A stretch of 42,272 nt of DNA from the NCBI RefSeq assembly GCF_014696875.1, contig NZ_JACJQV010000105.1, positions 1 to 42,272 of the forward strand. The letters are read 5' to 3'. The first letter of the stretch is position 1; the number at the start of each line of letters is the position of its first letter. The DNA comes from Microcystis wesenbergii FACHB-1317. Its GTDB lineage: Bacteria > Cyanobacteriota > Cyanobacteriia > Cyanobacteriales > Microcystaceae. The notes beneath the pieces were generated by a model that did not search any database, was not told the DNA's origin, and worked only from the letters and a program-made list of their open reading frames with translations. Of the stretch, positions 1 through 42,272 are shown piece by piece. A program made the translations under genes and the position numbers.

Positions 1-1
1 A

Positions 2-94
2 GACTTAATAGAAGGGATTGAATTGGCTATGTTAGAAGTTACTCAAAAAGATATTCGCAATTGGTTTACTCACTGTTGCTACTGTACCTCATAA
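2..94 (+). pseudogene. IS630-family transposase, C-terminal fragment
   Basis: The frame from base 2 to the TAA at 92-94 encodes the last 30 residues of a protein ending NWFTHCCYCTS, preceded by DLIEGIELAMLEVTQKDIR. A C-terminus of the form WFxHCGYC is characteristic of IS630/Tc1-mariner-type transposases in cyanobacteria. The 5' part lies outside the window, so I cannot tell whether the element is intact; only this tail is visible. It overlaps the end of a truncated PEP-CTERM reading frame on the other strand, which suggests insertion into that gene copy. Confidence 0.6.
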
Positions 95-201
95 GTCAGA
101 GAATTGCTATAAATAACAGGTTCAGCTTTAACGGAGAGAAGAGGATTAAATACTATTACAGAGGTTAATCCTAATAGGGTTGCTAGATGTTTTGTGTTCA
201 T
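79..201 (-). pseudogene. Truncated PEP-CTERM-type paralogue (5' end only)
   Basis: From an ATG at 201 the minus strand reads 40 codons beginning MNTKHLATLLGLTSV and running to a stop at 79-81. The first 29 or so residues match the signal peptide of the full gene at 453-1202 (MLSKHLVTLLGLTSV), including NPxLSVxAEP. Homology stops at about 118, and the rest of the frame runs into IS630-derived sequence. The same AGGAG ribosome-binding site lies upstream as in the intact gene. This is a second gene copy that has lost everything after its signal peptide. Confidence 0.75.
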
Positions 202-300
202 TGTTTAAGTCTCCTGTGTCAATTTTTTAGAGTTTGTAGTCAAGAATGTTTTCTCTAACCTAAAGGATGTTTCAGAAAAGATCAGAATTTTTCAACTTCC
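118..300. repeat. Duplicated gene 5' region (partner copy at about 1116-1300)
   Basis: Bases 118-300 match 1116-1300 almost base for base in the same orientation. The match covers the signal-peptide codons, the RBS, the leader (shared stretch TTAGAGTTTGTAGTCAAGAA) and the ACCTAAAGGA(T/G)GTTTCA segment. It reflects a tandem duplication of a PEP-CTERM gene with its leader. Identity ends at about 300, where an unrelated segment shared with 35489-35676 begins. Confidence 0.8.
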
Positions 301-367
301 TATCTAGACATCATCTATATCTAGTTTAAAATGGTAAATTCCTCAGCAAAATGGAGAATCTTTGGCA
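300..367. other. MITE-free (empty-site) copy of the segment found at 35489-35676
   Basis: The reverse complement of 300-367 begins TGCCAAAGATTCTCC and ends GATGTCTAGATAG. The same sequence occurs at 35489-35540 plus 35659-35676 on the plus strand, there interrupted by a 118-bp element. The TA at 316-317 is the pre-insertion target; at the other locus TA is present on both sides of the element. The remaining 368-452 up to the PEP-CTERM stop holds no gene that I can support. Confidence 0.8.
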
Positions 368-452
368 CAATTTGTAGATTCTTTGTTTGTTACTGAGGAT
401 TAGATTAAGCAAAAATTACCTCAACTGATTTTAAGTCAATAAAATTAACTAC

Positions 453-1202
453 TTATTTTTTTTGATTTTGTCTAATTCCGCCAATAATACCGCCTCCTGC
501 TAACAGAATTAGAGCTAAAATTGATGAGGGTTCAGGAGTTGAAGCAGAGACTAACATCAAAGAACGATCGGCTCTACCATCAATGAATTTTAATCCCGCT
601 ACTGACTGAGTAGCCCCTGCATTTACTAACAAGTCACTGAATTCTTGAGAAAAGAATAATTCAATTCCTTCAAGCACGAAAGTCAGAGTATTAAGATCAA
701 TATTAGGAATACCTGATGATGCAACATCAAAGACTTGCAAACCTGTATTGGCTGTATCAGTCACAAAAAAATTAAAATCTTCGTCAAAAGAATTGGAAAA
801 ATTGCCAATCGTGAATTGTGTTCCTAGTCCATTCAACTTGGTGGTATCTACCTCAAAGGTAAACGTTCCTAAAAACTCTTCTGTTCCGCCCAAGGGAACA
901 TAAAGAACAGGGTCATCATCATAGAGGAAAGTATAAGTCGTTCCTCGAACATTGGGGTCAGAATTGGGAGGCAATAAAACGGAACCAATGGAAAAGCCGG
1001 GGGCAGGCGTTGCGGTACTTTCAACATCGCTCAGTGTTAATCCAATATTTTCTAAAATAGCTAAAGTATTAGTATTTAGTTCTAGGCTTTCTTTTCCCTC
1101 AACTTCTAAATAAACTTGAGGTTCGGCATGAACAGAAAGAACAGGATTAAGAGCGATTACAGAGGTTAATCCTAATAGAGTTACTAGATGTTTTGAGAGC
1201 AT
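453..1202 (-). CDS. PEP-CTERM sorting-signal secreted protein
   Basis: This 249-residue protein has an N-terminal signal peptide (residues 1-26, hydrophobic LVTLLGLTSVIAL then VHA-E) and a C-terminal PEP-CTERM signal: STPEPSS at about 220-226, a hydrophobic segment LALILLAGGGIIGG, then a basic tail RQNQKK. Proteins of this class are exported and processed by exosortase-type systems. The middle is acidic and Thr/Asn-rich with no catalytic motif I can recognise. The ATG at 1202 has AGGAG about nine bases upstream, which fixes the start. It lies downstream of the biosynthetic cluster but has its own leader, and a truncated paralogue lies at 79-201. Role unknown. Confidence 0.85.
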   Translation of the reverse strand: MLSKHLVTLLGLTSVIALNPVLSVHAEPQVYLEVEGKESLELNTNTLAILENIGLTLSDVESTATPAPGFSIGSVLLPPNSDPNVRGTTYTFLYDDDPVLYVPLGGTEEFLGTFTFEVDTTKLNGLGTQFTIGNFSNSFDEDFNFFVTDTANTGLQVFDVASSGIPNIDLNTLTFVLEGIELFFSQEFSDLLVNAGATQSVAGLKFIDGRADRSLMLVSASTPEPSSILALILLAGGGIIGGIRQNQKK

Positions 1203-1402
1203 TGTTTAAGTCTCCTGTGTCAATTTTTTAGAGTTTGTAGTCAAGAATCTTTTCTCTAACCTAAAGGAGGTTTCAAAAAAGATTAGAATTTTTCAACTTC
1301 TTTTAAGAAACTTATGGTTAACTGTAGTTGAATTTACTCAAAAGAGTCAACCAAAATACTTGAGTATAGTTGCTGATTATTGATTCTGTATTTTGCCAAA
1401 CA

Positions 1403-2680
1403 TTATCCTTTTCTCAAACGTTCCACTAATTCAACCGCACAACCGATGCCACTTTCATGAAATCCGTAGGAATCAATGCCTCGTTTTTTGATGTGGAAAT
1501 ATGTCCCTGAGAAGTAAATAGGGCCAGTTTCATTGAGTTGATAAATTTGTTTTTGGGCTTCTAGAGTATTCATGTCATAAGCTGGATGTCGATACTTAAG
1601 AATGCGGATAATTTTGTCTTCATCAATGGCGATAGGTGGGGTATCTAAGGAAACAAAATAATCTTTCTTGGCGGTAAAATTATGGACTTTGTTAGCATAA
1701 TAAGTCACATAAGTATAAAGCTTTCCTTCTTTAGTTACTTGCCCATAATTCCAGGATTGCCATTTACTGCGATCGGGGTTCATAATAACTGGATCAGTGT
1801 GAACAGTTACGGCGGTTTCATTATACTTAAAACAGCCTAGGATGTTTTGTTCTAATTCAGTTGGTTCAGCAAGTATTCCTAATGCTTGATCAGCGTGAGT
1901 AGCCATAACCACCTTATCATAAACTTCTTCATCTGTGGTCGTTTTTATCGTTACTTTTCCGTCTTCTCTTTTTTTAACGGAAATCACTTCTTGTTCAGTG
2001 CGAATGGGTTTCTTTAAAGCATCTTTGACCCTTTCAACATAACGACTGCTTCCCCCTTTAACGGTTTGCCATTCGACCGTTTTTCCCCCCAACCCTCCTT
2101 GGTCATGAGTCATAAAAAAGCTGATAAAAGTTGAAGCGGGAAACTCCATTAATAAATCAGTAGGAATTGACCAAACGGCTGACCCCATTAGCATGACAAA
2201 GTTATCTCGAAAGGCTTGGCTATAGTTATTTTTATCTAGATATTCTTGCATAGAAATTCTCGTTTTTCCTTCCCAAAAATCAGCCCGTGCTTCTGAAAAA
2301 AAACGTTTAGCTTCTTGATAACAAGCGACTAATTCAGAGGATTGCTGACGAGCAAATTCTTCCATCGGCAGTTCTAAATCTAGGGAATTAAACTGCATTC
2401 CAGTATCCAAATTATAAAAATTAAATCCGCCTAAATGATCTTGAGTCTCTGCTCCTAAATCAGCAAAAAATTTCATCAAGTTGGGATAATTAGGTTTATT
2501 ACAAACCACAAAAGCCGTATCAAAAGAAATGCGTTGACCATCTTCATCCAAATCTAAGGTGTGAGCATGACCGCCGACACGACTACTTTTTTCATAGACA
2601 TCAACCTCATATTGATCTTGAAGATAATAGGCGATGGGAGAGCCAGAAATACCCGAACCAATGATTGCTAATTTTTCCAT
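1403..2680 (-). CDS. COG2907-like FAD/NAD-binding oxidoreductase (amine-oxidase fold)
   Basis: The 425-residue protein starts with a Rossmann dinucleotide motif IIGSGISGSPIAYYL (GxGxxG at residues 8-13), followed by the FAD-ribose glutamate region VYEKSSRVGGHAHT, as in flavin amine-oxidase/desaturase proteins. The stretch FDTAFVVCNKPNYPNLMKFF matches the COG2907 group, often found near fatty-acid modification genes. A C-terminal segment HESGIGCAVELVERL resembles the closing FAD-contact motif. AAGGA sits nine bases before the ATG. It is the last gene of the minus-strand cluster, so a late oxidation or desaturation of the acyl product is plausible; that is inference. Substrate and cofactor direction cannot be read from sequence. 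Confidence 0.75.
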   Translation of the reverse strand: MEKLAIIGSGISGSPIAYYLQDQYEVDVYEKSSRVGGHAHTLDLDEDGQRISFDTAFVVCNKPNYPNLMKFFADLGAETQDHLGGFNFYNLDTGMQFNSLDLELPMEEFARQQSSELVACYQEAKRFFSEARADFWEGKTRISMQEYLDKNNYSQAFRDNFVMLMGSAVWSIPTDLLMEFPASTFISFFMTHDQGGLGGKTVEWQTVKGGSSRYVERVKDALKKPIRTEQEVISVKKREDGKVTIKTTTDEEVYDKVVMATHADQALGILAEPTELEQNILGCFKYNETAVTVHTDPVIMNPDRSKWQSWNYGQVTKEGKLYTYVTYYANKVHNFTAKKDYFVSLDTPPIAIDEDKIIRILKYRHPAYDMNTLEAQKQIYQLNETGPIYFSGTYFHIKKRGIDSYGFHESGIGCAVELVERLRKG

Positions 2681-2744
2681 GATTTTGTCCTTGAATAAAT
2701 TGTGAAGTGGCTTAATTAGTGGGGGGAAAATTGAAGAAACTTTC

Positions 2745-3917
2745 CTAACTATTCTCCGAAGAATGTTGATAGTCAGGATGGGACTTTTGGGACTGACTTA
2801 AACTCAGCAAAAATAAGACAAAAATGACTAACATTAATGAGAAGATATACCGAGTTCCCATCATGGTCATGACAATAGCTGATAGAATGGGGCCGGCGGT
2901 ACAACCTGCACTATAAATTGAGGTAAAGACAGCACTCCCGGAGGATAATTCATTAAGGGTAACGGTAGAACCAATGAGGGCTAACGATAAGGGAAAAATG
3001 GGACTCATTCCTACCCCAGAGACAAAAGCTAAAAAGGGGGTAATCATGGGATTTTCGATTAAAGATAAGCCAAAAACTGAAACAATTACAATAATTACAC
3101 TACCGACTAAAACCTTAACTTTACCCATCTTATCGGCTAAATGAGTAATAGGAACGGTTGAAATTAATCCGCCTAAAATAAACAAGCCAAAGATTAAACC
3201 CATGCGCTCAATACCATAGTTTTGTTCGAGTAAAAAAAGTGGATAAAGAGAAACTAAGGTGGCAACACTGAAGCCATAAGCAAAAGCTCCTTGTAGGGGA
3301 AGTTTGAGCTTTTGAATAATGCTAAAGTTGGGCTTTTGAAACTTAACCGTTTTCTCTGGTAATCCAAAAAAGACAACAACAATTCCACTTAAAATCAAGC
3401 CACTTCCTAATAAAAAAGTGATCTTAGGAGAAAGATTATAGGCGACTGCTCCCATAATCGGACCGATACCAAAACCTAAGCTAAAAGCTAAAGCATCTAA
3501 ACCATTAACCATGGCTCGATTTTGATCATTACAAAAATAGTTAATAGCGGTTTGTCCAGAAATCAGATATAAACAACAGGCCAAACCCATAACGCCACGA
3601 ATGATAAACCAAAGAGATAATTGAGTAGTAAAGGCAAATAGAGGTGCAGTTATTCCCATTAAAAGGAATCCTAACATCATGGTTTTTCTTAATCCAATTT
3701 GGCGAAGAATACTAGCCACAATCGGTGTTCCTGCGGCAATGACAAAAAAGTAAAGAGTAGAATTTGCCCCAATAACAATATTGTCGTAACCCTTTTCTTT
3801 CATCAGGGTAGAAATAAAGGGGTTAAATAACCCTAGGGAAATTCCCGATAAAAAGGCCACTAAATAAAGGGCGGGAAGTCCAACAGAAAAGGGAGAATTG
3901 GCATTTTTAGTCATCAT
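2745..3917 (-). CDS. Major facilitator superfamily transporter
   Basis: About twelve hydrophobic segments make up this 390-residue protein, with the MFS loop 2-3 signature region around IVASILRQIGLRKTMMLGF and a matching second-half loop ITHLADKMGKVKVLVG. The frame can be opened at a TTG at 3935, but two adjacent ATGs at 3917 and 3914 give MMTKNANSPFSVG directly before the first membrane segment, so I take 3917. It lies between the enoyl reductase gene (3953) and the oxidoreductase (2680) in the same direction, which suggests export of the cluster product across the inner membrane. Export is inferred from position; the sequence does not show substrate. Confidence 0.85.
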   Translation of the reverse strand: MMTKNANSPFSVGLPALYLVAFLSGISLGLFNPFISTLMKEKGYDNIVIGANSTLYFFVIAAGTPIVASILRQIGLRKTMMLGFLLMGITAPLFAFTTQLSLWFIIRGVMGLACCLYLISGQTAINYFCNDQNRAMVNGLDALAFSLGFGIGPIMGAVAYNLSPKITFLLGSGLILSGIVVVFFGLPEKTVKFQKPNFSIIQKLKLPLQGAFAYGFSVATLVSLYPLFLLEQNYGIERMGLIFGLFILGGLISTVPITHLADKMGKVKVLVGSVIIVIVSVFGLSLIENPMITPFLAFVSGVGMSPIFPLSLALIGSTVTLNELSSGSAVFTSIYSAGCTAGPILSAIVMTMMGTRYIFSLMLVIFVLFLLSLSQSQKSHPDYQHSSENS

Positions 3918-3952
3918 GGGAAAATTCCAGCACAAGGTTCATAAGGGGGTTT

Positions 3953-5527
3953 TTAAAGAGGCGTGGGTCGATAAAAATGATAGGGAGACGGAAGATTAAC
4001 CCCCTGTAACTTCAGACTTTGCAGACGATAGAGATAAGCTGCACCGCGCATGATGTGAGTTGCTACATCCACCACTTGACGATTTTCGGAAAATTCTAAA
4101 TAAGTTCCTCGAACCCAATCGTTAAATGAACCCATCGCCGGACCACACCAAATTTGATAATCCATTGTTCGTTGTGGCTGTCCACTGGTTGCCCAACGAG
4201 AAGAAAGCCCTAAATACCAGCGAAAAATTAAAGCCATTTTCCGTTTAGGATTATTATTTGCTCGTTCAATTTGTTCGGGATCTCGCTCTTGAAAATAAGC
4301 AAGGGTTTCTTGCCAAACGGCCTCTAATGGTTTTTGGAAAATTTGCTTTTCTATGGTTTGACGAACCTCGGTCGGAATGGCATCAATTCCCTCATAAGTT
4401 TGATACAAATCATATAATTTTTGCGCGCGCATGGGGAATAAACTTCCCCGTTTTAAGAGTTGAACTTTCACCCCCATTTCAAACATATCAGCACAAGGGG
4501 CCATTACCACATCGGCCATTGCTGCTTGGGCTAATAATTGTTTGGTATGTTCAGATGTTCCCGCTTCAATACAAGCATGATTCACCGAACCTGTGATAAT
4601 GTAACTCGCTCCCATCATAAAGGCCGCTAAGGCTGATTCTGGAGTACTAATCCCACCAGCCGCCCCCACTCTAATAGAACGCTCATACTGATATTGCTGT
4701 TGAATCTCATTGCGTAAGGCAATAATAGAAGGGAGAAGGCAAACCAAAGAACGATTATCTGTGTGACCACCAGAGTCAGCTTCAACGGTTATATCATCGG
4801 CTAAAGGAACTTTTTCAGCTAAAGTTGCTTGTAAGGTTGTAATTTGTCCCTGTTCGACTAAAGCTTTCAGCAGTTTAGGGGGAGCAGGTTTTAAGAATTT
4901 CTGAGCAACTTCGGTCCGAGAAATTTTGGCAATGATCTTATTTTCGGTTTCAATATCGCCTTGAGAATTGAGATGTAATCCTGATGCTCGGTAACGGACA
5001 ATATGGGGGGTTAAATCCATATAAGCAGAGGCTTCAACAGTTCTTACCCCATATTTGAGGTAAAGTTCCACTGAACCCCGTTCTAGGGCCTCCTCTGAGG
5101 GGCTATGGATTAAATTAAAGGCATATCCTCCATTGGGTAAAGCTTCTTGAATGGTGTGAATGGCTTTTTCAACCCGTTGGGGAACTAACCCGGCTGCCCC
5201 AAAACTGGCTAAAAATCCCGCTTTTCCCAAAGAAATCACCAAATCTTCGGAAGCGATACCCCCAGCCATTGCCCCCGCCCCATAAGCATAGTCTAAACCA
5301 TGAAAGTCACAAAAAGCGCGATCGCCTAATTGTTGGGGTGATAGGGCATTAATCATGCTACGGGGCAGTATATCAGCATTAGGTTCGTGAGAAAGTCCTA
5401 TCTGGTTATTTTTGACATATACATAACAAGGCTGCTCTAAATTGGCTAATTTTTCTCGAATTCCTTCACTATCAAAGGAGATAGATGGTTTAGGGGAGCT
5501 AGTAAGAGGGTTATGGCTAGTTAACAT
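3953..5527 (-). CDS. PfaD-like FMN enoyl reductase (PUFA/heterocyst-glycolipid synthase type)
   Basis: A 524-residue TIM-barrel flavoprotein of the PfaD family, the trans-acting enoyl-ACP reductase of iterative PUFA-type synthases. Visible marks are GLDYAYGAGAMAGGIASEDLV (78-97), the phosphate/FMN loop GAAGGISTPESALAAFMMGA (288-307) and the EADSGGHTDNRS block (249-260). Stand-alone nitronate monooxygenases are shorter, near 330-380 residues, and lack the long C-terminal helical part seen here (DLYQTYEGIDAIP and on to the end). The neighbouring genes encode the other Pfa-like parts, which supports the assignment. It would reduce the C=C bonds made by the DH domains encoded just upstream (5669-10672). 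No clear RBS precedes the ATG. Confidence 0.9.
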   Translation of the reverse strand: MLTSHNPLTSSPKPSISFDSEGIREKLANLEQPCYVYVKNNQIGLSHEPNADILPRSMINALSPQQLGDRAFCDFHGLDYAYGAGAMAGGIASEDLVISLGKAGFLASFGAAGLVPQRVEKAIHTIQEALPNGGYAFNLIHSPSEEALERGSVELYLKYGVRTVEASAYMDLTPHIVRYRASGLHLNSQGDIETENKIIAKISRTEVAQKFLKPAPPKLLKALVEQGQITTLQATLAEKVPLADDITVEADSGGHTDNRSLVCLLPSIIALRNEIQQQYQYERSIRVGAAGGISTPESALAAFMMGASYIITGSVNHACIEAGTSEHTKQLLAQAAMADVVMAPCADMFEMGVKVQLLKRGSLFPMRAQKLYDLYQTYEGIDAIPTEVRQTIEKQIFQKPLEAVWQETLAYFQERDPEQIERANNNPKRKMALIFRWYLGLSSRWATSGQPQRTMDYQIWCGPAMGSFNDWVRGTYLEFSENRQVVDVATHIMRGAAYLYRLQSLKLQGVNLPSPYHFYRPTPL

Positions 5528-5658
5528 GGGGTTTATTTCTCAATTATTGTTGACTTTAAACTGAGGGAAAAGATGGGTGTTTACTATTCACTGGTAACTG
5601 GGGTTATCCCAATTCCATGGTTAATGCACTAACCGAGTAGTCGAGATACACTGGTCTC

Positions 5659-5679
5659 TGTTAACTGTTCACTGTTCAT
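5659..5679. repeat. Short heptanucleotide tandem repeat (TGTTNAC-type, 3 units)
   Basis: TGTTAAC, TGTTCAC and TGTTCAT follow one another at 5659-5679, overlapping the stop end of the 5669-10672 gene. Heptamer tandem repeats (STRR) are a known feature of cyanobacterial genomes. Related runs occur at 12492-12526 and 38394-38414. Confidence 0.5.
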
Positions 5680-8600
5680 TGTCTAATAGACACAGGGCGA
5701 TGTCTTTAATTTCGTAAATTCTTAAGTCTTCTTTCCAAAGACTGGCATCTCCGATAATTGTGATTACATCATCTTCGACTCGAATATCGGAAATATGCAC
5801 TTCTAAAGACATTAAACGATTTTCGGGTGTAATTTGTCCTCGATATTTCCAGGTGATTTGATGATTAATGGCTTGACCAAAGCGAGGATTTTTGAAAGAT
5901 TTGCCTAAGTCTAATTGCAGCGCATAAGTTTGCATAGCTTGAAGAATAGACTCAACGCCTAATGCACCAGGCATCACGGAATCTTGATAGAAATGGAAGG
6001 GAAAATACCAATCTTCGGGAGTAATTGATTGGCTGGCATAAATATATCCTTTTTGATACTTACCCCCATCTTGAATTAGGAAAACTTTTTCGATAAAATC
6101 AAGATAATTTTGAGAAAGACGATAATGGGGTTTTTCAGGATTTACTGAATAGAAGGTTTGGTGAGTTAAGGAATCTTGTAAATTAATTTCCTGTAGGGTT
6201 AAATCGGATAAATTATTCAGTTGATACCAAGGTTTAAGACGTTTTCCACCATCAAGTCCCACTTGATTCGCTAACACGGCTGTGCTAAAGTCTCCAAAGA
6301 CCATATTTCCCCGATAAAAAGGCTCACCTTCACAAGATAACTCAAACTCAAACTTTTGAATAATTGCCCCTTGAATAGCGGTGGTAGAAAGGAGACGAAC
6401 TTTATCCGTAATGGTTTTATTACGGAGGTCAATTTCTTTGAGAATTGTTCCCTGTCCATCCAAATTACGAAAATGAAGATCATCTTCTGGGAATAATAAA
6501 GTTGCTCCCATATAAACCCCTAAGAAAATACAAGGTTGACCGGCAATTTCAATATAAGTACAGTAGGGCAAAGTGGGATAGGCATTATGGTTATAAAACC
6601 AAGCATTTTCTTTGACATCAAATTCGGTAATAATTTCCGATGGTTTTTGCAATTCATGACGTTTACCTTCGATGTCTAATACCCGACTGACTAACTGAAA
6701 CTCCCCGTTAGGTAAACGAACCGATTGACGATTTTCATAAATGTCAAATTCTGATCCCAAACAGGCAGCCACTGATCCTTTAGCAAAGGTTTTTAATTGG
6801 TTTTCATTAAATAAAACCGATGACTGTTTTGATAATTGGGAAATATGGGGTAATGTTACTGACTCAATGGGTGGGAAAATACTGGGAATGGTGTCTGTTT
6901 TTTCTACCAGTTGAACACCAATATTTTTAATAGTAGCAATGGTTTTTCCGCCAAAAATAACATCCACATTAGCCAGAAGATAAGGTTGAGGAGAAAGTCC
7001 AATTTCTAACACCTCCATTTGATACATTAAAGTTCCATGTTGGGGAGTCACTTGTCCCCGAAAACGGGCTGCTTGGGTTTGATTAGGAATCACCTGAAAA
7101 CGAGCATCTTTCCTGTGAGTTTGTAACCCTAACCATAAACAATAAAATTGCACCAGTTGGATACTTCCTTCAATCATTAAATTCCCCGGTAAAGTGGGGT
7201 CATTTTTAAAATGACAAGAATAATACCAGTCCTCAGGAGTGATCTGTTTTGCTCCCACTGCTAACCCTAGTCCAGCTATTCCTCCTTGAGGATTTACCAT
7301 CATCACTTTCTCTAACATTAAGAGTTTTTCTGGGGGTAATCTGAGGGAAGAATTTAAGCCATTTTGTTGATAGTTTTTCCCTAAACAAGCCTCAATATTG
7401 CCTTGACTTAGATTAAGAAGTTCTTCTTTTTTAAAGAATGACTTAGAACAAGTTAAAAGAGGAGTAAACTGTTGTCTTTTAATCAAGTTTCTTTCTTTTT
7501 CTTCAGCCTCTTTTAGCACAATTCCCTGTCCTTTTTCTAATTCTTCATCAGAAAAGAGTCCAGCACAACCGTCATGAAGTTTCATCCAAACTTGATCCCC
7601 AATTAACACCTCTCCTTGGAAGAAAATTAATAAGCTATCATCAGTTTTAACCGAAGAGGTGATCTTAACTCGACACCGTAACAACTTAACATTTTCAGGT
7701 TGTTCAAATAAGAAGGTTGCAGATAAATCTAATAAACGGAAAGAGCGTTTTCCTTGATTTTCAAAATCTGTCCCGATATAACTTAATAGCATCAGGAGTC
7801 CGTGGCCGGCTTCTTTACAAATTCCTACCGTTAATTGACCATCTACTGCATACCAAGCATCTTCTGGTACATCATATTCTGTTTCGATGAAACCTGATTT
7901 ATAATCACCTAATTTTCCTTCTAATTGAGTCACCCGACTGACGAACAAAAAGGGAGGAGACGGCATTCTGACTCGTTGGGTATAATGATCAATGGGTTCA
8001 TATTCTTGACCAAAAACCTTAGAGACTTTACCTTCAATAAATTCGAGGATCTCAGGTTGATCAAATAAACAAGGTTTAACGGTTTTAGGATGAGAAGAAA
8101 TAACGCTTGTTCTTGAATGATCAACCGTAGAAATGGTTGGAACTTGGGAAAGAAGTTGAGTAGAAGAAGCGACTAAAACAGCGACTTTTTGAGAAGCAGT
8201 ATTTTCTCGAATAATTGAATTTTGTTGCTCAGTTTGGGGTTCAATATTAGCTTTGGGTGCTGTGGTTAACACTGTCTTAAAAATCGCCTCTAAGGTTTCT
8301 GCTTCATCTGTTAAATAAAGAGGGGATAAGTCTAGTTCTACCCCATGACTGACTAATTGTGCTAACATCTTAATAATGGTCGCTAAATCATCAGCACCTC
8401 GACGATTAATACACAATGCAAGATGCTCTTTTTGACCAAGAGTTTCCGATATCCAACGAGAACAACTTCCTCCTGATCCTAATTCTAGAAAAATTTTTAC
8501 CCCGTCTTGATAAGTGCGTTCAATTAAGCGAGGAAAATCTAACATTTGACACATTCCTTGACTTAAATGCTCACCAATTTTCTCTTGTTCTAAGGCCAGA

Positions 8601-10672
8601 GAATCATAATGAGAAGAGGAATAAAAAATAGTATCAGGTGGTGTTCCTATTGTCACCGTATTTAGCTTAAGAAACTCATTGTATTCTGATTGCATAACTT
8701 CACAATGTAAAACCATATCAGAAGGCGAACGAAACCGATCACATTGTAATTTTTCAATCACCCGTAAACAACCTTGAGAATCTCCTGCGATCGCAACTTC
8801 TTGAGGGGTATTAATATGGGTTAAATAAACCTTACTTTCTGTTTTTAAACATTCCTGAACTGCTTCAGCTGTAGCCATTAAAACATAACTACTCCATGAA
8901 TTTTCATCTATCGGTTGACCCCAAGATTCTGCAACGGCTTGTTTAGCTCCCATTAAACGGGTTTTAAATAGGGGAGAAGAATGAACAAATCGACTTCCTT
9001 GATCCGCATTTGGCCAGACTCCTAATGAATACATCATGGTACTTTCTCCCATGCTATAACCGAAGGCAGCATCAGGTTTAATCTTGAAATATTTCTGCAT
9101 AATTTCGGTGAATAAAACCGCAAAACCTGTTCCCGTTTCTAAGAGAGATAAAGGGTTAGCAATGAATTGAGTTTCTAGGGTTTCTAAGTCTTGTTTAGAA
9201 AGGGGAGATTGACGGCGAGGATAAAGAGAGTTTGCTTGAAAAAAGGTAGCAGGATCACTAATTAAACTCTCTGCTCTCTCCCATAATTTAGGGAATAATT
9301 GAAAAAGATTTCTTCCCATTCCTAAATAGGAGTTAAAAGCACCCGGATAAACAAAAGCGACTTTACCCACTTTTCCTAACCGTTTAGGGGTGAAATAACT
9401 TCCTTGGGGACTTTTCCACGGCTTTCCTGTGTGAAAGGCTTTATCAATTCCTTTTTTAGCCTGTTTAATTTCCTTTTGTAAAGCTTCTTTGTTATTCCCA
9501 ACAATTGCTACAACATAAGGAGATTGAGAATTCTGTTGAAACTGAATAAAATTCTCTTTGGCCAGATGGGGTAAGGAGAAACTGTTTTCAATACTCTCGG
9601 TTAAGTTATCAAGCTGACTTTGTAGAGATAAACTATCATTTCCAGCGAGGGGAAATAGATAAAATGACCCATAGGGTAAATAGCCATTATTGGCTGTACT
9701 TTGAGGAGTTGCTTCTGATAAAATTAAATGACTATAAGTATTGTTTTGAGTGACTAAATTAAGCGCAGCATAGCGTTTTTCTTGTCCTTTTTCAAGAAAC
9801 CAAGGAAGTGATACATCAGGTAGATAAAAAGGACTATTTTGCCATTCTTGAGTAAGATTAGAAGTTAACAGTTGATCGGCAGCAGGAAGATAACGATTTT
9901 TTAAGCAAAGTGCTGTTTTAATTAAGCTAATTAAATCCTCAGTTATCCCTAAGTTATTATTATTCTCTTGGACTATTCCGACTGCACAAGTTAGGTTATT
10001 ATGATTAGCATAATAAGCTTCTAATAACCCTTGATCTATCTCTCTTGAGGAAACAGCTAAATAACCAATATTTGAGGGGTGAATCTTAGCATTTTTAAAT
10101 GCTTGCTGACAACTTTGTTTAATCGCAACTGATCGAGAAGATAAGGGGTTAACTATTTTACTAAAGCTATCAATAATCCCGTAAAAAAGCGTATTATTAT
10201 TGTTGGGGATTGTTTCATAATCTTTGAGGATTAAAGCTCCGCCAATAATAGACTCACAATTCCTATTAAGCGCACTAATAATAACTGTATCAACTTCTTT
10301 GGCGGTTAAGAGAATTTGGGCTAATTCGAGAGACTTTAATAAAGAATCAGATCCTTGGGTTAATTGAAAGGGAACAATGGAACAATTCCATAATCTTTCC
10401 AATTGATAACTAATATTTTTAAGCTCAGTTTCTTGATTGTTGCTAATATTATTAGCAGTAATTAAAGCGACTTTTTTTCCTATCTTACAAGTACAATCTT
10501 TTAACCCTTGATCAGACATCTTTGATAGGATAGACCAAGAATGATCACTGATCGGTTTGTGAGAATAATCAAGGGAGTTTCCTTGATAAATTAAAGCTGA
10601 TAGTTGTTGACTGGTTAACAGTTGATTAAAGAAGCCACTTATTCCAGCGATCGCTAATTTGGAAGGTTTCAT
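5669..10672 (-). CDS. PfaB/PfaC-like fusion: pseudoKS-AT-DH-DH
   Basis: The 1667-residue protein starts with about 320 residues of degenerate ketosynthase fold (KLAIAGISGFFNQ, LIYQG) that lacks the catalytic Cys and HGTGT motifs. It continues with an acyltransferase (FVYPGAFNSYLGMG at 440-453; GYSMGES with Ser540). Two double-hotdog FabA-like dehydratases follow. The first spans about 870-1255 with WYYSCHFKNDPTLPGNLMIE (His1154, Glu1168); the second about 1290-1660 with WYFPFHFYQDSVMPGALGVE (His1560, Glu1574). FabA-type DHs use a His/acid pair in exactly this motif. The order pseudoKS-AT is PfaB-like and DH-DH is PfaC-like, as in hgl/PUFA systems. AGGAG lies six bases before the ATG. It would load acyl groups and form the double bonds of the iterative chain. 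Confidence 0.88.
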   Translation of the reverse strand: MKPSKLAIAGISGFFNQLLTSQQLSALIYQGNSLDYSHKPISDHSWSILSKMSDQGLKDCTCKIGKKVALITANNISNNQETELKNISYQLERLWNCSIVPFQLTQGSDSLLKSLELAQILLTAKEVDTVIISALNRNCESIIGGALILKDYETIPNNNNTLFYGIIDSFSKIVNPLSSRSVAIKQSCQQAFKNAKIHPSNIGYLAVSSREIDQGLLEAYYANHNNLTCAVGIVQENNNNLGITEDLISLIKTALCLKNRYLPAADQLLTSNLTQEWQNSPFYLPDVSLPWFLEKGQEKRYAALNLVTQNNTYSHLILSEATPQSTANNGYLPYGSFYLFPLAGNDSLSLQSQLDNLTESIENSFSLPHLAKENFIQFQQNSQSPYVVAIVGNNKEALQKEIKQAKKGIDKAFHTGKPWKSPQGSYFTPKRLGKVGKVAFVYPGAFNSYLGMGRNLFQLFPKLWERAESLISDPATFFQANSLYPRRQSPLSKQDLETLETQFIANPLSLLETGTGFAVLFTEIMQKYFKIKPDAAFGYSMGESTMMYSLGVWPNADQGSRFVHSSPLFKTRLMGAKQAVAESWGQPIDENSWSSYVLMATAEAVQECLKTESKVYLTHINTPQEVAIAGDSQGCLRVIEKLQCDRFRSPSDMVLHCEVMQSEYNEFLKLNTVTIGTPPDTIFYSSSHYDSLALEQEKIGEHLSQGMCQMLDFPRLIERTYQDGVKIFLELGSGGSCSRWISETLGQKEHLALCINRRGADDLATIIKMLAQLVSHGVELDLSPLYLTDEAETLEAIFKTVLTTAPKANIEPQTEQQNSIIRENTASQKVAVLVASSTQLLSQVPTISTVDHSRTSVISSHPKTVKPCLFDQPEILEFIEGKVSKVFGQEYEPIDHYTQRVRMPSPPFLFVSRVTQLEGKLGDYKSGFIETEYDVPEDAWYAVDGQLTVGICKEAGHGLLMLLSYIGTDFENQGKRSFRLLDLSATFLFEQPENVKLLRCRVKITSSVKTDDSLLIFFQGEVLIGDQVWMKLHDGCAGLFSDEELEKGQGIVLKEAEEKERNLIKRQQFTPLLTCSKSFFKKEELLNLSQGNIEACLGKNYQQNGLNSSLRLPPEKLLMLEKVMMVNPQGGIAGLGLAVGAKQITPEDWYYSCHFKNDPTLPGNLMIEGSIQLVQFYCLWLGLQTHRKDARFQVIPNQTQAARFRGQVTPQHGTLMYQMEVLEIGLSPQPYLLANVDVIFGGKTIATIKNIGVQLVEKTDTIPSIFPPIESVTLPHISQLSKQSSVLFNENQLKTFAKGSVAACLGSEFDIYENRQSVRLPNGEFQLVSRVLDIEGKRHELQKPSEIITEFDVKENAWFYNHNAYPTLPYCTYIEIAGQPCIFLGVYMGATLLFPEDDLHFRNLDGQGTILKEIDLRNKTITDKVRLLSTTAIQGAIIQKFEFELSCEGEPFYRGNMVFGDFSTAVLANQVGLDGGKRLKPWYQLNNLSDLTLQEINLQDSLTHQTFYSVNPEKPHYRLSQNYLDFIEKVFLIQDGGKYQKGYIYASQSITPEDWYFPFHFYQDSVMPGALGVESILQAMQTYALQLDLGKSFKNPRFGQAINHQITWKYRGQITPENRLMSLEVHISDIRVEDDVITIIGDASLWKEDLRIYEIKDIALCLLDNEQ

Positions 10673-10717
10673 AATATCTCCTGTGAAAATGTAAATAGGG
10701 TATCAATTGAGAAAAAA

Positions 10718-12475
10718 TTACAAGCAAACAGTATTCGATGAATTCACCGTATTGTTAAGAAACAAAACATTAAGACAAGAACTCAAAGTAACCTCCATAT
10801 TAGTTGCTTCTAAATAAATTTTCCCTTGAGAATGATAAGCAAGTGCATTAGCAATTACCTTAGTATCACTGTGTTCATTAATGGATAATTTTATCCAAAA
10901 TTCTTGATTAAAAGGGAGGGAACTAAACTGCTCAAGCTCATTTAGTTTTAGGGGTAAACTACCCGAATTGTAGTGTTTTCTGACCCAAACTAAAAGACAT
11001 TGAAACAAGAGATCAGCCGTATAAGAATTAAAGGATTGAACGCTAAACTGTCCTTGATCTTGTGTAGAAATTGGAGGTAAGTAACAGTTAAAAAGAAGTT
11101 CGTTGTTATTAATTTCTAAGATTTTCTTAATTCCTTGAAATCTGGGCTGATGAAACAGAACTCCTTCTTGATAGGGTTGGAAATTAAGGGAAGGTTCCTT
11201 AACAGGCTGAATACTTTCCTCAAGTTTTCTCTCAGCTATTACTTGTTTAGTAATATTAATAATCGCCCGATAATGATAAAGGGGAATTCCTTTAGCGGTT
11301 TCACTCCAAATTAAGGCTTCAAATTTAATTTCATCTTCTGTTTTCTCAACTTCAGTCAGATCCAAACAATACAAATTAGCTAAACTTTTATCAAAGACAA
11401 CTCCTTTAAGCACTTGATAGTTATGACAACTTAAAAAATGATATCCTTTATAAAGTTGTTCGCAACTATTAGTGATCCATGCTAACGCACACATCGCGGG
11501 TAAAACTGCATTTCCCCCAATGACATGATCATAAACGAAAGGGTTTCCTCGTAACGTCAACCGACGATATAAACGGTAACTATGCTTTTGCGGTGTAACC
11601 AGTTTAGGAGAAGGAGAAATAGGGTTACTCATGACAATAATTTGAGGGGTTTTAGCTTGAGTTTGGGTTAATTCTTCTGCTAACATTTGCGCCCCTGTTT
11701 GTTGAGGAATGACCTTAATATTTTGCTGCTCAAATAACTGTTTAAGCTGTGGTGTCACCATTCCTCCATCCCAAGGACCCCACCCAATAGAAACAACATG
11801 ACAGTTAGGATATTTTTGTTGAAGTAAATAAGCATATTTGTTCAAAATTTCGTTAGCTAAAGAATAGTCAGATTGACCGACATTGCCATAAAATGAAACA
11901 AAAGAAGAAAATAAAGCAATAAATTTTAATCGGTTAACTTCTACCGAACCTAATAAACTATTTAACCCATCAATTTTGACAGTATAAACCTTATCAAAAT
12001 CCTGTTCAGTTTTGTTTTCAATTAATTTATCGGCTAACGTTCCCGCACCATGAATAATGCCCGTAATCTGTCCCCAACGTTGAATAATCGGTCTTAAAGT
12101 TGCTTTTAGTTGCTGTGAATCGGTAACATTAACACTGCAATACTCGGCTTTTCCTCCTACTTTTTCAATCTCTGATAAGGTTTGCTTAATTTCACGACTT
12201 TGACAGAGTTGTTGATACAGTGCTTGAACTTTTTTTGGAGTTGGTTTTTCATTTTGAGTTGTTAAATGTTGCATAATTTGCTTTTTTAACTGAGACTCAT
12301 CTTGACAAGAAAGACTCCATTCAGGTTCAGGATATAAAATTTGCGAACGACCTAATAAAATAAATTTACAATGATATTGTTGCGCCAAATAGATAACGCA
12401 TTGAGCCGTAATTCCTCGGCCGCCACCACTGACAATAACCACAGAAGATGAATTAAGTTGAGTATCATTAATCAT
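10718..12475 (-). CDS. Ketoreductase (catalytic half) - dehydratase, PfaA C-terminal-like
   Basis: This 585-residue protein begins with the catalytic subdomain of a PfaA-type ketoreductase: the NADPH motif VSGGGRGIT (15-23), HGAG at 142-145, catalytic Ser190/191 in FSSFVSFYG, Tyr204 and Asn208 in YSLAN, and SIGWGPWDGGM. From about residue 300 a PS-DH-like hotdog follows, with FVYDHVIGGNAVLPAMCALAW (catalytic His317). The usual N-terminal structural half of the KR is absent here and is encoded by the preceding gene (12639-13358). The pair therefore corresponds to the C-terminal part of a PfaA protein cut at the structural/catalytic KR boundary. No strong RBS is visible. It would reduce the beta-keto group and begin dehydration. 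Confidence 0.85.
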   Translation of the reverse strand: MINDTQLNSSSVVIVSGGGRGITAQCVIYLAQQYHCKFILLGRSQILYPEPEWSLSCQDESQLKKQIMQHLTTQNEKPTPKKVQALYQQLCQSREIKQTLSEIEKVGGKAEYCSVNVTDSQQLKATLRPIIQRWGQITGIIHGAGTLADKLIENKTEQDFDKVYTVKIDGLNSLLGSVEVNRLKFIALFSSFVSFYGNVGQSDYSLANEILNKYAYLLQQKYPNCHVVSIGWGPWDGGMVTPQLKQLFEQQNIKVIPQQTGAQMLAEELTQTQAKTPQIIVMSNPISPSPKLVTPQKHSYRLYRRLTLRGNPFVYDHVIGGNAVLPAMCALAWITNSCEQLYKGYHFLSCHNYQVLKGVVFDKSLANLYCLDLTEVEKTEDEIKFEALIWSETAKGIPLYHYRAIINITKQVIAERKLEESIQPVKEPSLNFQPYQEGVLFHQPRFQGIKKILEINNNELLFNCYLPPISTQDQGQFSVQSFNSYTADLLFQCLLVWVRKHYNSGSLPLKLNELEQFSSLPFNQEFWIKLSINEHSDTKVIANALAYHSQGKIYLEATNMEVTLSSCLNVLFLNNTVNSSNTVCL

Positions 12476-12491
12476 GGGGAAAATACCGTGT

Positions 12492-12526
12492 TAGTTGATA
12501 GTTGATAGTTAATAGTTAATAGTTAG
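12492..12526. repeat. STRR heptamer repeat, five units of TAGTT(G/A)(A/G)
   Basis: TAGTTGA occurs twice, then TAGTTAA twice, then TAGTTAG, contiguous and in register. It lies in the 163-bp gap separating the two halves of the ketoreductase. Heptanucleotide repeats of this kind are typical cyanobacterial intergenic sequence and often vary in copy number. Confidence 0.85.
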
Positions 12527-12584
12527 TAGAGACTAGCTAAAAATCGGAATTTAGACCGCAATTCATCTAAATAACTATAATTAT

Positions 12585-12607
12585 GTAGGGGCGCAAGCCT
12601 TGCGCCC
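12585..12607. repeat. Palindromic cyanobacterial intergenic repeat (GTAGGGGCGCAAG type)
   Basis: GTAGG precedes GGGCGCAAG-C-CTTGCGCCC, a perfect nine-base inverted repeat with a one-base centre (12589-12607). A close relative is at 20606-20628. Such palindromes are widely dispersed in cyanobacterial genomes. Here it sits within the KR-half junction and could fold in the transcript, but no U-tract follows on the coding strand. Confidence 0.8.
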
Positions 12608-12638
12608 AGCTAATTTTATTCTAACTATTAACTTTTGC

Positions 12639-13358
12639 CTATTTACTGCTAAAAGAAGCTAATTCACAAGTCAAAGTCATTCGACCTTTTGGAGTATAAC
12701 CTACCTCTTGAATTAAGCTATTAGGATCATGTAATTCAGCTAAAACAATTTGAGCCGTTGTCATTTCATCTAAGTCGGGACTAATATCTAGAGCGCGACA
12801 GAAGACCGATTCCCACTCTAGATTTAAGGTTTTCGTTAAGCCAAATAAACCGCCACTAATAGGGCTAAATTCTCGTTTTCCACTGAGACCAAATTCTCCA
12901 TCTAAACGGGTTAAGCTGAGAAAACAACTGCGTCCTTGACTGGCCGCTTGCGTCAGAGAAGATTTAAGATGTTTGGCTAGTAAAAACACTTGTTTAACAA
13001 TCGCTTGATCAGAATTAATTGAAGTCTCTTGATCTTGATTAAACCCCTGAGAGAGAGGATGTAAATGAATAAATGTGCCGATCAGTCCACAAGTTTTAAA
13101 TATATCTCCCAATTGTGCTTGTAAATGTTCTTCACTTAAATGATTGAGAACAAAATGTCGAACCCCCGCAGGAAGAGAAGAACGCACAGGAATAAGGAAT
13201 TGAGGGAAACTGAGAACCACAACTTGCCAGCCTTGGTTTAGCAAACTTTGAGCAACTTGGGCAGTAGTAGATGAACCATCATCGGTCACCAAACAGGTTT
13301 GATCAGGGGTTGAGGGAAAATCCCAATAATCAGGTGCAGCAAGGGGCTTCAGTTTCAT
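12639..13358 (-). CDS. Structural (non-catalytic) ketoreductase subdomain of a PfaA-like synthase
   Basis: The 239 residues form a truncated Rossmann fold: TCLVTDDGSSTTAQVAQSLL (21-40), then GWQVVVLSFP, and near the C-terminus GGLFGLTKTLNLEWESVFCRALDI, the standard end of a KR structural subdomain. There is no Ser/Tyr/Asn catalytic set; that is supplied by the next gene (10718-12475). The ATG at 13358 has only a weak GGACG upstream. The frame stays open for at least 20 more codons upstream, reading GDIGRYQ just before MKLKPLAAPDYWDF, where PfaA/HglE proteins also have homologous-looking sequence. This suggests that the ORF was, or is, translated as a continuation of the KS-AT-ACP protein (see 13424-13453). 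Confidence 0.8.
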   Translation of the reverse strand: MKLKPLAAPDYWDFPSTPDQTCLVTDDGSSTTAQVAQSLLNQGWQVVVLSFPQFLIPVRSSLPAGVRHFVLNHLSEEHLQAQLGDIFKTCGLIGTFIHLHPLSQGFNQDQETSINSDQAIVKQVFLLAKHLKSSLTQAASQGRSCFLSLTRLDGEFGLSGKREFSPISGGLFGLTKTLNLEWESVFCRALDISPDLDEMTTAQIVLAELHDPNSLIQEVGYTPKGRMTLTCELASFSSK

Positions 13359-13414
13359 TTGATAACGTCCAATATCACCGTGTTTTCGATGGTTAGACTG
13401 GGTAGAGGTAACAA

Positions 13415-16400
13415 CTAAGCTATTTTTTTTTCTGTCACCATCATTTTCTCCCTCAAATACTGAACAATGTGGGCTAGGGTACGTTTTTCTGCTAATGCTT
13501 CAGGGCTAAGTTTGGGCAACCCAGAGAAAGCTTCTTGCAGACTTCCCATGATTTCTACCCGTTTGATCGAGTCAATGCCTAAATCTGCCTCTAAATCCAT
13601 TTCTAATGCCAACATTTCCGTAGGATAGCCTGTTTTTTCACTGACAACCTCTAATAAGGCTTGACTCAGTGCATCATCTTGAATGGAGTCTAAAGAAGGT
13701 TCGCTCACTCCTGACACAGGTTCAGGTGTAGAGATGGGTGCAATGGGTTGACGAGGTTCTAAATAGTTGACAATGGGGGAAATGTGAACGGGTTCAGGTT
13801 CGGGAGTCCGTAAGGGTTGAGGTGCAATGTTTAAAGGTTGAGGTTCTAGAGTTCGTAAGGGCTGAGGTTCAGACTTAAAAGGGGTAGGATCAGGAAAACT
13901 AACAGAGGAAACCTCTGAATTTGGCCGATCAAATTTTGAATTCTCCGAAGAAGCAGCAGGAGTAGAGAGTTCGTCAATTTGAGCAACTACTGTCATCTCT
14001 TTTTGTTTGAATAACTGCAACACTGATTGAAAACTCTGGGATTGATGTTTAATGTACTCTTCGTGAACCTTGGCAAGACTCTGTTGATATTGGTAGAATG
14101 CTTGTAAAATAGGGTTGGTGTTGTTAGAAATAGCGTTGTTCATAGTCATGGTTACAGTTTGATCTTGAGAAACAATAGATAAATTGAGTGTTGGAATTTC
14201 CTCTGAAAGAGGCTGAGAATCAGAAGGATAAAGGTTGACGGAAGGAATAGAGGCTAAAATTTCCTCGTTTTCCGACCCTTTCACTTCCTCACACTTAGAT
14301 TCAACCGTTTGGAAATCAACTGAAGGTTCTATTTCCGCAGGTGAATCAGGTTGTAATGCAGCTCCGATCAAAGCTTTGGTTTTATCGCTGATGTAGTTGG
14401 TTGCATTCAGCTTAAGGGTCATACCTTTGCGTTTGCTTGAGGAAGTCTTCACCGTCAAAGCTGCATTTTCCAGATCGTTTAACGGTAAACCTAAAACTCG
14501 AAGCTGTATTACTCCTTGTGACAGCTGAACATCACTGTCCTTTTGCCGACTGGGGTTGAGCGCAATGGCAAGATGAGGGCGATCGCCTAAGATCTGTTTA
14601 ACTAAGTTAGTGAGAATTTGGCGCGGTCCAATTTCCACAAAGCAATATCCGCCTTGAGCATAAATATTTTCAATTTGTTGGACAAACTGAACCGAATTCA
14701 ACAACTGAGCTTCTAAAAGCTGACGCATCCCTGATAAATCTTTGGGATAAGGGGCCGCCGTCACATTAGCATAAACCGGAAGTTGGGGCGCATGAAACGT
14801 CACTTGATCCAACGCTTTCCCAAAGGGTTGACTAGCATGACGTACTAGAGAAGTATGAAAAGCAGCAGACACGGGTAAAGGCGTAACCTGATAGCCTTGA
14901 GAGCTTAAAATCTTCTCAATAGTGGCAATTTCTGAGGCTAATCCCGATAATACCACCTGTTCAGGTGCATTATAGTTAGCAATCTGCACATTGGCCATTC
15001 CTTCAACCCATTGCGCTATCTGAGATACTTTCCCCGTCACCGCTAACATCGCCCCTTGAGGGGTGGCTCCTTTCGGTGCGGCCATGGCCTGGCCTCTAGC
15101 TTGGATCAAGTAATAATAATCGTCGTCGGTGAAAACGCCTGCGGCCCAGAGTGCGGTTAATTCCCCAAAACTGTGACCGGCCACAAAATTTGGCTTAAAT
15201 CCCGTCTTTTGCAACGTTTTATACAGTCCTACACTGAAAGCCCCGATCGCAGGTTGAGCATTTTCCGTCCGTTGCAGTAAAGAGGTTTGCCGTTTTTCGT
15301 CCACCTCGTTAAAGGTAGGAATCGGAAATACTCCTGCTGAAAGGGGCGTTAAACCCGCTTTAGCTCTCAATGTATCCAATTTTTGATAAGCGGTTTGGAT
15401 TTCTGGGAAATTTAGGGCAATTTCTCGACCCATATTCAGGTATTGAGAACCTTGGCCGGGGAACAGTGCTACGACTTTTCCCTCAAGTAATAACCCCGTC
15501 TTACGGTAATAAATACCTTGGGGATGTTCCCATGCGTCTGCTTGAGGCTGTTTTTGCAACTGTTTAACGGCTGCTTGCAGTAATTTAATAGCTTCCGCCA
15601 AGGAAGTCGCGACAAAGCCAACTCTAGCAACCTTTAAGGGAAGTTGAGCCGATTTGCTTTGATTTTGTAGTTCAATATAAACTTGTGACCCTTGGGGAGA
15701 TTGCAACTGTTCTAGAGCTTTTTGACAAGTTTGTCTTAATTCTTCAGGATTTTGACCCCAAAGTAAAATTGATTGGGGACGATGATGAATTCGATTTTCC
15801 CCTTGGGGTAATTTGGGCGTATATTCTTCTAACACCACATGATAATCTGTTCCCCCAAAGCCAAAGGAACTAACCCCGGCCCGTCTCGGTGTCTTTCCTT
15901 TGGGCAACCAAGGACGGGTTTCGGTGTTGAGATAAAAAGGCGAGTCTTCAATCTTAAATTTAGGGTTGGGTTCGGTAATGTTAATGGTAGCAGGAAGAAT
16001 TTTATGATGTAAGGCCAAAGTCGTTTTAATTAAACTTGCAGCACCCGCCGCCGCCTTGGTATGACCAATTTGAGATTTGACACTACCCAGAGCAATCGTT
16101 TGCTTTTCTGCGTTATTTTCGCTAAAAACCTCATTCAGGGCTGTAAATTCACAAAAATCTCCTGCTGGTGTTCCAGTACCATGGGCTTCAACTAACCCCA
16201 AGGTAGCGGGAGAAAATCCCGCCTCTTGATAGGCGCGCCGTAAGGATCTAACTTGACCTTCAGGACGCGGTGCATAGATACTTTTAAAACGACCATCACT
16301 AGCAGTCCCGATGCCTTTAATTACTGCATAGATGCGATCTCCGTCTCGTTCTGCATCCTCAAGCCGTTTAATCACCAGCATTCCCAATCCTTCCCCTACC

Positions 16401-17236
16401 ATCATGCCATCGGAGGTAGCATCAAAGGGATTGAGACAATCTTTCTTAGAAAAAGCTGGAGTTTTGCTAAAACACATATAATTAAGGATGGAATTATCCG
16501 TGTCAAAGCCCCCTGTAAGCATCATGTCACAACGGCCTTCAATTAATTCACTGATCGCCATTTTTAAAGCACTTAAGGAACTCGCACAGGCTGCATCCAC
16601 CACACAATTAGTTCCTCCTAAATCAAAGCGATTAGTAATACGACCTGCTACGACGTTTGGTAACATACCGGGGAAAGAATTTTCTTGCCAAGGCACATAG
16701 GCCGCCTTCATATTTTCGATAATTTTGTCGGTTTGTTCTTGAGATAAACCACTTTTTTGGCAAATTTTCTTCCAGAGAGGATATTGCAGACGACTGGTTA
16801 AGGGAGTAATGCTTTTCCAGAGGCCGCTTCCTCCTAAAATAACCCCTGTTGTTTCCCGATTAAACTCTTTTCCTTGGCCATAACCCGCATCTTCTAAAGC
16901 TTGTTTAGCCATCACTAAACCAAGTAAATGAGCCGAATCTAAAGCTTCTAACGTATCAGGTGGCAGACCAAATTCTAAAGGGTCAAAATCAATTTTAGGC
17001 AAAAAGCCCCCCCATTTACCATAGGTCTTATCAGGTGCTTTCGGGTCTGGATCATAGTAATCTTCTAAATTCCAGGCGCTTTCTGGCACTTCAGTGATTC
17101 CATTCACTTTACCGAGAATATTTTGCCAATATTCTTGTAAATTCTTGGCTTGAGCAAATAAGGCCGACATTCCAATAATAGCGATCGGTGTTTTTTGTAA
17201 AGCAGTTAGGCTAGAGGTTGAGGATTGAGCAGACAT
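13415..17236 (-). CDS. PfaA/HglE-like polyketide synthase: KS-AT-ACP
   Basis: Numbering from the ATG at 17236 (1273 residues): ketosynthase at about 16-475 with DAACASS (Cys217), EAHGTGTPAGD (His352) and GHTKAAAG (His392); acyltransferase at about 585-880 with FPGQGSQ and GHSFGE (Ser689), and AAFH in the specificity position, which fits malonyl-CoA. Next come a long helical plus Pro-rich linker (repeated QPLRTxEPxP near 1125-1150) and one ACP, LEADLGIDSIKRVEIM (Ser1223). The KS start PDPKAPDKTYGKWGGFLPKI is typical of Pfa/Hgl enzymes. PUFA PfaA proteins usually carry several tandem ACPs and continue into KR; this one has a single ACP and stops after MVTEKKIA. A TTG at 17254 is an alternative start; GGAG favours the ATG. 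Confidence 0.9.
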   Translation of the reverse strand: MSAQSSTSSLTALQKTPIAIIGMSALFAQAKNLQEYWQNILGKVNGITEVPESAWNLEDYYDPDPKAPDKTYGKWGGFLPKIDFDPLEFGLPPDTLEALDSAHLLGLVMAKQALEDAGYGQGKEFNRETTGVILGGSGLWKSITPLTSRLQYPLWKKICQKSGLSQEQTDKIIENMKAAYVPWQENSFPGMLPNVVAGRITNRFDLGGTNCVVDAACASSLSALKMAISELIEGRCDMMLTGGFDTDNSILNYMCFSKTPAFSKKDCLNPFDATSDGMMVGEGLGMLVIKRLEDAERDGDRIYAVIKGIGTASDGRFKSIYAPRPEGQVRSLRRAYQEAGFSPATLGLVEAHGTGTPAGDFCEFTALNEVFSENNAEKQTIALGSVKSQIGHTKAAAGAASLIKTTLALHHKILPATINITEPNPKFKIEDSPFYLNTETRPWLPKGKTPRRAGVSSFGFGGTDYHVVLEEYTPKLPQGENRIHHRPQSILLWGQNPEELRQTCQKALEQLQSPQGSQVYIELQNQSKSAQLPLKVARVGFVATSLAEAIKLLQAAVKQLQKQPQADAWEHPQGIYYRKTGLLLEGKVVALFPGQGSQYLNMGREIALNFPEIQTAYQKLDTLRAKAGLTPLSAGVFPIPTFNEVDEKRQTSLLQRTENAQPAIGAFSVGLYKTLQKTGFKPNFVAGHSFGELTALWAAGVFTDDDYYYLIQARGQAMAAPKGATPQGAMLAVTGKVSQIAQWVEGMANVQIANYNAPEQVVLSGLASEIATIEKILSSQGYQVTPLPVSAAFHTSLVRHASQPFGKALDQVTFHAPQLPVYANVTAAPYPKDLSGMRQLLEAQLLNSVQFVQQIENIYAQGGYCFVEIGPRQILTNLVKQILGDRPHLAIALNPSRQKDSDVQLSQGVIQLRVLGLPLNDLENAALTVKTSSSKRKGMTLKLNATNYISDKTKALIGAALQPDSPAEIEPSVDFQTVESKCEEVKGSENEEILASIPSVNLYPSDSQPLSEEIPTLNLSIVSQDQTVTMTMNNAISNNTNPILQAFYQYQQSLAKVHEEYIKHQSQSFQSVLQLFKQKEMTVVAQIDELSTPAASSENSKFDRPNSEVSSVSFPDPTPFKSEPQPLRTLEPQPLNIAPQPLRTPEPEPVHISPIVNYLEPRQPIAPISTPEPVSGVSEPSLDSIQDDALSQALLEVVSEKTGYPTEMLALEMDLEADLGIDSIKRVEIMGSLQEAFSGLPKLSPEALAEKRTLAHIVQYLREKMMVTEKKIA
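13424..13453 (-). promoter_or_regulatory. Candidate -1 frameshift site: AGGGAG plus A9 slippery tract before a stop
   Basis: On the minus strand, AGGGAG (13448-13453) is followed 16 bases later by nine consecutive A (13431-13423), read in frame as GAA AAA AAA ATA GCT TAG. A -1 slip on A-AAA-AAA (heptamer 13430-13424) enters the frame of the structural KR ORF (12639-13358), which has no stop between the tract and its ATG. The heptamer and upstream Shine-Dalgarno-like AGGGAG resemble the dnaX arrangement, although the spacing is longer. It could equally be a homopolymer indel that broke a once continuous gene, or a sequencing error. Confidence 0.45.
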
Positions 17237-17633
17237 TGTAGGTGTGTTCTCCAATCAATAATATAGCAGTCTGTAGAGACAACGAATAGTTCTTAAAGAA
17301 TGAACAAAGAATTGTTTGATTCCCTTTAGCTTCAGTTTAGGCAGAGTTCCCCGTTTATACAATGGATGATCTACTCTCACAAATGGATGATTTTTAGTAA
17401 GCGTTCGGGGGGAAAAAATCTGGTAACTAGAGTAGTCCATCACGCTCTTGGTGACGCCAATTCAAGTCTGAATTGCATCACTATCTGATCTACCTTTGGG
17501 GAATACCTCATTCGGGGTACGATAGTCAAGACATTTTCGAGGTAGCACTTTTGCCAAAGTATTCTCCTGACTTAATCAAACGGATTTAATAGGAGTCAAT
17601 GCCACGGACTGCTTGACACTCCCCCCTGAAAGG
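17237..17633. other. Gene-free interval with insertion-sequence debris
   Basis: This gap between two synthase genes contains an IS30-type transposase tail (17462-17575). Next to the end of the A-C gene lies a segment (about 17576-17633) of intergenic type, including a run of C that reads as GGGGGG on the minus strand. A direct repeat of ATGGATGAT occurs near 17360 and 17384. The frame of about 60 codons on the minus strand upstream of 17443 has no recognisable protein features. The GGAG for the PfaA-like gene lies at about 17250. Confidence 0.6.
17462..17575 (-). pseudogene. IS30-family transposase, C-terminal fragment
   Basis: Read on the minus strand, the frame ending at the TGA at 17462-17464 encodes LSQEN...LPRKCLDYRTPNEVFP...DAIQT. 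The block (N)xRPRKCLxYxTPxEVF, followed by a short tail, is the diagnostic C-terminus of IS30-family transposases. Nothing upstream continues the gene, so only about 38 codons remain. It lies within the cluster, between the A-C gene and the PfaA-like gene. Confidence 0.75.
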
Positions 17634-20576
17634 TTAGGAATCAGCAACACCAATAGGCACTAATTCCTCAAGAAGAATGAGGTAATCTTGTCCGATTTTT
17701 TCAATGGTCGTAGGAAGATGGAAATTACGAGAATATTCAATTCTTATCTCTAACTGACCATCTATGATTAGGAAAAAGAATTCAATCAATGTGGTACGTT
17801 TTTGATCCAGTGGCGATAAACGACAATCGCGCTCGCCATAAACAAACTCAAACAAGTCAGAGAGAGGAACCGAACGATTTCCCAGATAATTAGCCCTTAC
17901 TGGGGTTAAATTACTATCAGGATAGAGATATTCAGGTAAAGACTCACCTATCCAATCATAAGTTACGCCATTCATTGGTAAGCTTTCAAACTGCTCATTG
18001 ATGGTACTGATAGTTTTTTGCCAAGTCGTAGAAGTGGATAAATTAATGCCTATGGGAAAATTTACAGCATAATTGCCCATACTTTCCATAAAAGACTGAC
18101 CTTCGCCTAAATCTCGCCCATGACTACGATGACTGATAACCACCTGTTTGCGTTGACTCCAATCACCTAATAAACGGTATAAAGGAGCAAGGAGAATAGG
18201 ATAAAAGTTAGACTGATAATAAACCTTGCCTTGGCTTAATAACTGTTTAGTTTGCGCTTTACTTAGGACAAATCGCGCACTTTCGGCAGAAGCTTCAATA
18301 TTTGGGCCTTTGACATGATCGACGGGGACTTCAAAGCGACTCTCTGCATCAGGAAATTGTTCCTTCCAATAATTCAAGTGTTCGTTCATTGTTCCTTTTT
18401 TCTCCTCATCCCTCAAGACTTGCACAAAATCTAAGTAAGACTGAGGATTAGGGTTAGGAAAAGTCGGCTCACTTCCTACCAATAATTGATGATAGGCACT
18501 CCAAAGTTCCTTAAACAAGAGGGTTGCACTTAACATATCAGCAATGATGTGGTGAGCGACCATCGTAATATCGTAGCAATAGGGACTAACTTTAACGACA
18601 AGAGTGGCAGTGAGTGGCCAACGGTCAATCTGGATTTTTTTAGCTAAATCTGACATTTGAGCTTGAATTTTAGCATTACGTTCTGCTTCTGTTAAGTGGC
18701 TTCCATCCCAATACTCTGCCAGGATAGGTTGAGGATCATTGATCAAGTATTGCTGCCATTTACCTTGATTTTGTAGGCAAACCGTCCGAAAAGCTTCATG
18801 ACGTTGCACCAAAAGATTAGCGGCTTGATTGAAAATATCAAGATTCAAAGACTGATGATAGAGAAAACGAGTATAACCCAACCATTGATAGGGAGGTTCA
18901 AAATAGTTGACTAACCAACTTTGTGCCGGCCCAAGGGGTATAAGAGAAGGAGTAGGGGGAGCAGAGGGAGTAGGGGGAGCAGAGGGAACAGCAAGTAATT
19001 CGGCGGCTAATGCTTTACGGTCTAACTTTCCGTTATGATTCTTAGCAAGTTGTGGAAACCAAGCGAATCGTTGAGGAATCATGTAATGGGGGAGTTTTTG
19101 TTCTAAATGTGCTTTGAGAACTCGGTTTTTGATTTTATCCCCCGATAAACAAGCAATTAATCGTTTTTGTCCTTCACCGTAATCAATAGCTAAAACGGCG
19201 GCCTCGCGGACATTGGGATGAGTGGTTAAGATGCTCTCAATTTCCCCTAATTCAATGCGAAAACCCCGAATTTTGACCATATTATCGATACGTCCATGAT
19301 ATTCCAGCGTACCATCGGGTAATTCCTTGACTAGATCACCTGTCCGATAAATATAGTCACCAGAGACATCAGAAAAAGGATTAGAACAGAACGCTTTAGC
19401 GGTTTTTTCAGGATCTTTGAGGTATCCTAACGCTAATTGTACGCCACCAAGCCAAAGTTCTCCCATTTCCCCTTGTTTAACAGGTTGCATCTGATCATCC
19501 AACACTTTGAGATAGACATTATCGATCGCTTTTCCGATGGGAATTTGGCTGCTGGTGCGTTCGTCAGGACGTTCTGTAATAATATGGTAAGTCACATCAA
19601 TGGAGGCTTCTGTCGGTCCATAAAGATTGGCTAAACCTGTCTTTAATCCATAACAATCAAGCCATTTTTGGATAAAAGACATGGGTAAAGCTTCCCCACT
19701 AAAGATTAACCAGCGTAAATCAGGAAATGTCCAAGATTCGTTTTCAATCGCACTGATAAATTCCCCAAAGAGGGAGGGAACAAAGTGCATTACATTAATT
19801 TTAGTCTTTTTAATCCAGGCAGCAAATTCCCAAGGATTTAAGACTACTTCGCGTTTGACGGGACATATTGTTGCACCTTCCATTAACGTCCAGAAAATTT
19901 CCCATACGGAAATATCGAAACAAAAAGAGGTGCGTTGTGCGATGCGATCGCCTGGTTTCAGGGAAAATGTTTTTTGCATCCATTCTAGACGATTCATATA
20001 ACCGCGATGGTTTAACATTACCCCTTTTGGCCGTCCTGTTGATCCAGACGTATAAAGAATTACCATTAAATCCTCAGGACGATTACAAAGATTTATGGAT
20101 TCTTTACTGTGTTTTTGCCAGATAGAAGTGGTAATCTGAGTTAAATCATTAATTTTGTTTAATCTTTCTCCTTCATCTAAAAAGAGGACGGTTTGCAAGG
20201 GTAAAGGTTCTGTCACACAAGAAATTAACTGTTCACTTACTTGATGTTCGGTAAGTAAGATCTCGATAGTGGCATGATGAAGAATATAACGCAATCTTTC
20301 GACGGGATAATCGGGATCTAAGGGTACATAACAGCCACCGGCTTTCAGAATTCCCAAAATACCAACGATCATGCGTGGATTTCGTTCCGTCATAATTCCA
20401 ACTCTGGTATTGGGGTTAACACCTTGAGTCTGTAAATAAGCAGCAACTTGATTAGAAAGATGGTCTAATTGTTGATAAGTTAGGGGACAAGCCTCATCTA
20501 AAACAGCGATCGCATCAGGGGTTAATTGTGCTTGTTTAATAATTTTATAGTAGGGAATTTCGGGGGAAAAAGCCAT
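17634..20576 (-). CDS. NRPS-type adenylation-condensation protein (A-C), predicted serine-activating
   Basis: Residues 1-525 are a complete adenylation domain: LTYQQLDHLSN, LYTSGSTGRPKGV (175-187), NLYGPTEAS (317-325), GELWLGG, YRTGDL (410-415), the hinge GRIDNMVKIRGFRIELGEIE (428-447) and NGKLDRKAL with Lys517. Aligned by eye, the specificity residues read D-I-W-H-I-S-L-I-D-K, close to serine codes (DVWHLSLIDK). After a Pro/Ser linker of about 20 residues (530-549), with no carrier domain, a condensation domain follows (550-975) with HHIIADM (His675, His676, Asp680). The protein ends four residues past the C domain, next to insertion-sequence debris. AGAGGAT precedes the ATG. It may load the C-terminal ACP of the protein encoded upstream. 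What the terminal C domain condenses is unknown. Confidence 0.85.
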   Translation of the reverse strand: MAFSPEIPYYKIIKQAQLTPDAIAVLDEACPLTYQQLDHLSNQVAAYLQTQGVNPNTRVGIMTERNPRMIVGILGILKAGGCYVPLDPDYPVERLRYILHHATIEILLTEHQVSEQLISCVTEPLPLQTVLFLDEGERLNKINDLTQITTSIWQKHSKESINLCNRPEDLMVILYTSGSTGRPKGVMLNHRGYMNRLEWMQKTFSLKPGDRIAQRTSFCFDISVWEIFWTLMEGATICPVKREVVLNPWEFAAWIKKTKINVMHFVPSLFGEFISAIENESWTFPDLRWLIFSGEALPMSFIQKWLDCYGLKTGLANLYGPTEASIDVTYHIITERPDERTSSQIPIGKAIDNVYLKVLDDQMQPVKQGEMGELWLGGVQLALGYLKDPEKTAKAFCSNPFSDVSGDYIYRTGDLVKELPDGTLEYHGRIDNMVKIRGFRIELGEIESILTTHPNVREAAVLAIDYGEGQKRLIACLSGDKIKNRVLKAHLEQKLPHYMIPQRFAWFPQLAKNHNGKLDRKALAAELLAVPSAPPTPSAPPTPSLIPLGPAQSWLVNYFEPPYQWLGYTRFLYHQSLNLDIFNQAANLLVQRHEAFRTVCLQNQGKWQQYLINDPQPILAEYWDGSHLTEAERNAKIQAQMSDLAKKIQIDRWPLTATLVVKVSPYCYDITMVAHHIIADMLSATLLFKELWSAYHQLLVGSEPTFPNPNPQSYLDFVQVLRDEEKKGTMNEHLNYWKEQFPDAESRFEVPVDHVKGPNIEASAESARFVLSKAQTKQLLSQGKVYYQSNFYPILLAPLYRLLGDWSQRKQVVISHRSHGRDLGEGQSFMESMGNYAVNFPIGINLSTSTTWQKTISTINEQFESLPMNGVTYDWIGESLPEYLYPDSNLTPVRANYLGNRSVPLSDLFEFVYGERDCRLSPLDQKRTTLIEFFFLIIDGQLEIRIEYSRNFHLPTTIEKIGQDYLILLEELVPIGVADS
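18949..18984. repeat. 18-bp tandem repeat inside the A-C gene linker
   Basis: GGAGTAGGGGGAGCAGAG occurs twice head to tail on the plus strand, with a partial third copy. In the gene it encodes the APPTPS-type linker between the A and C domains, at the place where a peptidyl carrier domain is normally found. Confidence 0.8.
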
Positions 20577-20605
20577 AAGAATAATCCTCTATTAGATGTT
20601 AGGTG

Positions 20606-20628
20606 GTAGGGGCGCAAAGCCTGCGCCC
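20606..20628. repeat. Palindromic intergenic repeat, second copy
   Basis: GTAGG followed by GGGCGCA-AAGCC-TGCGCCC, a seven-base inverted repeat related to the one at 12585-12607. It lies in the 217-bp gap between the A-C gene and the KS-AT-ACP-C-ACP gene. No other gene or clear promoter is visible in that gap (20577-20793). Confidence 0.75.
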
Positions 20629-20793
20629 ATTGGTTTTTTAGCAGGTAGCCATTAAGGACTAATTACGAACCTTCGCTGATTGAGGTATAGCTGGACAAAA
20701 AAAGTTCAGAATATCATAAATATTTGTGGATTCCTATCTAAGTAGAAATGACATATTTTTGTTTTTCCTAATATTAATTTGTCAGACTGTATT

Positions 20794-23700
20794 TTACCGA
20801 TAGCTGTTGAGGATTGAAGGTTGAGATGGGGCTAAAATAGCAGCCATTTCTTGCAAGGTACGACAATTTAAAAGGTCTTGGCGATATTGTTTGCCATAAA
20901 TCCCTTCTAGCTTGGTAACAAGGCGAATGCGTTCTAAAGAATCTAGTCCTAAATCTGCCTCCAAATCATCACTTATTTCGTCTTCTTCAATTGTCCAATG
21001 ACAAATTTCGGAAGTTATTTGTCGTAGCATTTCTTCAATCTCTGTATTAAGAGAAATAGAGAAAGAATGAGAAATAATAACTTGATCTTGCACGGGTAAA
21101 TTGGCTAGTTCTTCAATTTGGCTGACATAGGCTGTCATTAATTGATCTATTAGCAATAAGTCAAAGTGATGGTAATCGTAACTTGCAAATAGATGAAGAC
21201 GATTATTAAAGATTTCTTGCAGAATATCAATTGTTCCAGTGGCGTTCATTCCTCCGGCTTGATAGTCAGTAATTGATAAAGCATCATACTGAGGTTGCAG
21301 GTGAGTTTGTCCCGTATAAGGAAGGTATAAATTAGACTTTAAAGCCTCCTGTATTAAAGAAAGACTATGAGGGGGAATTTTACCCTTTTCTAGGGTAATA
21401 TTGTCTCGAAAAATTGTTCCCATTTGACGAGTTTGCGCCCGATCTAAACCGGTGCCAATATGTTGTTGTACAGTTTGCTGAATTTGGCTTAAAAAGGTCG
21501 GCCAATCTTGCTCAGATTGAGGTTTAGCAAAACTTAATGCCAGATTTTGAGCAAAACTACTAACCACACCTGTTGCATCTACTTCGGGGTAAATTCGTCC
21601 ACTGGTGGGAATCGAAATTCCGATATTTTCAGCTTTTGAATCTATTTGTGACATAGTTTTTAGAAATGCACCTAATAATAGTGCATTCATCGGGACTCGC
21701 CATTGACGGGTTTTGTCGATTAATTGAGAGGTAGTTTCTGCTGAAAGTAGATACTTTTGATTGTAAAAGAGAGGAGATTTTTGAGCATTTTTCTGCTGTT
21801 TAGGTTGCCAACGATAGGACATTCCAGACACAGCATTATTGTATTCTGCTAAGGCTCGATCTTCCTCAATATCTTGCCAATCGTTCATTAATTGAACCTG
21901 TTTTCGATAATCTTCTACAGTCAATGTAGGGGGAAGATTTGGCGTTTCTTTAGCAACTATAGCCCGGTAAATTTCCAAGAATTCCCGCATCATGACATGG
22001 TTACTTAACCCATCTGAAATTAAGTGTTCATTCCCTAAAAATAATTGATGAATTTGATCAGATAATTTAAGCACAGAAAATCTATGCAGTGGCCATTGCG
22101 TTAAAGACCAGTTATAGTTTAACCAATGATAGATTTCTCCTTCAATTTTCTCCCCTTGTTCATCGGGAGTTAAAGGGGTGAAATCTTTAACAATAATTTC
22201 AGGAGGAATGGGGTTTTCTAGCACTTCTAATTGATAGTCTGCAAAGCAGGTGGCATCCTCTGGAATCTGAAATTGCGCCCGTAACATGGGATGTCGATTA
22301 ATTAACAGTTTCCATGCTTGTTGAGCAATATTTAAGTCAAATTCTCCTGCAATTTTAACCTTAGTAAATAAACTATTAGAATTGAGACTCCAATAACTCA
22401 TTAACAAGGGAATTTGACTATGGAGAATAGGAACCAGATTCGAGGATTGTAGTTGGAGGTTTTTGGTTTGTGGTTTGGGGTTAGAGATTTGAGATTTGGG
22501 GGATGAAGTATGAGATTGAAGAATGGTTAATAATTCCTGAAGATTGGAGACTTGCATTAAATGGCGTAGGGAAAAGGTTTCACTAAATTGACTACGTTGT
22601 TCTTCAGGAATTAATGATAGTAACCCGTTCATTAATTGGGTCATCATAATAGAATCTAACCCTAAATCTGCTTCCAAGGAAACATTCAAACTCAATTGCT
22701 GAGGATTTAAACCCGTAATTTGACTTATTAAGGCAATTAATTGACTTTCTAAGCTTTCAGCCTTGGTTTCGTTTTGTTTTTGGGTTGGCCGCAAGTCTGG
22801 CACCCCTAAAGTTTCTCTTTCTTGACTTTGGTGTAAGTCTTGTTTTTCTAAGGTTTCTGTCTCTTGGGTTGGGCGCAAACCAGGCTCCCCTACGGTTAAC
22901 CAGTAGCGTTGTTTTTGGAAAGCATAAGTAGGTAAAGGAAGACGAAGACGAGCATAATCTTTATCAAAGCCATTCCAATCAATATTAATCCCAGAAACGG
23001 CTAATTTCGCCACACTTTGTAATAAAATTTGCCAATCATCCTGTCCTCGTTGTAGGGAAGATAACCACAGATAATCAGGGTTGGCTAAGGTTTTTTGACC
23101 CAATCTCGTTAAAATCGGATGAGAGCCGATTTCAATAAATAGATTGTAACCTTGGCTGGCTAAGGTTTCTATTGCTGGGGCAAATTGGACGCATTGACGT
23201 ACTTGTTGACACCAATAGTCCTCTGTTACTGCTTGGCTGATTTCTTCACCTGTGACGGTGGAAATCCAATCTAATTGGGGTGTTTTATAGCTAATTTTAG
23301 CAGCGATCACTTTAAATTCTGCTAATATCGGTTGCATCATCCGAGAATGAAAAGCATGAGATACCTTAAGCAGACGCACTTCAATGCTTTGTGATTCTAA
23401 ATCCGCTTTAATCTGATTAATTGCTTCCTGATCACCCGAAATAACAATATTTTCCGAACTATTGATAGTTGCAATCTCAACTTGATCCCCATAAGGAGAA
23501 ATAACAGATTTTACTGTTTCAATAGGGGCAAATATGGCTGCCATTGCGCCTTTTTGGGGTAAAGACTGCATTAAGCGTCCTCTTTCGGCAATTAACTTGA
23601 TTCCCTCTTCGAGAGAATAAACCCCTGCAACACAAGCGGACACATATTCCCCCACACTATGACCTAAAACCCCATCAGGTTTAATGCCCCAAGACTGCCA

Positions 23701-25617
23701 TAATTTATATAATGCGTATTCAATGGCGAATAGGGCGGGTTGAGTATAAGCAGTTTGGTCTAATAAGCTAGAATCACTGTATAAAACCTCTAATAAGGAC
23801 TTTTCTAGGTAAGGTTGCAATAAGCGATCGCATTCCTCTAAGGCATGACGAAAGGTGGGTTGAGTTTCATACAGTTGTCGTCCCATGTCTGCATACTGAG
23901 AACCTTGTCCTGTAAACAAGAAAGCAATCTTATTTTGACGACTTTTTGCAACTGCTTGGCTGAAAACATTCAAACAAGGTTGTTTTTGCGTAAATGCTGT
24001 GAAAGAGTCCTTGGCTTCAAGGGTTGATTTTGCCAAAATTGCCAGACGATGGTTAAATTGTCCTCGTCCCGTGTTGGCACTAAAAGCTAAGTCTGCTAGG
24101 TTTAATTGAGGATTTTTCTCTAAATAGTTGACCCATTTTTGCGCTAAATCATCTAAAGCATCGTCGCTTTTCGCCGATAGAGTGAGTAAATGAGCAGGAC
24201 GATCCACTTCAGAAGGATTAAAGCTTAATTGAGGCGGTTCTTCGATGATCATGTGGGCATTTGTGCCACTTAATCCAAATGCACTAATTCCCGCTCTTCT
24301 AGGTTCTTCTGTTCGCTGCCAAGGCAGAGAAGCGGTAGGAATTTTGAGAGCGGTTGCAGCAGCCGCTAAATCAGGATTAAGTTCTTTAAAATGAAGATGG
24401 GGGGGAATTTCTTGATTTTTTAGGGATAAAATGACTTTTAATAGGCTGGCCATCCCGGCGGCAATTTCCAGGTGGCCGATATTCGTTTTTACTGAACCCA
24501 CCATTAAGGGGTTATCAGTGGAACGATCTTTGCATAGTACATTGTTAATCCCCCGTACTTCAATAGGGTCGCCTAAGGCTGTTCCTGTCCCGTGTGCTTC
24601 TAAATAGCTAATTTGTTCGGGTTTTACTTTTGCATTCTCCAATGCTTGACGAATAACTGCCATTTGCGCTGATCCATTGGGAACCGTTAAACCACTACTG
24701 GGGCCATCTTGATTGACCGCCGAGCCTCTAATTACCCCTAAAATGTTATCTCCATCGCTTATAGCATCAGAAAAGCGTTTTAAGACCACCATTCCACAGC
24801 CTTCCCCTCTCACATAGCCATTTGCATCTTTATCAAAGGTTTTACAACGACCATCAGGGGACAAAGCGCGGGTTTTAGAAAGATATAACGTCACCTCCGG
24901 GGATAGCATTAAACTAACTCCCCCTGCTAAAGCTAAATTTGACTCTCTGTTGCGTAAGCTTTGACAAGCCAGATGTACCGTGACTAAAGAGGTAGAACAG
25001 GCGGTATCAATGGCTAAACTGGGTCCTTGTAGCCCTAAAAAATAGGATAAGCGACCTGAAGCGAAACAAAACGCATTTCCTGATCCCGTATAAGCATCAA
25101 TGGGAATTTGTTGCTTAATTTGCCGTTTTGCGTAATCATCCAAGCCAATGCCCACAAATACGCCTGTTTGCGTCCCTGTCAGCTTCTGAGGTGCAATTCC
25201 GGCATTTTCTAACGCTTCCCAACTTACCTCTAATAATAATCGTTGTTGAGGGTCTAGTGCGATCGCCTCCCGGGGAGTCATCCCGAAAAATTGCGGATCA
25301 AATTGATCTACTGCGTCAATAAACCCGCCATAACGAGCATAAGTTTTGTTAGGAAGATCGGGATTTTCGTCATAATAAGCCTCAGCATCCCATCTTTGGC
25401 TAGGAACAGGGACAATTACTTCTTTTCCCCTTGATAATAGCTCCCAAAACGCCTCTGGACTATTTGCACCCCCCGGAAAACGACAGCCCATGCCAATAAT
25501 AGCGATCGGTTCATTTTTTTGCCGTTCTAAGGCTTCAATCTTGTTACGAGCTTCTTTAAGCGCAATAACTGCTTTTTGTAACGGCGTTAATTCTGTTTTC
25601 TGATGATGAGAATCCAT
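20794..25617 (-). CDS. Hybrid PKS/NRPS protein: KS-AT-ACP-C-ACP
   Basis: Start chosen at the ATG at 25617 (AAGGAG upstream; N-terminus MDSHHQKTELTPLQKAV, usual for cyanobacterial PKS). A longer frame to 25689 would run into a mobile element. In the 1607-residue protein: KS about 36-465 (DTACSTS, Cys207; His342; His382); AT about 563-880 (FTGQGSQ, GHSVGE Ser654, HAFH, so malonyl-CoA likely); ACP1 LEADLGLDSIMM (Ser989); a condensation-like domain about 1055-1510 whose motif reads EHLISDG, keeping the catalytic His1198 and DG but with Glu for the first His; and ACP2 LEADLGLDSLERI (Ser1560). No KR, DH or ER is present, so the PKS module should leave a beta-keto group. With the A domain of the next protein, C-ACP2 forms a split C-A-T module (inference). 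The linkers contain repeat-derived sequence. Confidence 0.9.
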   Translation of the reverse strand: MDSHHQKTELTPLQKAVIALKEARNKIEALERQKNEPIAIIGMGCRFPGGANSPEAFWELLSRGKEVIVPVPSQRWDAEAYYDENPDLPNKTYARYGGFIDAVDQFDPQFFGMTPREAIALDPQQRLLLEVSWEALENAGIAPQKLTGTQTGVFVGIGLDDYAKRQIKQQIPIDAYTGSGNAFCFASGRLSYFLGLQGPSLAIDTACSTSLVTVHLACQSLRNRESNLALAGGVSLMLSPEVTLYLSKTRALSPDGRCKTFDKDANGYVRGEGCGMVVLKRFSDAISDGDNILGVIRGSAVNQDGPSSGLTVPNGSAQMAVIRQALENAKVKPEQISYLEAHGTGTALGDPIEVRGINNVLCKDRSTDNPLMVGSVKTNIGHLEIAAGMASLLKVILSLKNQEIPPHLHFKELNPDLAAAATALKIPTASLPWQRTEEPRRAGISAFGLSGTNAHMIIEEPPQLSFNPSEVDRPAHLLTLSAKSDDALDDLAQKWVNYLEKNPQLNLADLAFSANTGRGQFNHRLAILAKSTLEAKDSFTAFTQKQPCLNVFSQAVAKSRQNKIAFLFTGQGSQYADMGRQLYETQPTFRHALEECDRLLQPYLEKSLLEVLYSDSSLLDQTAYTQPALFAIEYALYKLWQSWGIKPDGVLGHSVGEYVSACVAGVYSLEEGIKLIAERGRLMQSLPQKGAMAAIFAPIETVKSVISPYGDQVEIATINSSENIVISGDQEAINQIKADLESQSIEVRLLKVSHAFHSRMMQPILAEFKVIAAKISYKTPQLDWISTVTGEEISQAVTEDYWCQQVRQCVQFAPAIETLASQGYNLFIEIGSHPILTRLGQKTLANPDYLWLSSLQRGQDDWQILLQSVAKLAVSGINIDWNGFDKDYARLRLPLPTYAFQKQRYWLTVGEPGLRPTQETETLEKQDLHQSQERETLGVPDLRPTQKQNETKAESLESQLIALISQITGLNPQQLSLNVSLEADLGLDSIMMTQLMNGLLSLIPEEQRSQFSETFSLRHLMQVSNLQELLTILQSHTSSPKSQISNPKPQTKNLQLQSSNLVPILHSQIPLLMSYWSLNSNSLFTKVKIAGEFDLNIAQQAWKLLINRHPMLRAQFQIPEDATCFADYQLEVLENPIPPEIIVKDFTPLTPDEQGEKIEGEIYHWLNYNWSLTQWPLHRFSVLKLSDQIHQLFLGNEHLISDGLSNHVMMREFLEIYRAIVAKETPNLPPTLTVEDYRKQVQLMNDWQDIEEDRALAEYNNAVSGMSYRWQPKQQKNAQKSPLFYNQKYLLSAETTSQLIDKTRQWRVPMNALLLGAFLKTMSQIDSKAENIGISIPTSGRIYPEVDATGVVSSFAQNLALSFAKPQSEQDWPTFLSQIQQTVQQHIGTGLDRAQTRQMGTIFRDNITLEKGKIPPHSLSLIQEALKSNLYLPYTGQTHLQPQYDALSITDYQAGGMNATGTIDILQEIFNNRLHLFASYDYHHFDLLLIDQLMTAYVSQIEELANLPVQDQVIISHSFSISLNTEIEEMLRQITSEICHWTIEEDEISDDLEADLGLDSLERIRLVTKLEGIYGKQYRQDLLNCRTLQEMAAILAPSQPSILNSYR

Positions 25618-25676
25618 GATATTAAAATGCTCCTTAGATATTAGGTGTGAGGTGTTAGTTATTCGGATAACTGATA

Positions 25677-25794
25677 AGTAGGTAGGCACAATTATTTGTA
25701 GGATGGGTTAGCGGTAGCGTAACATAATCGGGCGTTGGGTTTCATGCTTCAACCCAACCTACGTTCATTTTATATTTAATTCCACCCACCTACT
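25677..25794 (-). mobile_element. 118-bp TA-flanked MITE, full copy
   Basis: The element is bounded by TA at 25675-25676 and 25795-25796. The ends are inverted: AGTAGGTAGGCACAATTA at the left and, reverse-complemented, AGTAGGTGGGTGGAATTA at the right. Inside are a GTAGGTTGGGTT...AACCCAAC hairpin and a TAGCGG(T)AGCGTAAC block. It is about 90% identical (by eye) to the copy at 35541-35658, in opposite orientation, and has no coding capacity. A TA target points to Tc1/mariner-IS630-type mobilisation. It lies between two PKS genes, just upstream of the RBS at about 25630. Confidence 0.8.
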
Positions 25795-25814
25795 TAACTG
25801 ATAGCTGTTCACTG

Positions 25815-28800
25815 TTAAAGTAATGCCTCTAATTCCGCCAATTCTCGCTCCACTAGGGCTTCTGTTTCTACTTCTGACAGCAACTCCAATTCAGCAAGGG
25901 CTTGGTGGAGTACTACAACATCCGTTGACTCGGTTTCCGAAGAAATCTGAGAATTTTCTGAATTATCTTGCCAAGCAAATACTTCTTGGACAAAATACTG
26001 CACCACATCACCAATAGTGGGATACTCAAAAGCAAAGGTAGAAGGTAAAGAGACAGAAAATAAGCCTTCTAGACGATGTTTCAGTTCTACGGACATTAAA
26101 GAATCCATTCCCATCTCAAAGAACCCTTTATCAGTATCTGGTAAAGTATCTCCGTGAATTCCTAAGACTTGCGCTACTTCTTGCTGTAAACGAGTGGTTA
26201 ATAGGGTGACTCGTCGGTGAGGAGGGTTTTTTTGGATGGTTTGGGGGAAATTCTCGACCGTTTGCCCAAAATTATGCTGATCTTGCTTGAATAACGCTTC
26301 TAAGAAAGCCAGCCGTCCTTTTGCTGCAACAATCGTTTTAAACTTAGACCAATCAATCTCTGCTACCATTGTTTGAGTAACATTACCATGGATTAGAGCA
26401 TCTAAAGTATCCAAGGCTAAATTAGGTTGTAATGGATTGATTCCCAGGCGTTTTAAGCCTTCTTCATAGCCTTGCGTGGCCATTCCCCCTTTAGCCCAAG
26501 GTCCCCAGTTAATGCTTAACCCTGTGAGTCCAGACTCTCGACGGTAGTGCATTAAACCATCTAAGAAATGGTTGGCCGCGGCATAGTGAATTTGACCTCG
26601 TGATCCGATTAAAGCAGATATGGAAGAGAAACAAACAAAGAAATCTAAGGATAAATCTTGAGAAAGTTGGTGTAAATTCCAGGCTCCTGCTGCTTTAGGA
26701 TTAAATACGCTCTCAAAACAATGGAAATCCATCTTGTCAATGGTGCGATCGCTTAAAACCCCTGCCGCATGAATAATACCCTGTAAGGGAGGACAATTTT
26801 CTTGAATTTGGTGAAAAAGTTGACGGGTTTGTTGATAATCACTGACATCAGCGGCAATTACTTGAATAGTAGCCCCTTTATCCTCTAAAGCTTTGATTTT
26901 TACCTGTTTATCCGTTGAATGGTCAGCTAAGGCTCGCCGACTGGTTAAGATTAAATGATTTGCACCTTTTTCAATTAACCAATCTGCTAAACTTAATCCT
27001 AAAGAGCCTAAGCCACCAGTAATGAGATAACTGGCTTCTGTCTTTTTAAAATTGATGTTTGAGCTTTTTATTGCTTTATTAGGTACTAAACGGGCAACAT
27101 ATCGTTGATGATCCCGAAAAGCGATGCGATCTTCTCCTAGATTTTCTGTTATTTCAGCAATAATTGCTTGAGACGATGGTTGTTTTTCTTCTAAATCAAT
27201 CAATCCTCCCCATAAATTAGGATATTCAAGGGCAATGACTTGACCCATTCCCCATAAGGACGTTTGTGCTATTTTAAGCGGTTTAACAGCATCATTCACC
27301 GGTTGTGCTTGTTGTGTTATGACCCAAAGTTTAGGGGGTTCTTTAGTTTTACATTGAGCTAAAGCTTGTGTTAGATACAATAAACTGGCATAAGAACGAG
27401 TTTGACAGGGTTGGGAGTTAATATCGCTGTCTAACCCCCATAAATAGACCACTTTGGTGATCGGTTCAGTTAGATCTTGTAACAACCGTTGAAAATCCTT
27501 AACATTATTAGGATTAATTTGATAATGACCTGACACCAACTTCTGATAAGTTTGACCAGAAGACACCAAAACATAAGCATCATTTAGGGTTGTTGCTAAG
27601 GCTTTACCGACTACTTGATTATCATTAAAAATTAACCACCGTTCTCCTTGAGAAGGCTTATTTTTTAAGTTTAAAGGACTGAGTTGCCATTCCACTTGAT
27701 AACAGTTTTTACTCACATCCTGTAGGATAGGCATTTTGCCTGTTATTGTTGCATCTTCCCCAACAAATAACTGTAATAATTGTGGTAAAAACTGCTTGAC
27801 TTCAGGTGATAATTGATCACTTTGATTTAACTGTTCAGTTAGTTGTTCAGTTTTGCCTTCAACTAATAAATTAAGTAAACTAGAAGCAGACGAAACAGAC
27901 TTAAATTGAGGTTTAGCATCACTTACCCAATAAGATTCATGTTGCCAAGGATAAAGCGGTAACTTAACAAACTGACAATTTTCGGGATATAATTTTTCCC
28001 AATTAATCGAATGTCCCCAAGTGTAGAGCTTTCCTAAAGAATTTAATAGCGTTCCCCGTTCAGAATGTTCTCGTCTTAGAGAGGGTAAAACAAATCCCTC
28101 AGTATCTTGTTCTCGCAAGGTACTTTTAATATATCCCAATAAAACAGGATGGGGGCTGATTTCAACAAAGATAGTATGACGAGATTTAATCATTGCTTCA
28201 ATCGCAGGGTTAAAACGTACCGTCTGACGCATATTTTGTCCCCAATAAGCGGCATTAAATAATGTCCCCTCTTGTTGATCACCTGTTACGGTTGAGAAAA
28301 TTGATATGGTGCTTTTTTGAGGCTGAAGCTCTCCTAATTTTTTCACTAAATTATCCGCAAAAGTAGTCATTTGTTGACTATGAAAAGCATAATTAACAGG
28401 TAGTTCTTTGGAGAAAATATCGGGACGGTTTTGGGACAATTCAGCAATTAATTGATCGATCGATTGAGACTCCCCAGATACAACCGTTGAATAGGGACTA
28501 TTAATGGCAGCAATTTCTAATTTATTTTCCCAAGCAGCTATTAAATTTTCTACCTCATTAACAGGTAATTCAATCGCAAGCATTTTTCCATTTCCTGTTG
28601 CTTGCTGCATCAACTGTCCGCGCTGACAAATCAAATGAATGGCTTCCTCAAGAGTGAGAATTCCCGCAAAATGGGCGGCTGCAACTTCTCCCAAGCTGTG
28701 ACCAACCACAGATTTAGGATTAATCCCCCAAGATTGCCATAATTTAGCTAATCCAACTTGTAAAGCAAATAAAGCAGGTTGAGAAACTTCTGTTTCTTGT

Positions 28801-30548
28801 AAACGAGATTGAGCTTCAGACGCATTAAATTCCGCTAATAATGACCAGTTAGCATACTTTTGAATCAAAGTATCACATTGTTTAATAACAGAGCGAAAAA
28901 CCGGTTCTGTTGCTAATAATTCCCGTCCCATTGCCCACCATTGAGGTCCTTGGCCAGAAAAGACAAAAGCAATGTTTGTTTTACGTTTTGAAGGCTTAGA
29001 TTGAGTCGATAAATCAATCGTTTCTAACTCTTTTAAACCCTTCAATAATTCTTCATGAGAATGAACCACAACCGCCTGACGATGAGCATGATGAGTCCGT
29101 CTTGCACTAGCACTATAGCAAAGATTCTGGACAAATTCAGCGGTTAAAGCTTGATCTTTCAGGAAATCTTCATAATTTTGAGCTAAATCTCTAACCGCTT
29201 CGTGACTATGGGCAGATAAAGGGAGTAAATGAGGGAAAGTTAAGGAAATTGGTTCTGGGTGAGATAAATTAGCTTCTTCTAAGATAAGATGAGCGTTTGT
29301 TCCCGAAAATCCAAAAGAACTAATTCCCCCCTTGGCGGTTGTTTCCTGTTGTGGCCAGGTAATTAAAGATGATTGAAGCTTAAGGGGTAACTTATCAAAG
29401 GGAATATAAGGATTCGGCTTGTTAAAATGCAGACTGGGCGGAATTTGCTTGTTTTTCAGGGAAAGTGCCATCTTAATCACACTGGCAATTCCTGCCGCTG
29501 CTTCGAGATGTCCTATATTACTTTTTACCGATCCCACCAAACAAGGATTATCCTTGTCTCGTCCTTCTTCTAACACAGCTCCCAAGGCCATCGCTTCGAT
29601 GGGATCGCCTAAAGATGTTCCCGTCCCGTGTAATTCCACATAATTAAGCTCTTTTGGCTCAATTTCGGCATTTTTCAAGGCTGATCGAATCAAGCTTTCT
29701 TGTGCCGGTCCATAGGGAACCGTTAACCCCTTGCTGCGTCCATCATGATTAATAGCAGTTCCTCTAATTAACGCATAAATGGAATCCTTATCTGCGATCG
29801 CTTGAGCCAACGGTTTGAGAATAATACAACCGACTCCCTCACTTCGCACATATCCATTGGCGCTTTCATCAAAGGTTTTGCAACGTCCATCAGGAGACAA
29901 GGCTTTCAATTTGCTTAACGCAATATGACCAATAGGAGATAAAATCAGGTTAACCCCTGCTGCGATCGCCATTGAAGACTCATCATTCCATAAACTTTGA
30001 CAAGCGAGATGCACTGCAACCAAAGAGGAAGAACAAGCCGTATCTACCGCTAAACTAGGACCTTTTAAGTTAAAAAGATAGGAAAGACGACCGGCTGCGA
30101 TATTTGTGCAGTTTCCTGTTAAATCATAGCCTTGAGGTTGGTGGCTATATCCTGCATGAATGCGACTATAATCGTTTGTGGCAATTCCCACAAATACACC
30201 TGTTTTCGATCCTGCTAATTGTTCCCGTGTTATTCCTGCATCTTCAATGGTTTCCCAAGCTACTTCTAAGAGTAAGCGTTGCTGAGGGTCCATTAATAAG
30301 GCTTCTCTAGGAGAAATCCCGAAAAAATTAGGATCAAACCCATCAACTTGCGATAAAAATCCCCCATGACGAGAATTCATTTTCCCCTGTGTTTCGGGAT
30401 TCTCATCATAATATTCATCAATATTCCAGCGCTCCTTAGGAATTTCGGTGATGCCGTCAATTCCCTTTGATAATAATTGCCAGAATTCCTGAGGATTATT
30501 GGCTTGAGGAAAACGACAGCCAATCCCAATAATTGCAATAGGTTTCAT
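25815..30548 (-). CDS. Type I modular polyketide synthase: KS-AT-KR-ACP
   Basis: The 1577-residue protein contains a KS (1-425; DTACSSS Cys172, ELHGTGT His307, NIGH His347), an AT (about 525-840; FSGQGPQ, GHSLGE Ser618, YAFH) and a KR. The KR structural half is at about 950-1155 and its catalytic half at about 1170-1400, with YLITGGLGSLG, Ser1308/1309, Tyr1322, Asn1326 and LSD in the stereochemistry loop, which suggests a B-type KR. One ACP follows (MGMDSLMSVEL, Ser1483), then a charged helical C-terminal tail (LAELELLSEVETEALVERELAELEALL) that looks like a docking segment. AAGGA lies about 12 bases before the ATG. It would extend the primed chain by one malonate unit to a beta-hydroxy intermediate and hand over to the KS-AT-ACP-C-ACP protein encoded next. 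Confidence 0.92.
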   Translation of the reverse strand: MKPIAIIGIGCRFPQANNPQEFWQLLSKGIDGITEIPKERWNIDEYYDENPETQGKMNSRHGGFLSQVDGFDPNFFGISPREALLMDPQQRLLLEVAWETIEDAGITREQLAGSKTGVFVGIATNDYSRIHAGYSHQPQGYDLTGNCTNIAAGRLSYLFNLKGPSLAVDTACSSSLVAVHLACQSLWNDESSMAIAAGVNLILSPIGHIALSKLKALSPDGRCKTFDESANGYVRSEGVGCIILKPLAQAIADKDSIYALIRGTAINHDGRSKGLTVPYGPAQESLIRSALKNAEIEPKELNYVELHGTGTSLGDPIEAMALGAVLEEGRDKDNPCLVGSVKSNIGHLEAAAGIASVIKMALSLKNKQIPPSLHFNKPNPYIPFDKLPLKLQSSLITWPQQETTAKGGISSFGFSGTNAHLILEEANLSHPEPISLTFPHLLPLSAHSHEAVRDLAQNYEDFLKDQALTAEFVQNLCYSASARRTHHAHRQAVVVHSHEELLKGLKELETIDLSTQSKPSKRKTNIAFVFSGQGPQWWAMGRELLATEPVFRSVIKQCDTLIQKYANWSLLAEFNASEAQSRLQETEVSQPALFALQVGLAKLWQSWGINPKSVVGHSLGEVAAAHFAGILTLEEAIHLICQRGQLMQQATGNGKMLAIELPVNEVENLIAAWENKLEIAAINSPYSTVVSGESQSIDQLIAELSQNRPDIFSKELPVNYAFHSQQMTTFADNLVKKLGELQPQKSTISIFSTVTGDQQEGTLFNAAYWGQNMRQTVRFNPAIEAMIKSRHTIFVEISPHPVLLGYIKSTLREQDTEGFVLPSLRREHSERGTLLNSLGKLYTWGHSINWEKLYPENCQFVKLPLYPWQHESYWVSDAKPQFKSVSSASSLLNLLVEGKTEQLTEQLNQSDQLSPEVKQFLPQLLQLFVGEDATITGKMPILQDVSKNCYQVEWQLSPLNLKNKPSQGERWLIFNDNQVVGKALATTLNDAYVLVSSGQTYQKLVSGHYQINPNNVKDFQRLLQDLTEPITKVVYLWGLDSDINSQPCQTRSYASLLYLTQALAQCKTKEPPKLWVITQQAQPVNDAVKPLKIAQTSLWGMGQVIALEYPNLWGGLIDLEEKQPSSQAIIAEITENLGEDRIAFRDHQRYVARLVPNKAIKSSNINFKKTEASYLITGGLGSLGLSLADWLIEKGANHLILTSRRALADHSTDKQVKIKALEDKGATIQVIAADVSDYQQTRQLFHQIQENCPPLQGIIHAAGVLSDRTIDKMDFHCFESVFNPKAAGAWNLHQLSQDLSLDFFVCFSSISALIGSRGQIHYAAANHFLDGLMHYRRESGLTGLSINWGPWAKGGMATQGYEEGLKRLGINPLQPNLALDTLDALIHGNVTQTMVAEIDWSKFKTIVAAKGRLAFLEALFKQDQHNFGQTVENFPQTIQKNPPHRRVTLLTTRLQQEVAQVLGIHGDTLPDTDKGFFEMGMDSLMSVELKHRLEGLFSVSLPSTFAFEYPTIGDVVQYFVQEVFAWQDNSENSQISSETESTDVVVLHQALAELELLSEVETEALVERELAELEALL

Positions 30549-30685
30549 GGTTGAGATATCCTTAATTAATAGACAGCAATTTACTTAACTAGAGAAATAA
30601 AATTAATTCCCTCAAATGGATAGGATAGCTCGATGTTACCCCCTGGCGATGATTTAATGAGAACCCACCCTTTCCTCTATTTTGA

Positions 30686-32485
30686 TTAAACATTGACAGG
30701 AACTTTCTTAGGTGAGTTTGTGGCAGTTTCTGTTAGCCAAGTATTTAGTTGAGGGCGATAACGATAGTTGGTAAATTCTTGGCGAGTTTGTTCAATTTGA
30801 CTATTATCAGGAAGCTTACAAGTCAAATACTTATAAACCATTTCCGTAATGGCAGATTGAAGGGCACCATTAAGATGTCCAAACAGATAGGACAGATTTT
30901 TGCGATTGAGAAAAGCTGAAAAACCAAATCCTTTCCAGAGGAACTTTGCATACCAAACTGCTGTATAAAAACTGGTCGCTTTAATTCCAGCGAAAACATT
31001 GCACCGTCTTGGTTCAAATTTAGTGTTTTCGATAAAGTCATCGAAGTGTTTGAGGGTATGATAACCCCAGATTAATTGATCAGTGCGATGAGCATCCATA
31101 AAACCAATGTTTTTATTCTGCTCAACTAATTGATTAAACTGTTCATAGAGATGATGCCAATATCCTTTAATATCCGCTTGAACTTTTGGCACATAACGGG
31201 AAATAAAGCCGGTATCTAAATGCCATTTGCCGACATAAAGGGGAATTTGAATCCCAAACCACCACATATATTCGGCATAAATACGCCAACTCATGATACT
31301 AGCATGACCTAATTGTTTATCATGGTGTTCAATGAGATGATTATTGAGTCGAGTATAGGTAAGGTTAAAGTCATTGTAAGCAGCCCGTTTTTCTTCTGTA
31401 TCCGCTTCTCCTGCAAGTTGAGAACGAATAATTTCCGTGATACTTTCAATCGCAAAAGCAATCATACTTGTTCCCAAAGAGTAAAAGGGATCAAAAATAC
31501 AAGCAGCATCTCCAACTACATACCAATTATCTTGAGAAAACATCGTTTTGCTAGTATGGGAAACTCTAGGAAGATAATGAAAATCGACATTTTCTCCAGA
31601 GGTAACTAAGCGATAAAGTAGATTGTGATTGGCTTTTAGGAAAGCATAAAACTTCTCTTGAGTGTTAATTTGACCGTTGGCAATAACACTGCGATGTTGA
31701 GCAATTCCAATAGAGATTTCTTGGGAGTCTTTTTCTGTGGGAATCATCCATAACCAATGACCATGACCAAACCAATGATTGGTAGCATAATAATGGCTAC
31801 AAGTTGCTCCATAAGGGTCATAACCATCATGAAAAATGGTGCGATCTATATTTTTAACCCGTACCCAAGCCGATCCCGTATCAACTCCAAATAAATTATC
31901 TGCACCTACAATAACGTTATCAGTTTTATGGCCAATAATAAACTTACGTCCTGCTGCATCAACAAGGTGTTTTGCTCTCAGTTCGTGATAATTTCCGTCA
32001 ATCATTTTAACTTTGACGGTGTGCATCTCATCAGTAGGAGTAATGTCCACATCAACCACACGGCCTTGATAGAAACTTGCTCCCATTTTCTTATTCATTT
32101 TGAGCAAATCCCGTTCAAATTTTGCCCGGTTCATTTGAAACGTGCCAAGGGGAAATTGTCGATTCGCCCAAATATGATAATAATCATCAATGGTGTCAGT
32201 TTTATCTGCATCTTTTGCCCAATGAAAATTAAGAGCATATTTAGGGGGATGATTTTCGATCATATACTCATATAACCCCAATTCTTTGCAAACAAATAGG
32301 GTGGCAATTTCCACCATTGATTCGCCAATTTTGAGGTCTTTATCGGTTCTTTCTTCGGGACGAGGATCAATGAGGGCAATTTTGATATTGGGAACATTTA
32401 AGAGTAAATGTCTTGCTTGACAGACTCCCGCAAAACCTGCTCCCATAATCACAACATCATACTCATTAGTGTTAGTAGCAACCAT
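30686..32485 (-). CDS. Flavin-dependent halogenase-like enzyme
   Basis: The 599-residue protein has an FAD motif MGAGFAGVCQARHL (14-27), KIGESMVEIATLF (52-64), a lysine in PPKYALNFHW (Lys82) at the position of the catalytic lysine of tryptophan halogenases, and HWLWMIP (243-249), which matches the halogenase GWxWxIP motif except that His replaces the first Gly. GDAACIFDPFYSLG (325-338) matches the second conserved block. The PLEST glutamate of free-tryptophan halogenases is Tyr335 here; a non-Glu residue at this place is usual in enzymes acting on carrier-bound substrates. It lies directly downstream of the discrete ACP gene. AGGAG is ten bases before the ATG. A flavin monooxygenase without halogenating activity is the main alternative. 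No flavin reductase partner lies in the window. Confidence 0.75.
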   Translation of the reverse strand: MVATNTNEYDVVIMGAGFAGVCQARHLLLNVPNIKIALIDPRPEERTDKDLKIGESMVEIATLFVCKELGLYEYMIENHPPKYALNFHWAKDADKTDTIDDYYHIWANRQFPLGTFQMNRAKFERDLLKMNKKMGASFYQGRVVDVDITPTDEMHTVKVKMIDGNYHELRAKHLVDAAGRKFIIGHKTDNVIVGADNLFGVDTGSAWVRVKNIDRTIFHDGYDPYGATCSHYYATNHWFGHGHWLWMIPTEKDSQEISIGIAQHRSVIANGQINTQEKFYAFLKANHNLLYRLVTSGENVDFHYLPRVSHTSKTMFSQDNWYVVGDAACIFDPFYSLGTSMIAFAIESITEIIRSQLAGEADTEEKRAAYNDFNLTYTRLNNHLIEHHDKQLGHASIMSWRIYAEYMWWFGIQIPLYVGKWHLDTGFISRYVPKVQADIKGYWHHLYEQFNQLVEQNKNIGFMDAHRTDQLIWGYHTLKHFDDFIENTKFEPRRCNVFAGIKATSFYTAVWYAKFLWKGFGFSAFLNRKNLSYLFGHLNGALQSAITEMVYKYLTCKLPDNSQIEQTRQEFTNYRYRPQLNTWLTETATNSPKKVPVNV

Positions 32486-32547
32486 TGGTGAAATTCTCCT
32501 AAAATGTGATGAGGAATAGAGTGAATGAGAAAGAATACAAGAAAAAG

Positions 32548-32811
32548 TTAAAGATATAATTCCCCTAATCGGGTTGCTAATTCAGCAATGGTGGGATAGT
32601 TAAAAATGACCACAGGATTTAATTCCTTTCCGAGCCATTTTTCTAAGCGTCCTAATAAAACTAACGCTTTTCGTGAGTCGAGTTCATAATTATCAAAAGG
32701 TTCTTCAATATCAATGTCATCAAGGTCAACATCGAGTTGTTGAGCCAACTGATCAACGAGCCAGTTTTGAATGTCTTCAACGGTACAAGGGGATTGAACA
32801 GTTGTCATCAT
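32548..32811 (-). CDS. Discrete acyl carrier protein, first gene of the cluster
   Basis: This 87-residue protein is a complete carrier fold with the phosphopantetheine site NYELDSRKAL (Ser46; the usual Gly before LDS is Glu) and the closing helix region LEKWLGKELNPVVIFNYPTIAELATRL. The LExWLGxxLxPxxxxxYPTIxxLA pattern resembles ACPs that accept acyl chains from fatty-acyl-AMP ligases, but no such ligase is in the window. AAAGGA (32821-32826) is about nine bases before the ATG pair. It is the most upstream gene of the minus-strand cluster and probably presents the starter to the halogenase and the first KS; that role is inferred from position. Confidence 0.88.
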   Translation of the reverse strand: MMTTVQSPCTVEDIQNWLVDQLAQQLDVDLDDIDIEEPFDNYELDSRKALVLLGRLEKWLGKELNPVVIFNYPTIAELATRLGELYL

Positions 32812-33096
32812 GGGTTAAGTTCCTTTAACGTGAAAAAAGTGTTGTAGCAAACTAAGATTGCTTAACTTATATTCCTAGTTTATTCCTCTACCCATTGATC
32901 AGCCATGTTTTATTTTTCGCCAAAACTGGATTTTTTTTATTCCTATTTTTTATGGTCAAATTTAGTACATTTTTACCATATAAATATAATCGAAAAACCT
33001 AGCAGACAATACAAAATATTATCCATTAAATTTCAACTCCTTTTTTCTTACAATAAAAGGTAACAAAGTTAAGTTTCTAGTTACTAGGTAAAAATT
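32812..33096. promoter_or_regulatory. Divergent intergenic region: presumed main promoter of the cluster
   Basis: This very AT-rich interval separates the leftward cluster from the rightward 33097 gene. On the minus strand the ACP RBS is AAAGGA at 32821-32826, and TTGACC near 32960 could be a -35 element, but its -10 is weak. An inverted repeat AGCAA-N7-TTGCT lies at 32846-32862, 35-50 bases before the ACP start, and could be an operator. On the plus strand TACAAT near 33050 could be a -10 for the 33097 gene. These are motif matches by eye only. Confidence 0.4.
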
Positions 33097-33615
33097 ATGA
33101 TAGATACTCATGTTCTTGACCCATCTGTTAAAGAGATTCCTTCTACTACTCAACCGATTGAAACCGCTCATAAATCTTCGCAAATGCTGCAAGAATTATT
33201 AACTTCAGCCGTTGTACAGCTTGAAACAGAATTGCAAGATAAGCTAGAAAAACTGCTATCTAAACAGGAGTATCAATTGTTAAAAATTGGGGAGAATATT
33301 AATAGCTTGACACAGGAATTAGAGCAAGCAATTTCTGAATTTCTCCAAATTTCCCAACAAGCAAATAAAACCTATAGTTCTCTACAGTTTTTGGGTCAAT
33401 TTGTTGAACAAAAACCTAATAACTCACCCAATAAAGGAAGCCAAGATACCGTTAGAGTGGTTTATAGTCATGCCGCCAAATTACCGCTTCCTGTGGTAGA
33501 AAAATATGGCTTAGGGTTTATCCTAAAATATAAAACGGTTGATTTATCCCAACTAGGTATTACCCTTTCACTCTCTCGTCAATCTCCTTCTCTTCCTGCC
33601 ATCAAACAGGGATAA
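33097..33615 (+). CDS. Hypothetical coiled-coil protein
   Basis: I do not recognise this 172-residue protein. It has a Ser/Thr-rich start, a long amphipathic helix rich in Gln, Leu and Glu from about 28 to 115 (ELLTSAVVQLETELQDKLEKLL...), probably coiled-coil, and a compact C-terminal part DTVRVVYSHAAKLPLPVVEKYGLGF followed by a beta-like LSQLGITLSLSRQSP. No signal peptide or membrane span is present. It is transcribed divergently from the biosynthetic cluster and converges with the AraC-type gene. A structural or regulatory role is possible but not shown. Confidence 0.65.
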   Translation: MIDTHVLDPSVKEIPSTTQPIETAHKSSQMLQELLTSAVVQLETELQDKLEKLLSKQEYQLLKIGENINSLTQELEQAISEFLQISQQANKTYSSLQFLGQFVEQKPNNSPNKGSQDTVRVVYSHAAKLPLPVVEKYGLGFILKYKTVDLSQLGITLSLSRQSPSLPAIKQG

Positions 33616-33629
33616 TTTAAGCACTACTA

Positions 33630-33648
33630 AGGTGGGCAATGCCCACCT
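33630..33648. terminator. Hairpin between convergent genes
   Basis: AGGTGGGCA-A-TGCCCACCT is a perfect nine-base inverted repeat just after the 33615 stop and before the convergent AraC-type gene end (33722). No U-run follows on either strand, so it may be a dispersed palindromic repeat acting as a bidirectional terminator rather than a classical intrinsic terminator. Confidence 0.45.
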
Positions 33649-33721
33649 CAATCATGATTATGTAAGGTGTGAAGTTTAAATACTTAGAACCTAAAACCTA
33701 AAACTCAGCCATCATTATCAT

Positions 33722-34624
33722 TTAAGCTACTTGAGTTTGATGTTTTTCTCGCCAACGTTTAGGAGATACTTTATATAACTGACTAAAGCGACGGGAAAAA
33801 TAATAGGGGTCAGTAAACCCAACGGTGGCGGCAATTTGGGTAATTGACTTATGGGTTTTCAGTAACAAGGATCGGGCTTCTAGCATTCTTCGTTCCACAA
33901 TCCAATGAATAATCGTTTTGCCGGTGCGACGCTTAACTAAATTGGTTAAATAAGCAGGAGAATAACCAGCCGATCCAGCCACATCATTGAGGGTAATAGG
34001 TTGACTATAATTTGCCTCAATAAACTCAAAAACGGGTTTTAATTGAGAACTATTAGGGTAGAAAGAAGCCAAAGAATCAAAGAAATTCGGTTGCGGGGTA
34101 GAAGAAGGCTGTATCAACGATTGAGGAGCTTGTTTTGAGTTAACAGAAGGATGAATTCTGCAAGCGTAGCCATCTTTTTCAGATTCTAGAAAATTTAAGG
34201 AACGAGCTACTATGCTTATATAATCTTGATCTCCATATTTGAGAAGGTTAACCGTAATATCGAGGGATTGATGATCCCCATAATAAGGATGGTGTGTGAT
34301 CAAACGTCCAAAACCTCGACGTTGAATTAATTTCCAGTATCTAGACCAATCTGAGTTTAAAAAATCTTGAGCAGCTTCTTCTATAGTCAAATTAGATAAC
34401 TGTTCTCTGGAATATCCCAATAAAGCACAAGCCGCATCATTGTAATGCTTAATCCCTCCTTGGGAATCGATCCACAACACAGATTCAGGGATTTGATTGA
34501 TTAAATATTGAATAACAGATATGGATTCAGCTATTTCTTGCTGAGGGACGGCATTAAGAAAGTTAGCCGTAGAATGAGAGAAGTTAAGGGAGTTAAGAGG
34601 GTTACAGTTTGGAGTTAAAAGCAT
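33722..34624 (-). CDS. PAS-domain AraC-family transcriptional regulator
   Basis: Counting from the ATG at 34624 (300 residues): a PAS domain spans about 30-150 (PESVLWIDSQGGIKHYNDAACALLGYSREQL ... WSRYWKLIQRRGFGR ... DYISIVARSL), then a linker of low complexity. An AraC/XylS double helix-turn-helix covers about 200-295 (ITLNDVAGSAGYSPAYLTNLVKRRTGKTI, then SITQIAATVGFTDPYYFSRRFSQLYKVSPKRWR). The frame can be opened 20 codons earlier at a GTG (34684) lacking a usable RBS; AGGAA before 34624 favours the shorter form. It lies next to the divergent region of the cluster and is the only local transcription factor, so it may control the cluster. The PAS ligand cannot be predicted. Confidence 0.85.
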   Translation of the reverse strand: MLLTPNCNPLNSLNFSHSTANFLNAVPQQEIAESISVIQYLINQIPESVLWIDSQGGIKHYNDAACALLGYSREQLSNLTIEEAAQDFLNSDWSRYWKLIQRRGFGRLITHHPYYGDHQSLDITVNLLKYGDQDYISIVARSLNFLESEKDGYACRIHPSVNSKQAPQSLIQPSSTPQPNFFDSLASFYPNSSQLKPVFEFIEANYSQPITLNDVAGSAGYSPAYLTNLVKRRTGKTIIHWIVERRMLEARSLLLKTHKSITQIAATVGFTDPYYFSRRFSQLYKVSPKRWREKHQTQVA

Positions 34625-35233
34625 GAGACTGTTCCTATAATTTTCAAAATAGATAATTTTTTGACCACAAAAGATAGTTTTCACTCCATCACAGACAAAA
34701 CTGATTTCCTGATCTTCTTAATTCTTGATAAGGAAATTACAGCACTTGGCTGATCGCTCAAGTACAACTACTAGGGTTGAAGTGCTTATACAGTAAGCCT
34801 TTCGGTGATTGCATGGGATGTTCCGTCTCGGAAAGTGTTGTATTGAGCTTGTCTTTGATCTACAAGCGGAGATGCGTCTTTCCGCAAATTTTTAAAACCC
34901 ACATTCCGCACTTCAAATTATAGTAAGTAGTCATGCAAGGCGTTGCTGATTTGAGATATGAATCTTCTTGGGCGGAATTTCTTAAAACCTAGACGCGAAC
35001 TAACTTTTGCATCGGTGTCATCAACGCCCTATTTTACGTCCTCTGTAGGTAATGCGCGTGGCGGTGGCTGCCCCAGGACTACCCGCCTGACGGGACAGTA
35101 TAAGCTGCCCGCGCATTTAAATTGCTTGTTGAGATGAGGCACTCTTGCACTCTTGCACTCTTGCAAGAGGCAAAAGTAAAGGGATTAGGGGAGATTTAGC
35201 TAATCTAAGGATAGGCGGTTAAGATGCGTCTTA
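34625..35233. other. Gene-poor interval with structured sequence and IS relics
   Basis: I find no gene here. At about 35055-35115 there is a GC-rich stretch with nested complementarity: GCGCG and CGCGC at the outer ends, an inner CCCG-CCTGA-CGGG hairpin. Three 8-bp tandem repeats follow. The surroundings look like the margins of one or more insertion sequences, ending in the IS5-type transposase fragment at 35234. Confidence 0.5.
35139..35162. repeat. 8-bp tandem repeat GCACTCTT, three units
   Basis: GCACTCTT is repeated three times in register, followed by GCAAGAGG, which is complementary to the CTCTTGC at the repeat end and could form a short hairpin. It lies just upstream of the IS5-type transposase fragment. 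Confidence 0.75.
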
Positions 35234-35485
35234 GCTTACTACTACTTGAGAAAGTGGACTCAAGACGGAACATGGTTGAAAATCCATGACTGTCTCCAGG
35301 ATTACGTCAGGACGATGGAAGGTCATCTAACGGCGGCGAGCGCGGGAGTTTTAGACAGCCAATCGGTCAAAACCGCCACGATGATTAATCAAGAGGTGGG
35401 TTATGATGCGGGGAAACGGATTAAAGGAAGAAAGAGATTCACATTAGTCGATACCTTCGGGCTGTTAATCGCAGTCAAAGTCGTC
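35234..35485 (+). pseudogene. IS5-family transposase, internal fragment
   Basis: The frame reads AYYYLRKWTQDGTWLKIHDCL, then AGVLDSQSVKT and EVGYDAGKRIKGRKRFTLVDTFGLLIAVKVV. DSQSVKT and YDAGKKIKGRKRHxLVDTLGL are hallmark blocks around the first catalytic Asp of IS5-type DDE transposases. The N-terminal region is missing (stops just upstream) and homology ends at about 35485, where the frame runs into an unrelated segment shared with 300-367. Two of three catalytic residues would be lost, so the gene is dead. Confidence 0.85.
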
Positions 35486-35540
35486 TTCTGCCAAAGATTC
35501 TCCATTTTGCTGAGGACTTTCCTATTTTAAACTAGATATA

Positions 35541-35658
35541 AGTGGGTGGGTGGAATTAAATATAAGATGAACGTAGGTTGGGTTGAAGCATGAAACCCAA
35601 CGCCCGCACAGGTTACGGTACCGCTAACCCATCCTACAAATAATTGTGCCTCCCTACT
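35541..35658 (+). mobile_element. 118-bp TA-flanked MITE, full copy with identifiable empty site
   Basis: The element lies between TA at 35539-35540 and TA at 35659-35660. Its ends are AGTGGGTGGGTGGAATTA and ...TGCCTCCCTACT. The internal GTAGGTTGGGTT / AACCCAAC inverted repeat and GCTAACCCATCCTAC block match the copy at 25677-25794. The sequence on either side joins into the uninterrupted segment seen at 300-367, proving its limits and a TA duplication. It has no ORF. Confidence 0.88.
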
Positions 35659-35818
35659 TAGATGATGTCTAGATAGATTGAACTTAAAAAAACTTAATCA
35701 TCAAATCTAAAATTAATCTATCTAAATCTCTAATCTTCAGCAATTTAGAAATATGCTGATCAGCAAAAACTACAAAAGGTTTTTCAGAATCTCTCTATTT
35801 TGAATTAGGAAAAAACTC

Positions 35819-36793
35819 ATGTCTATGCGTCATTTTGCTTTATTGCTTGGGCTAACTACCGCTGGAACAGCCACTTTATTAGCTCCCCTTCCCACTCGTG
35901 CTGCTAGTTGTGAAACAGGTGATTTATTTGATTTTAGTTCCATCCAATTTATTGCAACTCGGCCTATTGCTTCTAATAACTGTTTGCGGTTATTTGGAAA
36001 ACGAACAGACCCGACTCCTCAAGGATTTGTGGGCTATGGCGCCGGTCACACTGAAACCAGTTTAAATTCACCCGGAAATCCAGCCCCCTATTATGCTGCG
36101 GGGATTGATTTTAGTCCCGAAAATTTGGTTAATCCTTTAGGAGCAACCCGAGCCGCCACATTGTTAAATAATATTACAGGATTTTCTAACTTTGCGACTT
36201 TCCTCACCAATAACAGTATTAATGTCGGTCGTATTGGCTTTAGTTTTGGTCCTAAAAACGGGGATTTTACCAAGAGTTGGAATTTAGGAGATGATATCAA
36301 TGGACAGAACTATTTTTCCTCTCCTACATCTTCTCTAGAAGAACGCATTTATGCCGCTAATCCTAAGGAAGTAGAAAGCTTTTTATTGTTGGACAACACT
36401 AAAATTCTTAGCTTTGGTTATAGCGATATTTATTCATTCTTAGAATATGGCGCAACCACCGTTCCTGATGATGACTCTGAAGCGATTATTAGTGATCCCT
36501 TTAGTGTTTCTAAGGTAGCTGGCCTGCTCGGAGAATTTGACGGATTAGCCAATGCTTTCTTAGTCGATGTGGGTTCTAATAAAGTACAATTAGTCAGTGA
36601 AGATGCCGCCGTTGTCCCAGATGACGTTTTTATCGATCCCTCAATTGGCCCATTAAATCCCGTGGTTTCTATTCAATTTCCCCTGCAACTGAGAATTGTT
36701 TCGACTCCTGAACCTTCTGTTACCCTTGGCTTAATGAGTTTAGGCATTATTGCCGTAGGGTGTCGTTTGAAAAATAAAATTCGGAAAGAATAG
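35819..36793 (+). CDS. PEP-CTERM sorting-signal secreted protein
   Basis: The 324-residue protein has a Sec-type signal peptide (MSMRHFALLLGLTTAGTATLLAPLPTRA, cleavage near 28) and a C-terminal PEP-CTERM tail: STPEPSVTLG, hydrophobic LMSLGIIAVG, then basic RLKNKIRKE. The central region (Gly/Asn/Ser-rich, with GFVGYGAGHTETSLNSPGN) shows no enzyme motif. AGGA is nine bases before the ATG. It is unrelated in its central part to the PEP-CTERM protein at 453-1202. Probably exported to the cell surface or periplasm; function unknown. Confidence 0.85.
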   Translation: MSMRHFALLLGLTTAGTATLLAPLPTRAASCETGDLFDFSSIQFIATRPIASNNCLRLFGKRTDPTPQGFVGYGAGHTETSLNSPGNPAPYYAAGIDFSPENLVNPLGATRAATLLNNITGFSNFATFLTNNSINVGRIGFSFGPKNGDFTKSWNLGDDINGQNYFSSPTSSLEERIYAANPKEVESFLLLDNTKILSFGYSDIYSFLEYGATTVPDDDSEAIISDPFSVSKVAGLLGEFDGLANAFLVDVGSNKVQLVSEDAAVVPDDVFIDPSIGPLNPVVSIQFPLQLRIVSTPEPSVTLGLMSLGIIAVGCRLKNKIRKE

Positions 36794-36848
36794 GACAGCA
36801 GTTGTAGATAAGCTGAGACCCATCCCCGTCTTCACGTTAAATTCTTTA

Positions 36849-38405
36849 ATGAATAGACTTATGCCAGATAACCATCCTATGTCACCTCCTATGTCGGAAT
36901 ATCCCCTAAAAATCACTGCCACCTCTTCTGAACCTCAAAAACAATCAAAACGCCGTTTCCAATGGGTTCGGCGATGGTATCTTGGGGGACTTTTATTGTT
37001 AGGAGTCGGTTATGGGATTGGGTCAATGAGTCAACCAACTCAACCAATCGCCCCTTCTGTTGCCGAAAATGAACATCTTCTCCCCGTTGAAATTGACCGG
37101 CTAGTACAGGTCAATGCTTATCAACAGTCTCGAACTTACACTGGGGAAATTGTCGCTCAAAATACCAGTGATTTAGGGTTTGAACGAGGAGGAACAATGA
37201 CTCAACTGCTGGTGACAGAAGGACAATGGGTGAATCAAGGAACGCCCCTTGCTCGTTTAGATGACCGTCAATTAATCGCCCAAACACAAGACTTATTAGC
37301 CCAAAAACAACAGGCTTTAGCACAATTAAAAGAAATGGAGGCGGGTTCTCGTGCTGAAACCATTGCCGCAGCCCAAGCAAATTTGGCTCAAGAAAAAGCT
37401 CAACTACAAGAGATGGAAGTGGGACCTCGCACTGAAACCATTGCGGCAGCCCAAGCGCGTTTGAAAACCCTGCAAGCACAATTAGCTTTGGCTCGTAGTA
37501 AACAGGAGCGACGACAGAATCTTTATACGCAAGGGGCTATTTCTCGTGAACAGTTTGACGAAGTGGTCACAGATATGGATAGTCAACAGGCAAGGGTTAA
37601 TGAAGCCCAGAGCCAATTAGATGAGCTATTAGCAGGAACACGCCCTGAAATCTTAACTCAACAGCGAGCAAGGATTAAACAGGCTCAAAGTCAACTGGAT
37701 GAGTTGTTAGCAGGGACTCGCAGGGAAGTGATTGAAGCCCAAAAAGCAGCTATTAAACAGCTAGATAGTCGTTTAGCTAGTATTGAACTTGATTTAGAAA
37801 AGACCGTTCTTAAAGCCCCTTTTTCGGGCAAAATTCAAAAACGTTATCTCGATCAAGGAACGGCGGTACAAGCGGGTCAAGGGGTGGTGCGTTTGGTACA
37901 ATTAGACGGCGTTAAAGCCCATATTGGTGTTCCTACGTCCCTGACTTCTGAGATCAAGATGGGACAATCACAAACCCTAAAAATTGACCAAAAATCTTAT
38001 TCAGCGACCGTTAAGGCAATTTTACCTGAACTAGATGCTGCTAGTCGTACCGTGACGGTGGTTTTTCAAGTTAAAGGAGCAGGAAGTAGCGGCGAGGCTA
38101 CCTCACCGCTGCTAACCACTGGACAAATTGTCACCTGGAAATGGCAACAAAACATTAATACTTCGGGTTATTGGCTACCTAGTACCGCTCTTGTTAAGGG
38201 AATTCGAGGATTATGGTCGATTTATGTCCTAGGAGATGGGAATGCAGCCCAAGGATTTGTCGTAGAACGTCGGGATGTGGAGGTTTTATACACCGATGGG
38301 GAGCGAGTTCTCGTGCGAGGAACATTAGACGGAACCGAAAAAGTGATTACTAATGGCACAAATCGCATTATTTCGGGGCAAAAGGTAACAATTAGTAAAC
38401 AGTAA
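36849..38405 (+). CDS. RND efflux membrane-fusion (HlyD/AcrA-type) protein
   Basis: This 518-residue protein has an N-terminal membrane anchor (WYLGGLLLLGVGYGIGSM, about 40-60), a lipoyl half-motif region (GGTMTQLLVTEGQWVNQGTPLARLDDRQL) and an extended coiled-coil hairpin. The hairpin has internal repeats: two copies of (K/Q)EMExGxRxETIAAAQA and two of QAQSQLDELLAGTR. The second lipoyl half follows (LEKTVLKAPFSGKIQKRYLDQGTAVQAGQGVVRLVQ), then beta-barrel and membrane-proximal parts. It pairs with the RND permease at 38818 in the same direction. It should link the inner-membrane pump to an outer-membrane channel, whose gene is not in the window. Substrate unknown. Confidence 0.88.
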   Translation: MNRLMPDNHPMSPPMSEYPLKITATSSEPQKQSKRRFQWVRRWYLGGLLLLGVGYGIGSMSQPTQPIAPSVAENEHLLPVEIDRLVQVNAYQQSRTYTGEIVAQNTSDLGFERGGTMTQLLVTEGQWVNQGTPLARLDDRQLIAQTQDLLAQKQQALAQLKEMEAGSRAETIAAAQANLAQEKAQLQEMEVGPRTETIAAAQARLKTLQAQLALARSKQERRQNLYTQGAISREQFDEVVTDMDSQQARVNEAQSQLDELLAGTRPEILTQQRARIKQAQSQLDELLAGTRREVIEAQKAAIKQLDSRLASIELDLEKTVLKAPFSGKIQKRYLDQGTAVQAGQGVVRLVQLDGVKAHIGVPTSLTSEIKMGQSQTLKIDQKSYSATVKAILPELDAASRTVTVVFQVKGAGSSGEATSPLLTTGQIVTWKWQQNINTSGYWLPSTALVKGIRGLWSIYVLGDGNAAQGFVVERRDVEVLYTDGERVLVRGTLDGTEKVITNGTNRIISGQKVTISKQ

Positions 38406-38414
38406 ACAGTGAGC
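38394..38414. repeat. Heptamer tandem repeat AGTAAAC / AGTGAGC (3 units)
   Basis: AGTAAAC twice and AGTGAGC once, in register across the end of the membrane-fusion gene and directly before a truncated MITE copy. It is the complement-type relative of the TGTTNAC heptamers at 5659-5679. Confidence 0.5.
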
Positions 38415-38415
38415 A

Positions 38416-38505
38416 GAACGTAGGTTGGGTTGAAGCATGAAACCCAACGCCCGATTATGTTACGCTACCGCTAACCCATCCGACAAATAATTGTGCCTCC
38501 CTACT
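38416..38505 (+). mobile_element. MITE copy truncated at its left end
   Basis: GAACGTAGGTTGGGTTGAAG to CCTCCCTACT matches the last 90 bp of the 118-bp elements and is followed by TA (38506-38507). The first 28 bp, including the left terminal repeat, are missing and replaced by heptamer repeats at the end of the membrane-fusion gene. It cannot transpose by both ends. Confidence 0.82.
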
Positions 38506-38681
38506 TAGGGTTTGCTGAATAAATCTAAAAACCTTGTTGGGTAAGACTTTTAGACTTTTGGGAAATCAAAAAGTACCAGATCTGGGAGTGATCGCGGAGA
38601 AAATTCCGGGACTTTTTCCCTGAAAATTAGGTAATTGACCACCTGAAAATGGGTAAAACCCTACACCCCACACCCCACCTG

Positions 38682-38701
38682 CCCCCCCGATGTCGGGGGG
38701 G
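38682..38701. repeat. CCCCCCCGA-TG-TCGGGGGGG hairpin
   Basis: A nine-base inverted repeat with a two-base loop, followed by a further G-run. It lacks a U-tract. It may slow transcription between the two RND genes or be a dispersed palindrome. Confidence 0.6.
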
Positions 38702-38817
38702 GTTGGGGGGGTCACACCCTGCCCCCAGGAAAAACTTTTTGCCGCAAACCCTACTTATTACTTATTACTTTCTCCCCCGAACTTCATAATTCTCAATTCT
38801 TAATTCATCATTCTCCT

Positions 38818-41800
38818 ATGTCTTCCATCTTTTATAAAAACGTCCGATTATTAGTTTTAACTATTTTGGCGATCGCCGTTTGGGGCTTATCTTCCTTTTT
38901 CAGTTTACCTCGTATGGAAGATCCCGAATTAACCCCTCGTTTTGCGGTCATTAACACCCAATTTCCAGGCGCAACCCCTGAACGAGTAGAAACGCTAGTT
39001 ACTGATAAATTAGAACAAGCTTTACTAGAAGTTGAAGAAATTCAAAATATTGATTCTACCTCTCAGCTTGGCTTCTCCAGCATTACCATTGAATTAAATG
39101 ACCAAATTACCGATGTTGATCCCGTTTGGTCACAAATTCGTGATAAAGTCAATGATGCTGTTTCTCAATTACCATCGGGAACTTCTCTCCCTGAATTTGA
39201 AGAATCAAAACCCAAAGCCAACGCCTTAATTGTTGCTTTAACTTGGCAATTATCAAGCCCTCCGAATTATGGCATTTTGAGCCGTTGGGCGCAAGAATTA
39301 GAAGATGATTTACGGTTAATTGAAGGAACAGAAAAAGTTGAATTATTTGGCAATCCTACGGAGGAAATTCGAGTTGAAGTTGCTCCCCAACAATTAACCC
39401 ATTTAGGATTAACCATACAGTCCCTATCTCAACAAATCTTAGAAAGTGATGCCAAAGTTGCTGCCGGCCAATTACGAAGCGAACAAAGTAACTTATTGCT
39501 GGAAATTGAAGGAGAATTAGATTCTTTAGACCGTTTAAATCGTTTATCAATTAAATCAGGTTCGTCTAGTCAAGTAGTGCGATTAGGTGATATTGCAAAT
39601 ATTAGTAAAGGAATTGAAGATCCCCCCAGAGAAGTCGCGATGATTAAGGGAAAACGGGCGATCGCAATTGCTGCTTTTGTGGAATCTGATAGACGCTTAG
39701 ATTCTTGGATGACAGTCGCCAAGGCTAAGTTAGAAAGATTTGAAAAAAACCTTCCTCAAGGAATTGGCCTACACATTATCTTTAATCAAAGTCGTTATGT
39801 GCAGCAACAACTAGACTCGGTTTTATCAAACCTGATCATGGGTGCTGTCTTAGTTTTTGGGATCACCTTTGTGATCATGGGCTGGAAATCATCTTTAATC
39901 GTGGGAACATCACTTCCTTTATCAGTTTTGATGGTTTTTGGCAGTATGAAGGTGTTAGGCATTCCCCTACATCAAATTTCGGTAACAGGACTAATCATTG
40001 CTTTGGGATTATTAATTGATAATGCGATTATTGTGGTTGATGAGGTGCAAATGGCTTTAAAAGAAGAAGAAGGTATATCACCGCTCAAAGCCGTTGCTAC
40101 TACCGTACATCATATTTTTATTCCCTTACTCGCTTCTACCTTTACCAGTGTTATCGCTTTTTTGCCCATTGCTACCGCTTCAGGAGCAACTGGAGAATTT
40201 ACCGGAACGATTGGAGTAACCGTAATTTTAGCCCTAATTAGCTCGTTTATTCTATCTGTCACCGTGATTCCCGCCTTAGCGGGAAGATTACATCATTGGC
40301 AACCAACCCCCACAAATGGATATTGGTGGCAAAGCGGATTTACCCATTCTCGTTTAACCTATCTTTATAAGTGGAGTTTAGATCGCACTTTTCAACGTCC
40401 CTTATTAGCGATCGCCCTTATTCTTATTCTTCCCTTATGGGGTTTTATTAGCTTTCCTACCCTACAACAACAGTTTTTCCCCCCCACCGATCGCGAACAA
40501 TTTCATTTAACCTTTGAATTACCCATCAGTGTGTCTTTACCCGAAACCCAGTCTCAAGTGATGCAAGCCCGAAAGTTAATCTTACAGCATCCTGAAATTC
40601 AAGACGTTCAATGGTTTATTGGGAAAAGTGCGCCCTCTTTTTACTACAATGTCTTACAAAATCGAGAACAATCTCCTAATTATGCTCAAGGAATTGTTCA
40701 ACTTCAGAAAAACGTCAAGTCGGGTGCGTTAATTCGCACCTTACAGCAAGAATTAGATCAAGCCTTTCCCCAAGCGCAAATTATTGTCCGACAATTAGAA
40801 CAGGGTCCTCCTTTTGATGCACCGATTGAATTACGCTTATATGGGTCAGATTTAGCCCAATTACAGGCTTTAGGCGATCAAGTTCGCGCCGAATTAGCTA
40901 AAACCCCTGATATTATCCATACTCGCGCCACTTTAAGCGAAAGTTTGCCCAAATTAGCTGTCAATCTTAATGAAGAAAAGCTACGTTTAGCAGGGTTAGA
41001 TAAAAGAGCCGTTGCTCGTCAATTAGACACCAGTTTAGAGGGAACAGTCGGAGGCTCGATTTTAGAAGGAACAAAAGAACTACCTGTGAGAGTTCGGACT
41101 TCTAATAGTCAACGGAGCAATCTAGCTGAAATTAGCTCATTAAACCTCTTATCTTCAGGAAATTCTGCAACTTCATCGACAATTGTTCCCTTATCAGCGG
41201 TGGGAAATGTGGAAATTGTCCCCGATATTGTTGCTATTTCACGTCGTAATGGCCAAAGGATGAATACCATACAGGGTTTTATTCCGGCTGGTGTATTACC
41301 GGAACAAGTACTCTCTGAGTTTGAAAAACGATTAGAAATGAGTAATTTTCAGTTACCCTATGGTTATTCATGGGATTTTGGCGGAGAACAAGGAGAACGT
41401 CAGGATGCTTTAAGTAATTTGATTGCAACTCTTGGGGTTTTAGCGATCGTTATGGTGGCCAGTTTAGTCCTCACTTTTAATTCTTTCCGTATGGCTAGTA
41501 TTATTATCATAGTTGCCATTTTATCTTTAGGACTAGGCTTAGGATCATTGGCCTTGTTTAATTATCCTTTTGGGTTTACAGCGATTTTAGGGATCATTGG
41601 ACTTTTAGGAATCTGTGTTAATGATTCAATCGTAATTCTTGACGCTTTGCGTCATGATGCTCAAGCCAGCCTTGGTTCACGTCGAGCAACTCGAAATGTG
41701 GTGATTCGTGCAACTCGTCATGTGGTAGCGACCACCTTAACCACGATAATGGGGTTTATCCCTTTATTATTTGATCCCAGTGGTTTTTGGCCACCTCTTG

Positions 41801-41916
41801 CGATTAGTATTGTCGGTGGGTTAGGTGGCGCCACTTTAATAGCGTTATATTTTGTTCCTTCCGTATATCTACTCTTAGGTCGTAAAAACCTTACACAGAG
41901 TGCTAAACCGCAGTAA
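38818..41916 (+). CDS. RND efflux permease (AcrB/HAE-type)
   Basis: The 1032-residue protein has the full RND layout: first TM (LLVLTILAIAVWGLSSF), the periplasmic loop start RMEDPELTPRFAVINTQFPGATPERVETLVTDKLEQAL, TM2-TM6 with GLIIALGLLIDNAIIVVDEV (391-410), a second periplasmic loop, and TM8-TM12 with LGIIGLLGICVNDSIVILDAL. Of the paired Asp residues of AcrB TM4, the first is kept (Asp401) and the second is Asn402. The TM10 Lys is replaced by Asn in CVND, as in several non-AcrB RND groups. It is the partner of the adaptor at 36849-38405. It could export the cluster product or act independently. Confidence 0.92.
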   Translation: MSSIFYKNVRLLVLTILAIAVWGLSSFFSLPRMEDPELTPRFAVINTQFPGATPERVETLVTDKLEQALLEVEEIQNIDSTSQLGFSSITIELNDQITDVDPVWSQIRDKVNDAVSQLPSGTSLPEFEESKPKANALIVALTWQLSSPPNYGILSRWAQELEDDLRLIEGTEKVELFGNPTEEIRVEVAPQQLTHLGLTIQSLSQQILESDAKVAAGQLRSEQSNLLLEIEGELDSLDRLNRLSIKSGSSSQVVRLGDIANISKGIEDPPREVAMIKGKRAIAIAAFVESDRRLDSWMTVAKAKLERFEKNLPQGIGLHIIFNQSRYVQQQLDSVLSNLIMGAVLVFGITFVIMGWKSSLIVGTSLPLSVLMVFGSMKVLGIPLHQISVTGLIIALGLLIDNAIIVVDEVQMALKEEEGISPLKAVATTVHHIFIPLLASTFTSVIAFLPIATASGATGEFTGTIGVTVILALISSFILSVTVIPALAGRLHHWQPTPTNGYWWQSGFTHSRLTYLYKWSLDRTFQRPLLAIALILILPLWGFISFPTLQQQFFPPTDREQFHLTFELPISVSLPETQSQVMQARKLILQHPEIQDVQWFIGKSAPSFYYNVLQNREQSPNYAQGIVQLQKNVKSGALIRTLQQELDQAFPQAQIIVRQLEQGPPFDAPIELRLYGSDLAQLQALGDQVRAELAKTPDIIHTRATLSESLPKLAVNLNEEKLRLAGLDKRAVARQLDTSLEGTVGGSILEGTKELPVRVRTSNSQRSNLAEISSLNLLSSGNSATSSTIVPLSAVGNVEIVPDIVAISRRNGQRMNTIQGFIPAGVLPEQVLSEFEKRLEMSNFQLPYGYSWDFGGEQGERQDALSNLIATLGVLAIVMVASLVLTFNSFRMASIIIIVAILSLGLGLGSLALFNYPFGFTAILGIIGLLGICVNDSIVILDALRHDAQASLGSRRATRNVVIRATRHVVATTLTTIMGFIPLLFDPSGFWPPLAISIVGGLGGATLIALYFVPSVYLLLGRKNLTQSAKPQ

Positions 41917-42272
41917 CGGTATGATTATCGCAGTTATTTTGTCTTGCCATCAAGAGTATCGCTCTTCTATCACTCTCGGAAAATCCCTGTCAACCCATAA
42001 CGGGAGTTTAGACTAACTCCCCTGACAGGGGGACAAGAAGGCTGAAATCCATATATCGTAAGCTTTTCATGGTTTTAGCTCGAAAAAGTTTGCCGCACCA
42101 TCTCTCACTTATTAATAATAATTCCTAGTAAGGGACTTGCGTAAAAATAAGATGCCAGCTAGTGGGACTTAGACAAAAAACAAATCGAGAAAAGCCTCAA
42201 CTCCAATCCCCGCTTGGGATTTACTTCGAGAAGCCCAAAATCGCTGAAACCCAGATAGATCAAGGAAAATCA
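41917..42272. other. Window end: nested hairpin and possible insertion-sequence margin
   Basis: No gene is recognisable. A nested stem-loop lies at 41985-42030. Further right, AAGGGACTTGCGTAAAAATAA at about 42132-42152 and GGGACTTAGAC at about 42163 share a GGGACTT motif and look like the margin of a repeat or insertion sequence that continues past the window. This last point is weak. Confidence 0.35.
41985..42030 (+). terminator. Nested inverted repeat downstream of the RND permease
   Basis: CCCTGTCA (41985-41992) pairs with TGACAGGG (42023-42030), and inside it GGAGTT (42003-42008) pairs with AACTCC (42015-42020). It lies 68 bases after the permease stop and could end its transcript, although no U-run follows. 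It could instead be the structured end of a mobile element. Confidence 0.45.

Follow-up and report, generated by a model that had tools for sequence, protein, structure and literature searches.

The window, a 42,272-nucleotide stretch of Microcystis wesenbergii FACHB-1317 DNA, carries what we read, with somewhat better than even confidence, as a clade II PKS–NRPS–PUFA-synthase-like triple-hybrid cluster that would make and export a chlorinated acyl-polyketide-serine product. The cluster type is already catalogued, and its product is uncharacterised; the new point is that the halogenase gene, by sequence comparison, looks like a cassette that related cyanobacteria have exchanged.

Twelve open reading frames, all intact and all on the minus strand, lie in positions 1403–32811 of the window. 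Their domain content was assigned with Pfam and NCBIfam profiles, and these matches bear out the parts list and the hybrid nature of the region given in a preliminary description of this DNA. The same description had matched this gene order to no named cluster, but the arrangement has been described as clade II of a survey of triple hybrids (PMC13291983, 2026), so the candidate reading as an unnamed novel architecture was rejected. M. aeruginosa NIES-843 and Chao 1910 are among the members of clade II, and two of its M. aeruginosa strains carry halogenase genes. In the portion of the survey consulted, clade II shares with the window a pfaA divided between two genes that flank a Rossmann-fold gene; a fused pfaBC with an AT and DHs (one or two in the clade, two in the window) and no CLF; two PKS modules and one NRPS module; and a tryptophan-halogenase-like gene where a third PKS module would otherwise stand, with one or two halogenase genes in the clade and one in the window. 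This likeness is drawn from the survey's descriptions, and neither halogenase exchange nor RND linkage is mentioned for clade II in that portion. The MIC1 orphan cluster of M. aeruginosa (PMC3741299; NIES-843 reference, 37.2–39.6 kb, adjacent NRPS and PKS genes, RND transporters) is probably the clade II cluster, because it is the only orphan cluster of NIES-843 in Table 2 of that paper. Table 6 of PMC2442094 counts the NIES-843 clusters differently, with no iterative/glycolipid type and one enediyne type. A literature search of titles and abstract openings found no product reported for this cluster.

In the PUFA/hgl-type half, a PfaA/HglE-like KS-AT-ACP protein with one ACP (P0006, 13415–17254) scores 1417 bits against TIGR02813, with its best stretch at profile positions 4–1078, and matches PP-binding. 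The remainder of PfaA is encoded by two further genes. The 239-residue P0007 (12639–13358) matches TIGR02813 positions 1756–1977 (4.5e-33), and P0008 (10718–12475) matches positions 1991–2582 (2e-147) and contains the catalytic KR and the DH, with the motifs GGGRGI, YSLAN, and HVIGGNAVLP. On this profile evidence, the Rossmann protein that splits PfaA is the structural part of the PfaA ketoreductase, here a separate protein, as the preliminary description had proposed. At six of seven places, in five genomes, the P0007 counterpart shares one frame of 1761–2391 residues with a PfaA-like KS-AT. The survey gives its intervening Rossmann protein as one of unknown function (PMC13291983); from its position, that gene is likely the P0007 counterpart.

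The PfaB/C fusion (5669–10672) comprises a KS-like region (residues 1–327), an AT (TIGR02816, 2.7e-42), and two FabA-like DHs (FabA, 6e-93, two stretches). Pfam itself detects no KS there; the N-terminus aligns to a KS profile in hhalign (probability 100, E 1.2e-57) when compared with one KS template and with no database search. This alignment shows other residues at the Cys position and at both His positions, and a motif scan found no HGTGT. The pseudoKS of the preliminary description thus stands, and by this alignment the PfaB KS, a single region, is degenerate, not absent. Here our reading differs from that of the survey, in which the PfaB KS is absent from the M. aeruginosa strains, a trait of a subset of clade II and not of the whole clade (PMC13291983). 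A PfaD-like enoyl reductase (3953–5527; TIGR02814, 680 bits, 1.1e-204) completes this half. P0006 and P0007 are 54–63% and 48–56% identical, respectively, to PfaA/HglE-like frames in five genomes belonging to the same taxonomic order, and the N-terminal half of PfaB/C is 40–48% identical to frames of mostly ~900–1130 residues, with some of 1525–1609. The matched PfaA/HglE-like frames are presumably hgl genes. Unlike the hgl synthases, the window's synthase is linked to PKS/NRPS and halogenase genes and has its KR split off. Microcystis is not known to form heterocysts.

The modular half begins with a discrete acyl carrier protein, ACP0 (32548–32811; PP-binding, 1.3e-16), identified also by its LDS phosphopantetheine site. 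It is 99% identical in two Microcystis relatives and 62–80% identical in four other loci. Pfam matches and motifs define two further proteins: PKS1 (25815–30548), a KS-AT-KR-ACP module with, as judged by eye, a C-terminal docking-like tail and no N-terminal docking stretch, and PKS2 (20794–25689), with the order docking-like stretch-KS-AT-ACP-C-ACP. The C motif of PKS2 is EHLISDG, in which E replaces the first His and the second His is kept. An A-C protein without a carrier of its own (17634–20576; Pfam, motifs) carries the C motif HHIIADM. Aligned to E. coli EntF, its A domain is equal at seven of what we take to be the ten specificity positions, the other three being I for V, I for F, and I for V, and it reads as serine-specific. 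Because the annotated genes of the window were found to include neither an acyl-loading ligase for ACP0 nor a terminal TE or reductase, chain start and release are guesses. Microcystis sp. LSC13-02 has a different second PKS module, with an aminotransferase and an SDR.

The halogenase-like flavoprotein, HAL (30686–32485, 599 residues), matches Pfam Trp_halogenase with 47.8 bits against a cut-off of 21. It contains GAGFAG at residue 15 and WLWMIP at residue 244, corresponding to GxGxxG and WxWxIP, which we take to be the defining motifs of PltA/CmlS-type flavin-dependent halogenases. K82 aligns to a PltA Lys and is presumably the active-site lysine. PltA is the nearest PDB match (9.3e-18), and of the nine PDB sequences matched, eight carry the name halogenase or alkylhalidase and the other is ChlB4. 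It is improbable, in our judgment, that HAL is a flavoprotein of other activity, such as an oxygenase or a LodB/GoxB-like maturase. Catalysis by HAL is predicted from its sequence, and its top NCBIfam match is the maturase LodB (78 bits) ahead of CmlS (61 bits), both far below their cut-offs; against this stand the PDB matches and the invariance of G15/G17/G20, K82, W244, W246, and P249 across 30 aligned sequences, HAL included. HAL homologues also adjoin PksE-like iterative PKSs, often in groups of two or three; this setting has been published as "three halogenases" for M. aeruginosa PCC 7806 (PMC2442094). Halogenases in what appears to be this setting are ~50–67% identical to HAL and accompany an iterative PKS of another kind (in G005, KS-AT plus ACP-KR-DH-thioesterase-like) that is absent from the window's genome, which has one HAL match at 1e-30. 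Three tandem halogenases were therefore rejected as part of the present cluster. It is tempting to derive HAL from the PksE-type halogenases, but one HAL tree has a midpoint root and inner supports of 82–94, and in another, of 14 sequences, clade II is simply one side against the rest.

Comparison with the related genome G006 sets HAL apart from its neighbors, with 93–99% protein identity for 17 other genes and 76% for HAL. The best match of HAL, at 89%, is in a Crocosphaera MAG. An informative-site scan delimits a tract inside HAL, 30695–32387, that resembles the allele of the Crocosphaera MAG more closely than the Microcystis alleles and is the best segment of the scan (score 208 versus a maximum of 34.3 in 2000 shuffles). 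Crocosphaera-like sites number 240 of 331 in the HAL core (30830–32259), 29 of 1352 in PKS1, and 3 of 527 upstream. The trees conflict correspondingly: that of HAL joins the window with locus L051 (100/100), and that of the PKS1 KS-AT joins the window with L053 and L054 (99/100) and L051 with L056 (100/100). AU tests on HAL reject the Microcystis sequences as a single clade (p 0.0001, delta lnL 183) and likewise L051 with L056. Given this conflict and the Crocosphaera-like tract, the HAL gene behaves as an exchangeable unit. Earlier work on halogenase evolution in Microcystis (PMC2515870) is cited in a Microcystis review for peptide-cluster halogenase genes.

An ancestral tandem pair of types A and B, reciprocally lost in two genera with no transfer of alleles between them, is a serious contender for explaining the same conflict, though we rate it below an even chance. 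Genus g14 and the genus of the window each have both types, type B is 80% identical between genera with its neighbors similarly at 80–82%, and the survey's two M. aeruginosa strains are described as having "one or two" halogenase genes (PMC13291983). However, a second HAL copy was found at none of the seven clade II halogenase loci; type A, at 89% between genera, is less divergent than the adjacent ACP0 and KS (78–81%); and at its ends the window's HAL is still largely Microcystis-like (23 of 29 sites at the 5' end, 18 of 27 at the 3' end). Beyond the exchange itself, we tentatively propose, at less than even odds, that the halogenase position is a chemotype-switching slot, whose alleles, and in LSC13-02 also the second PKS module, are swapped across genera by homologous recombination while the rest stays near-identical within a genus, so that closely related strains may make differently chlorinated forms of the same lipid.

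The Pfa and PKS halves lie on one contig in five of the seven clade II halogenase loci (the window, G006, G424/L051, G031/L055, and G032/L056). Of the remaining two, L052 is a contig of 4.4 kb, and the draft genome G004 carries the Pfa half on another contig. Gene order and orientation vary among these loci. The preliminary description had proposed one transcription unit for 1403–32811. The genes are indeed same-strand neighbors, but a 379-bp gap (17255–17633) separates the A-C gene from the PfaA-like gene, the halves are transcribed divergently in three relatives (L051, L055, and L056), and the cluster extends further. No minus-strand promoter-like site was found in 17100–17800 with a consensus that may not suit cyanobacterial promoters; the one plus-strand site there is the number expected by chance. 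The divergent orientation, and in two of the three relatives an intervening AraC gene, could also suggest chance neighbors making two products. We consider this highly improbable, since linkage survives rearrangement: across three genera (g1, g9, and g14) and no fewer than three gene orders the halves remain linked, with ACP0 and HAL present every time.

The cluster unit reaches beyond 32811, up to the RND pump at 41916. Near ACP0 lies an AraC-type regulator with a PAS domain (33722–34684, minus strand; PF12833, PAS), matched near ACP0 in four of the six other clade II loci (L051, L053, L054, and L056). On the plus strand follow a PEP-CTERM-like exported protein (35819–36793; E 0.011, below the curated cut-off, with STPEPS and a hydrophobic tail), an HlyD/RND periplasmic adaptor (36849–38405; TIGR01730, 1.6e-52), and an RND efflux permease (38818–41916; NF033617, 5.6e-124, below its curated cut-off). 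These three genes move together and accompany the cluster in three relatives (G004, G006, and G032). At the opposite end are an MFS exporter (2745–3935; MFS_1, 4.1e-46) and an FAD oxidoreductase of the amino-oxidase fold (1403–2680; PF01593, 6.3e-21), the latter 98% identical in G006, 98% in G004, and 87% in G032, with no match in 40 kb of G031 or of G424. No RND permease was found in 40 kb of G031, where an ABC/FtsX/HlyD-type exporter takes its place. A tRNA scan and an Rfam search at gathering scores returned no hits, and no relative was found in the viral contigs searched. A plasmid search returned two records, a Gloeothece PCC 7822 megaplasmid (61%) and a distant Janthinobacterium plasmid (28%).

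In the pathway that we favor, the three-piece PfaA, the pseudoKS-AT-DH-DH protein, and PfaD would act as an iterative PUFA/hgl-type synthase making a long acyl chain. This chain, or its starter, would be carried on ACP0, where HAL would chlorinate an activated carbon. PKS1 would add two carbons and reduce to the hydroxyl, and PKS2 would add two more, kept as the ketone. The trans A domain may then load serine onto the terminal carrier, with the embedded C domain of PKS2 coupling the chain to it, while the extra C domain of the A-C protein could release the product or join a second chain. Export would be by the MFS and RND systems. Chlorination, reaction order, and product are all predicted from the gene content, and the serine-type A domain and halogenase motifs agree with the chlorinated lipo-aminoacyl metabolite predicted in the preliminary description. 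For chitinimine, the PUFA-type synthase has been proposed to hand its acyl chain on to the first KS (PMC13291983). Counting against this pathway are the divergent halves of three relatives, the exporter type of G031, and the E for the first His in the PKS2 C domain.

Zeamine, fabclavine, and chitinimine likewise combine a PUFA-type synthase with PKS/NRPS parts, and the survey portion consulted mentions no halogenase in these pathways (PMC13291983). Unlike the window, chitinimine uses four NRPS modules together with an aminotransferase domain and TEs, and zeamine and fabclavine have aminotransferase domains and KR and TR enzymes (PMC13291983). A zeamine-like scheme for the window, in which a PUFA-type chain and a separate, perhaps chlorinated, polyketide-serine piece are joined as amide or ester by the extra C domain, seems to us unlikely, although the A-C protein does have a C domain with an HHxxxD motif and no partner carrier on the same protein, and the survey portrays such pathways as two parallel assembly lines (PMC13291983). 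The amine-giving aminotransferase and the thioester reductase, which mark the pfa part of zeamine-type clade I, are not among the matches listed for the pfa genes (for P0008, the best 25 of 33 NCBIfam matches), and ACP0 sits at the PKS end, together with the halogenase.

This cluster represents an orphan pathway in a genus that forms blooms, already on record but without a product, and the analysis provides testable handles on it: the serine reading of the A domain, the pairing of ACP0 with the halogenase, and natural pairs of strains in whose clusters the halogenase is the main difference. A HAL allele like that of a neighboring genus could alter the site or frequency of chlorination, and such strain pairs amount to allele replacements already made by nature, through which halogenase type could be tied to chlorination pattern.

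All 12 ORFs at 1403–32811 are intact and lie on the minus strand of contig C8 (1–42272; genome of 5.04 Mb in 248 contigs), and domain searches bore out the preliminary description of a PUFA-type synthase joined to modular PKS, A-C NRPS parts and a halogenase. Pattern checks found the Cys and His of the three working KS domains and the serines of their ATs. Each of the two KRs shows its cofactor and Tyr motifs, the KR-DH protein (10718–12475) its DH motif, and the carriers their serines. In the 1667-aa PfaB/C-like protein (5669–10672), residues 1–327 match a KS profile for which the three KS domains of the window itself were used (a one-template comparison; hhalign E 1.2e-57, probability 100). 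The alignment places other residues at the Cys/His/His positions, marking this KS as degenerate at the sequence level, as its earlier designation as a pseudoKS had it. The 239-aa protein P0007 (12639–13358), initially termed a structural KR, gave no Pfam match, and it matches PfaA positions 1756–1977, between the parts covered by its neighbors. It also matches seven places in five same-order genomes. By frame length and position, six of these lie inside the same large frame (1761–2391 aa) as a match to P0006, the PfaA-like KS-AT-ACP protein (13415–17254); in two of the six, the match crosses one stop. Because of the PfaA match and this shared frame, we read P0007 as the putative structural half of the PfaA ketoreductase, split off as a separate protein, in agreement with the initial term.

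The proposal that this gene order matches no named cluster did not stand. The available text of PMC13291983 catalogues 63 PKS-NRPS-PUFA-synthase-like triple-hybrid clusters, and its clade II, found in cyanobacteria and with an uncharacterised product, has the same architecture; two M. aeruginosa strains of this clade carry "one or two" halogenase genes. The accessible portion of PMC3741299 describes an orphan cluster with RND transporters, MIC1 (reference NIES-843). As MIC1 is the sole orphan cluster of NIES-843 in that paper's table, we infer that it and the clade II cluster are the same; the different count of NIES-843 clusters in the available part of PMC2442094 is at odds with this. According to the portion of PMC9839332 available, hglE-KS-type clusters occur in genospecies K, O, and P only, and the Microcystis review PMC12838216 makes no mention of hgl, iterative, glycolipid, or fatty acid.

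The genus of the window genome is taken as Microcystis, going by genus-mates in the search that include G006 (M. aeruginosa S464, locus L053) and G004 (Microcystis sp. LSC13-02, L054). At 1e-10, P0007 matches 4 of 12 genus genomes, with 97–100% identity in the window's genome, G004, and G006 and weakly (32% over part) in the same-species G059. Since G059 also lacks matches to the halogenase (1e-100) and to the PfaB/C protein (1e-80), the cluster is patchy, apparently even within the species. Of 386 genomes drawn evenly from the phylum, 47 match the PfaB/C protein at 1e-80, with G004 and G006 absent from the matches. The window's own genome apart, the matches listed are partial (within residues 3–907, or 822–1662), and the 1525–1609-aa frames among them may be other clade II fusions.

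Gene order in G006 is that of the window. Three loci, G424/L051 (a Crocosphaera MAG), G031/L055, and G032/L056, have the Pfa half oriented divergently from the half that holds the discrete carrier ACP0 (32548–32811), the halogenase-like flavoprotein HAL (30686–32485), and the PKS genes. In G004, the RND, HlyD, and PEP-CTERM-like genes adjoin the FAD oxidase gene (1403–2680) directly and are bordered on their other side by the A-C protein's C domain. Retention of this core across three or more arrangements speaks for a single function. The RND (38818–41916) and HlyD (36849–38405) genes, both on the plus strand, are linked to the cluster in G004, G006, and G032, so its boundary reaches 41916. 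Evidence against a fixed exporter is that the 40 kb seen of G031 holds HlyD-like, FtsX, and ABC genes and no RND was found there, and that none was found in the G424 stretch seen.

Two proteins flank the cluster on either side (453–1202 and 35819–36793), each ending in TPEPS, a hydrophobic stretch, and a basic tail; both are PEP-CTERM-like, with a sub-threshold Pfam match for the latter only. Homologues of both adjoin the cluster in G031, and G006 holds a second copy of the 453–1202 protein (52%). The G031 cluster has a PKS1 with a methyltransferase, a P450, a polyketide-cyclase-like protein, and HlyD/FtsX/ABC exporter genes. The public title of its record, Candidatus Gracilibacteria SU_1_2, looks wrong, as the contig has cyanobacterial content and its genome is assigned to the family of the window. 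A Pfa/hgl-like operon in G312 (L149, ~8.4–22.7 kb) has a discrete ACP0-like carrier (47%) next to the PfaD gene; the 40 kb fetched gave no match to a modular PKS. This operon hints at a possible origin of ACP0 on the Pfa side.

The A domain of the A-C protein (17634–20576) aligns with E. coli EntF at 35% identity. At the ten positions that we take to set specificity, it reads D-I-W-H-I-S-L-I-D-K versus D-V-W-H-F-S-L-V-D-K in EntF, and from this resemblance it is predicted to be serine-specific. By eye, the C-terminal end of PKS1 (25815–30548) and the N-terminal start of the PKS2 protein (20794–25689) resemble cyanobacterial docking ends. Since PKS1 contains a KR, PKS2 has none, and a C-carrier pair follows PKS2, a beta-keto-acyl serine is expected. 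Release could proceed by ring closure to a tetramic acid, through a second chain via the spare C domain, or by simple hydrolysis. In G004 (L020:10417–18293), the second PKS protein gives way to KS-AT-DH-KR-ACP, after which come an aminotransferase and an SDR; ACP0 and PKS1 are 99% and 95% identical to the window's, and the segment is a module swap inside the same cluster.

Nine PDB sequences match HAL; eight bear the name halogenase or alkylhalidase, and the other is ChlB4. The 30 aligned sequences (HAL and 29 others, 41–89% identical to it) all share GxGxxG, K82, and the W-W-P of WxWxIP. We annotated 48 of 70 public-genome HAL loci (L051–L098), leaving out 22 that are 30% identical or less. 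The clade II context occurs in six of the 48 (L051–L056, with L052 a 4.4-kb contig), and L097, a short contig, holds a PKS1-like KS. Weak iterative-PKS matches (23–42%) lie near HAL in 28/48, and HAL is often present there in two or three copies; the Pfam check covers one such iterative cluster, that of G005. Neither context was found in the stretch covered for 13/48. PCC 7806, in the available text of PMC2442094, has an iterative PksE-like PKS and three halogenases, a context matching the 28 loci. Such a cluster with three halogenases is also carried by the 879545-bp plasmid of Gloeothece verrucosa PCC 7822 (NC_014533.1; C5 of G019), and this megaplasmid is a possible route of its spread. HAL homologues (41–53%) in Myxococcota/Deltaproteobacteria and other proteobacterial MAGs (L088, L091, L094, L095, L096) form one group (support 99, midpoint-rooted tree).

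Between the window and G006, protein identity is 93–99% for 17 compared genes besides HAL and 76% for HAL; DNA identity is mostly 94–100% in the flanks and 66–85% over most of the HAL gene. The window HAL and its counterpart in the Crocosphaera MAG (L051) share 89% identity, against only 78% for ACP0 and 81% for the PKS1 KS of the same MAG. In a 74-row HAL tree (77 collected, segments <300 aa excluded beforehand, three frames <400 aa dropped) and a bootstrapped tree of 14 of these rows, window+L051 and L053+L054+L056 form two distinct groups, each with full support. Both HAL groupings that the neighboring genes would lead one to expect were rejected by AU tests, and a PKS1 KS-AT tree (without L052, which lacks the AT) recovered the expected groups. 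Crocosphaera-like informative sites make up 240/331 in the HAL core, 6/29 at the 5' end of HAL, and 9/27 at the 3' end of HAL; outside HAL, they make up 0/12 in the gap before PKS1, 29/1352 in PKS1, and 3/527 upstream. The best Crocosphaera-like segment (32387–30695) scores 208 versus at most 34.3 in 2000 shuffles; although these ignore linkage between sites, the tract differs plainly from its flanks.

For G424 versus G032, both of genus g14, HAL is 71% identical and the other domains compared outside PKS2 are 75–95% (ACP0 95, PfaA KS 94, PKS1 KS 92, PKS1 AT 82, PKS1 KR 76, AraC 75). HAL is less isolated in this pair because the second PKS module differs still more (KS 57, AT 42). A 24% bAT value for the pair was rejected as a chance match, the gene lying beyond the G424 stretch. 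The HAL conflict may reflect either allele transfer or sorting of an old tandem pair, the latter consistent with the "one or two" genes reported in the available text of PMC13291983. Overall, the cluster is real, intact, and interesting and is of an already published kind, to which our analysis adds a corrected anatomy, the serine prediction, a wider boundary, and the apparent halogenase exchange.
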